Positions 1 through 64,000 of a stretch of DNA of 64,000 nucleotides are shown in pieces (position 1 is the first letter of the stretch; every line of letters begins with the position of its first letter). A program made the position numbers and the translations under genes. The notes beneath the pieces are model-generated. The model was not told the DNA's origin and ran no database searches. It saw only the letters and a program-made list of their open reading frames with translations. This DNA is from Hydractinia symbiolongicarpus (lineage: Eukaryota > Cnidaria > Hydrozoa > Anthoathecata > Hydractiniidae): positions 25,055,001 through 25,119,000 of the forward strand of contig NC_079882.1 of the NCBI RefSeq assembly GCF_029227915.1, written 5' to 3'.

Positions 1-187
1 CTTCCCTTTAATCATCATCAATTACACTCGCACTATTCACACTGTTACATTTTTGGTCTTGCCAGTAGTTTGTGCATTTCTTTCCTTTTATTTGCGAAAA
101 TTAATTCCCGCAAATATTTGTAAACACCTGATTCGCGAAAATTTCTCCTGGCAAAACAAAGTACAATAGAGACGAAAGAATACAAAC

Positions 188-516
188 CGTGTTATCGGAT
201 ACAATGAAAGACTGCATGTTGATATTTCCAACTCGCGCGTTTGATTCTACCCTCACTGTAACAGCACCAAAGTCTTCGGAGCCTTGGACTGGACAGAATG
301 ATGGAAAGTTATGATAGTTCTCGTCTGTGCTATTCAACATAACAATAGTAGTCACATCGCGCTCCATAACAACAACCCAGAAGTCATTCAATGTTCCAAC
401 TAACGGGGCCTGTGTAGCTATGATACCATCTTTCTTTTTATAACCGTTTACAAAAACAGCATTGATATAATCGGTAGAATTTGGTGTTTGTGGTAAGAAT
501 ACACGTAAGAAGTCAC
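188..516 (-). CDS. Gene A: first exon of PTP domain D2
   Basis: Encodes GDFLRVFLPQ, then DYINAVFVNGYKK, IATQAPLVGTLNDFW and VTTIVMLNS, the N-terminal half of a PTP fold. It enters in phase 1 and leaves in phase 0, as in genes B (31059-31378) and C (59828-60138). The exons for the CX5R part of D2 were not seen in bases 1-187, so they must lie left of the window. Bases 1-187 are intron, with fragments of a TTCGCGAAAA-type repeat. Confidence 0.9.
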
Positions 517-3500
517 CTAGAAAATCGTTATGCTGTTTTGTAAGCAACCAGTTTATCAGTAACTGTACTAAAATCTCCAAGATTTCTAAGCAAGTATAAA
601 CAACATCACATACAAGCAACTATTTATGTTCTGGCTGCGGTGTCGAAAATGCATTACCGGGCTTACATTGATGTTGACAATCCTTATATATATATAAGAT
701 GTGATACTCACTTATGGAACAGCACCTATTTCCTGATACTGAACCGAATAATTACGCAGTTTGGATATTAAGTAAAAGGTTGATATTAAATCAAACATTG
801 TTGATGAAAATTGGTAATTATTGACCAGGGTTTTGATAATCTTAAATTTTTTCCATTCTCTCCTAAGCAACTATTAAGCAAATTTTTTATCAAATTTAAC
901 ATAAATTTTCAGCATATCAAGTTAGTACCAGATCAAAAGTTAAGTTGTTTATAAAGAAAATCTTATGAAAGCAAGGGAAGTCAATTTTGCCCATAACAAA
1001 CACAATCTTAGAGAACTCTGCTGGCACAAACGGAAATTTAGGGACTATCTTGAAATCTACAGCAGCACATCTCTCATTAGAAATATAAGGCTTTCAACTT
1101 TTCATGTTGTCACTCGTCAATAATATCTTAAAAATGACAATCCCATGCAAATGCTATCTTCCGTATAGGGTGGTTAGCATTAATCTAGAATGCCATAAAT
1201 CACCGATTAGGCGTCCAATAATCAAACACCTGGCGGGCGTGACCCTGCGTGTTTATTTGATAAATTGGCAAACCAAACGTGTTATTTTTGAACTTTTACA
1301 ATAGCATTTCGTGCGATTTTTAAATCAAAATGTAAAGTAGAAGGTAATGGGAAAGAAGGGTTAGGCACAATGCGCTGGCATTATTACTTTGGTATTCTGT
1401 TATTTGTTATTTTTATTACGCTATCTTTAATTTGCAAAAAACAACTCTATCATCACCCTGTAACCAAATACGTGCCAAAAGTACATTGAGGACACTCAAT
1501 CGGTAATTTACGGTAGCGTACTAAGTAACAAACAGCAAATATCAAAATGCCCACCTGCTAATATATCTGGGTATCTGTTCTTACTGGCATTTTCTTCCAA
1601 CATTGCCGTTTTGAAGTTACCTTCACCAAAAGGTATATTTACGCTATTTAAACGCTCAAATTCTATTTCCAAAAGAAACTTTCCGCCTTGCTTCTTTGAT
1701 ATTAAATTTCGGAAAGTCTCTGGGAATATTGATGCGGCTACACCAGTATAACCACAACACAAGGCTTCGTAAATCGCACTGTGAACGAATTTGTACTGCT
1801 CAACTGTTTGCACCATTTGGACGCGATTTTGTCGAATACTTTCAAAGTAGTTGTATATGTCAACGAGATGTTTTGTTTTCATCAAATGCAGCATCGCGTC
1901 AATGATAATATATGATCCAGTTCTGCCAACACCAGCACTACAATGCACAAGAAGTTGCTTTCCACTTTCATATGGAATGAGTTGTCTCACTCTATAGCAG
2001 AAATTTAGCAGCAATGTGGGGTATTCTGGACAGCCATGGTCAGGCCAGGAAGTGAAGTGCAAATGCATAAATTGATGTTTGTTATATTCGTAACTCACTT
2101 TCATTTTACGAATTACATAGTCAGCATATACTTGTACTTCCATCACTTCCACTTCAATACCATTATAAACTCGCTTCCCGTTATTCTTTGGCCAATACTG
2201 CGCACATTTTGGCTTACCATCCTCTACTATATTTGTAAGCATGATAACAGCTGCAGGTTTTTCACCAAGCACCATGCGCCAAAAATCAAAAATTGTTTCT
2301 TTTTTCGGTCCTTGAGCTGCAATATATTCAACTTCTCCAGAGTAGTTCTGAATATAGTTTGCATTAATGTAATCACTAGTCTCTTCACCAGTAATTTCCT
2401 GCAAGACAACACGAGTATGGTCATATGCAGTGACGTTCAAGTAACGATTTTTATCTTTATTTTGAGACATCAAACCAACTTCGCAGTCATGCAAACGCTC
2501 CATTGGAACACTTTTGTATTGTTTCACAATGTCTGAGCTAACATTATCTTTTTGTTCCAAATAAAATGACAAAAATTCTTGAATGGAAAGTGGCGGAAAT
2601 TTAGGTTTCAAAGGAATATTGTAGTAAGATTCGTTTGACGGTCCTTCAAAAGGAAAGAAAGATAGATACAAAGTCAAATAGATTTTTAGCAATAAATGAC
2701 AAAAAAAGTTGCAACAAACCTGCATTAATCTCGTCATAATTGTTTTCTTGCATTTTAAACTCATCTTGACTTTTCAGCTTTATGGAAGTTGCAGAATCGC
2801 GATCGTCACCAGAACGCTTCAAGGGTTTACGCCGTCTAAACCAAAATTTTAAAACTAAAATAACGCCAGGATAAATTCGATAGAATATCATCCTCTGTCT
2901 TTTTTCTGCAAGCACCGGAATGCATCGATTATACAACAAAAATTTTTTTTAGATTTTAAATTAGCCTGTTTTCTGGTAATCAAAGGCTGCAATAAAAACA
3001 TCTCTACTTTCTGTGTTTTAGGAATTATCTGAATGAAGAGTGAGATTGTGATTCACATAAAAAAATAATAATGGATAATTGACTGGTTATAAGATACACT
3101 GTGTATAACATGAAAATTTCATCAACACACAGGTTACAAAATAACTAAAACACTAAATGTTTACAATTATATTTAACTTTCCAAACCATTTTCAGGTTGT
3201 AATCATTTACACACTTGTACGTACCCTACAATTCAAATACATCTATCAACAAAATTTTGATGTCAAATTCACGTTATTTCATAAAATGATTAAAGACACC
3301 AATATATGTATTGGTAATACTATCCTAATACATTATGTATGTTGTTGTAAAGACTCCCAAAACTAAACAAGACTGAAAGATTCTACTTTTTTGTGTGTGT
3401 GTGTGTCCTGTTTTAAAATAAGTTAAATAACGAAAATACCTTTTTATGAAGATGATGACAACAATAATTGCAATTAAGACAATAACACCAGCAGCTGCAA

Positions 3501-6500
3501 TGCCTGCTATTAACCCAATATTGGATGATGTTGGATTTTGTTTTCCAGGCTTCGGTGCAGCCTGTGTATCTAGGATAACAATACATATATCGAACTGATA
3601 TGTAAGCAGCGAATCTGAAAACTTAAAAGTGCTCATTAGACCATCTAAACATGATCGTTGGTTAAATGTTAGTCCTACTGACTCGTTTTAAGCACTTTTA
3701 AATTCTTCTTCAGTCCCCCATAATAAAAAACACTCCACATGCAGCTTGGTAATGCAGTACACCTTGTAGGGTCACCTTTACCATATCTAGCTAACATAAC
3801 TAAATTTGAAAAGTAAATACATATTTGACATGAAAAATCGAAAGTTTTAAAAACGGAAATTTCAAAAGAGCTGCACGTGTGTGTGAGCTTATTTTTTAAC
3901 TGTTGAATACCTTTTTGGTAGATCATGTGTTGAGATAGAAAAATAGAAAGTTAACTACATAAACTATATAGATAAGGATTTTCGAAATCGCTCTACCTAA
4001 TTGTAATATTCCCAGTATGTTCTGTGCGTCTACCTGCCCATCTGTATACATTTTTTAATTTAAATCTTATATTTTTATAGTTTAATTGGATCTACAGCTA
4101 ACATTTTTTCCACGTAAATACAAACTATCAGTATACTTTTGAAAATATAATGATATTTCAATATCTTTTATTTTCTTCTTCTTAAATGAACCTAGAAATG
4201 GACCTAAAATCCAGGAATTACCCTAGCTAACATACTACGCTACATGTCATTTTTCTTTATTTCTCATTTTAGCTAGAAGTCACACAATTCTTGATTTTTG
4301 GAAGGCCTTTATTGTGATATATGTTTAAAACTAAGATTCACGATAAATTGTGCTGCATGTTGGTAAAGCTTAAATAACATTTGGCCTAAAACATAATGAA
4401 AAGTTCAGTTACTCTGAAATTTTTTCACCATGAGCACAACCTTTGATCCCACTATTTTTAACAAAAAGTACCTATTCTATATGTTCAGATAAAAGTAGGT
4501 TAATCACAGCTATATGACAAGCATGGTTTATCCAATGGAATTTTTGTCTGTCATTTATACATTATTTAAACCGATTGACTAATATTTAAGGTTACAAATT
4601 TTCGTAGAACAGACAGTGACCAACCAAAAGAGTGCAAATATAGTTATCCTGTAGGGCTACATTCAGCGTGTAATGCCAGGTCTCGGATAACTTTAGTTAT
4701 TTAGATTGAATGTAGTTAATTTTGCACACTTCAATCACAGCATTAAAACATTAAAACAAAACTTACCATCTTTGGGAGCAACAAACTCTTTTGACCATAA
4801 TGTAGAATACAAATCATCCTAGCGAAGAAAAATACATACTTCTCACGTCTTTTCATTATCAATTCATCAATGATTACATGGAAAAATTCCTATATATAGC
4901 TCACAGTACCTGTACATTAAGCCTTTGAAATACAGCATATGTTTCACCTCCAACTAAGGGTCCATTTCTATACTCTATTATGGATCTTCTTCTTCTTCTA
5001 CCAGACTTTGACGGTAATGTGTATGTAATATTATTACCTAAATCAATGTGTCTTATTATGTTAGACATTGCTTATTGTAATTCAATATGGATGTGATGAG
5101 GAGCATAAAACACAAAATGCTAATTCTTTTCGTTGCGTTAAGCAAACATGTAAATTTTTTGATATAATTCTAGCATTTTGATAACGTAAGATGTTATGTT
5201 TAGTGTTTTGTGTTTTTACTCTCTTTTACTCACTCCCATGTTTGGTACATAATAAGCAATAATATTCACATGCTACGAGAAGGTTTATATATACGAAAAA
5301 CCGCAACATGATGTACGAGAAATAGAGTTAAAATTATTGAACTTTTCGAAAGATGCTTCCTTTGATAAAAGTAGTCATGATTTTGATTTTTGAGTTGTAC
5401 ATTTTCCAGGGAAATCGTTTCTTTTTTCAGATAAAAGAATTTAAGAATATATAATTGATAAAATTCTTCACAATTAATTAACTTGGCATACAAAAGAGTC
5501 GTAGGCTATACTACATTTACTTGAAATCCTTTTTCTAACACACACAAAACTAATACAGTCCCCTTCAAAGGTTCAATCACAACAGTGACAAGTTATTCAC
5601 ATTACCTAGCACAAACTCACTAACATTGAGTAATTGTGTTTTGTTAAATACACCAGCTATGTAAGGCTGATTATAATCAGCAGTTTCATATGTCTTCAAG
5701 TCGTTCTGCTGGTAAAATTTTGGTTCTTTTTTCTGCCAGGTTGTTTTGTTAACTTTCATCATTATAATATAATGATATCTAAAAAGTGAATTAAAATAGA
5801 TAAAAGTGGACTAGAATGACTTTCCACAATAAAGCAGTTTAAAGAAATGTGTTGGTAACAGGTTACACAGATTACTATCGTTTTGGAGGGCTTATTCCCT
5901 TTCATTATACATTGCTATTTTTTTCTTACTAATTGAAGAGTTTCTCTGAGACGTATCTTTTCAATAGGAAAAAATTACACATATGTATATAACAGATTGC
6001 AGAAGTCAAATAATCCATTTAACCTGGCAAAATTAGTGAACCATCTTTTTTATATAATAAGAGACTATAATTAAAAAAACTAATTAATTTCAGTGCCTTT
6101 TCGAATTTGTGCTTTCAAATATTTGTATGAATTACAATAATAATCATCATTCCTGATATGGTCCTGTTTTTTTAACTGCAAAATGTGTTCATGCAACAAA
6201 ATTCGCAAAGTTTTGAAAATTTTGTAAACATTGGCACGCGTTTTTATTTTATAAGAATCTACTCTGTAAGACTATTCAAGATAAAATCAAACGAAAAGTA
6301 TCCTTAAGAATATGCTCACTTGAAATTTTACTTGCATCCTAAATGGAATATAAGCAAACGTTTGTTTCTTTATTCTTTGGTAACTTATATAAACATGTAT
6401 CCTACCATTACATTCTCAAATCTTCCAATCAACCGTGCTAAGAATATATCAAGATGATTTTTGCCCGAAAGTTGAAATATTCATGTTGCAACGAAAAAAT

Positions 6501-9500
6501 ATTTTTCTTCAAAACAAAATAAACGTGAATAAACAAGTAATCTTTTATTATTACAGCTCCATTCACGTATTTTAAACATCCGTTACACTGTGCAATAAAA
6601 ACTATTTCTGAAGGGTCAAATTTAAGATGTGTACACTATTCGCCAACATCTTAATGCAAAATTTTCAAGAATAAAGAAAAAGAAAGATTTTACGGGTGAA
6701 AGGTAGAGGAAAAAACTAACCCTGACCCTAACCCTTAAGATATTTTTCTAGTATTGTTAGTCTACCATAGCCATGCTCCTAGTTTCACAGTACCTTGCCA
6801 ATATTCCACTGTTTTATTTCACCACAGCTTTTTAAATACTTTGTAGAAAAAGAAAGAAACCAAGTTTCAACAATTCTGATAAAAAAAGTACAACTGGATA
6901 GAAAAGGATTTTGAACATTTATAAACATACAAATTTAGATTTTAACTTTTTTTTAAAGAAAAATCTTATTTAAAGAATTTTTTTATCATTTTACTAACAA
7001 GATAGAAACACTCACTAAAATATAAGACAATGGCACTAATTTGATCATTATAAGGAATTGATGAAATGTATCAATTTTAAATTTTCTGCAGCCACTAGGC
7101 TGCGCTGGTGCTACTTGTTCAGATGCAACAGCGAGTACTCTACACTCACTTTCTAATACATAATCCACGCCAGGGTCTCACAATTTGAGACAAATAGTCA
7201 TGCTGACGTCAGCAACAACAAGCATATATAAGGAGTTTGGATCTAATCAAATAATCTCTTAAGTCCGCCGTAAGCATTGACAAGTGAAATTTGACAAGTT
7301 TAAATTGCGTGAACCTAGTATAAAACAGCTACATATCGACTTGTGGAAACAAACGTCGAAATTTGCCACCTTATCCCAATATATTTTGTCGGGAACCGTG
7401 TGGAGTTAAATCAACTAAAAATAAAAATAAAATTTACTTCAAATTTAAAGGTCCTTTTACTAATGCAACAGATGTCTTCGTCCGGTTCAAAACTTCAGGA
7501 ACAAGCGTCTTTAATGCATTGCGTTCTAATAATTAGAAAAAAAAATCAATAAAACCAAATGTTACTGCTAAGTTGCATAGCTATGATATTTACCGAGTTT
7601 ACATATTTATCTATTAGACACCTGCTTGAGCCTAAGATATCAGCCATTACTGGAAACTACCTCTTTAAATTTCTATACAATCCTCACAATCAGTAAAACA
7701 CAATAACTTCCCTTAGGATTTTGCTTTGAGCTTGAAACTTAAAACATTTAGTAAGTTTTGACATGCAATTAACCCAATTTTTTTTAAAAGTGGCAAGGTT
7801 TTCAGTCCAAAGTAAGGGTTATAAAATAATTAAAAAAATAAAACCTACCAATAACAACATTTTGAGATAAAACTCCATTATAATTGATGTTTTGGAAACC
7901 ATACTTTGTAATGTCCTGTTGTAAATGAATATACGATTTAAATACGCTAGTACTTTCACCAACTGGTAGCCTCATGGTAGAACGTTCGCTTCCAGTGCGA
8001 GAGGTCTTGGTTTAAACCCCGGTCAAGTAATGCCAGAGACTAGAAAAATGTGAATCTATCCTTTCTGCTTAGCGCTCAGCATGAGAATAGGGTTGATATC
8101 TTAAGCAGTTGTCTAGTTGAGATATTTCTGTGCTTTCACGACTTCCGTAGTTGAAATGTGAGTTTTAGATGAACTGGGACCCCTCCATAAAACTCTCGTT
8201 GATAGTATCAATAGGAACTGAAGAGGCTATCCTGGGTAAATAATTTCAATAATAATAATAATAAAACAACATATATAAATTTACCTTTCCATTTATAACA
8301 GCTCTAGCATAAATATAATATTTTCCAATAACTGATATTTTTGCATTTAAACCATCAATATTTTCCTGGCCTTCCACAAAATAATATTTAATACCATCTG
8401 CTGGAAGGTCCTTAACTGTAGCAGCAAGAAAATAATCCAGATTCTTTAACTCTGATTCTTTTTGATTGTTTATCAGAGTTGGTAGATTTGACTTTCTCGT
8501 AGTTGATATCACAATTTCGTAATAGCTACACAAATAAATGTGGTCTTTTTTTAAACAAATGTTTAGAAGTATAATCTGTATAAAAAGTGATCTAAATGTT
8601 TTTTTCTTCAGAACTGAATAAGGTTACACACACGCATTGAACAAAAAAAAACAAAAAAAAAACAAGAAAAAATAACACAGAAAATTTTTTTGTAACCAGG
8701 TATATAATCTAAAATATTCTTCAAAAATTAGAAACATTTATGGAGTAAGATAGATGGCTGTTTGCTCAATATCAAACGTATTTGCAGACGCAATCTCGGA
8801 TTGTACAGTATTTTTTTAAATCTCCATCAAAATGTTTTTAAATATTCAAGAGAGATTTTTTTAAGCAAAAAAAAAAAAAAGAAAATTAAAACTGGCATTG
8901 TGTGATAGCTACAAAATAGCAAACTACATTTTCATTTAAATACAGTGCTCTTTTACTGCAATTAAAATGTTAATTTAAATTATTCCAGGAAGTATCAAAT
9001 ATTGCTACACCCTTTATTCATTGCAACGTATATACAACATTACTACTAACCTTATTGGTCCGTGAATATCTGATGAAGAAGTTAATGTGACAATCGTTGT
9101 GTTTTCTCCATTACTACTTGTAGCTAGCCCAGGTGGTGGCGGATCTAGTGACAGAACAATTTTCTTCATTCAAAACAGAAACAAACTTTTCGTTATCAAG
9201 AATACCAATCAAAGGTTTTAACAGGATTCGAATTTTGCTAAAAAGTCTACTTCTGAGTTAATTGCTGATCATTGTGTAAAATATGCCCTTAAAATGTGAA
9301 TACTTATAATGTGGCCAAAATGCTGAGACTAATACAATTTTGGAACCTACAAATTTGGTGCTGGGGTCAGTTTGTTAACGTTTTTTTGAGTTGAGAGAAA
9401 GAATTGCTTTTACTACACCTTGACGGACATGGACATTGATTAAAACTATAATAAAATGTTAAATGTATATTTCTAAAACGTTTTCATTGCACAGAGATGT

Positions 9501-12500
9501 ATGATTATCAATATTTAAAAGATGAACAAAAAAGACTGTATTTTGTTACTTCATTTCCCTGCTTCATCTCTTTAAATTATTAGAACTTTCAAGTGTTTTT
9601 AATGATTCTTATTTGCACTAATAAGTAATCAGACAATATCTTAAATCGCTAAACAAAATAATAAAATCTAAATTCAACGATATTCTAGCACTTTTACCTT
9701 TTTTCTTTTCATGAGATTCTAGAACCATCCAAGAAAAAACTGCTATAAGGAGCTAAACACATAAAGAGAGCTGTCCTATCTAACCAGGCCTGTTGGTTAC
9801 GTTAGCTGGCGTTTTTTTAACAGTCGCATAATAGCGGTCAATAGTAATTTTAAATTTTTACAAACCACGTTATACAACTATATTATATTAAAATTTAAAA
9901 TTCCTTATTTGTCTTAAGAGTTATGTATTTATTAATTTTACACCATTGCTCTTTATGCGATCAGCCCCTAATACAAGGAACCTGCAGAAAATAACAGAGT
10001 AAGTGAAAACAACAAATCTAAGTGAGAAGAGTTATTTATTAATCAATGCAACTTACCTTTTGGTTGCACATAAAAGTCAAACGGTTCAGAAGATTTTGTT
10101 ATATCATGAATATCTGCTGTAATAACAATTCGAACACGAGCTGCAGCAAAGGTTACATATTCTAGTATATAACTCAATATGTACGTAGTAGTATAAATTG
10201 TGTTGAAGAACAAACTATGCGTATGTGGAAAATCCTTTGAAGCTGTAATTTTAATCTAAAAAGAATAAATAATTTAAGGCCACCACAGTGCATTTAAAAT
10301 ACTTTATTAGGAGAAACTTTCGCGAGAGAATCTTTCGCGAATTTCGCATTTTTTGGTTTTTTTCGCGAAACTTTGTCTGGCCATTCGCGAAAATTTATTC
10401 AGTACAAACTTTCTAAATTGTCGATTCGAGAAAATTTCTTGTCTCGTCCACACTTGGCACAACTGGTGATGGGAACGAGATTGGAATAAACTTAGAAATA
10501 AGCAAAAGCGATGATGTTTCAAATGTATGTATGGCTTATAACCGAGTTACTGGCGAAGAAGACGATGACGACGATGCGTGGGAGCTAGAAGAAGACGAGC
10601 CTAATGTGTTTGATCTGTTTTGTGAATTTGTCATAGAACCCAATTTGTAAATAAAAGTTTTTACATAACATTAAAAAGAAAATTACATCGTTAAAAAGCA
10701 CTTTTCTATCATAAGAAATATAGGTCATTTTTTATAAGAACATAAAAAATCACGAATCGCGAAAGTTTATCTCGCCAAAACTTTCCAATTTCAGATTTCG
10801 CGAAAGTTGATCTTGCGAAAATTTTTTAATTTGTAGATTCGCGAAAATTTATCCAAAAAATTTCGCGAGTTTTTTGACTCGCGAAAGTTTCTCTCGCGAA
10901 ATTTTCTCCGAATAGAGTAGGTAGTTTTAGAATGACCGGCTTACATTATTTAACAATTCATCATTCAAACTTTCAAAATCCCATGGCTAATAATTAGGCA
11001 TAATTAGGCACTCTGCAAGATAATATTTATTGAAATACATACATGGTATTTGGAGACTGAAAGAGGATGAGACACTGGTGCTTTCCATGTAAATCTGATT
11101 TCGGATGAAGATAAACTTGCTTTTATTGAATGAGGCTTTGCAAGAACTAAAATAATTTTTGTGCATTAAAAGATCTATTTAAAGAAATATTTTTTGCACA
11201 AACGAGTTCTTAATCATAATCATACCTATTTGACAGCCTTTTAGTTGGAGTCTCATGCAGCATCTGTCATGGCTGCACGATGTTGGAATGATATACAAAT
11301 GATTTGTGACAATGTAAGGATTTAACCAATTTACAGATAATGGAGATATTCGTTCAGAGACACCAATTAAATTCTAAAATAAACATTTTCTCTCTTTTTT
11401 TATTGCCAGCAATAAGGATAAATAATGTAAACTAAATTTATAATCAAATAATTAAATGACAGCAGAATCCTATTCAAGGGCAAAATATGAATGATATTTT
11501 TCTATGCTTTTATGATTGATTTGTTTATTCTACTATCGAGCTCTGTATTATAATTGAATGTTATTTTGACTTATGTTTCGACATAACCTTATTTAGGTTT
11601 TAATCTTATGTTTCGCCTTGTAGTTTAGGATCTTGCAAAAAAAGTTATTGTAACACCACATCTTTAAAGGACACAAGATCTCTGTGGATGATTGCATACA
11701 GCTTTGATATCGATCAACGTACAGTGTTAAAAACAACCATAGGCAACCTCTTGTCAACTAAACTATATCACGCTGCCAGCAAATGTAAATGAAATGCAGA
11801 AACAATTTTCTTACGTCAAACTGAAAATTGAAATGGTGCAAGTTTTTGGTTGTATTAATGGCACTCGTGTAGCAATACGGCTTTCTCTAATTCAATGATG
11901 TAGTCGTTATCTTGGTTTCAAAATGAGGTCCGTATGGACAGAATTGTAAACAAGATGGCGGCAAGCGAGGTGGATTTGCAAACTCTGCAAGTTATCAAGA
12001 AGCCTGACAAAATTAGAAATATCTCTGAACGCCTACGAATCAAAATATTCATAAATTGTTGTTACAAAACATAGATGTTGATGTTGAAGTAAAATTAAAC
12101 GCTGAAGAAGAATTATGTTGGGGTAAATCCCTGGATTTTTTGCCATTATTTACTAGACGAGAAATTGATCAACATGTCGGCAAATGTGGTAAATTAAAGA
12201 AATTACACATACAAAAGACATTAGAAAGAGGGCTCAAATTTAAGGAGGAAAGATACATTTCTTCGGAAAGTTTATTTGCACCTCAGACATTGAAATATTT
12301 TTAGCTAAGGCTCATTATCGGGCTAGTGTGGTGCGTGGCCTTGTGGTTATGGAGTTCGCTTCGTAATCATAAGGTCCGTGGTTCGGTTCACATCGCGGGC
12401 ATGCTTACCAAGTGTCTTTACTACAGCTACGGGTCAACCCATGCCATGTGAGGGAAATTGGGTAGGTGTATAGTTAATGTATACATTACGAACACAGGAC

Positions 12501-15500
12501 CCACATTAATAACAGTGTCTTAACACTGAAGTGGTTATACCCTGTATAACTATTCAGAATAATAATAATAATAATAATTAATAATAATAATAATAGTATG
12601 AAAAAAGTCCATAGAGTTGTGGAAGTAATTTAAATCGACGAAATGGTGAGGTGGACGATGCAAAATGCAACTGTCCAGCAGGCATGAGTGGCTACTGCAA
12701 TCATGTCATCCCTCATGGCTAGAATTAGCTAAATATTCCCTCAATAATTTAAAACGAGTTCCAACAGAAAAAACCTGCACTAGTGTTTTAAGAAATGTTC
12801 CAAGAAATAAAGAGACAGTTAAATACCCAGTTATGAAAACTGTTCCCCATAGCAGTGTTATGAAAAAAGGTATATCACCTACAATTTATGAAGCTAGACT
12901 AAATTACAATGTTTTAAACAACATACACGCTATCAAAAAGCTACAAGCAGATCTACAAGCACTCAACAAAAATATTGGATATGCACATGTGATACCTAAC
13001 ACTACTTCTTCTGATTCTGAAGTGACAGGATTTGGTGCGCAATTTGTAGGTTCCCCACCTTCATATCAACTTTTGCCTGTTGAAAGGGATTTCATTATAC
13101 TTTGGAAAATTCCTGAAAAAGCTGACACATCAACAGTCTCTAATTTCCCTGCTAAATTTTTGGAAGGAACAGTTCCTTGAATTATTCAGAAGATGAGTTA
13201 GAATTCTTACAAAAAATCACTTTGACCCAAGAAGAAAGTATAAAATTGTAAAAGCTAGATGGAAAATCCTGACAAGAAAAAGCGATTTAAGTCGACATTG
13301 TGTTCCATTGTGTACGTTATTAATTACACTTAATTTTTGCGAGAGTAACAATAGTTACAGGGATGAAGAAATAATTGCTAAAATTGAGTGCAATAGGTCA
13401 AAAGAAACCTTCAACAAACATTTTCGTGACCCAGTGTATTCCCAAACTTGCTGTTCGTGAAATATTAAAAACCTATGTGCAAAGATATTTACATGATAAC
13501 TATGTTTACATTAAGATTATGCTGTGGACTATGCTGTTTGTATACTAACTCAAATTTTGACCTTCTGTTCCACTTTGTCTTGTTTTGTTTCAAAAATGTT
13601 TAATACATACATTTAAGTTCTGTTTAACAGCAGGCTAGACTAAAAAATAATTGTGGGTTATTATTTCAAAAAAACTGAATAGAACAAATTGGCCACCAGT
13701 CAAGTCATTGACGAAATCATTGTGTAGGTGTCAGCAATCAGGACAAAAGATCTTTTTAGTTTAGGCTGGACAATTATAATATTTTCAGGTATATTTTATT
13801 GCAAAATCATGAGTTAGATGTTGTCCTTAAATAAAGCTTTTATAACCTCGAAATATCTTCTCCTTTTCTCTCTATAATTTTTTTCTTCTTTAAACTTAGA
13901 ATGATTTGACAATATTGGTTAATGTTTGTATAAAAAGAAAAGAAATAAAATCATTACTAATATTTAGTTACATTTTAAGAGTAACAGTTTTCTATGTAAA
14001 TAAAGAACAGAAAAAACACTTCAAATTCTTAAATAACAAAAACAAAACAGTCACAAAATATTAAGCTCCAATTAAAAGTCAAACTGAGAGTAAGTGTACC
14101 TTTTTGTGCTTAATTGTAGGGGCAGGGGTCGAATAAGCAGGGGGTGGATACTCCGGGGAGAATTTCTTAAAGTGGACATGATAGTGTGAAGAATGATTGA
14201 CTATTACTTGCTTTTTCTCAACCAGTTTGTCATTTGAGACAACGCGTGACTCATTAAATTAATAGCTGTAGCAAATAAAGTATTTGATTCATTTATTGTT
14301 TCACATAGCTCTCGAGCATTATTTCTAAATTCTTTGAAAAGTAAATTATCTTTTCTTTTACATATAATTTGCGTAATCAATAAGCGGAACAGAACTGCCT
14401 TTATATTTCTTCGTTTAACTGGTTATATGCATTCCTCATTATCCATGTCTCAATTACGTTCATCATCATTGTTGTTACTGTAATTTTTGAAACTGTCTTC
14501 ATTTCTTACGCCAGGATTGGTACCACAGTAAAAAAATTAGTTATTTATCTTAAATTTTTAGATACAGCGCAATAAAGATTACCATCTGCACAATGTTTAA
14601 GATTGTTTTTGTTACGTCATAAGACAATCAAACGGTAGTGATTTTATAGAAGCATATTCTTCTCATATGAAAGATAGCTCATCAAAAACTCCAAACCTAA
14701 TTTTCCACTTATTGTACCTTGGGGGACAGCATAAGAAATTTTTTGTCTAAATTCTTTTGTTCCCCCAAAACCCTCTTATAACAAAGTTTTGACAACTTTT
14801 CAGTAACAACAATTCAGCATTATATAATCATCTGAAGCAACATTTGGACCAAATCATTGAGCAGCAAAACTTTTTCGAAGTTTTTTTCTCACTTTGTACT
14901 GCTGCAAATGTAGCTAAGTTAAAATCCAATCAATTGTATTCCATACAGGCCTTGGAATTTGGACTTAGGAGACACACCATTTCCCGTCACCTTTATTTTA
15001 TTTAAGGAAAGGTGTTTCTGCAGTTTCCTCGTGGCTACCAAGGCCAGTCCTATTGTGATGTAATTATATGAAAAAAAACCTGTGTTGAGCCAGCCTGTTT
15101 GCTGGCTGGGTCGTATACATAAATTCACAAAATAATTGAATTTATTAACAAAAATGGCTAATCAAGGATGGCTTATCTCATATTATCAGTCCCTAGAGAT
15201 AATTTTGAGATTAAATAACAATTTGAACTTTAACTTTTGCGTGGAGGAGAGAATTGTTGAAATCACATCTTGAGCTTAATTGATATTCTGACATAAAATT
15301 CCATATATTTTTCTGTCATTCTAAAATGTATCTATATTGACTTTTTTTTGGTGTTTCTATAGCTCCTTTATATTTGTAATTCATTGTAACTAGAATTTAA
15401 AAAAAAAGATATCCAGTAGATTGAAATGAAAAAAAAATCAATTTTAACCTGGCGAAGGTGCGCTGGAGATCCATGTTGTATCTTGTAGGTCTTTACCCAG

Positions 15501-18500
15501 CCGTTATTATTCGAATCTCCTTGTAAAATTATACCAGAAACCACTATTTTACTTTTGAATGCAACATAAAGGTAAGTTGAAGCTTGTGTTTTACACCATG
15601 CAGTTGGACTGTCAATAGTAATATTCTTTCCAGATGCACCAGTTATAGTCATTTGTGTCAGAGTGTTTGAACATACTAAAGAAAAAATTGTTCATATAAA
15701 AGTTGTTCTCACTTAGCTATTGTACTGTTATTTCTCAAAATAAAATTGACGCAAAATTTTAATATCTACACAAAATGTTTTATAGGCTAATAAAACTTGC
15801 TGGTTTACGATTGATTCAAAAAATTTAACGTGGACAGCACCACTAACTACAACCAATATTTCTTTTCTTAAATAATGCCAGCAGTTCTAAGTTTAGTTAA
15901 GAGGGTAGCATAATAAAAAATATTAGTTAATATAGGGATTTAATATAACAATTAAGGAGTTTCTAAAATTTCAGCAGGCGTGTTAACATTTATATTATTA
16001 AAAATTACATACAACACAATAATCAAATTATTAAATATTTGCAACACTTGATATGATTAACTTTGCTTAAATTACTTTTACAATATTTACGAAAAGGAGC
16101 AACATAAATTTTCCAGTCGAATTTATTATCGTGCTACGAAATCTTTATTCTGCTACAAAGCACAAAAATTTATTATTACACCATACAATGATTCTATTTT
16201 AACTAAACACTTTTATTTCCTTGTGTACAGTAGAGGTCACTTACAAACTGAAGGGGACCCTATTGCAATTCCTGCTGTTTTATTTTTACCTGCATCATAA
16301 CCATAAACTTCGACTTTCATACCACAATTTCCTTCACAAGATGTTGGCCGAATCCTGAGACTTTTGATGAACGTGAGTTGTGATAACGTGTTAAAGACTA
16401 TTTCCTCGCCAAAACTAGCATCTACTTGAATTTCCTTAAAATAAACCAAAACAAGTTTTAATGTAAATAAATTTTTAAAACTTACCCTGACCATTAGTTT
16501 TCTGGTTTATAATTGTATTGTGATAATACTGTATTGTGTTTTTTCCTTAGCTTCGCCCTTCCATAATATACCCACGTGTGGTTGCATTTTACTCGACCAA
16601 GCTATTTATATTCTTGTTATGTTGGAGACAAGTGGGTGAAATTTAAATTTCTGAACATCAAAAATGTCTAAACGATGTGTGTTGAAAAGTTTAACGCAAG
16701 AAAATATTATTATTTGTGTTTTGTTTATTGTGTGCTTAAAGTCAACAAGTGTTATTGAATCAAATTTAACAAATGTAAAAAAAACACCACAGCAAAAAAT
16801 CTGCGAGGCCAACAAAACTGATTTACCACTGCATGAAAACAATTATTACTTTGAAAACCTCATTTTTTCTCTCAATTTTTGTACAGAAAAGAAAATATGA
16901 AAAAAATCACCCAGAGAACAGCCTTTTCACTTGCTTCAACATCATAAAAACCAAGCGTATTTGCTTTTACGATGGCTTTATCATAAAAAAAATCTTGTGA
17001 AAATATACCTACTTCTATTAAAAATCTCGAAAATTAGTTGGACTGGTTAAACAATGCTATATTGCAAACTTCGAAGGACAATAACAGTTGGTTTTAAAAG
17101 AACATAGGCAATTTAAGTCCTTTGTTGATAAGCAGAAAAATATACATACCTGACGGACTACTCGAAAACAGGTCAATAATGAGGATTTTTTGGGGAAAAG
17201 TCTGCCAAAAAAAAACACTTGATAAATGTTGCATAAAAAGTAGGTCATATTATATGATGGGAAAGTGTAAGTACAGTTAGTTGTCTAAAAGACTTGGATT
17301 CTTTAGGAAAAAAATCTGGCAACGAAATGGGTGGTCACAATCAGTTAAATAAGGTAGCACGGTAATTTAAATATTAACCTAAATATAAACTAACATCACA
17401 TTAATTCTGCAATATAAAATTATTGGAAAAGACGTAGGGCTTGCAATCTTCTATAAGTTATATGAGTTGATTAGTGCGAGTTTGTTTAATACATGATTAT
17501 TAAAGTAAGAACGCATCATCATATGAATTTTTATGCATTTGCCATTGAAACTTTCGATTTATTCTGCAAAATTAAAAATAGATTGAGGTTTATGTGTACT
17601 TCAAGTGCTCCTGTTGGTTGATCGATTGCTTGATAGATTAAATAATGACAGACCAGTATAGCTTTCAATAATTTATTTAGCTTAGCCACTAGAAGACTAT
17701 ATTAGGTTGTTTTGGCTGGCATGAATTTTTTAAGAAACAAATTTTCATTGGTTGGTTATTCTCATATTTTCCATGTTAACTTCTAGTTAGCTTAAATTTC
17801 TACAATGTGCTAACGTGGGCAACAAAAACTTTAAAGAAGCAAGGAAACATCTGTAGCACCCAGAAATACTGAACAAATTTCAATATTAGGTGAGAATAAT
17901 TGATTTAACCCAACCGAACTAAAAATTACCTCATGACATGCATCAGAAAGTTAATTCACGTTTTACTAATACAAACCTGATTTAATTGGCTAAACTGTGT
18001 ACCATAATATGAATAACTCAGTTTGTATTTTTTCACAAAGTTCTGGTTACTTATACCATTTCCAAATGAACCCTGTATGGATATACCAGTGATAGTTTTT
18101 TGTTTAAAAAAATCAATTTGCAAGTACACTGGATTGTTATCCGGTCTATACATCCCAGTTCCAGGATGAAATAATCTTGCATTTTCTTTATTATAACCTG
18201 TACTTCTTGATAATTGCGAATTTGTTATGATAGTGCGTGCCATACCGAGTGGTAAATGAATGTCTAAATAAATAAATTACACCCATCACACTTTTTATTA
18301 TGACATGACTTTAACAACCATATTTATTTGATAAGTCGAAGTTTAGAAACAATGAAATGTTTAAATTATTTTATGTTGAGTCTAAAATTTTCCACTTTGT
18401 TCAGCTTTGACATTTAACAAGATCCAGTAAGACCAAAATATAAGAAGTAACCTTAATTCCACAGAATTATAATGTCAATTAAATCTTTGCTTCGTTCAGC

Positions 18501-21500
18501 TTTGACATTTAACAAGATCCAGTAACACCAAAATATAAGAAGTAACCTTAATTCCACAGAATTATAATGTCAATTACATCTTTGCTTCGTTCAGCTTTGA
18601 CATTTAACAAGATCCAGTAAGACCAAAATATAAGAAGTAACCTTAATTCCACAGAACCATAATCTCAATTAAATCTTTGCTTAGCAAGTTTTGAATCATA
18701 CTTAACATACTTAAAACCTTGACGAATCGACAAACAACTTTACTTGTATTTTACAAAAAGTTATAATTGTGCAAACGAGCATAATAAGATCAGAGAATAT
18801 ACAGAAAAAAAGAGTGTATGACGTAAAAACCAAAACATTTTAGATGTGAATAGTTAATTTGCAGTTTTATTAGTTTAGATGCAATATTTTATTATTAGAT
18901 GAAATTAATACAAAAATTCAAATATACATAGTTTTTTAAAATTTGGAGAAAAGGCAATTTATACAAGAACAACCCATCTATACACACTCTGGCTTTTAAT
19001 ATCAAGTTTACTTACTGTTTTGTAAACAACCATAAAGTTCTATTCGCATGCATGGATGAGCTTGATCATCCCAACTTCTAAATATCTGTGTTGCATACAA
19101 ACGAACATGTGTAGCACTCATCGATGTAGTAAACCAGTTGTACACCACATTTTTATTGTCACTGTTTCCTGCAAATTCCTAACAAGAAAGCATGTTTGTC
19201 CCAGATGATTAAAAGATTAATATTAAATCACTATGAAAAGGCTTTATTTTGAAAAAAAAAAACCCACATCGCCAAAGTCTTGAAAAGTGTTTCCATCAAT
19301 TGAGTATTGAAGTTTAAATTTTGTTACGTAATTACTAGAACCACCTGGATCACCTCGAATAGCAATTCCATTAACTGTTGTCCTTGTATTAAAATGGACC
19401 TAAAATAGGTGGAAGTTAATCAATGCGACTTTTTTCTTAAAATACCTTTTATGTTGCAAGGTTTTCCACCACATTATCAAGAATGGTAAAACGTAATATT
19501 AAATATAAATCAATTTGAAAGGTACCTGAAACCACTTTGTTTTATAATCTCCTATCCTACTCCCTGTACCTCCACACCATGCTTTAGAAGAATATATTCT
19601 TGCTTGAGCTGGATTATAATCCCGACTATATGATGATTCAGCAGAAATTTGATTTGATTTTATCAAGCCATTCCACATGCCAAGAGGGGTACGGTCTTTA
19701 CAAACTGACAAAAATAAACAGTAAAAATTTTTTTAAACGTCTTGATGATTTTGTTATTTTTTACCTTTCCAAGTAAATACTACTAATTGCATGCAAAGTA
19801 ATATCTTATACACTCTATGTCTGCGTTTGACAAGCATTTAAAATGTCACATTTGATAAACTTTTATTTTTATTTAAAAAATCCTTTGTTTAATTGAAAAA
19901 TATATTATATACACGGGTAATTAACATTTATTGTTCTTTAACTTCTTTTTTTCCTTGTTATCAATAAATTCACGGGAAAAGTTACCGACAGTAATGTTGT
20001 TATAAAGATCAAATTAACAAATAGATTTTTGAGACTTCAGTCTCATCGGATTTTTCCATTGGTTAGATAACTAGTCTATTATAGTAATTCTCCAGTTTTT
20101 AAAAGTGCCTAATGTTCTGTACTTTAAAAAACTTTTTTTACAATCTTAATCAGCTGGAACATGTTATGCGATAAAATGAAATAATTTCATTGGCTAAGAA
20201 TTTGCCGATTGTATTCTAATTTATAATGTCAAGTTTTAAAATCACAGGGAATGTTATAATTATATAATTAAAAAATTTACTTATGCAAGTCATGGGTACG
20301 AAGTTTAGATAAATTACAAAAATTCACAAATGTTAGCAAAAAGTAAAAAGTTGTTTATATTATGAGAAAAAGAATCCAGGCTTTTATTGAAATCACCACA
20401 GGGATTCTTAATACTTCAGTGTCTATATGTGAATTTTTGTCACAGGTAGACAACTAGCTTATTATAATAATACATTAGTCCTGTCTGTCTGTGACAGGCA
20501 AAGTGGATTTTTTATGTATTATTTGTTTGCCAACAAATTAGATATATGTTGAATTTAATACATTGGTTTGACGTCAATAACATTCAACTATTATTAGTGA
20601 AGCCATTGCAGGGCATTTTTTAACTTTGAGGCCAAATAGCTTGGAAATGTGGGGAAATAACTGACGTCATCTCCTGCGTGGGAGACTAGGAATCACCAGG
20701 GACCAAAATTAGATTAACCCATCCAGTTTGAAACGGACGGGTAAAATTCAATATCTCTCTTCAACAGTTCGTCAAAAGCACATAATTCTATACATTTTTT
20801 GATCAGCGTTCAAGGATCTACATAATGAAGGCAACAGGTGGCATAACTTATACAATCATAAGCTTTGGTTGGTTTGAAAACAATACAACCAAGTATACAA
20901 CCAAATTTTTTTACGTCTTCACGATCATCAGGCATACAGGAAGAACTTATCAATAAAAGCAACTTCTTATATAGTTGTTACAATTGCCTAAAAAAATTAC
21001 TAATTGCCAATGGTTGTAATATGTTCTCGTAACGGCGTGTCAATATTATTTTATTTCCTTTTTATCCAACAAGTTGCGTGACGTGTCTGTGAGAATATTA
21101 GCCGAATAATAACAATTGGAAATGGAGAGTTAGAAAACATTGCATGTAGTTTCAGCATGAGGAATACACAAAGGAAACCACACTTTAAAAGAAACGTATA
21201 TTATCTCTATATGTTTAAATATTAAAAGAGAACTAACGAAAAAAGTTGCATATATGTTTTTTTGTAATAAAAACATTCCTTACATATCATGGAAACAACA
21301 TGGCATCAATTTTTTTTATTATTTTATTTTTTCGGTTCAAATTTTGTCCCCCCAAAACATCAACGGTCGCCGCCATTATCGAACGAAAGTCAACTTGTTG
21401 CGTGCATATTTTGTTTATTTGTAACATATCACGGCGTGCATAGCTTAACAGGATTTGTAAAGATTCACTCACTTCTTGGTCTTCTCAGAGTGATTAAAAT

Positions 21501-22158
21501 CTATTGTGAGGTCTGAGCAATAAAGAAGACAAGCTAAATTCCAGTAGAACAAAATCATAACAATAATTAATTTTCCAAAATTGAGAAAGTAGATACACAA
21601 AGAGAAAAACTTTGAGACCGTTTTTGTTATGTTTTGCTATGACAAAATTACTTCCAGTACACTTTATTGAACATAATTATTTGAAGTTTAATGAATTAAA
21701 TGAAGCACCTGTGGTCTTTCAAAATATTTTGATACAAAAATAAAACAATAAAAAATTCATAATAAATTCGAATACACGTAGCTAATACATACTTTTTTCA
21801 AGTAATAATTCATGTCTGAAACTTAAAACCTATATTTATGTGAAACGGTGAAACACTATTTTATTCTGCAAAAGATATTTATTTTAGAACACGATAAATA
21901 ACGTTATTCTTAGACAATCACAGGAGGCACAGTTTAGCATTTCTTCGCTTCTTTCATTTAAAATGTGTTTGTTTACATTCCCGCAGACTTACGACGCAAG
22001 CTGTTATTAATCGTTAGTTCTCCTTTAAGCAATCTTTTTTTGTTTATATGAACAATTTAACTACTGTAAATATAGAACACAAATAGTACAAACCACATAA
22101 TACAGCGCCAATGTGACTCCAAAAGAATACAACTGTTAATACAAAGTCCTTCATCTCT
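188..22158 (-). CDS. Gene A: discoidin/FN3 receptor-type protein tyrosine phosphatase (3' end outside window)
   Basis: A transmembrane receptor expected to bind an extracellular ligand and dephosphorylate phosphotyrosine inside the cell. Coding exons in transcript order: 22097-22154, 19526-19704, 19268-19399, 19016-19178, 17977-18263, 16245-16434, 15449-15675, 11226-11373, 11043-11146, 10057-10255, 9051-9144, 8285-8525, 7849-7915, 7438-7525, 5606-5778, 4910-5037, 4767-4818, 3440-3569, 2720-2835, 1555-2643, 188-516. Phases agree at every junction, giving 1,398 uninterrupted codons. Approximate residues: signal 1-19, discoidin domains 20-177, 178-336 and 337-461, FN3 462-562 and 563-674, membrane-proximal region 675-843, membrane helix about 856-880, D1 926-1288, D2 from 1289. 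About 118 more residues of D2 should lie left of the window, judging from genes B and C. D1 keeps all catalytic motifs, so the enzyme is probably active. The ligand is unknown. Discoidin domains bind glycans, lipids or collagen in other proteins. Confidence 0.9.
1555..2643 (-). CDS. Gene A: membrane-proximal PTP domain D1, catalytically intact
   Basis: A single 1,089-base exon. Visible PTP motifs in order: KNRYLNV (phosphotyrosine loop), DYINANYI, IAAQGPK with FDFWRM, SWPDHGCPE (WPD loop with the general-acid aspartate), HCSAGVGRTGS (CX5R P-loop with nucleophilic cysteine and arginine) and MVQTVEQY (Q loop). All residues needed for catalysis are present. The exon continues past D1 into the linker that ends KNRYPDILA before D2, and enters and leaves in phase 1. 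Confidence 0.95.
2720..2835 (-). CDS. Gene A: juxtamembrane exon
   Basis: The exon begins RRRKPLKRSGDDRDS right after the membrane helix and ends ENNYDEINA. It holds one candidate phosphotyrosine site, YDEI. Gene C has a single exon of similar size here (61824-61948), whereas gene B has five exons. Acceptor choice was fixed by phase 2 from the transmembrane exon. A longer start upstream would break the phase shared by all three genes. Confidence 0.82.
3440..3569 (-). CDS. Gene A: transmembrane exon
   Basis: This exon encodes a short proline-rich stalk (AAPKPGKQNP) and then a long hydrophobic helix that begins near IGLIAGIAAAGVIV and ends at FIKR, a basic stop-transfer. It enters in phase 1 and leaves in phase 2. 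The orientation is type I (outside to inside), consistent with the N-terminal signal peptide and C-terminal phosphatase domains. The gene B counterpart, 37057-37162, has the same phases but a shorter stalk. Confidence 0.93.
4767..7915 (-). CDS. Gene A: RPTP-type membrane-proximal ectodomain, with furin-like site
   Basis: Exons 7849-7915, 7438-7525, 5606-5778, 4910-5037 and 4767-4818. Motifs include ADYNQPYIAGVFNK with SEFVLG, then EYRNGPLVGGETYAVF. These resemble the AYIA...F.VGD and Y.NGPL..GT.Y.VF segments just outside the membrane in type IIA and IIB RPTPs. The exon 4910-5037 encodes GRRRRRS, a polybasic furin-type site just before EYRNGPL. LAR-like and kappa-like RPTPs are cut by furin in this region, so gene A is probably processed into two associated chains. 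Confidence 0.88.
5779..7437. other. Gene A intron, no gene seen
   Basis: 1.66-kb AT-rich intron; the same intron in gene B (43213-43342) is 130 bp. I recognise no element in the extra sequence. Frames here are short and look random. Confidence 0.6.
7961..8268 (+). repeat. tRNA-derived SINE in a gene A intron
   Basis: A tRNA-like head (CTCATGGTAGAACG, then GGTTTAAACCCC at 8009-8020) provides A-box and B-box polymerase III promoter elements. A body with TCCTTTCTGCTTAGCG follows, and the element ends in GAGGCTATCCTGG and an (AAT)n tail at about 8249-8267. The host intron (7916-8284) is 369 bp against 70 bp in gene B, so the insertion accounts for the difference and came after the A/B split. Confidence 0.8.
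8285..9144 (-). CDS. Gene A: second fibronectin III-like domain (two exons)
   Basis: Exons 9051-9144 and 8285-8525. It starts DPPPPGLATSS and crosses a phase-2 junction that makes HGPISYYEIVIS. That junction matches the GPI-SxYxxVV segment known in LAR-type and type IIB RPTP ectodomains. It ends near YYIYARAVINGK, close to the usual YYxYA(R/K) strand of the RPTP membrane-proximal FN3 unit. Gene B has 36 extra bases in its first exon. Confidence 0.82.
10057..11146 (-). CDS. Gene A: first fibronectin III-like domain (two exons)
   Basis: Exons 11043-11146 and 10057-10255. The opening KPHSIKASLSSSEIRFTWKA has the spacing of an FN3 A-to-B strand start with its tryptophan, and the domain ends near PFDFYVQPK. 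The gene B counterparts (101 and 199 bases) align throughout. A conserved stretch AAARVRIVITADI lies in the second exon. The FN3 assignment rests on pattern, and a profile search would settle it. Confidence 0.78.
10302..10918. mobile_element. Inverted-repeat element rich in TTTCGCGAAA, with a remnant acidic ORF
   Basis: The left end (GAGAAACTTTCGCGAGAG near 10311) and the inverted right end (CTCGCGAAAGTTTCTCTCGC near 10879) form an imperfect terminal repeat of about 40 bases; many TCGCGA palindromes lie inside each arm. The centre holds a 77-codon plus-strand frame (10417-10650) with EEDDDDDAWELEEDEPN ending EFVIEPNL-stop, whose origin I do not recognise. It lies in a gene A intron that is 787 bp against 372 bp in gene B. 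Confidence 0.65.
11226..15675 (-). CDS. Gene A: discoidin domain 3 (two exons around a 4-kb intron)
   Basis: Exons 15449-15675 and 11226-11373. The N-terminal half contains IDSPTAWCK, SGIILQGDSNNNGWVKTYK and a phase-0 end; the C-terminal half contains SPLSVNWLNPY and CCMRLQLKGC, the closing discoidin motif. The split intron is 4.1 kb, against 783 bp at the same place in gene B. The excess is explained at least in part by a mobile-element relic (see 11955-13260). Confidence 0.9.
11955..13260 (+). pseudogene. SWIM zinc-finger mobile-element protein relic, split by a SINE
   Basis: Several plus-strand frames together resemble the SWIM-domain, YqaJ-associated proteins carried by animal mobile elements. 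The first piece starts MAASEVDLQTLQVIKKPDK (ATG 11955). A second frame from 12056 runs to 12303. Around 12660-12710 lies KCNCPAGMSGYCNHV, a textbook CxC...CxH SWIM finger (TGC and TGT at 12666-12674, TGC-AAT-CAT at 12696-12704). A third frame from about 12725 contains LAKYSLNNLKRVPTEKTC and KYPVMKTV, ending 13180. Frame changes and a SINE inside the coding part show it is dead. It lies in the intron that splits discoidin domain 3 of gene A. Confidence 0.75.
12327..12598 (+). repeat. tRNA-derived SINE, second family, inside the SWIM relic
   Basis: Starts with a tRNA-like head (GTGGCCTTGTGGTTATGGAG, then GTGGTTCGGTTCACATC as B-box-like region) and ends in a long AAT/TAAT repeat at about 12549-12598. 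The body differs from the 7961 element. The flanking coding pieces AHYRAS and MKKVHRVVEV read as one interrupted protein, so the insertion is nested. Confidence 0.75.
16245..18263 (-). CDS. Gene A: discoidin domain 2 (two exons)
   Basis: Exons 17977-18263 and 16245-16434. The first carries LPLGMARTIITNSQLS and a YLQIDF strand; the second carries CGMKVEVYGYD. The closing cysteine seen in domain 1 is replaced by tyrosine here (VEVYGYD), also in gene B, so this domain probably lacks the standard terminal disulphide. The second exon is 51 bases longer than its counterpart in gene B, adding a linker rich in K, G and S before domain 3. Confidence 0.9.
18402..18685. repeat. Three tandem copies of a 95-bp unit
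   Basis: Units starting CAGCTTTGACATTTAACAAG occur at 18402, 18497 and 18592, an exact period of 95 bases, with only a few differences between copies. They lie in the gene A intron between discoidin domains 1 and 2. Confidence 0.92.
19016..19704 (-). CDS. Gene A: discoidin domain 1 (three exons)
   Basis: Exons 19526-19704, 19268-19399 and 19016-19178 encode one F5/8 type C domain. It begins CKDRTPLGM, passes through AWCGGTG and KWFQV, and ends with HPCMRIELYGC, the usual closing cysteine motif of the fold. Intron phases are 1, 0, 0, 1, so the domain is a phase 1-1 module that can be duplicated in frame. Gene B has the same three-exon split with matching lengths (179, 138 and 163 bases). Confidence 0.92.
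19705..22093. other. Gene A first coding intron
   Basis: Separates signal exon and first discoidin exon. Contains the dispersed repeat at 21330-21800 and a low-order repeat around 20430-20620 that partly resembles 26560-26700. No coding region seen. Confidence 0.55.
21330..21800. repeat. Dispersed repeat, copy 1 (second copy 42330-42680)
   Basis: Shares several ordered blocks with 42330-42680: CCCCCAAAAC...GCCATT, CATATTTTGTT, GAGCAATAAAGAAG, CACTTCCAGTA and TTTTGATGCAAAAG-like text. One copy is in gene A and the other in gene B, both in introns but at different exons, so this is a dispersed element and not shared ancestry of the genes. Confidence 0.6.
22097..22158 (-). CDS. Gene A: signal-peptide exon and start codon
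   Basis: The ATG at 22154 opens the peptide MKDFVLTVVFFWSHIGAVL, a short N-terminal stretch followed by a hydrophobic core, typical of a secretory signal. The exon starts after a TTTTAG acceptor. It ends in phase 1, as the next exon requires (xTT TGT AAA). Two donors three bases apart are possible, leaving exon ends at 22097 or 22094. The first gives 58 coding bases, the same as the signal exon of gene B. Confidence 0.72.
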
Positions 22159-22339
22159 CTAAAACGAAGCGAATGAAGTAAAAGACATAAAGCATGAAGG
22201 TCGTAATCATGCTAAGTGGTCAAAAGTTAATGTTGAAATCACATAAATATATCGAATGTTCCACAATATAAAATTACATTCTTTGTTGTATCATAACGCG
22301 TGGCGATATGATATAAAAAAACAATGTTAGAAAACTTAC

Positions 22340-22412
22340 CTGTAATAACACCAAAAATCGTTTGAATGTCTTTTAAATGTTGCACCACATCTTGATATTA
22401 ATATACATACTA
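22340..22412 (-). other. Gene A candidate 5' untranslated exon
   Basis: A good splice donor (ACAG|GTAAGT) lies at 22338-22339. The stretch upstream on the minus strand has no open frame that could join the signal-peptide exon; its only ATGs lead quickly to TAA. The next exon begins at 22158 after a TTTTAG acceptor, four bases before the start codon, so a noncoding first exon is expected here. A related but decayed copy lies at about 26315-26395, next to a decayed copy of the coding exons, which supports this being part of the gene. The 5' limit of the exon is a guess. Confidence 0.5.
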
Positions 22413-25400
22413 TAATATAGACAAAAAGGGTTTATTTTATATTGTCTATCACCATACTGCATAATACAACGTAACATGTTTCGCATATCTTTTTGAAAAA
22501 ATAAATAAAACAGATTGGTTATGAACGATGTATAAAAACATACCGATGATTACAAAATTATTATAGTGGAAGTTTAAATACTTGTGTTCAGGTCTGTTCT
22601 TAGAAAAAGAAAAAGTAAAGGAGAAACAACCTCTTCCTGAATATTTTAATGCATTAAATTGTCTATTGTTTTTAATTCCAAAAAACTGGTCTAGTTAAGG
22701 ATTGACCAACTTCTCCCTATTTGGAAATTTTTCTTCTGTCCAGAGGAATGTCAATTGAATACATTACAGTCAGGCAAAATATGTGTAAAACAGTTAGCCA
22801 TAGGCTGAAAAACAATGCATAAAGCATAAATATTTTGTGATTTTTACATGCATACCATTAACTAAAAGTAGTATACATCAAAATATGTTTTTTATAGCTG
22901 TTTCAAACTACATAGAAAAAATGGAATTGAAATATTGATAGTATGCATATTATTTGTAAAAAATCAACACTCAATGATAAAGAAAAATAGTATGGGAGAA
23001 ATTACCAAATTGCGTACTTAAATTACTTAACTAAAATTAGTTTAAAAACACACAACAAATAGCTGATTTTTTTAATTAACCAATCATATTACAAGATTGT
23101 AGTTTACGACAATTTACGCACATTTTTTCACTTTTGTGATTAATACGATTGGGGTTCTAATGGTGACTAATTGGTTGAAAAATAGCTACCCATAAAGCCT
23201 TATTAAAAAACAGTTACTTGAAATGCTAAATATATAAAGGTGTCATTATAATAATGTGTTAACTTCCTTTTAGGGGTTGTCCAATTCATTCAGTGCAAAA
23301 ACAAGAACCAAAACAAAAAACAGTAACAAAAAACATAAACAAGTCAGCTCCAGGACTGAAAATAAAAAATTGTCAGTGATACCATGCATCAAAAAGTAGC
23401 TGCACTGTAACTGGGTAATTCTATTAACTTCTATTACTCAATAAAATAAATTCAATTTATTACAATATAAAACAAAGCGTGCTTAAAATTTAATGACTAT
23501 GTGCTGGGGTTTAAATAACAAATAAATGCAATAGAAAATACAATAAATAAATAAGAGAAATAGTATTTCAAATAACAAAAAATGTTATTTTATTTCATAT
23601 CAACACACTGCTTAAGAAGACTAAATTCTTCAGTTGACACATTCTGTGAAATTTTCACATTTTGTAGAGCATTAATTTCGGTGATTATCAAAATTCAAAT
23701 TTTGAAAATAGATTTCCAGGATGACATACCTTGAAAATAAGGTTAATAAAAAAAATTTAAGAAAATGGAATTATTTAAAAATTATTTAAAACTAACTTTT
23801 ATAACAACAGTCTTTAGATATAAAAATGGGAAAGGTATATAATTAATTTTCAGGTTTTCCACAATTTCAACGTTTACATTATTTTTTGAGATTTTTTATT
23901 AATTACTTTTGGCACAGGACAACTAAGTAAAAATTTAGTCAGAAAGATTGGATAGTAAAATTAATATGAAGGTGGAATCAAAAAATGTCATGTAAAATCA
24001 TACCAAATGTTAACAAAAGATTACAATGTTTTCTGTTACATATATAAATCAGTTGCGTTTCTTGTCATTTTGAAGTTCTGCATATAAAATATAATATGAT
24101 TATGCAACTATGCCAATAGTCTTCCAAACAATGTGCCAACAATATCATGAACAATGTGATGTGAATTTTAAACGAAATAAAAAAATAAAAAAAATGGAAT
24201 TATTTAAAAAATTATTTAAAACTAACTTTTATAACAACAGTGTTTAGATACAAAAATGGGAAAGGTATATAATTAATTTTCAGGTTTTCCAGAATTTCAA
24301 CGTTTACATTATTTTTTGAGATTTTTTATTAATTACTTTTGGCACAGGACAACTAAGTAAAAATTTAGTCAGAAAGACTGGATGGTAAAATTAATATGAA
24401 GTTGAAATCAAAATATGTCATGTAAAATTATACCAAATGTTAACAAAAGATTACAATGTTTTCTGTCACATATATAAATCAGTTGCGTTTCTTGTCATTT
24501 TGAAGTTCTGCATATAAAATATAATATGATTATGCAACTATGCCAATAGTCTTCCAAACAATGTGCCAACAAGTTCATGAACAATGTGATGTGAATTCTA
24601 AACGAAATAAAAAAAGAGTTTAAAATAGCATTTCTCAGTATCATAATAAAACATTAGTAAGATGTTTGGCAGTTTTTCTTAAAATCTCAAAAAGAAACTA
24701 CAAAACCCAATAATTGCATGATTTTTTTCCTGTAAATTTATTAAATATTTTATCTGTTTGTCATTTTAATGGTTCAAACATTGAACAGGAACAGCATTAG
24801 CATCACATATACATATAAGTGGAGTCTTAATTTGGCTTATATATTGTTGCAAGTAAACTCACCAACAATAATTAGATGTTATTTAAATAAAATTATGAAA
24901 AACGAACAAATTCTTCTATGACTTTCACATTAAAAAGCATTAAAAAGATTCTTCTTAGCCTTTTAACTTAAATAGGTGCTACTCATAAAGTTCACTTTTA
25001 TGAGATCTTTTCAGTGCGTCACATGCATAGTTCTCCCTTTACTTAAATTTGCAGTGTAGTTTTTTGTAATTACGAAACTAAAAGAATTAAAGGGAAAAAT
25101 TATAATATGAATTCACAAACATTGATGCTATGTATGTTAATAGGTTCAATATTTTTAAGATCATAAAATAAAAAACCAGATTAAATTTACGATAAGCTGA
25201 AATATTGTTTTCAATGGGCTGCAAGTCTTTATGATATATTATAATTTATTAGCCTTTTTTTATTTACCTTCAGCATTTCTTAATGAACTTATGAAAAAAA
25301 GAGAGAATGCCAAAAATAGCTGAAATAAAAGGAAAAAAAGACTTCATTTCATCAAGACAGAATGCCAAAAATAGCTAAAATAAAAGGGAAAAAGGATTTC

Positions 25401-25600
25401 CTATATTTCATCACATCAAACCTAATTTCGATTACCAAGAACTTTTAAAAGTGATTTAATTTTTGTTAGACAGAATGAAACATCTATACTGTCAACAGTT
25501 AACAAATTTTATGTTCCAAACAAAGCATGCACAGCAGTTGCAAATGATTTTTTCTTCCATTCTTGACCAGAATGCTTACGCTGAAATGTTTTTTTAATAT
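22413..25600. other. Spacer upstream of gene A
   Basis: AT-rich, with the 431-bp tandem duplication; otherwise no gene or recognisable promoter. The gene A transcription start should lie at its left end. Confidence 0.55.
23757..24615. repeat. Recent tandem duplication of about 431 bp
   Basis: The segment beginning GGAATTATTTAAAAA near 23766 is repeated from about 24197 to 24615 with very few changes, including GGAAAGGTATATAATTAATT and CTTCCAAACAATGTGCCAAC. The high identity points to a recent event. It lies upstream of gene A. A more diverged piece of the same sequence is near 27580. Confidence 0.9.
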
Positions 25601-25613
25601 TTTTTAGCTTAAA

Positions 25614-26395
25614 CCGACCAAAGTCTTGAAAAATGAAAAGTTTAATTTTTTTGATATTACCTTGGATAGCAATTCTATTAATACTTGTTCTTTTATCAAA
25701 ATACACCTAAGATAGAAAGTCAGCTAGTTAGCTATCACTATCTTCAATAAAAAAAAACCTTATTTTACACAGCTTTACACGGCTTTAACAAAATACCAGA
25801 TGAAATACCAGATGTAATACCACAAAATGAATAAATCTAAATAATACCTGAAACTACATTTGTTTGTTATCTCCCACATTACTCCCTCTACCTCCATACC
25901 ATGCTCTACCAGAATATAGTCTTATGGTTTATAATAAGTACTATATGATGGATTTGATTAGACCATTCCATATGCCAAGAGAGGTGCGATCTTCACATAC
26001 TGACAAAAAAATTTATTAAACATTTTGACAACTATGTACAAAATAATTTAAAAATAGTTGTAATATAAAGGTCTTCTAAGAATCAGGTGATAAATAGGGT
26101 GATGCAACTAACAAAATAATACTAACCACATATTACAGAAACAATTCTTCATGACTCTAAAAAACGCAAATAAAACAAAATTCAAAAACGCGATATGTAA
26201 GAACAAGGCATGTATAGTTATTGACAGTAGTGAAACATATTAAATAATATTCTTGTTGTAGAATATTGTATCCGAGCATGTTTACGGTAAAATGAGATAA
26301 ATAAAACAAAATACCTGTAATTCACGAGTTATACCAAAATCTTGAAAATATTTTGATATTTAAGATAATACGTTTCAATATTAATATACATACTG
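25614..26395 (-). pseudogene. Decayed 5' fragment of an A-like RPTP gene
   Basis: Between genes A and B, in the same orientation, lie remnants of four consecutive exons of an A-like gene. The first discoidin exon (25848-25999) still has CEDRTSLG and WNGLIKS but is 27 bases shorter than in gene A, contains several in-frame stops, and has lost a cysteine (WYGG for WCGG). The second (about 25614-25709) keeps RTSINRIAIQG and FQDFG with deletions. Around 26118-26160 is a broken version of the signal exon, and about 26315-26395 resembles the untranslated exon of gene A. This shows a fourth copy that was partly lost. Confidence 0.82.
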
Positions 26396-28269
26396 TAAAA
26401 TAAATATGTTAAATCTTAATTCTATCTACCCTAAGCATTACATAAATTTTTACAATTAACAGTAAGACAAATTTTTGTAGCACATTTTTTTTAACAAATA
26501 AAGCAAGATGGTATACAATGTAATGAGATATAAAGTGCAATACATTCTATCTATCCGTATGTTTTTGACAAGCAAAGGGGATATATTTTTTCCTTCGATG
26601 TAGCCGAAAAATATATGTCCTATTTGTTAATTTTTCTGACATTGCGGCACAATGTGAATGCATTAGACTGACGTCAATGAGTTAAGTAAGATTGGTGAAG
26701 CCATTGCATTGTAGTTATATCTTTGAGGGCAAATGAAAATTTTTAACTAGAGCAACCACAACCTTGCACTAAAAGTGAAGAAATATCATTTCCATCATAC
26801 TATTTATTACAATGCGAAAAAGTGCTTGTGTAACAAAAACTAAGGGGTGTTGCATCTTAATTACATATCAACAATGGTCAAAAAGAAACAAACTTTTAAA
26901 TAAAAATTCTAGCATCTCGTAAAAAATTATAGTTCATAAAAATGTTATGTGTAAGTAATTCTATTATAAAATGATCTAAAAATCGTTTTCCTATTAGAAC
27001 TTACTAAAGCGTATACGTATATTTAATAACTACATTCTTAAAACAGTGATGCCAACACCACTAGATTTTACAATTTTTCAAGTTGAACATTAGATAATCT
27101 TTATGTATTAAGATAAACTTGAAGTAATAATACAATTTCCTTCCAATAGTTTACAGAATAATGAAAAGGTAAATGTACTAAAAAATGGTGATAAAGAATG
27201 ATTAAAAAATTCTGGGGTAAAATTTAAATATCACATGAACTTATATTTAGTTCATGAAGAAATGTTCAACAGCGTTGCTTGAAGAAAAAACTGAACCCTT
27301 TCCCAATAAAATAATAGGCTGTGGAAAAAAAAGTGTTACAACTAGAGATAGGTATACTTGTCCGTAGTTAACCACGTAGGAAACTATGCTCCTATGATAA
27401 TTACTCAGTAAAATTTGACAACGCAAACGAATCACAAAATATTATCTAAAACATTACTTAAAATTTGAAACAAAAAATATCGTGCTTTTTCTCACGTATA
27501 TAAACACCTATGTTTCTTGTGAGTCGTGAACATACAACATTTTATGAAAATTATGTCGCTTTTTTGGTACGAACACTCTCTTCAAAACATTGTGCTAACA
27601 ACTTCATAAATAAAGCCATATTGATGCTAAAACAAACAAATTAAAAATTAATATTATTGTTGAGAGTTTATTATATCTTAAATATGATAGTTTACTAGGT
27701 AACAATTCAGGAGATCCTTTTTCCATCATCTGGCAAGGTAAAATTATGTTGGACATCCATTTATAGAGAATATAAACAAATACATGTCCAACATCATTAT
27801 ACTTTGCCTGGTAATGGGAGAAGTATCTTCCAAAACATCGCCTACTAAACTATTATGCTTAAGAAATGATAAATCTCCAATATTAATATGAATACTGAAT
27901 ACATAAAAACCCAAATTATATCTTCACCTTAAAAAAATTATTTGCACAAACACATACAGGTAAAATTTATTACCTTTAAACACTTCAGTGTGAGATCTTA
28001 AGCATTGTTTTTTCATTTTAAACATTTATATATAAGTAGCAGATCATCCTGCACGTTTTCGTCATTTAGACTATTTACGTCAAACCATATTGTACAAAGC
28101 ATAAACAATTATAACTCAACAACTAAAGTAATTGTCTTATTTTTTCCCCTTTTTCTTTATAAGATAACGCTCCATTTGCCTACGTCTTATCAGATTTATT
28201 GAAAACTATTTACGACTGTTTCACGCAATCAATTCTTAAAGTTTTAAAAGTACTTTTATTATTTCATAC
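26396..28269. other. Spacer downstream of the last exon found for gene B
   Basis: Should contain the last coding exon and 3' UTR of gene B, but I found no stretch resembling the QYxFxY C-terminal exon of gene C. Holds a dispersed repeat near 27830 and a diverged piece of the 23757 duplication near 27580. Confidence 0.5.
27830..27945. repeat. Dispersed repeat, copy 1 (second copy about 35020-35130)
   Basis: CCTACTAAACTATTATGCTT, AAGAAATGATAAA and ATATGAATACTGAA recur in the same order near 35020-35130, inside the gene B intron between 34839 and 36068. Element type unknown. Confidence 0.55.
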
Positions 28270-31200
28270 CTTATTCAGCACAAATTCTGGTCGGCTTTGC
28301 CTTATACATCTTAATATATTGAACACATCAACACCTTTCTCCAATTTCAATTGATCCAGTGCATTCTTGCAAGCGATAAATGTTCCAGTTCGGTATGCAC
28401 CATCACTATACACAAAAGTAATATAAAATGACAATGCGTGACTTTTGTGAATGTTGTGATACATTGTTGAAATTTGTAAATATAACAAAATAAACATTAC
28501 AGCAAAATAAGATGAATGATGTCTAGTTTAGAAATACAATAGTTATATTAAAAAAGAGGAAATAAAAGATTTGCAAGATTTTTCAGCAAAAAAGAAGGAC
28601 ATGCAATTTGTTAAGCAAAAGCACTATACCTGCATGTTACTACGACGGTACCACCACCAAGTCTTTCCTGAGACTTTTCAAGTTCACCAATTAGCGATAT
28701 AACATTTTTAACGCTTGGAAGTTTGGTAAGAGACCAATTTGTAAGTTGGAAAATGTTGACGTAACGTTTTACCTAGTTGACATACAAATAATAGGATTAT
28801 TATAATTTGTGCAACATTTAAATTTCTACTGAATAATTTTTGTATGACACAAATTAGACATCCCGAAATTTAAAGTGAAAATAAAGATTGCTAGGTGTTT
28901 ATACAGACTGATGACTCTGTGTCTTTTAGCACAAACTCAAGAAAATAGAATTCTTTAATTAGTATCTCGTTCATTACACAGGATACAAAATATTAAGAGA
29001 AAAAACATGTCCCAAGTGACAATACTTTTATCAATGCATATTCTAGTCAACAGAATGTTACATGTTTGATACAGTACAATGACAAGGTTTTTTTCTTATT
29101 TTTGCAAAAAGCTGTAATAAGTGTAATAGTGAATATCACGTTCTGTTAGATATATCATACATGTAAACAATATACAATTTTCTAACCTGTCTAAATTATA
29201 ATTAACACATAAAACGAAATGTTCATATGAGTGTGTAATTGCCATCAAACTTACATGGGTTGGGGTAAAGGGAAATTTTACAATGTACAACCAGTGTAAC
29301 ATACAACAGTGTGAAAATACTAGTCGTTAGACCGTGGAAAAATCCATGGGTTTTCCCGTATTTTTTATACAGCATTGCGTGCATCTCGCTATGTACGCAG
29401 CTAAGCTACCATTTTGCGTGACAGACAGACAGACGTATACGGGTATTATAATATAGATGTTAAGACGAGGCCTTGTACGCCCTGATGTGGATTATTTTGT
29501 TGTACAGCAGTGCCAAAAAATGTGACTAGCAGATTTAGCTATCCGCCTGTGCTAAATATCAAGTATTTGACAGCTTGTCTATATTTAAAAAATGACAAAA
29601 AGCCACTTGTCTCAACAATTCTTTCTAAGATTGTAAAGCATAAATAAGTTTTCTAATACTTACTGTTATTCTTTGACTCACATGTTCATGTGAATTAATA
29701 ATCACATTAAATGCTAAACCTATTACTATACCTTTAATAATAAGGCCTTTGTTAAATTTTTCCTTTCTTTATTAGCATATTACTATTATTAGTTAATAAC
29801 CTAAAAAATACAATTAATGTTTTGATAAGTTGGTAATATTATTAGCTGTCTCAAAATCCTAGTTTCAATCTAGTAATTTATATTAACTTTAACATACAGT
29901 ATTCACCCTAACTTGCATTAGCTTGAATCTTTCTGATATGTGAGTTTAAGCCAAGAGTCAAAATCCAATTCATGTAACATCTTAGAGTTCTTACAGCATG
30001 CAAAATCACCCCCCCCCCCCCAAAAAAAAAAAAAAAAAATTGGAAATTTTATTTCGGAATTACTTTATAAACGTCACCAAATATGATTTCTTCAGGTTTT
30101 TGTTGATGGTTTGCATCGTTTTAAAAAATAAATTTATATCCACACAAGAAGGGCCATGCAAAATAAATAAATAGTGATTCATCTTTTTAAGATAGTTGTG
30201 GTTAGTAGCTTGTCATTAGTAAGTTAATGTTATATTTTACTGGCAGTATTTACTAACATTCTCATGCATAAGTTCAAGAAATACTTCAAAGTATATTATC
30301 TGTGGAAAGTTAAACTTCAAAGTCAATACCATACTCGCCATTACTTACAGCCAGCCAATTTACATTTATCAGTGCAACAACTTTTATTTTTGTGTGCCTC
30401 AAATTACCTTAAGGAAATTAATTTTCATGGGAAGTTTTGTGAATTTTCAGCAATTTTGCAAAAATTGGCTACTGCGAAAACTATTAGGAAACTTGCTATT
30501 TGAGAAATTAATTACCTTTATTCCTCTTTTTAGCCTGCTCCCTGTATTTAGCCCTCCTCCAGCGACTTAAAAAGTTATTCAACCCCCTCCTTTTATATAG
30601 CCCCCCTCTCCCACTCCCCCCCCCCCAAAAAAAAAAAAATAAAGAAAATAAAAAAGTAAAAGTACTCAAAGAAATTCGATATTATTTGTTGACTTAAAGT
30701 AATATACAACGATATCCATATGCTGCAGCTTTAATTTTTTCTCCCCAAGTTTTGTTTGCAAAATATCTATGTGTTTTTTTTTTACAACGGGCTGTAAAGA
30801 GGAATAAGGTAATGAAACTTATTTTCCGCCAAATTAACGAAATGTAGTTCTTGCAAAAATTAAATTTTATTTTTATAAATTACTTGCGCAAATTAAAGTA
30901 AAGAATGACCTTTTAGAGATAGATACAATATTAAATAAAATTTTCTTGTAAAAATTAAGAAAAATTCTTTTTGCTAAAATAGCATTTCTTAAGAGGTTTT
31001 ACATTGAGCAGCATTCAAAATTAAAACTGAAAGTTTTACCGAAAAGAAAATTACATACTTGTTTTAGTGTTAAAAGAAAATATCTGAGTAATATAACACC
31101 ATGTGATGCTTCAGAAACCAATTTAACTGAGATTCCTTCGAGATTATCATTTGGAACTAACCAAATCACAGGATACTCGGCATCCTTTCCTTCGTTGAAA

Positions 31201-31378
31201 TTATACAACATTACAATGCTTGTGACATTCTCCTTTGCAACCATGTTCCAAAAATCCAGAACGGTTTCTTTTAATGGAGCTTGTGTTGCAATAAAAGCAT
31301 TCCTTTTTTCATAACTATCAACATACACAGCATTTATGTAATCTGATCTTTGTGATAGAATAACACGTTTTCTGTCAC
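28270..31378 (-). CDS. Gene B: PTP domain D2 (three exons found)
   Basis: Exons 31059-31378, 28630-28772 and 28270-28405. Segments: SDYINAVYVDSYEKR, IATQAPLKETVLDFW, VTSIVMLYN, TNWSLTKLP in place of the WPD loop, and VVVTCSDGAYRTGTFIAC. The CX5R cysteine and arginine are kept, but the WPD aspartate is not, so D2 is probably inactive or nearly so, as is common for RPTP D2 domains. The open frame ends at RPEFVLNK|GTATGA. The last exon expected after it was not found. Confidence 0.88.
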
Positions 31379-34300
31379 CTAAAGAAAGTAATATATTTTT
31401 TAAACCAGTAATACAGAACTTTTTGTGGTTTCAAATTGAATATAAAAAACGAAACAAAAATAATGTCAAATACTTAAATACTTACATGCAACTATTTCTG
31501 GAAAACGGTTTTTTGAGACATTAGAAGGACTTGAGGAAGCAATAAGAGTTGTTTTGATTGACTTTTGTAAATCAATTAACTCTTTAAATTCTTTTTCAAT
31601 GACACATCTTCCTTTTATATCCTTCTTACCTTTATTACATTCTTCTTTCAACTTTCTAAGTAACACATATTTGTTACCATGTGTTATGATTTCCCAAACC
31701 ACCTTATGTATCAGTAGATACTGTTCAAAGCAGACATTCAATAAAGGAACTTTACGGATAATCATATTGAAGGTGTTATAAATATCAATGTTTTCTTCTT
31801 TTTTCATTCTTATCAAATTTTGAATGACAATAATCAGAATAATGTCAAATCCACAACCAGAAATGTCAATAAAAGAAATTTTTGTTTTGCTTGAGGTTAG
31901 AGCTGTTTGCTTTAAGGATCTGCATATGTTCATTAAATATTCTGTCGCATCAATATACTCCTTCAACGGCAATGCCATAATTTCATATAAACAAAATCTA
32001 TGTTTCAGCTTTCCATAGAGGATTTCTACCTCTTCAATTGTGTGATCTGATAGTACCTTCGTTTCATGCAAATATATATTATAATTTCCATGTTTTCTTG
32101 ACTCTCCTACTGAGAAATCAAGGATTTTCCGTGATCGTAAAACATCATATGGTTTGATAAGAACAACAATTTGAAACTTCTTTTGGAAAACAATTTTCCA
32201 CATATCAGGTGAATTATCTGTCTGTACATGTTGAAATATACTGTAACCAATTTGACCATCATCCGATGGAATTTCAGTTACTTCATTCACAGCTGTAGCA
32301 TCATCTTGGAAGTAAAAATACTCATAATTCTTTATTGACAAATCTATTTGTTTTTTAATCTCTTCGAAGTCACAGTTTGACTGCATGGTAAAAAATTTTG
32401 AAAACTCCACCTTATCCATAGGTTCATGCTGGGCTGTTAGAGTCATGTCTTCATAATGCACGCGATTTTTACAATTTTCAAGTTCTAAAGATATCATAAG
32501 CATTAAATGTAAATTTAAAACGCATACCGTTAACATACAGAAAAAATATATAACCTTCACAATATATATGTGATTGTTTTAAATCCTACTGGTAAATGTC
32601 ACCCTGCACATTCGAGTCCTAATAGTTAGTTTTTTACCGGTAAAAAAGCCGGCAAAAAAGGTCAGTTAAATTTTCATTTCTGTTTGTTTACTTCACATAT
32701 GATATTCAGTAAAAAGTTTAGACTCTGTCGGAGGCAAATTAGAATTACAGCAAGGTCAAAATGCTAAAATTCTGTCTATTTGCCATAACTCGTGATCAGC
32801 TTGAGAAATCCGAATACATATGAAACAAAAAAATTTCTATCCAGAAGTGTTCAAGTTTATCAACGCTACTGTAGCAGGTAGCCTGAAATCAGATTCAAAG
32901 TTTAATGGTTGTCAGTGAAAAATAATGGAAATTTCTGGCTCTACAAAAATGTGCTGTTGTTCCAATGTTGCATGTTATTTAACTGCAGACTTTGCATTTA
33001 TGTGCAGAAAATGCCAAACTTTTTATAAATAGCCGTAACATATCTTCACATTTTTACTTCTAAGTGCCAATTTTTTTATTAAAAAGATAAACTACAACAT
33101 CACATTTCATCTCATTTTGCACCATTTTGAATTTAATAATTGTACATCTATTACATAACTGATAGAAATTAAGTAGAACTTTTTTATCACTTCTTGTTTT
33201 TAAATGATGATGAGAAAATGGTATTTTTACTGCAGTATTACCATTAGAAAATTTAATTGAAGGGTTAAGTTTCTCTTAAATATTAAGTCAGAATTATTAC
33301 ATTGACATTTGTTTTCAAAAAATATACTCAATTTAATACCTTTATAACTTTCTTGATTGTTTAGATCACTGTCCACAAGATCTTGATACTGGGCTTCTTG
33401 AATTTTTATGCCCATGTCTTGATAATAATTATCATGTTTTTCAGCAAGATGAAATTCTAAAAACATAAAGGCTATTTACTGATTTTACACGATTCAGTTT
33501 AAGGAACAAACAACGAAATTTCTACAGGTTTTTTTACTAAAAACATGGCTGGCAAAAACACTCTACATTATGATGGAGTGTGATCGCCTCGCTAACTTTA
33601 ACGACTCCTCTATTGTTCTTAAAGAACCACATGACTATATACTCGAAATAAAGGAGAGTCTTGTGATTCTTAACAAGAACGCAATGAGATTTCCATTATA
33701 TTTATTTAATTTAATTTTTTGCACACGTTTACGATTGTTATATAGTTTTTGTTCTTTTTAATGACCACAGCGTAGCATTCTTTTCTACATTGGCCGTCGT
33801 TTCAATGTCCCAATTTGTTTTAACCACCTCTCTCAAATCTCACTTCTCTATAGCAGACATGCCCAACAATAGGTTATATAAAAGTCTTGTAAGAAGTCTG
33901 TCTATACAATTTGTTACAATTTTAAAATATTAACTGTCTGCACTAAGATAAACCAGAATCTGAATTTTTTTGTAAAGTCTGATTTTGTTTTATTTTTATA
34001 AATCAAAGATGGCATCGTTGAAATATATATAGTCTTTCGGCGTCTTTGTCTCCCAAAAACAATCTAACAATGGCACACTTTACGGTCGACTTTACTATAC
34101 ATTAACACTGCAGAGCAGGGTTTCGAGGCAATATAGGCCAATTTGAAGCAAACATCTATGTAGCGAACACCTTCCCTATAGCAGACACTATGACGTCCTG
34201 ATGGTGTCCTCTATAGAGAGATTTCACTGAAGCTTGATGATTTAAAGTCAAGAAGAATGCCACCTTAATTTTTAACTTTTTTGTGTTGTTTTCTTTAAAA

Positions 34301-37300
34301 AGACACAATTAATAAAACAAAAAAATTATCAGAAAAAAGAAAAATATAGCAACATAATTCATAGTCACATTAGGTTGACATTTCATAATGAAATCAACTT
34401 TTCATAATGAAGATTTTCTATTTTCTCATTTTGTTTGTTTTCCCTCATTGCTTCTCTTAGTTTATCTCCGCTTACTTGTGCACTTTGTTTTTTAATTTGA
34501 GCTTAGTTCCTTCCGATCCTACTCTATTTGTTTGCCACTAGCATTTCTTCAGTCTTTATAGATTTGTAGATTTTTTATCGTATATTGATGGATGCCAAAT
34601 ATATGTTTAATAATAATAATGAATAATGCTTTGCTATTGCTTATACTATTGTTTGTGCATCCAAACATGTGCATGTGCTATCTTGGAAATTATTAGATTA
34701 ACAATTTTCAAAAGACATAATTTTAGACCTTTATAATATTCTTGATTGTTCAAATCACTGGCTATAAGATCTTGATACTCCCCATCTTGAATATTCATGT
34801 GTTGATAATAAACATCACTTTTATCAGCAATATCAACTTCTAAAAAATATGTTAATTTTATTGATTTTAAGGAATGGGTAATAACAAAATCTTCACACTT
34901 TTTGTACTAAAAACAAAAATATAATGGACATAAACACTCCCTTAATTTTTTAGGTCAAAAATTCATCACTAACAACCTTTATCAACAATATTATTGTGGA
35001 AAATCATTTTTCTTGATAGTTTAGTGGGCGCCTACGAAACTATTATGTTTAAGAAATGATAAAATTTCCACAATAATATGAATACTGAACAGAAAAACCG
35101 AAATAATATCTTTAATTTATCAACAATCATTGCAAATATTGTACAAAACACAGATATAGTATATCAGATGGTATATGGATTAATGGAGTGACATTACGCT
35201 ACATCAGTAGCTAGCTAAAATAGCTAAATTTTCTGACTTCTGACTTTTTCACTTCTAAAGTGATCGTTGAGTGACTTTTAAAAAACAAGACTTTTTATTG
35301 GAAACAGAAAATTCTTGTAATAATAGTCATATTTTGTCTGTTCGCATGTAATGTAAATCATGATCAGGAAAACAAGTAGCGGATTTTTCAAAAAGAGTCA
35401 AAAGGAATCCATACATGTTTTGCCCTGCTTACATACAAAAAGGGGTTCTGAAAATTTTTAGTTAAAGACATGGACAAAATATTGCAGATTTTCTTTTAGA
35501 CTAATTTGTAGACCTCAAAATTACTTTTATCTAACCTACAGGTTTACAGTAGGCACTGTTTCGCAGCAAACCTATTTTGAGAACTATAATATAACAATGT
35601 ACAAGGTTAAATTTAACCGTGTAACCTAAAATATGAAGACAGGTTGACTTGGTCTAAAATGTTCCTAAAATTTATTGCAATTAAATGGCTTATTTCAAGA
35701 AAATTTAGTAATTTAGTAAATCCAAACAATCCCAACATATAATATTTTGCACCTCAAAATGTATTTGGAGGTGTGTAATACATTTTTGGAATAAGCGTGA
35801 AGTTCTTCTTTAAATGTGGCGAAAGTCCCTTAATAAAAAAGGATTATCCAATATCAAAAAATCTGGTCTTAACAGAGCTAAAAAACTTCATAATACCTAT
35901 ATCTTGTCAGTTGGTAATGCTAAACCAAGTTGTGACACAGAAAGCGCAGAAAGTTAAAGTTAGAAAAGACAAATGTAATACACCTTATGCTAAGGATGCA
36001 TGATAAATAGTCAAAATTTTTACTTTTGCTAAGGATGCAAGCCTAAGACATGTAAAATGACTAGTACCTTCGTAACATTCTTTATTGGTTAGACTATGGC
36101 TGACAAAATCTTCACAACTTTCATATTCAACTTCCATAACCGCATTTTCATAAATGTTACTTTGGTCAACATTCTTGACTTCTTAAAGTAATAATAGTAT
36201 AATAGTAAGGGTCCATTTTTTTCCACAAAATATCTGGCTACAAGTACCACAAATCCATTTTTTCGTGCGCAACTCGGCCATGTTTGTTTACAAACTAATG
36301 TATTCAGATAATTTATGCAAATAACAACAAAATAATTATTTTATTTTTGAACTGTCCATTTTTAAAATGGCGAACTAATGTGGCAGTGTTTGTGGCCAGA
36401 TATCAGTCCTTTTTATCAGCTCTGATAAGTGTTGTTGGTACATGTGGTAACTGTTTCCTAAGTTGAAAAAAATGGACCCTAAATGCTACATGTCGACCTT
36501 AAAAAAAATGTAACCTAATACCTTCATAATAATCTCCATGCTTTTGTAAATCAGCATTGTCATGATTTTGGTGATTGCAATCTTGAACTTTTATTTCCAT
36601 GTCTTGGTAATATATGTAATTTTTGACATCAACATCAACTTCTAAAAATAATAAAAACAGAGCACATCATACATACTGACTTTCATCCTAATTTAATGAG
36701 AAAATTTTTAATTCAATACCTTTACAGCATTCTTGAAGTTTGTCTTGGTCGTTTTTTACAAGATTCCGGTAATTCAAAACTATGTCGTTTTTATGTTTAC
36801 TCTGAATACTGTTCCCTTTACTATCACTATCAATCTCTTCTATATTTGAAATAGTATATTTCCTAAACCTAAAATTAGATGAGACAAAATAATCAATAGC
36901 CTAAATGCAGGATGTTGTACCTAACCCTTACACAGAACTCTCCCAATAGTGAATTGTGATGCTATTCTAGTAACTCATATAAAATCAAGCAAAAAAACAA
37001 GACTCTTTACTTTTTGATCTTCTTTTTTAAATGCAAAAGCTAAAAATAACCATTACCTAACGAAAACTACTATTGCCAATATGACTAATACAGTAACCGC
37101 ACCCACTGAAATGCCAATAATCAATAAGAGATTTGAAGAAGGAGGAGAGTAATTTGTTGGAGCTAAAAATAAAGTTTGCATTTCATGCATACTTGTAAAC
37201 GCTAACTGATAGACAAAAGCAATTGATATTTGTATTATAACATTCAACTAACAAGTAATTTTTCACACTGTAATTGACTAGGACACTTCCTTGACTTTAG

Positions 37301-40300
37301 TGAATGCCTTATAAGTCAAAGCCAAAGATTAAATATGTTGTTCTGGGAGAAAAACAATTCAAGAAGAAAAGTTGCATATCCATAGGTACTGTCGGCATGG
37401 TATTACACCTCACATAAATTAGAGTACGAAATTATTTCATATATTAACATGTTTCTTATATTATTAAGCCTATTGTCATTCATTCTTTGTTTTGTTTCGG
37501 AATTCTTTTTTGTACAACAGACCTGCAACAAACAAAGTACCTACAATTGCTATGGTAAACGAATAATCTAGACCATCTTGTAGAAGACAACACATCCTAA
37601 AGTAAAACAATGATTTCTGCAATTACCTTTAGTAAATTGTCAAAACAAATTAATAATTAATATCCGATTTCTATATACGCAAAGTAAACTTTTTTTAAGA
37701 GTACACCTTTATTATATCAATTGAACACACTATAACTCTTAAACTGCAGAGCTGAATAATCTCAATAAAATGCTATCAGAAATACTGATAAATTTGCCAT
37801 TAATAAGGCATCAACGCATTTTCGGATTCACAGTTAATAGACTTTAATAAAAAAACACCCCAAAAAAATCTACCCTGGAGCATAAACGCATGTTAACGTT
37901 TTCCTGATATACTTTTAGCAAAAATATATCATCATGGAGTTGAGCACATAAAGACCAATATGTTCAACTTTATCTCGTTTTTAAAACACAAAGGTTTATG
38001 CATTGTTTCAATAAATATTAATTAAAATTATTACACGTTTTTTACAAGAACCAAAAAAATTCTGAGGCTGACTGCTCTTACTACTCAATTTAGCTTAGCC
38101 GAAATATATTTATTATATTAAGAAGGTAATTCAAGATTCAACAGGCGCATAAAGGCAGCGCAAGAAGGGTTGATCATAATTATTATCAGTTAATCTCAAG
38201 AATCATCATCAAGAGTGTTTTTTACTAAAGGAGATTTTAAGTGTTGTCTCTTATTTTCGTTTCCAATGCTTTTCAGGAAAAATTCGAACAAGATGGATAG
38301 TTCAAATAAAAAACAAGAGGCATATTTTTCTGTTTTAGTCAGTCTGGTAGTGAGCTGATTCCTTTCATACTCATTCTGCCATACATAACGACGGATGTTT
38401 CAAGGTGGAGTTTATGACTGTGAAAAATAACATACCACAGGATTTAATAGTTAGGGATGTTATTGTGCTAAATGTTTTTGCCAAACTTGAAGTTTATGGG
38501 ATATATTATTGACTGGTTTCAACACATGGGTCCTGTGCTTTTTGCTCTATAACAAGTAATTCTAAGGTTGTGGCTCTAGTTTTAGAATTTGTGAAGGGAT
38601 GGGAGGGGGGGGGGGGTTGTGTGGGCAGGAGTTTTTTAAAAATGACGTTTAAATAATATGTGACAAGTATGAAGTATGGAAGGCACCCCTAGAGCTGACA
38701 TTGCTCCTGGTAAAATATACAAACAGGGGTGCCAGTAAACAGCATAGGGCGTAGAAATTGCATACATTGTTAGTGATTGTCATGCTAAGCCTGTAAATCC
38801 GTGGTAATTCACCCATCAGAAAAAACAGGAATTCACTTGGTGGAGTCATTTGAGTCCTTAAAATAGGGTTGGTAGGCAAATAAAATATAAAAGTGTCTAA
38901 CTATCCATCAATAAATGCGTGCCATTACACAGATATTTAGTAATAACTGTGTGCTGTTTTAAAGGGAACCTGAGGTATAAAATGATGTTCGGCTTATATT
39001 ATGGAGCTTAAAAAGTTGGTTAACAAGTCTTTTTAAATTTTTTAAAAAGCTTTTTTCGTTCTCGATATTCTTTATTATAGATATTCACGTTTAAATAATT
39101 TTAGATTTAATTATGTTGCATAAATTATGATGTTATATTTAAGTAATAGCAATTTTTGACATTTTTTGTCATCAGTAATTTTAAACCTGTGGAGGGACGT
39201 GCATTCAAACTTTATCAACGCATAGATATTATGAAGGTGAATTGTAAGGCAGATCCCAAGTTATGGGGTCAACAGCCAAAAATTAAGAGGCCTGGGACGA
39301 GCAAACAAGTGTCATTATGTTAATCAATTCACCTTTAGTAGTAAGAACACGACTTTAAAATTAAGGCTCATTTTGTTCTTATTTTCATGGTTTTTTTCAC
39401 AAATTTCTCCCAATCAACAAATGTTTTGTTTGTTTATAATGGAGCACTATAATTGTATTCAAGAACAATCAAGTTAATGTGAATACTCTTCACAGTTATT
39501 TTAAGTGAGAAAAGAAACAATGAAAAGCACAAATCAGTATAAGTAAACCTGCGAATCAACTGCCCAAGTGCTGCAAGGATGACAGATTGAGTGGGACTTA
39601 ACCCACCACCTCTTACTTGCTGGGAAATTGCTCCGCCGACTGCCCTATCCGATGTAATCTTCCTAGCACATGTTGTAAACAAGGCAAGGATACCACGCCT
39701 TTGAAACATACTTGGAAGGCAAGGTGTATTTCCCTTGCAACTCACCTTTCTACTAACATGTATCAACGAGATATTACCAAATGATGCACAGAGGTTAAGT
39801 ACCAACCAAACAATCTAGTGTGTTGCACTTGTTAAACTCTTTACACCTGGGAGAGGCCATTGCCTAACGAAACTGGTTTCAGCTTATACTATAGAAACAG
39901 TGGTGTATTGGTATAATGCAACCTGCACATTAGCTTCCCAAGTGCTGCAAACACCATAGATCAAAATGAAAATGGTTTACACTTTCATATTACTATTTCA
40001 GAATAAAAAAAGGCTGATCTCTCTATATGTCCAAATTGAGTTAGTATTTTTCAGGTAAATCAATATTTTTGTTTTACAATTTATAAATAGATTCATATCA
40101 AAGTCATATTCTGCAGGATAAAATTGGTTGCTGATTAGTTTCCTTTTAAAACGAAATTGTTCCATTTCTACATGAAAATAACTAGCACAGTGAAAAGACA
40201 AATTAGTAGCCCAAACTGACACTATAAAAAATGATTTGTTTTCATCTTTTTAATGTCTGATAGTTAAACGCCACGGTGAAAGTAATGGTCAACTATGAAT

Positions 40301-43300
40301 CTTGTGACTTTAAAACTTTTCTTTGGTAAATCTATTTAGAGGCTAACAAACAATAACCTTAAAAATGTTTATGTAACCAGAAAGTTCCATCATAAAGTTC
40401 TTTTGTCAGCATCACCAGCGTAGTGAAACCAAAAGAAGAGAAGGTTAAAATGCTTTAAATGACTTAACAGTACCCTTTCAAAACACATAACAATGCTTCA
40501 ATCAAGTCAAATTAAAAAAAAAATCAACAGCATGGGACTTCATCAGTACCCAGAGCACTTTCCCCAAATATACAAAATGAAGTATTTAGTACTGTTTAGA
40601 AGTTAGCAGAATGTCATGAAGAAATAAATGATAGAGAAAAAATCGTTCAGGTTCAATGTTGGTTGCTTTTTCTAACTAAAAAGAGATTGACCAGCCTTTG
40701 TGCTTCCAAAACCATGTCCCTACAATATCAAGTAAAGTTGTCAACTGAAGGAATAATTCTCAACAATCTCAATAATATTGATCCCAATAGATAGTAAAAG
40801 TGACAGGGAATAAGGAGCAAGAACATCATCTTTGCTTACCTTAAATGTACTTAGTAAAGTAGATATTGTTATTATAATAACAGTCAGAGGAAGTGACAAT
40901 AGTGAAAGTGATAGGGAATAAACAGTTAGCAAAAATAGTTTAACTTTTTAGTTGTTTACAATTAGGTTATGATGTGCAAATACGATATTAATCCAGTATA
41001 ACATGGCTTTTTCGTTCCTTGGAGAAAACACTGTAATCCATAGTGGTCCCTATCTCCCTTATTTGAATAGATTCCAATTCAGAAAAAAGACTTAACCCCC
41101 CTTCACAAGAGGTGATGAAATATTATGAATTACTTGACAGATTTACCTATGGGTACACTTACTTACTAAGTGCATTGTTTATTCCAAGTTGGCAATTGTG
41201 GCAGAAAAACATTTAAAAGAGGAAATTTGTTTAGAAATAAGAAGTAATAAAAAGTAATAAACTGAGACTGAATTAGCGTTTGTTATGCTTATTTTTCTGT
41301 TAGGCTTTTGAATTGTAGGTTTACAGGTCTACTGTGTGGGAGGTCTTTGTTAAGTCATGCCAGAAACTATGAAAGTGTGAATATATCCTTTCTGCTTAGC
41401 GTTCAGCATGGAAATAAGATTGATATCTTAGACAGTCGTCTACTTGCACTACGGACCCTCTTCGCATGACCCTCGTTTATAGCAATACCAATAGAACTGC
41501 AGAGGCTATCCTGCATAAACAGTTTTATAATAATGATAAAGGTGAAGTTACCCAAAAAATATTTTTCAATAAAATCTCAAAAAAAAATAATTCACTTCCT
41601 GAATGTTGTGTTTTCTTCGAACATTAGCCGCGTTCTCACCTGGTTTATTCGGACTGAATCTTGCAGTTTTCTTTTTACAGGAACAACTATCTGAATACAC
41701 TGACGTCATAAATCATGTTTGAGGCAGCTTTTTTTATTTAAGGGGCTGGAGATTTTGACTGAATTTTCAATGATAAGCAAAGTTTTAGCTTTTCTTGTTA
41801 AAAGTGCGAAATGAAACTTCAAATTTTGACTTAAATTTTTAGGTAAACTTCTCGTTTAAAAATCAATACAAACAAGAAAGTTTGATATATTTTTATTAAT
41901 TAAAATTTTTAATGAAAAAGTATTCATATTACCTTCACTTGTATTCGCTGAAATACAGCATACGTTTCTCCATCAACTAAAGGACCATTTCTATACTCCG
42001 TTACCAAATTCGTTTTCCAAGCATGACTTGTGGATACCGTATAGGTTGAATTATCTCCTAAAAATTTTAGAATTTGTAAGCTATCGCTAGATCACGAAAT
42101 TAAAGAAAAAAAAACACTAAAAATGGCATAATGCAGACGTTTAAATTAAAAATGGAAATTAAGCAGTCAAATAGAACAAAATAAAAATGCTCAAATAGCT
42201 TGTTATGAGGTAGTATTTTGGCTGTTGTTATGATTTCTATTTCGCAGCACTACAGAACTTCCCTAAATTTGCTGTGGAGCTTTTTAAATTGGTGATGCTA
42301 TAGTAAAGGCTGTTTTCCACTTCAAGAAAGTTTTCTGTTTTTTGTCCCCCAAAACGACACTGTCACTGCCATTGTCAAACAAAAGCCAACTTGGTTTGTA
42401 CATATTTTGTTGATTTGTCCCAAGGTTTGAGCAATAAAGAAGCTACATTTTCATAGAAAATAATTTCCCAGAATTTACCAAATGCGAAAGGTAAAGAAAT
42501 AAAAACAAAATCACTTCCAGTATACTTTATTCCGCATAAACTTTTGTTTTTAAAAACTAGCAAACTAAATCAAGCACATGTTGTCTTTCTAGATGTTTTG
42601 ATGCAAAAGTAACACAAGAAAACAATAATAAATTTTAATACAAGTATTAGTTATTTTGAAATTTAAATAGGAAGAGATGGGTTGTGTCTGAAGGGGCTTA
42701 TGTAAGTCTATAAGAGAAAATTTCAGAAAATTCTTAAGCTCAAAGCTGAAATACCAATTCAAAATAATCCCAAACACGCATTTTTGTTTAGGCCTAAAAA
42801 TTTGTATAGAGTACAATGTGAATATATTGTCAATATATTTCAAGACATAGTGTTGAGTGGGAAGGTAAAGATGGAGGCAGACAGGAACATTTTAGTTTTA
42901 AAATTTAAGTCATTGATGTTTTCAGTTTGCTTTAATTTTTGAAGCAAATGACTATTCTTATTTTTGATTTTGGGTTATAGTTATATTTTAATATTATTTA
43001 AAACTCAAGAAGGTCTAATAACGGTAAATATTAACTGACCTAACACAAAATCACCAACAGTAAGCAACTGTCTTTTGTTGAATACACCAGCTATGTATGG
43101 TTCGTCATAATCTGCTGTTTCATATGTCTTCAAGTTAATTTGTTTATACAACAATGGTTCCTTTTCCTGCCATACTGTCCTGTTAATTTTCATGATGACA
43201 ATATACATATACCTAAAATCACAATCATAAAATGAAAGTACATTGCTTCTAGTTAGGAAAAATAACGTTGAAATGCAAAATATTATCTGCAATATGCTGA

Positions 43301-46300
43301 ATTTTTTACAGATTGGAAGAAGAATAGAACATAAATATCTACCTTAAATTTGACGGTCCTTTGACCAGCTTAACTGAAGTCTTGTTTCTGACAAATATCT
43401 CTGGCACAAGTAACTTTAAGGAATCGCGTTCTAAAAAAAAATGTTAAACTCGATTTTAAGTAAATTAGTTTCATATTCATATTTTTTTAGAATAGCTAAC
43501 CATCTGGTAATTGAAATCATATTTAAAATTTATTATTTGACTCACTGACTGAACTTTAATGTAATGTGCTTGCATGGTAGTTGCAAAAAAAAACCAATAA
43601 AGAAATACAAAAGGTGGATTTTCAATGCTGATACACATTTATCTAATATCTGGTTAATGACGATGGCTTTCAGTTACTGCACACAAATTATTTCGCTGTA
43701 GTGAAATATAAATACACTGGTCAAGACAGCAAAAGTGCAAGATTTAGACTGTGGCTGTTATAGAAGCATTTTTTTATAAAAGTCACTTGTCTATTATTCT
43801 TATAATTAACCCAGGATAGTCTCCATTTGTTCTTCATGAACTATCCTCTTATTTATATCATGAAAGTGTGCAAGCACAACAGCAACTCCACTAGACAACC
43901 GCCTGTGATCATTCCCATGCTTAACTTTCAGCAGAAAGGATTAATTTATCACTCTGGCATGACTTTGTCGCGATTTGGACCCAAGACCTTCTGCACTCAA
44001 AGCAACTTTCTCTACCACAAAGCCACAAGTCACAAAAATAGTGGATGGTCACTTTCTTCTTTTTCCCTCTATTGTTCTTAAACAGATATTGACATATTGC
44101 AGTAAGAGATAGCAACAGAAGCATTTAAAAAACATAAAACATGTAGCGTAATTCGTGCATCGGAATTGAAAATCTGAGATGAGTAACAGTAGTGATGTCT
44201 TGTACCATTTAAACTTGCTTGCTTTAATTTTAACAAGGGTGAAAATGTTGAAGTTTTAATGTTAAGTTCTGAAAAAAAATTGATTTTCTTTCAATACCAA
44301 TACCATATTAATATTAAGTTAATACCAATATTTTTCAGAAATGTTGACATGTTTGTTCTCGTCATTTCTTAAATAGGGATAAAATGTCTATTTTCACAAA
44401 TAGCAGAATGAAAAATCGCTACTTTTAAACACTTATAATGGAGCAAATATAATAACTCTTGTTAGGATTATCCTTAAAACTTGAAACTTACAATACAACT
44501 TTGTTTCATAAAGGAGAATAATTTTCCATGTTTTTGATGCGTGATTAATCCGATTCCCGATTTTTACCGATTTTAACTGAAAATCGGAAAAAAACGAATT
44601 TTCGGGCAATTTATTGCTGCCATTTTATTTCTTGTGTGATGCACTATAAGTTGCCAAGTTTGATTCAATTTGAAATTCCCAATGAAAACTTATTGAGGGA
44701 GGGGTGGGGGGGGGGGGGGGGGGGGGCGAATCCCAGAAAAATATTGACCAAAAATTAAATCCTGATACATCTATTCGGTTTTTTTTGCCTTTTTTTATTT
44801 TCAAAACAACAGGTGGTAACCCAAAATATAAACAAAAGAAACAATAAAAAAATTATAAGCCAGATGCAACTATATCATTCTCATTGCGGCAATTTGTTTT
44901 ATTATGCACACTTTGATTAATGAGAAAAAATAATACAAGAAATCAGAAAGTAACTTCTCAGACTAATTGCTAAAGATCCTAATAAAACATCTAAAGGTGC
45001 AATTACATAGTAATTTCTCTGTGAAATTATAAAGAGAAAATTACCAATTGTAACTTGAGTTAAATTTCCAAAGTAGCTGATATTGTCAAATCCATGTTTT
45101 GAGATATCCTATTAAAAAAATAATTACAATAGTTAATATGCGAAGCAACACTGCTGATATAAAAAAAACAAATCTCACATTTCCATATATTACAGCTCGA
45201 GCATACAGGTAATACTTCTCCATGGTTGATATTCTTGCATTTAAGCCATCAACGTACTCTTTGCCTTCCACAAAGTAATATTTTATACCATCTGGTGACA
45301 GATCATCAGCATACACCATAGCAGCAAGAAAATAATCAAGATTCTTTAACTCTGATTCTTTTTGTTTTTTTAGCTGAGTTGGTAGATTAGACTTTCTCGT
45401 AGTTGATATCACAATTTCGTAATAGCTACACAAATCAATGTTGTATCATCAGTCGTTATAGTCAAAATACTGTTATTTTAATGGCTTATTAACCATATAG
45501 CCAGTTTATATTGGAGAATATAGAAAGAGTTTATGACATATGGATCAAACTCTGGTTTGAGTAACAAAGGTCTATATTTTCTCGTACAGATAAGCTAACG
45601 GTTAATAAGTCATTTGGTATCCAACTCAATAATAAAAAAATAATTTAACCAAAACTCACAGGTTAAAACAAAACAAAAACAGTGACTGAAAATGTAAGCA
45701 AATGTTCGAAAGACAAATACAAAATTCATTTAAAAATAAACAAACATGATTTCCATCAAAACACTTAACCTTAAGTTTTTCATAATGATGTACCATGAAT
45801 TGCATAGGCGGGTTCCAAAAAGCAAATATGGCAAATGACTTTGAAAATACGAAACAAATCTTTTTTGTGAGTCAAAAGAAAGAATTATAGGTAGCGCAAA
45901 TATTAAAATACTAAGCTAGTTGTTTAGTTCCTCATATATGCACACAGATTGATTAATTTAGTTAATAAAAGCTATATTAGGCATACTGAAAACATTAGGG
46001 TGACTATATAAGACTATATAAGACTATATACAAATCTATATACAATACAAATCTTGATAAATCTACACACTAGTTTTGTAACGTAATGAGGTTGTAACTA
46101 ACTTACCTGATTGGTCCATTACTATCTGACGAAGAAGTCAATGTTATACACGTAATGTTGCGATATAATGTGATACTCGTAATGTTGTTAGTTTCATTTA
46201 AACAATTAATCTTAGTAAATCCAGGTGGTGGTGGTTCTAGTAAAGCCAATATTAAAAGAAACAATCTTAAATATAAATTTTTCTCTGTCATAACTAAATT

Positions 46301-49300
46301 GCAAAATTAGGTAGGCAGGAAAAGTAACAACTACAAAATAAACAAAACAAAACAAAATAATGAAATAAGTTATATGTTCAAGATGTTTTTAATCTGCTAA
46401 TTTTTACTAACTTACTTTTTGGTTGAATGTAAAAGTTGAACGGTGCGGCAGATTCTGTAACGCCTTGAATATCTGCTGTAATATTAATCTGAACACGAGC
46501 TGCTGCAACGTTAACATTAAAAACGTTGAAACTTAAAGCAGATGTGGTAGTGTTGATAGTTTGAAAAGAAAAGTTGTGTTTATGTTCATAATCCTTAGAT
46601 GCTGATATTGCAAGCTAAGAAAAAAAATCAACTATATAGAATCCATACATAAAGTCCTTTGAAAAAACAATACACCACCTTTAATTATTGTACTTAAATA
46701 TCAGATTTTTTTTAGAACAGAAATATTTGGAATGATACAGATCTGTAAAATTAAATTCTTGCAAAAAAGTTTCTTTAGCTGGTTTGCAAATTCCTTTTTT
46801 GTTGTTGCTAAAATTAACTCTCCCGACATACACCAACTCGGAATCAAAAGCTAGTTACAAGAAGACGTATTCAATAAATACTTATCTGAATTCAGTCAAT
46901 TAAAAATTATAAATTCTGCCATTTTATACATTAAACAATATTGGTCTTGAAACAGAAATTACATACAACATATACCAAATACATACATGATATTTGACTG
47001 AGAGAGGTTGTGAAGTCGATGCCTTCCAAGTAAATGTGATTGTAGATGAAGACAAACTTGCTTTTATGGAATGAGGCTTTTTGAGATCTACAGAAAATTA
47101 GATAAAATAAAAAAAAATTACATTACTTACAGCAGCGTAAGTTAAAATTGTGATAATTTTTGTTTTTGCTAGACTAAACATTTTATTAGTGGGGGCTGTT
47201 AGCACATAAAAAGTGTTAATACTTCAAGTTTTGGTATGCTGTTACTGGATGTGAACACTGTTGCTGTATTTGCTGGTAAAGGAAACAAAAACTGCATAAA
47301 AAATATAGGAGTAACGGAAGCATTGGCCATGTATAAAAACAATATTTTAAGACTTAAAATGACATTATGATGTTTTATATGCTTGTTTATATACTCTGCT
47401 TATTATATTCACTTTTCAAAGAGTTTTAAATAAAATAGGCAGTTTATAAACACTGGAAAGAGACAAGATTCTTTTTTTAATTTTATTTCTTATTTTTGCA
47501 GCTTTCCAGTATTACACCATACTGGATCACCATCGGGAAAGTATCGAATGGTTGCAAAGAGCCAATCAAATACTGTTGCAAGAAGAAATGTACATCTAAC
47601 AAATGTTACTGCAAAAGCTTGAGTTTAAACTGCACAGAGTCATGTTTCTGTAGAGGAGATTGTTTAACAGTTTTATAGCTATGTTAAATGTTCATGCATT
47701 GATTTATTTTTGCTAAAATAATTTTTTCTTGTTATATTTTTCCCAAAAAAAATCTGTCGACAACATGACTTATATTGTATATAACTCGTTTCCAGGCTTT
47801 TTTCAACCCATGTTTTCTATTCCAAATTAATCACCACTTAATATCCTATCAATTGGCATATTATAAGTCTAAGTTTAAAAAATTTTCCTTACAAAGATAA
47901 AAAATGCTGACGTCAGCAATCACATGACATTTGAGTGTGTCTTCCTCAGAAAATCCTTTTCATGTGTGATAAATAGTATGTTGTCGAAAGTTTCATGCTT
48001 TTATCAAAAACTGAAGTATAAATGTGCTAACAGCCCCCACTAATAAAATTTCTTATACCTAATTGACATCCTTTCAATTGGAATCTCAAACAGCATTTAT
48101 TATGGTTACAAGATGTCGCAATGATATACAAGTAACTGGTTACGACGTGAGGATTTAACCAGTTTACAGATAATGGAAATATTCGTTCAGATACACCAAT
48201 TAGATTCTAAAGTATAACATATAAAATCTTAAATATGGAAAGCTTTGAATATTCCTTTTTCATTAACCTTTCAAGAAAAATTTTCTTTACTGTTTCTTTT
48301 AGCCACCATTAAAATATGTCAAATAATTATTTTGTAGCAGCTATCAAAACACAGACATCTGCATTAGGAAACATGTTTGGCAGCAGAATTTGGCCCTCAT
48401 TAAGGTTAGCATTGATACTAAAATGGAAATTAAGAAAAAATCACAAACTTTCTTTCATATACACTATATAATTAATCATATCTGACATACCTGAGGAAAG
48501 CCAAAAATAAACAACCTTGGACAAAAAGGCGGTTCTTGCAGTGATGGTTATTGTAGTTTATGGCAAAAAAGAAATTAAAACAAAAGAAAAAGGTTGCATG
48601 CTGGCTATAAAGCAGAGAAAGCTTTGTTTTGCTAGTGAGATGTGTTTAGAGAAAAGCAACAAATATACAACAATAAGCATGCTTATTTGATACAATAATT
48701 TCTGAAATAAAATTTGCTATTCCTATATAGTTTTGATATATTTTTACTTGCAAATTCCTCAAAACTTATAGCAACGAATATAAAGATACGCTAAAAGTTT
48801 CATTTTTTGTATTGCTCACTTTCTGGAGTTGGTATTTTGAATTCTAATTAATCATATAAGTTAAACATGTGCGAGTTTTTAAAAATTTGTATAAGATTAA
48901 TCATAATGACCAAATATCATAGGTTTGATAAATATATGACAAATCATATATGATTATTCTTAATAGTGTATTATAGCACAAACCATTACCTCAAGGAATC
49001 GATTTTTACGCACACCATATTGTACTTTGTAGGTTTTCACCCAGCCATCTGTATTTGAATCTCCTTGCAAAACAATTCCAGAGATCACTATTGGTTTGTT
49101 AAACGTAACATTAACATAATCTGAAATGCCTTTTAAACACCATGTAGTTGGACTGTCAATATTCATATTTGTTCTAGATGCACCATTATTCACAGATATA
49201 CTCAAATTCATAATCTGTGAACATTCTAAATTAAAACAAAAAGAAAATTCCATAATTATTAGAACATTTAAGGGTTGTACAAACATAAAATAAAATTCAT

Positions 49301-52300
49301 ACCTAAATCATAACCATAAATTTCAACCTTCATACTACAATGTCCTGCACAGCTAATTGCTGTTATTCTCATATTTTTCATTAGTGTTGGTTGCCATAAA
49401 GGAATAAAAACTGCAGATACCTCTGTATTTTCCTTAAAAACCTAAAGTGAATTAACAAAATAAAAAGTGTTACAGGAAGTCACTGTATGCCCCTTTAGTC
49501 TAGCCATAAACAAAACTCCTAGTCTGTTTCTTATTCTGCGCAGTAACATGTTATTGAAATTTTTACACACTTAGCTGCATTTTTAATAGGTCAAAACCCA
49601 ATAGGATTAGATAATTGACACTAACCTGATTAGATCTGATAAAGTTTATGCTATCATTTGAGTAGCTCAATTTGTACGTTTTAACAAAATGCTTTTTAAA
49701 AGCTTGATATACACCTTCCATGGATATACCAGTCACAGCTTTAATTGTCACAAAATCAACTTGCAAATACATTGGAAAGGTTGACTGTTTATACAACCCT
49801 ATTCCAGGATAAAATAATCTTGCTGCTGTTGCGTTAGCTCCAGTACTTTGTGTTAGTTGTGAATTCTTTATGATGCTAGTTGACATACCCAGTGGCAAAA
49901 AAGTGTCTAAGAGGAATGGTAGAAATTAGGGAAATGTGAAATAGGACAGCTGAAGCAATTAAAAGACTTAATGTTCCAGAGGCAAATTCCTTAAGGTCAA
50001 TGAGGTTTAGTGTATGAATAGGCTGATGACATTATCCAACTCTCTTAAGATATAGGGGTATATCTCCTTAACGGTTCAGCAAAAGCATAATTTTGGTCAG
50101 CATTTCAAGCTCTACACAAAAGGCTGGGGTTTAACAAATTTGTGATTTTTTTCGATGTAAATGGATCATTAATGTTGTCAATAAAATAATATCTATAACT
50201 GCAACCTGTGTACGAATTTATTGGATCAAATAAGACCTCAATCTATCGTTATATCTGCACGTTTTATAAAAGACATACAGGACTTTGCCAGTCTGGTATG
50301 CATGAAGATGAGAAAGTAAGCTAAACCTTTACACATAAAGAGAAATAACAAAATGATGACCAACTTACTGCTCTTTGAACACCCAAAAAATTCCACTCTT
50401 AAACACGGTTGAGCTATAGAATCATTATGTCTCTCTATAAGTGTTGCATACAAACGAACATATGTAGCAATCATTGGTGTAGTAAACCAGTTGTATACAA
50501 CATTAATGTTATCAACGTTTGCTGTAAATTCCTAAAATATGATTCTGACATACAAACAAAAGTTAACATACCACAAAAGTAAGACTGACGATATAATTCT
50601 TTTAAGTCCATAACTGTAACTTATCTGTTGTCTTTCAAGTATTAAATTAAACAATGATCTTTCATTATAATTTTGAAAAATAAATAGCTAACCTTGCCAT
50701 AGTCAAATTTATGCCAATTAGTTCCATTGGTCGAAAACTGAAGCTTAAATCTTCTGATAAAATTTTGGTAATAATTTGGATCACCTTGGATAGCCATCCC
50801 ATTGATTCTTGTGTTTTGGGTAAAACGAACCTAAAATAAAAACCTTATTCTTTATTTCTAAAACATTTAACTAGCTTAGTACAGTACTATTGTCACCCAA
50901 TAGGAGACAAATTAGTTTTCAGATGCTTAAAAAAAACTCACTGAATGCATGTAGATTTAAAAAGAAATATTTATATTCTTCCGTTTTGGAATGTCAAGTG
51001 GTACAACTTTCAGTTGAAGGAAAACACGAGTGTTTCACAGTCAAACTCTCTTAAACAAGAACTACAATATTTGTATTAAAGTTAAGCTATATTAGGAAAT
51101 ATGCACCTAAAACCACACAATATATCAGGTTTTTAAATTAGACAATGAAGATTCGACCGCTATTTGTGAAGAGCTGACAGCGTGAACAACATGTTTTCCC
51201 TCAAATCATAATGCTTATCCTTAAAAATAAACCTATAATTGGTTTGAAAGTATCACATGCCATTTACTGACCCAAAGAATGTGAATAAAGATAAGAGAAT
51301 ATTGTCTTTTAAATTACTCCTGGTAGGTTAAAAGCTCCACTCTGCAAATTTGTTGACATCAAAATTATAAACTTAACTTGTGAACAGTTAAAGACAGACC
51401 TGAAACCATTGTAATTTATACTCTTCTAAATATGTCCCACTCTCCCCACACCATGCCACTGAAGAAAATAATCTTCCATGGAAAGGTAAATAAACATCGT
51501 TGAATGATGAATGCGCAGTAATCTGGTTGGAATTAATATAACCATTAGACATTCCCAGGGGAATACGATCCAAACATGCTGTATAAAAAGAACACAAAAT
51601 GGTATAATATTTTGCACAATAATCAATAAAAACAACAAAATGAATTTAATATGTAGATGGGTAAGTAAAGTTGTTTGATTCTTACTAAAATTTTTGCAGC
51701 AGATTGCCACAAAAAAAAGAATGCAATCTTAAATTGTCTGACTTCCATTGTCTATTTATCTACTGATAACTTTGGGCAATTTGACTGCTTACTGGACTAC
51801 AGTTGTAAATAATCAAGAACAAAACTAATGTGTAAGTACTAGATTTTCCTGTTGACCTTAATGTTCTACATTCTTGTTTTCTTTAAAATGTTGAAGTGCA
51901 CATGAGAAGTTAATAATGAAAAGCATTTTTCGATATTTATTCTGAAAGTTGAAGAAAAATACTATTTTGACTTTAATATTTTGGTCAATTCATAATCTCA
52001 TATTAAATTAATATGCCATTATTCTTAAAAAATTCTTTACGATTTACTTTGCATGTTAGAGAAAGTTTGAAAATTTCGTGTAACAAGAACAGAAGCGGAT
52101 AATAAATAGCTCAGACACACCTGTCGCCTGTTTTTCCTAAAGGCCGGAATGCACTTGTGTAAAATCTATAATCAAATATCCACTGGGGTAGGATAACAAT
52201 GAAAATTTGAATTTTGATGACATCAGCAATGACCTGTCCAAATAACAAAAAAATTAGGAGTTTGTTGCCTCTATTGTGTAATTTAAAACGCTGACCAATA

Positions 52301-53043
52301 TATATGATCACATGCTTTTCCCGAATGCTTAAAAAAAATTTAAGGGTTTTAAAATTTTTGCTAACATCAGCAAAAGCCCTGTCATGTGCACCAAAACGTT
52401 ATCCAAAATTTATTTACCTATTGCATCCATTGTGTATAGTATGAAAATCTGTTTATACAAATGTACAGGGTCATGAGGTTTTAATGAACAGTTATTTTAC
52501 TAGTGCCAACAAAAATCCATTAAAATACAACAATGTTTTCTAAAAACCAGCTGCCTCTGTTATATAGCACCTGAAATGCTAATCAAAATAATGCATAAGA
52601 TCATGTGGTCTGGTCGCAGGTTGTACCTAGTTACCCATGCGGTAAAAAAATACTGATGTCATCACCCCAGTTTTTATTTAAAAAGTTATAATATAATCAT
52701 AATTATATTATTAAATATATCTTAATACCAATATAATTTCTTAAAATAAGTTTATAATGTGATTATAACTATACTGTAGAAAATATTCTAATGTTATTAT
52801 ACAAGTGTATCTAGGCCTTTTAATAGATTACACATCCCGTGATCATGTCATCGGCATATGCGGACAGATTATAAACAAGAAAATTCATGTGCGTTGGATA
52901 GCAGAAATTGCTTCTTGTTGAAGTTTGTGGAACAAAATTTTCAAAATGTCCCACAACAGTGAGTAAAATTCTGCTTACCGTTTGATAGAAGTAAAACATA
53001 ATTCCAACAAAGTAGAATCTTAAAAACAAAAATCATTATTGAC
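28270..53043 (-). CDS. Gene B: discoidin/FN3 RPTP with dead D1 and expanded tyrosine-rich juxtamembrane region
   Basis: Paralogue of gene A. Coding exons in transcript order: 52979-53036, 51400-51578, 50693-50830, 50369-50531, 49626-49906, 49303-49441, 48990-49225, 48059-48206, 46987-47087, 46416-46614, 46107-46236, 45179-45425, 45045-45108, 43343-43430, 43040-43212, 41933-42057, 37545-37596, 37057-37162, 36720-36868, 36522-36641, 36068-36181, 34729-34839, 33340-33456, 31486-32484, 31059-31378, 28630-28772, 28270-28405. Phases agree throughout: 1,612 codons with no stop. Approximate residues: signal 1-19, discoidin 20-179, 180-319 and 320-447, FN3 448-673, membrane exon 841-875, juxtamembrane 876-1079, D1 1080-1412, D2 1413-1612. 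D1 has lost the catalytic cysteine, arginine and WPD loop, yet the frame is fully open, so this looks like selection for a non-enzymatic role. A final short exon like that of gene C (QYxFxY...) was not found below 28270. Confidence 0.88.
31486..32484 (-). CDS. Gene B: degenerate PTP domain D1 (pseudophosphatase)
   Basis: A single 999-base exon, fully open, aligned by position with D1 of genes A and C through IDIYNTFNMI (IDIYNYFESI in A), FEQYLLIH (VEQYKFVH) and SKNRFPEIVA (SKNRYPDILA). The P-loop HCSAGVGRTG is replaced by DISGCGFDII, so both cysteine nucleophile and arginine are gone. SWPDHG is replaced by ALPLKEY, and the KNRY loop is gone. The domain is about 30 residues shorter than in gene A. 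It starts with HYEDMTL, another YxxM motif. It cannot be an active phosphatase by the known mechanism. Confidence 0.87.
33340..36868 (-). CDS. Gene B: five juxtamembrane exons with repeated tyrosine motifs
   Basis: Exons 36720-36868, 36522-36641, 36068-36181, 34729-34839 and 33340-33456. The last four are all phase 1-1 (120, 114, 111 and 117 bases), begin GA(A)-GTT/TTT and end at an AAG|GT donor, and code for related sequences. Visible motifs: YRNL (exon 1), YYQDMEIK (2), IYENAVM (3), YYQHMNI with EYQDLI and EYYKG (4), YYQDMGIK with QYQDLV and SYKG (5). A further YEDM follows at the start of the D1 exon. YxxM is the known binding motif for PI3-kinase p85 SH2 domains and YxN for GRB2. Binding here is inferred. 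Genes A and C have a single exon in this place. Confidence 0.85.
37057..37596 (-). CDS. Gene B: stalk and transmembrane exons
   Basis: Exons 37545-37596 (52 bases, as in gene A) and 37057-37162. The first encodes DVLSSTRWSRLFVYHSN, matching DDLYSTLWSKEFVAPKD in gene A. The donor was fixed as T|GTAGGT because the more obvious AG|GTAC five bases on gives the wrong phase. The second encodes PTNYSPPSSN and a hydrophobic helix from LLLIIGISVGAV to VVFVR. Confidence 0.83.
39540..39665 (-). repeat. Possible tRNA-derived SINE head
   Basis: On the minus strand GGGCAGTCGGCGGAGCAATT and GTGGTGGGTTAAGTCCCAC have the spacing of A-box and B-box elements. No family match to the other SINEs was seen and the limits are uncertain. 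Confidence 0.4.
41340..41545 (+). repeat. 5'-truncated SINE, same family as 7961
   Basis: Shares the body of the 7961 SINE: AAGTCATGCCAGAAACT, TATCCTTTCTGCTTAGCG, TTGATATCTTAGACAG and GAGGCTATCCTG, then a TAATAAT tail. The polymerase III head is missing or unrecognisable. It lies in the 4.3-kb intron of gene B upstream of the stalk exon. Confidence 0.7.
41933..45425 (-). CDS. Gene B: second FN3 unit and membrane-proximal ectodomain (five exons)
   Basis: Exons 45179-45425, 45045-45108, 43343-43430, 43040-43212 and 41933-42057. Motifs: SYYEIVISTTRKSN, YYLYARAVIYGN, ETADYDEPYIAGVFNK, VGDFVLG, EYRNGPLVDGETYAVF. Where gene A has the polybasic GRRRRRS, gene B reads SHAWKTN, so the furin-type site is absent. 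Two of the five exons (88 and 173 bases) have the same length in both genes. Confidence 0.9.
42330..42680. repeat. Dispersed repeat, copy 2 of the 21330 family
   Basis: Ordered similarity to 21330-21800 (see that entry). It lies next to the gene B exon at 41933-42057. Confidence 0.55.
43805..44045 (-). repeat. tRNA-derived SINE, minus strand, same family as 7961
   Basis: On the minus strand the head reads GGTAGAGAAAGTTGC with GGTCTTGGGTCCAAATCG as the B-box region. The body has AATCCTTTCTGCTGAAAG and CGGTTGTCTAG, and the end has GACTATCCTGGG. It lies in the gene B intron between 43430 and 45045, which is much longer than the gene A counterpart. Confidence 0.72.
44700..44727 (+). repeat. Long G run
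   Basis: Nearly uninterrupted run of more than 20 G after GGGAGGGGT, in a gene B intron. Similar but shorter homopolymer tracts occur at about 38605-38620 (G), 30008-30040 (C then A) and 30615-30640 (C then A). Such runs are prone to length error in assemblies. Confidence 0.9.
46107..47087 (-). CDS. Gene B: start of FN3-like region (three exons)
   Basis: Exons 46987-47087, 46416-46614 and 46107-46236. They encode KKPHSIKASLSSS with TFTWKA, then AAARVQINITADI and FNFYIQPK, then EPPPPGF and TSSSDSNGPI. The last exon is 36 bases longer than in gene A and contains NETNN and NITS, candidate N-glycosylation sites. Phases are 1-0, 0-1 and 1-2. Confidence 0.83.
47180..48049 (+). mobile_element. Inverted-repeat DNA transposon with a cysteine-rich CXC-like remnant
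   Basis: A 28-base terminal inverted repeat is perfect at both ends: 47180-47207 (containing TTAGTGGGGGCTGTTAGCAC) and its complement at 48022-48049. Inside, 47505-47678 encodes KYCCKKKCTSNKCYCK and ESCFCRGDC, a cysteine spacing like CXC/tesmin-type modules found at the C-terminus of some mobile-element proteins, after a possible splice acceptor. It fills most of the gene B intron between 47087 and 48059, which is only 79 bp in gene A. The element is about 870 bp, most likely an internally deleted copy. Confidence 0.8.
48059..49225 (-). CDS. Gene B: discoidin domain 3 (two exons)
   Basis: Exons 48990-49225 and 48059-48206. Contains IDSPTTWCLKG, SGIVLQGDSNTDGWVKTYK, FPLSVNWLN and the closing LNGC-like end. 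Exon lengths and phases (1-0, 0-1) mirror gene A, but the split intron is only 783 bp. Confidence 0.9.
49303..49906 (-). CDS. Gene B: discoidin domain 2 (two exons)
   Basis: Exons 49626-49906 and 49303-49441. Includes LPLGMSTSIIKNSQL, YLQVDF and CSMKVEIYGYD; the terminal cysteine is replaced by tyrosine as in gene A. Two in-frame acceptors nine bases apart fit the second exon (ends 49441 or 49432); the outer one has the better tract. Confidence 0.9.
50369..51578 (-). CDS. Gene B: discoidin domain 1 (three exons)
   Basis: Exons 51400-51578, 50693-50830 and 50369-50531. Key segments are CLDRIPLGMSNG, AWCGESG, NGMAIQGDPN, NVVYNWFTT and QPCLRVEFFGC (closing cysteine). The first and third exons match gene A in length exactly (179 and 163 bases). 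The middle exon is two codons longer than in gene A. Confidence 0.92.
52979..53043 (-). CDS. Gene B: signal-peptide exon and start codon
   Basis: The ATG at 53036 opens MIFVFKILLCWNYVLLLSN, a strong hydrophobic signal. Its donor (ACG|GTAAGC) leaves phase 1, exactly what the first discoidin exon (xCA TGT) needs, and the splice makes SNACLDRIPLGM. A TTTTTTAG acceptor sits seven bases upstream of the ATG, so the transcript has an untranslated first exon farther right, as in gene A. I could not place that exon. Confidence 0.82.
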
Positions 53044-53937
53044 CTAAAAAACAGCAAATTTATACAAGGAGGTTTAGAAGAAAAAAAGATGCAAATCATC
53101 AATGTCTGTTTAAACTTAATTTTATATTGTTTCAGCACATCTTAAGATCCATTCTACAACTATTAAGAATCAAGAACACCTGAGGGCTATGAAAAGAAAG
53201 GAATACAAAATCAATACTGGTAAGCTTTTTTTATACGTTACCCAATGGATGTGATTCAGTTCTGCAAGTTGAAAGCTATTTTCCATGTTTTTACCAAAAG
53301 AGTGTTAGTTGAATGTTTGATTAAACTTTTAAAGTTCCTTTCAAATCCGTAAAAGTGAAACCAGTGTTCAGTGGCAAGTTTTTGTTATTGTATGGGACAA
53401 AATATTACATTGCGGTAAAAAAAGTAAGGTGAAACTGCAAACTCTGTATTAAAGTATAGGTTTTTTGTACATTTTTTTCCAAATTAATTAAAAATGCCTT
53501 TTTTTAATTTCGAGCCTTGCCATAAAACAAAATTTCTTTATATTTTAAAGCCAAAAAGTAGCTGCCAACAGGAGATTTCCATGCTGTTTTTACAACCGTG
53601 ATTAATTAAAGTTTATGCATAGGTAGTTGGATAATTTGATAAGGGCTACTTTTATAACTTATACAGTGTATTTGAAGATGAAGACACATTCTAGAGAAAC
53701 CATTCAATATACAGGGGATGCTTCAAAAAAATTAATGAGCTGTTTTCTGATCAAGTGGTATCAACGAAACTAACATAAAATACCACAATGTAAAACAAAC
53801 TACATGGTTTGAAGTAGAGTAAGCTTTGTGTATGTTACAAGTTATTTGTGCATATTACAAGTTGTTAGTGTATTATACAAGTTATAAAAAAGTATATTGT
53901 TTTTAGAAAGGAAATGGTTAATCAGCTTTCGCATCAA

Positions 53938-54000
53938 GGCCAACTGATTAACATTTTTCTTGTCCTTGCGTTCAACAAGAAAAATGCTAATCAGTTGACC
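53938..54000. repeat. Short hairpin: 26-bp arms, 11-base loop
   Basis: The left arm 53938-53963 and right arm 53975-54000 are complementary at 24 of 26 positions (core AACTGATTA.CATTTTTCTT). It lies in the spacer between genes B and C, about 0.9 kb upstream of gene B. It could be the end of a palindromic element or a small-RNA precursor. Confidence 0.75.
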
Positions 54001-54567
54001 TTTACAAATATATTTTAAATGTTATATTGTTATGGTTTCAAAACACAGTTCTACAAACTTTAAATGGCTTTCTAAGATAAAAGTTGTGCAGGGTGTTAAT
54101 AATTGGCTAGACTGAAAATATCCAATTAATTAAAATCAAGCTATTAAAAACTTTTTGATCATTATAAAGGACAACAATATCTTATAACTATCCAAAATCA
54201 AAAGTTTTTAACAGCCACTTATATCCCTGAATTAATTTCGTTTTAAAAATAGGTCAGCTGGAGAAGTGAAGTTCAAATTTTAAAAAAAAGAAGTATAAAA
54301 TATCGAGTCATTCTAAAAAGCTTTCTCCGAGTGAAAGAATTTCAATAACAATACACTTTACTTATTCTGCATGGAAATACTGTAGATTGTAGTTGCTTGC
54401 ACTTAACAAGAAAACAAATTTATTATGTGTTAGAAGCAACTGAGTTTTAAGCTTCGAATTCTTATCTCAAATATAAAATTCCTTTTAAAAATCATAAGTT
54501 TCATTGATTATACCACATCACATAAACATTTATGCTATAAGAAAAAAATCATCAATTTCTTATAAAA

Positions 54568-54700
54568 ATAAAATACCAAGCATAGACGGTAAAATAGATT
54601 AGTTGTACATAGAGACTGATGATGTAAATAGTTTTTACGAAAAGCTTCTCTCATATTTTAATCTTTTGATTTTTTACCATCTATGCTTGGTATTTTACTT
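54568..54700. repeat. Inverted repeat of about 130 bp
   Basis: AATACCAAGCATAGACGGTA near 54571 is inverted as TACCATCTATGCTTGGTATT near 54677, with about 80 bases between. This is the size and shape of a very short inverted-repeat transposable element. No coding content. Confidence 0.7.
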
Positions 54701-57700
54701 TAATAATGGTGTGTTATTATTTTATCTTATAAAAATGTATACCAAGTAATATCGCCAGATAAAAAAAACTTTATATTTTATACATTCTTTTTAAAAACAT
54801 TAAAGCTTGCTTAACTGAGTGGCATGACAGTTCTTAAACTGAATACTTATCTTAAATACACATAATAATGTAAACAAACCTGACAAGTATCACTTTCGTT
54901 TTTTTTTTTATTACGATTCTTTTCAATGTAAAAAAATTAAGACATTAACACTACTCCAGTAAAACAAAATATTAAAAAATTTCAACAACAACCTAGATTT
55001 TATGTCTGAGGATAACTGTCAAACATAAAAGTTATTTAAATTCCTATACAATACATTTTAAAAAGTATAATAGAAAGAACATTGTAGACTATTATTCTTA
55101 ACCAAGTCAAAAGTTCACTTGTGGAAACATAATTACCTCATGATTTTCTTTGATAACATGCCATGCTTATCCCAGTATCAACAACAGCCAAACACAAACA
55201 ACAACATTAGTTCTTGTAAATACTCATAGAAGGAAGTTAAAAACCAGCATGATGCCTTCAGTCTGATAATACATATTAATCTCCGTGACAACATACATTG
55301 TATACAACTTCACAGCTAAAAGAAAACAAGTTTTTAAAGAAAGTATCTCTTTGACAAAATATTAAATCTACAAGCATATCTACCTTCATCAATTTGCAAT
55401 GAGTCTTCAAAACAATAAATCTTATTCCCAACCAAAAATTATTTACATAGCCTGTAAGAAAACCTTGTTTTTTTACATAAACAAAAAACTATACATTGAT
55501 CAACCTATGGTACTCTTATTGTTGTGTCTTCATTAAACTTCAACACACAAGTAAAACTTTGATGCATTAAAAAGCAATTAGGAATATGATGCATGGAAAA
55601 TACATCATAATTTAAGGTTAAGTCATTTAAAAAATGCAAAGCAATTGCCAATCTACTGATGAGATAATTTGTGGTTAAAAAATAGAAGTTTATTTAAATG
55701 GCATGACTCATTAAGTTTCATATAGTTTATCTGTAGTTAATAAACAAGTTGATTTCACATGAAAGAGCTTGAAAAGTTGTCAAGGAATCTTTTTTATTGA
55801 AATCAACTTTTTTATGGCAGATAGGCTTTATACTTAGCTATTATTATAACCAATTTATTTGCCATATGTAATTTACCTGAAAAAAGATAAAATAAAGGAG
55901 AACATGACAAACATTGGCAAATACATCTTAAAGAAAAAAAAAACAAAGAGAAAGTACAGTCTTTTGATAACTTCTTCTTTCTACTGTTACGGTTCAAGGA
56001 TCTTTAGACACAAAATATAATAAAATATATACTTTACTTTTGTCCATGTAATGCTTTGTTTACACCAGACTTTTCTACTAAAAAAGCATTTAATATTAAG
56101 TATAATTAAAAATATTCTTTTTGATATCAAAATCCTTTAATGGTTAAAATGAAAGTACTTTAAACCAATCAACAAAATTGAATTGAAATGTCACAAAAGT
56201 TCTTTTCCAGATTAAAAGAACAACTGAATTTAGGTACAATGCATATTCACCATAGTACAGGGCATATATTCAAATTGAGTCACATGATTACTGACCTTAT
56301 ATACTTGTGTTTATCCACACCTCTTAAATTTTCTGCTTAAAAGGAAAAACACTAAAATTCGAAAATCTTTTTTACTATTAATCAAACTTATTTGATCACT
56401 ATAGCAAAAAATGTAGATTTGTTAACCCAATCAATACCGAGCTTTTTTGGTCTAGTGTAGCACAAGCATAAAGTGCCTGCAGGCAACAAGTCTAGAAATA
56501 ATAAAATTTGGCATACTTGTACGAAGTATTAATACAAACAGATTTAATGAAAAAAATTAATTTTATGATATCACACGGATCAAAAACAACGTCGCACATT
56601 CCTAACATAGGCCATATTCCTAATTTTACAATAAATTTGAATAATAAGGGATTACTGATGCGATTTAATGACTGAATATCAAAAAGTTGATTTCATATAA
56701 AAAATCAATTTTAATGTTTCAAAATTTAACAATTAAAAGTAAAAAGATTAATTTTTCCAGGAATATTGATGTTTATGTCATTAGTAGCATTTAAAGATGT
56801 CTGGGGTAAGGAAAACAATATAATGACGTCACTGGGATCACAAATCACAGTATTTTGCTTGATCGATATTTCTTTCAAATCTGGTTTGTATTTTATCCAT
56901 AGGATTCATATATCTCCTTAGCAAAACCTTAGTAACCAGCTGGTTACCAACATATATGTAACAAATAATTGTATAACCAATACAACATCTTACAACACTC
57001 ATACATGCATGTCAGTACTTTTTGAAATTTCAAAACAAGCCCTTACAAAATTAGGAAAACTCACAAAATTTTAGTGCTCACTTGCATGATAAAAGAATGT
57101 TATGCTCAGTCAAAGAGGTGACAGCCACTTTAAGTGCCATTTCTCCCCCTTCCCTGGTGCTAATATGGTTAAAACTTTGGATCCCCAAAATTGTATCAGG
57201 AAACTCGAATTTATTTATGTATTTATTATTTTAATAAAGTAAAATTTATCAAAGTAATTACAAATTTTGACAAACAGCAAAATATTGAACTATAAACAGT
57301 AAATATTATAGAAAGTAGTAAACTGCTTAATGATAGTCAGGCTTATCAATAAGAAAATAACACCCGAGCAATAAATCGCTCCCCCAAGGTTACAATAATT
57401 TACATTGGGCTGAATAAATAGAATAAGTTTATAAACACATATTTTCACAAAGTCTTTTTAATCTATTTTATTTTATTTTTATTTATCTATTTTGGTTCTT
57501 TTTTACTGTAAATAATAAGAAAGATAACATTGATTTCCATGTGAGATGAATTGATATTGCTCAGCCAGAAAAACGTTTTAGGAATTGAGGGAGCAATTAA
57601 TGGCTCAGTTAGTTTCTTATTTCTCAGAATTGGGAGAGCCTTTGCATGAGCAAGAGCAATTGCTCTCCCCTGATTGATAGGCCTGTATAGTGAATAAATT

Positions 57701-58766
57701 GTTACTAAAAACAATATAAAAAAATCACAAAGTTGTTTCTTGAAATCCAGTAGTCTCCAATTACTGACATAATATAGACAGGAGGACTAAACTTTAAAGA
57801 TATTAGCCACACACTCTTAACTTGTCAATGTTTATAGAGGATTTAAAACTTATTTTTTGGGTTACATCCAAAACCTTTAACGGTATTTATTTAGATTATG
57901 TCAACGCGACTCATTTTTCTGTTTTAAATTTTCCTGGGCCATTATGCAGATTGTAAAATAGAAAGTGTCTTTAGTCCATTTTTAATGGTGTTTACTTGAT
58001 CTACACGTAAACCCCTTGCAGTTTGTCAAATTGTAGGAAAAATAACAAAAAAGTAGCCATTCGCACAAAATATTATGCTGGATTTATAGATGCTAGAAAA
58101 AAATCATTAAAAGGATATAAAATAACAGATATACAGATAGATATAGATAAAACAATAAAAATCAACTGCATTCACACAAATATAAAGACAATCCTTGTGG
58201 TTTTTAAAAAAATTAGATCTTTTCCAATGAAATTACAATATATTAATTAAAATATGAACAAATTATAAAATTTTATAAAAATAGTTGCATAAAAATTTAT
58301 TATCTGTAAAAAATATAGTAACATTGGCTACAGAATAGGAAATAGACATCACAAAAATGAATACTGAAGCATCAACGTTCATATTAAAAATAATTACTAA
58401 AATAAAATAGAAGTAAAATGATTTTATCTTGTTCTAACGTGATGGAATCGAAGTTTGCTTTACTGCCTTATGGTAACATCAATGCTACAAAACATACTGC
58501 TAAAAAAAATTCAACCAACTTATTGTGATCAACAAACAAGAATGCAAATACTAGTTAAACTCCTGCAATCAGGCATTGTTAAGCTTGATAAGTAAACAAT
58601 GGGTTACCATTAAAATATTATTTAAAACAGTATTTTTCCCTAAAAAAAAACCTCCAGTTTTTCTCTTATCCAATTTTGATATTCACTTAGACAAATAAGA
58701 AATTAAAATAATACACTAAAAACGAATAAATTCAAAATTAAGAACAATTTGAATAATCATCACATA

Positions 58767-60138
58767 TCAGTTGAAGTTGGAATATGTAGCAAATGAGTCC
58801 AAATACTGATTTAGCACTGTGTAAATAAACTGATACTGCCTCTAGATAGATAAGAACTAAACTATTAGAAAATTAGTTTGTAGTCTAATACGCATTACGA
58901 AGTATTATACTTACAAGATTTTCAACAAATTCTGGTCTGACCAATCTCATTCTTCGTACAGTTTGGAACACATCAATATCTTGTTCAACTTTCAGTTGAT
59001 CTAATGCGTTCATGCAAGCTATCAACGTCCCACTGCGACTTGCACCATCACTAAACAAGATTATAAACTTATGATAAACAAGGAAAATTTGATATACTTT
59101 CATCAATTTTAAAACTCCAAAAACTGCAACAAGAAAATATTGAAAAACTGCATCAATACAGTATGCTTCTACTTTTACCTGCATATTACCAATATTTTTC
59201 CATTTCCAAAAGCCTGTTGTGATTTCAGAACCTCTCCAATCAAAGTAATAATTACATTAGTGTTTGGAATATCATGATTTTTCCAATTTCTCAGATGCAA
59301 AAAATTAACTGTTGCTTTTAACTAAAGAAAAATTAAACTCATAAAAGTATTGCAGTAAAGGGATTAGTATCAGGCTCTTTAGTGTTACAAGCATCACAGG
59401 CCAGCACTAGACCATTACAAGAAGTTCTACATAGGCAAAGATAAATTAATTTGTTATTCTACAGGCAGGGAATATGATCTCGGAAGAAGTGTTAAGCAGT
59501 GTTTAATTAAACTTTATAAGTATTTGTGAAACACAAATAATTAAACAAAAGGAAATTATGGGATGTAGAACAACCACAAATAAAGATATTTAATATTAAC
59601 TTTGGTTGATAAAAATAGGTCATGGATTATCACTCCATAATTTTTTGGAAAAATATGGTGAGTCAGGCCTGTAGAACAACTAAACAAATTGCCTTTCCCC
59701 TATTGCAACAAAACAAAATTATATTTTGTTGAATGGTAATAAAAAGGTTACATGCAATTGATTATTTATATTCAACATCTTAAAAAAAAAGAGTATAAAA
59801 GAAATTAAGAAAAATTACTGATCTAACCTTTTTCCCCTGTACAACAAAACGTCTTTGAGAAATATCACCTATTTCAACCTCTGTGACCAGTTCTACTGTT
59901 AAGTTATTGAACTTTAATTCCTTATCTGCTGGCCAGTACTTCGGGTAAATAGAGCCATTCTCATTAAGTTCATGAAGCATGACTATTGTGGTAACGTTAC
60001 ACTCTAACACCATCTGCCATAAATCTTGCACTGTGTCATCAAATGGAGCTTGTGTAGCTATCAAGGCATTTTTTGCTTTATATCCATTGATATAAACAGC
60101 ATTGATATACCTTGAAGTATGAAGCAAGGCACTTTCAC
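58767..60138 (-). CDS. Gene C: PTP domain D2 exons and stop codon
   Basis: Exons 59828-60138, 59179-59321, 58915-59050 and 58767-58841. D2 opens RYINAVYINGYKAKN, then IATQAPFDDTVQDLW, VTTIVMLHE, and closes with the CX5R loop CSDGASR split by a phase-2 intron (AG|T), the same place as in gene B. The two middle exons equal the gene B exons in length (143 and 136 bases). A 3' UTR should follow below 58767; a reverse-strand AATAAA lies near 58295. Confidence 0.92.
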
Positions 60139-61948
60139 CTAAAAAAAATAGAAAACTGGCATTAAATTGCATTTTCATATTGAGTATTTAGTGCGAGGAC
60201 GTTTTCATTACAGGTAAACTAACGCTGATTTAATTCATTTTGTTGATGAAATATGTATAATAACATTGAGAAGAAAATTTTATTATGATTTTTATAACGC
60301 AAATAAAAAGAATAAGGCAAAATTGGAAAAGGAGTGGTCCAGATTTAAGGTCCATATTTTTTTTGTAAAACGAAGGAGATATGTCTGTTATAAATAAACT
60401 TTTTTGCCTGCTGTTTGTTAAAAAAATGTTTGTAGAAATGGCATTCACTCCTAAAAGTGCATCTGCTTGTTTGGAAGTAACATTAGATAGAAACCAAACT
60501 AACAGATTACAAAAACATTATTATATTTTTTTCATTATTGCGAATGCTTTTACATTAACTTTTAGCAGCAAAAGCAAAGAATGAAATGTCAAAACAGAAC
60601 TTTATTAACATATAATGCAACGTTAGGAAGTAATGTAAAGTTAACAAAAACATAATAACATACGAGGTAAAATATTTGTTCTGTTTTTATCAGCGTTATT
60701 GTTTTTCACAGCAGTGGCATAATAGCTTTCTGGAAAAACAGGAGTAACGCTGTTTAATCTGAGAAATTCTTCCTCCATTAAAAATTTTCCAGCAGAAGTC
60801 TTTTTGGTAAGCAAATCTTTCAAGTACAATGGAAAAGATGCTACAGAAGCTCCTGTATACCCACAACTGATGACTTCGTAAATAGCATGATAGGTAAACA
60901 AATATTGATCAGCAGTCTGAATCATTTGATAACGATCTTGACGAATGTTTTCAAAATAGTTGTAGATGTCTACTACTTGCTGCTCTTTAATTAACTTGAT
61001 CATCGCATCAATAACAATAAACGTTCCAGTTCGACCAACACCAGCACTACAATGAACAACAACTTGTGATGGATCATCGTATGAAACAATATTTCTAAAA
61101 CGGTGACAAAAATTTAACAACATGGTAGGGAATTCTGGGCAGCCATGATCAGGCCACGATGTAAAGTGCATGTGGAAGAAGTTGTGTTGCACTTCAGAAT
61201 GCGTCACTGCCATTTTACGAATAACATAGTCAGCAAATTCTTGCTTATCTGTAACTTCAACTATGATTCCATGATAATTTTCACTCTTTTTTTCTGGCCA
61301 ATATTGCGCACACTTGGGTTTATCACCCTCCTTTAAATTGGTCAACATGATAACTGCCGAAGGTTTTTGATCAAGAATCATTCTCCAAAAGTCAAATATC
61401 GTTTCATTTTTAGGTGCTTGAGCAGCAATATACGTAACTTTTCCAGAGTAACCTTGAATGAAATTTGCATTAATGTAATTTGATTTCTCATTTTTCATTG
61501 GTGGAAGCTCCACTCTTGTATGATCATATGCAATAATATTTTGATATCTGTTTTTGGCTTTGTTACGCAATGCTTCTTCACATGCATGTATTTGACCAAG
61601 AGGAACGCTTTTAAATTGCTTCACAATATCTGAATTTTTATCATCTTTATTTTGTAAATAAAATGATGAAAAATCAGCGACTGGTATTGGTGAAAACTTA
61701 GGCTTTGCCGGCAGATTGTAATAAGACTCTGACTCCACAACTATGCCTAAAACATATTCAATTTTTCTTCACTTACATCTAGGAAGCATGTAAAACAACT
61801 ACTATAAAACCACCAATGAATACCTTTCTTAGGACCAGATTCATTGTTTTTGATAGTTGAGTATGCATTTTCTGCCACTTCATCAAAGCAAGTCATAGGC
61901 AAATGATCCAATACTTGTGGTGTTTGTTGATCAGACTTCCTTCGCCAT
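58767..61948 (-). CDS. Gene C: cytoplasmic half of a third RPTP, active D1 plus D2 (5' part outside window)
   Basis: Exons in transcript order: 61824-61948, 60664-61740, 59828-60138, 59179-59321, 58915-59050, 58767-58841 (stop at 58767-58769). Phases agree; 622 codons including stop. The juxtamembrane exon begins WRRKSDQQTP and holds AYSTI, a possible phosphotyrosine site. D1 keeps KNRYQN, SWPDHGCPE, HCSAGVGRTGT and the Q loop MIQTADQY, so it should be active. D2 keeps CSDGASRSGT but has WKN for WPD. The final exon RQYQFIYTVLNQYLDSFATY ends SNFN-stop, close to the usual RPTP C-terminus. The membrane and ectodomain exons are not in the 2 kb to the right; a transposase relic lies there instead, so they are beyond 64 kb or lost. 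Confidence 0.92.
60664..61740 (-). CDS. Gene C: PTP domain D1 exon, catalytically intact
   Basis: A 1,077-base exon in phase 1-1. It begins VVESESYYNLPAKP, matching the SNESYYNIPLKP start of D1 in gene A. Motifs in order: KNRYQNIIAYDHTR, SNYINANFI, YIAAQAPK, FDFWRM, FTSWPDHGCPEFP, VVHCSAGVGRTGTF and QTADQYLF. It is clearly closer to gene A than to the decayed D1 of gene B. The donor (CTC|GTATGT) gives NILPR followed by the D2 exon. Confidence 0.95.
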
Positions 61949-62815
61949 CTGAAACAATTGTAATGTGTACAAGTTGTAAATCGAAATAAAACACAACAAA
62001 ACCAATTTAGTTTTAATTTTAGAGAAGTTCTTCAATTTGCAATAAAATAAACAATCAACATTCCACCGTCCTACATGTTTAAAAATAAATCAGAAAAAAA
62101 GTTTTAGGTGGTCAGGATTCACATAAGAACTATAAAGTTGATAGGCTAAAAGTTGCTACCTAAAAATAGCAGAAGCAAATTATTCATTTTTTCAAATACT
62201 ATTAAAAATCTAAGTGTTTTTTTTCTATCCCCGGCTCTACTTTGATATAAGGCATACAAGAATTAGAATTATTTGTTTATAACATATTTTTTACCAGATC
62301 AGAGTCATCATCATCATCATCATTCTCAGCCTAACGTTGGATGGGGTATAATAATAACATTCTTCCAATCTGATCTAGACTGTGTTAGATTTAAACTTAC
62401 ATTCCTCTGCATCATGTCTGTACTTATTATCTCCTTTCTTTCTAGGTGGGGCTTTGCCCCCTATTAAGTCTACACTTTCTTACCAATTATTCCCTCCATT
62501 CTTTTCAAGTGTTGCAATGAATTCAATCTTCTTATCTAGATAACACCTTTAATGATACAGATACCTAGCCTGGTGTTTAGCTCATCTGAACTGTTTCTGT
62601 CTCTCAGACTGACACTACAGATCAATCTTCATGCTTCACTGCCCATGTACCGTACAACATGACACTTTTTTACACAGGCCTCATACAACCTAACTTTAAG
62701 CTCAATAGATGGATTGCGTGTTTACGGAACCGAACGCATGCGCACTAGGTGGCAGGATAGTAGCACCAGTGAAAACAAGAGGTTCTGGTTGTTATTTGTA
62801 CTTATATTTGAAGAA

Positions 62816-64000
62816 ATGCCTGGTTCTTGTTGTGCAGTAGGCTGCTCCAATAAAAGAAAAAAAGGTGGAAAATTAAAATTTTATCGCATACCGTTCAGTC
62901 ACAACGAAGAAAGCAAGAAACTACGTCAACTTTGGGTACAAGCAATAAAGAGAGAAAAATGGACAGAAAACAAATAGATAACTCAAGAATTTGCAGTGAG
63001 CATTTTATATCTGGTAAATAAAAATACCTTTTTATATAAAACATAATTTTTAACAACAAAAGTAATGTTATCCATATAGCCAGCTAGTTATTTAGATGTA
63101 GCTGCTAGATATATAAAATTAAACTCTTTAATGTTAGCTAACCTAGCTAGCTATTTAGTATCTATAATAACTAAATGAGCCACAAAAAAGTCTTAGCAAA
63201 TTTTTTTTATATTCCAGGAGAAAAATCTAAAGACCCACACCATCCAGATAACGTGCCATCAAAGTTCGGATACAAAAAAGAAGTGTTTCAGCAGCAAAAG
63301 CTACACAGATTTGAGTGAGTACAAAAAAGAAGGATGTCTTCTACATCTAGTCACACTGACACTGATGCTGACTTTGATACAGGTGTAGACAATGTTGAAA
63401 ATGATGCAGAGCTGTGTACAAAATCTTCACAGACTGAAGTTACATTGGAAAAATTGCAGCAAGAAATTTTTAGTCTCCAAAAGGAAAAAGAAGGCATTAA
63501 AAAAGAGTTATCTGCAGCTAGGGTGGAATTATTAGAACTTAAGAATGATGTGGTTCAACCTTTAGAAAATGCTTCAAGCACCAAATTTTCTTATGATACT
63601 GTGGTTGCTGAAAATATGTTGAATTTTTATACTGGGATTACCACGCCTGCTTTATTTGAATGGTTTCTGTCATTTTTTGTTAGAAAAGTGAGATATTTTA
63701 GCGAGAAACTTTCTCATAATGATCATTTGTTGCTGGTGCTTATGAAGCTAAAACTGGGTCTATTAAACAAAGATTTAGCTTATCGTTTTGGCTTGAGCGA
63801 GACAGTAGCTTCTCGAATATATCGTAGATGGGTCCCTATCACATCTAGAGAGACATGCCATTTAATAATATGGCCTGATAGAGAAGCCTTGCGACGTCAT
63901 TTGCCAAACAGCTTTAAAAAAAATTTTCAGAATTGTACATGCATAATTGACTGCACTGAAATTTTTGCTGAACGACCATATAATATAATGCACGTGCACA
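62816..64000 (+). pseudogene. THAP/DDE transposase, PIF-Harbinger or ISL2EU type, broken and cut by the window edge
   Basis: Exon 1 (62816-63013) starts MPGSCCAVGCSNKRKK, with RIPF and, after a frame change, ICSEHF: the C2CH zinc finger of a THAP DNA-binding domain. Exon 2 runs from 63218 to the edge: a polar coiled stretch, then ENMLNFYTGI, KLKLGLLNKDLAYRFG (helix-turn-helix of DDE transposases) and CTCIIDCTEIFAERP, holding the first catalytic aspartate of DDE_Tnp_4. Two breaks are visible: a frameshift in the THAP domain near 62965-62980 (TAG at 62975 in the first frame) and a TGA at 63316-63318 where CGA is expected. Downstream of the TGA the frame is open to 64000. The element sits just upstream of the visible part of gene C, on the opposite strand. 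Confidence 0.85.

Follow-up and report, generated by a model that had tools for sequence, protein, structure and literature searches.

Receptor pairs with one activating and one inhibitory member are known chiefly from the immune system of vertebrates; KIR, SIRP and PILR are vertebrate examples, to which CD300A and CD300C can be added. The latter two are reported to signal in opposite ways and to have extracellular parts that gene conversion keeps similar (PMC12447643). The human R2B receptor pseudophosphatase PTPRU is described as keeping its catalytic cysteine, with WPE in place of WPD and GSRQ in place of KNRY (PMC7320164). In Hydractinia, the Alr genes are described as members of the immunoglobulin superfamily (PMC11067881), the allorecognition complex is placed on chromosome 3 (PMC11876637), and ITAM and ITIM motifs have been reported on allorecognition candidates, together with matching signalling genes in the genome (PMC12065747). 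Among invertebrates, those with CARD-CC and Bcl10 are reported to possess Syk/Zap70 homologues whose SH2 domains bind ITAMs, and ITAM-dependent signalling has been reported for Shark (PMC5978004). Judged by titles and the beginnings of abstracts in PMC, we found no paper dealing with the phosphatase family of Hydractinia described here or with a pseudophosphatase receptor that has an ITAM tail. Neither the genome paper nor the cell atlas of Hydractinia has the word phosphatase in its main text, and one article (PMC10491807) contains the words receptor-type, tyrosine phosphatase, cnidarian and discoidin.

We analysed a stretch of 64,000 nucleotides from Hydractinia symbiolongicarpus (the window), the minus strand of which holds three adjacent receptor phosphatase genes, C, B and A (Table 1). 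Gene B resembles the receptor tyrosine phosphatases LAR and CD45 in its tandem D1–D2 domains and single transmembrane pass, and CD45 and LAR are the nearest PDB sequences to its dead D1; it differs from them in the three F5/8C domains outside and in its lost catalytic motifs. Compared with PTPRU, it has lost the cysteine, the arginine, WPD, KNRY and the DYINANY block, and it has a tail with an array of tyrosines and a discoidin ectodomain. It comes from the same animal as the Alr receptors, where ITAM/ITIM-type motifs are reported (PMC12065747), but unlike these immunoglobulin-superfamily proteins its family has discoidin and FN3-like ectodomains and PTP domains. A link of gene B to the allorecognition complex itself is unsupported: the complex is on chromosome 3, and LOC numbers rise with chromosome (LOC130630016 on 2, LOC130635943 on 3, LOC130644743 on 5, LOC130647443 on 6), so that LOC130655137, the locus of gene B, probably lies on a chromosome after these.

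Structure of gene B and its neighbours

The exon model of gene B was obtained by a splice-aware search led by likeness to gene A, plus hand assembly. It has 28 exons (53036–27582, minus strand) in a single open frame of 1626 codons with one terminal stop; all 27 introns are GT–AG and all phases are compatible. A preliminary description of this DNA had claimed an open frame over 27 exons. The frame holds, and the count rises by one with the final coding exon, 27626–27582 (HQYGFIYEVVSTMF followed by the stop), which had been missed.

A protein search matched gene B at 100% identity over 98% of the query to RefSeq P0001, an uncharacterized H. symbiolongicarpus protein of 1597 aa (LOC130655137, isoform X2). 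Model and record are equal from Met29 onward save for one glutamate at juxtamembrane exon JM3, where P0001 uses a NAGNAG acceptor (window 36182) and drops the residue. P0001 is without the signal peptide because isoform X2 starts at Met29, inside exon 2. Through this agreement the model gains the support of a second annotation, as distinct from RNA reads; that annotation was probably made on the same assembly. We rejected an assembly of gene B from chance exons, given 28 exons in phase and the agreement with RefSeq. PF00041 is matched by P0002, P0007 and P0006, and not by the gene B protein.

Gene A is RefSeq P0007; its signal peptide, MKDFVLTVVFF, lies in ORF 22211–22047. Both neighbours had been described as keeping an intact D1 behind one short juxtamembrane exon. 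The intact D1 stands in both, for gene C by alignment. The single short exon appears to fit P0007 in the case of gene A and is unproven for gene C, whose transmembrane exon we did not locate and whose ectodomain lies outside the window. None of P0003–P0007 is gene C, D1 identity being at most 60%. All seven family members that we found sit on a contig of 33,075,650 bases.

Table 1. Features of the three receptor phosphatase genes (positions in the window)
Feature	Position	Strand	Remarks
Gene B exon 1, signal peptide MIFVFKILLCWNYVLLLSN	52979..53036	-	GT donor, phase suits exon 2, hydrophobic start
Gene B exons 2-8, three F5/8 type C (discoidin) domains	48059..51578 (51578-51400, 50830-50693, 50531-50369, 49906-49626, 49441-49303, 49225-48990, 48206-48059)	-	PF00754, 3 stretches, E=1.6e-36; paralogous to gene A exons
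Gene B exons 9-17, fibronectin-III-like membrane-proximal region	37545..47087 (47087-46987, 46614-46416, 46236-46107, 45425-45179, 45108-45045, 43430-43343, 43212-43040, 42057-41933, 37596-37545)	-	Paralogous to gene A exons
Gene B exon 18, transmembrane segment	37057..37162	-	Hydrophobic stretch, alignment with paralogues
Gene B JM1 (YRNL)	36720..36868	-	
Gene B JM2 (YYQDM, YYEEV)	36522..36641	-	
Gene B JM3 (YENA, YESC, YEEV)	36068..36181	-	
Gene B JM4 (YYQHM, YQDL, YYKEF)	34729..34839	-	Copy of JM5, 81% nucleotide identity
Gene B JM5 (YYQDM, YQDL-x10-YKEL)	33340..33456	-	Last motif finished by D1 exon
Gene B exon 24, YEDM then catalytically dead D1	31486..32484	-	PF00102 E=3.4e-9; motifs lost; PTP-like fold in model
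Gene B exons 25-28, D2 phosphatase domain and stop codon	27582..31378 (31378-31059, 28772-28630, 28405-28270, 27626-27582)	-	CX5R kept, WPD aspartate lost
Gene A (RefSeq P0007), discoidin receptor phosphatase	1..22211	-	Intact D1 (2643-1555); D2 runs off window
Gene C, receptor phosphatase	58767..64000	-	Intact D1 (61746-60664) and D2 (60138-58767); ectodomain beyond window

Lost catalytic motifs and the juxtamembrane tyrosine array

Homology identifies gene B as a receptor-type PTP, with tandem PF00102 matches in two stretches (E = 1.1e-64) behind one transmembrane segment. Its D1 had been said to be without the P-loop cysteine and arginine, WPD and KNRY, and alignment bore this out. The P-loop reads IDISGCGFDI in place of HCSAGVGRTG, with Asp for Cys and Phe for Arg; LPL stands where WPD is expected, there is no KNRY, and the position of the DYINANY block is an alignment gap. 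D2 keeps CX5R and has lost the WPD aspartate (WSLTKLP). The D1 exon is nevertheless open, with no stop in 332 codons, where same-base shuffles average 28 and none of 20000 was stop-free, and a PTP-like fold was matched in the predicted structure (mean pLDDT 62.7). D1 CX5R, the WPD aspartate and KNRY, by which an active receptor tyrosine phosphatase is recognized, are lacking in gene B and likewise in P0002 (LOC130655622). Having lost the catalytic residues and kept the predicted PTP fold, gene B would on these features be a pseudophosphatase. By motif the loss of D1 catalysis is clear, and both domains appear to be pseudo-enzymes, D1 certainly and D2 probably. The dN/dS ratio over D1 between gene B and A or C is beyond estimate, synonymous sites being saturated (pS 0.73–0.74).

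P0002 shares the dead module with gene B (D1 46% and D2 62% identical). Its D1 shows the same losses (Asp, Phe, LPL and no KNRY) and the same alignment gaps, and the two D1 domains have in common 84 residues that differ from all six paralogues compared. The P0002 cluster comprises five member sequences and names an isoform X1. The preliminary description had confined the change to gene B; because the dead D1 is also found in P0002, we infer that it marks a conserved class of greater age. When the tail–D1 part of gene B was used in a protein search based on shared five-residue words, it returned gene B alone and missed its true relative P0002; the same kind of search with P0002 residues 575–825 returned the seven Hydractinia family members only. 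Such word matching gave no orthologue from another species.

Between the membrane and the D1 core, the spliced tail of gene B has 230 residues, 20 of them tyrosines, and its array consists of the five juxtamembrane exons and the beginning of the D1 exon. YQDM, YENA, YQHM, YQDM and YEDM, earlier assigned to five juxtamembrane exons, are all present, with YEDM belonging instead to the D1 exon. Against 20000 shuffles in each case, the tail is enriched in YxxM (4 versus a mean of 0.51, p = 0.0002), in YxxPhi (10 versus 4.03, p = 0.0018) and in relaxed ITAM pairs, defined as YxxL/I/V/M/F and YxxL/I/V/M separated by 6–12 residues (6 versus 0.45, p = 5e-5). Its one strict ITAM (YxxL/I-x6-12-YxxL/I in the cytoplasmic tail), YQDL-x10-YKEL, is within chance (p = 0.11).

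The 68-residue tail of P0002 is without YxxM and carries YQDL-x11-YEEL-x9-YEQI, that is, two overlapping strict ITAMs, a count that none of 20000 shuffles reached. By eye, YQDL-x10-YKEL-x8-YEDM of gene B lines up with it. Strict matches are absent from P0003–P0006; the gene A tail (about 2840–2590) has one, YDEI-x8-YYNI (p = 0.008), despite its intact D1. The common feature of gene B and P0002 is a putative ITAM-like array, and the p85 reading fits the YxxM motifs of gene B only. Recruitment of p85, named in the preliminary description, would not be a shared feature, P0002 having two strict ITAMs and no YxxM.

Besides the JM4/JM5 pair, the related copies include JM2 and the terminal part of JM1; JM3 was missed by the repeat search. 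The lengths of JM2–JM5 are divisible by three, so each can be skipped without a frame break. The YxxM motifs of gene B look like a later elaboration via exon duplication. Between copies, dN/dS is about 0.9 for JM4/JM5, about 1.2 for JM3/JM5 and about 0.38 for JM2/JM4, which suggests little purifying selection in part and to that extent weighs against a strong meaning of the array, as does the strict match in gene A. A constant spacing of inner tyrosines across the exons, counted by eye, was dropped, x10 being common to JM4 and JM5 only.

Elsewhere in the family, P0003, which is among the six intact-P-loop paralogues compared, reads WPH (WPHHG) for WPD in D1 with its P-loop otherwise intact; it is a third member with an altered general acid and possibly a natural substrate trap. 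Across the eight family members compared, D2 of the six with intact D1 P-loops reads W-P/K-N-H-D, where two residues separate W-P/K from D, and also CSDGA-N/S-R-S-G, in which CX5R is intact.

Discordance between ectodomain and cytoplasmic halves

The ectodomains of P0002 and P0006 are 88% identical (F5/8C domains 89, 91 and 96%; FN3-like parts 94 and 80%), and those of P0002 and gene B 59%. Inside, P0002 is 22% identical to P0006 in D1, against 46% to gene B, and 47% in D2, against 62%. The likeness of P0002 to P0006 falls between P0002 residues 800 and 840, the transmembrane segment being at about 842. In these protein records, P0002 and P0006 have near-identical ectodomains on opposite cytoplasmic modules. 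The best ectodomain identity of gene B itself is 60% among the six paralogues found, the gene C ectodomain being beyond the window.

In AU tests, with groups named after the identities were seen, the ectodomain rejects a clade of gene B and P0002 (lnL 127 lower), whereas D1+D2, and likewise D2 by itself, reject a clade of P0002 and P0006 (lnL lower by 226 and 81, respectively). The two halves, outside and inside, give strongly conflicting trees.

Genes B and A were compared at four-fold sites in the window. In exons 2–18 (ectodomain and transmembrane segment) 80 of 207 sites differ, against 25 of 37 in D1 and the first D2 exon (p = 0.0019), third-base composition being alike. Exons 2–12 alone, a split chosen after seeing the table, have 55 differences in 160 sites (p = 0.0003). 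Exons 13–18 (25/47) do not differ significantly from D1 and the first D2 exon (p = 0.26), which separately give 9/17 and 16/20. The contrast is graded. With their fewer four-fold differences, the outer parts of these two genes look more recent than the inner ones, as would be expected after exchange or conversion.

A paired-receptor reading and its alternatives

Our preferred reading, to which we give a probability of about one half, is a family of paired receptors made up of phosphatases on one side and phosphatase-dead, tyrosine-docking partners on the other, with ectodomains exchanged between the two. Gene B would be a single-pass receptor with pseudo-enzyme domains and a tyrosine-array tail built partly by exon duplication, and would form with P0002 a small dead class within the discoidin receptor phosphatase family. 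Exchange of ectodomains between this class and the intact-motif class would be the cause of the discordance. In the likeliest mechanism, partners whose ectodomains are alike would encounter a common ligand or surface. The working member would remove phosphate and act as the restraining arm. A Src-type kinase would phosphorylate the ITAM-like array of the dead member, which would recruit tandem-SH2 proteins of the Syk/Zap70 type, in gene B also p85-type SH2 proteins, as an activating or scaffold arm. Because dead and intact modules under exchanged ectodomains make up the paired-receptor pattern, we read gene B and P0002 as the SH2-docking arm and gene A and P0004–P0006, perhaps also gene C, as the phosphatase arm. 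Gene B itself may be paired too, against which its best ectodomain identity of 60% speaks, and gene A or C may dephosphorylate it. The chance-level strict ITAM of gene B, the strict match in gene A with its intact D1, the graded synonymous contrast and the dN/dS of some juxtamembrane copies also count against the paired-receptor reading.

As in vertebrate paired receptors, near-identical ectodomains would sit on opposite cytoplasmic modules, the reported homogenisation of CD300A/CD300C ectodomains being the parallel (PMC12447643). The difference is that restraint would come from a phosphatase domain within the receptor rather than from an SHP-recruiting ITIM, and that the opposite arm would combine a dead phosphatase and an ITAM-like tail. 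We suggest, tentatively, that a cnidarian has inherited paired receptors whose inhibitory arm has its own phosphatase and whose activating arm is a dead copy with an ITAM-like tail, exchange of ectodomains keeping both arms directed at the same thing; this would be an independent invention of the paired-receptor principle outside the immunoglobulin and lectin families. If true, paired-receptor logic would have been built from other parts in a model animal for self/non-self recognition, the cnidarian balance of tyrosine signals at cell contact would become testable with a few named genes, and there would be a clear case of a phosphatase turned possible phosphatase substrate.

The main rival, possible though somewhat unlikely and compatible with docking, is that gene B acts as a dominant scaffold like PTPRU, binding or sequestering substrates or dimerising with active paralogues and so raising local phosphotyrosine, with the tyrosine array secondary. 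PTPRU, with its dead D1, is reported to bind substrates of its active paralogue (PMC7320164), and the pseudophosphatase D2 of PTPRK to recruit the substrate Afadin (PMC9640194). In gene B, conservation relative to P0002 is higher in D2 (62% identity) than in D1 (46%), and the D1 fold is predicted to be kept. Scaffolding leaves unexplained, however, the duplicated tyrosine exons of gene B and the ITAM pair of P0002.

The largest single doubt about paired receptors is that P0002 might be a chimeric gene model. There would then be no pairing, and gene B and P0002 would be a family of tyrosine-tailed pseudophosphatases without demonstrated ectodomain exchange. Mis-joining is conceivable because the likeness to P0006 is lost at the transmembrane segment or immediately ahead of it, which is also the place expected for a wrong join, and because both are known from protein records. 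We think it unlikely nonetheless: between B and A, genes of the window itself, ectodomain exons are less diverged at synonymous sites than cytoplasmic ones, and the cluster of five sequences with its named isoform also argues against a faulty P0002 model.

The preliminary description had proposed a simple change of role, by which one gene became a docking receptor for PI3-kinase p85 via YxxM, acted on by A or C. A phosphotyrosine docking role for gene B is plausible, and the excess of YxxM over shuffles (four motifs, p = 0.0002) speaks for p85 docking. The simple change of role is distinctly unlikely, however, since P0002 has the same dead D1 and no YxxM, the dead module is not private to gene B, and the conflict between outside and inside is left unexplained. 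We favour paired receptors over it because the ectodomain of P0002 pairs with that of an intact-motif paralogue, P0006.

That gene B is a decaying duplicate with a neutrally drifting D1 is very improbable: the lower B–P0002 identity in D1 (46%) than in the ectodomain (59%) or D2 (62%) and the dN/dS near 1 of some juxtamembrane copies would fit a relic, but not 1626 codons without a stop or frame break, a D1 free of stops where shuffles average 28, a dead D1 that a second gene has retained together with novelties common to both, or a B–A dN/dS of about 0.32 over the exons for ectodomain and transmembrane segment (781 codons, without exon 6). A pseudogene was rejected on the grounds of the open frame and the dead D1 shared with P0002.

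Three further features of the window were seen, and Rfam had no match within it at gathering scores. Tandem repeats occur at 23750–24615 (430 bp, two copies, 96%), upstream of the signal-peptide ORF of gene A, and at 18395–18682 (95 bp, three copies, 95%), in a gene A intron. Upstream of the D1 exon of gene C, an ORF on the plus strand (62663–62977) has a partial match to the THAP domain (PF05485, E = 4e-7) and is perhaps a transposon remnant or a nested gene.
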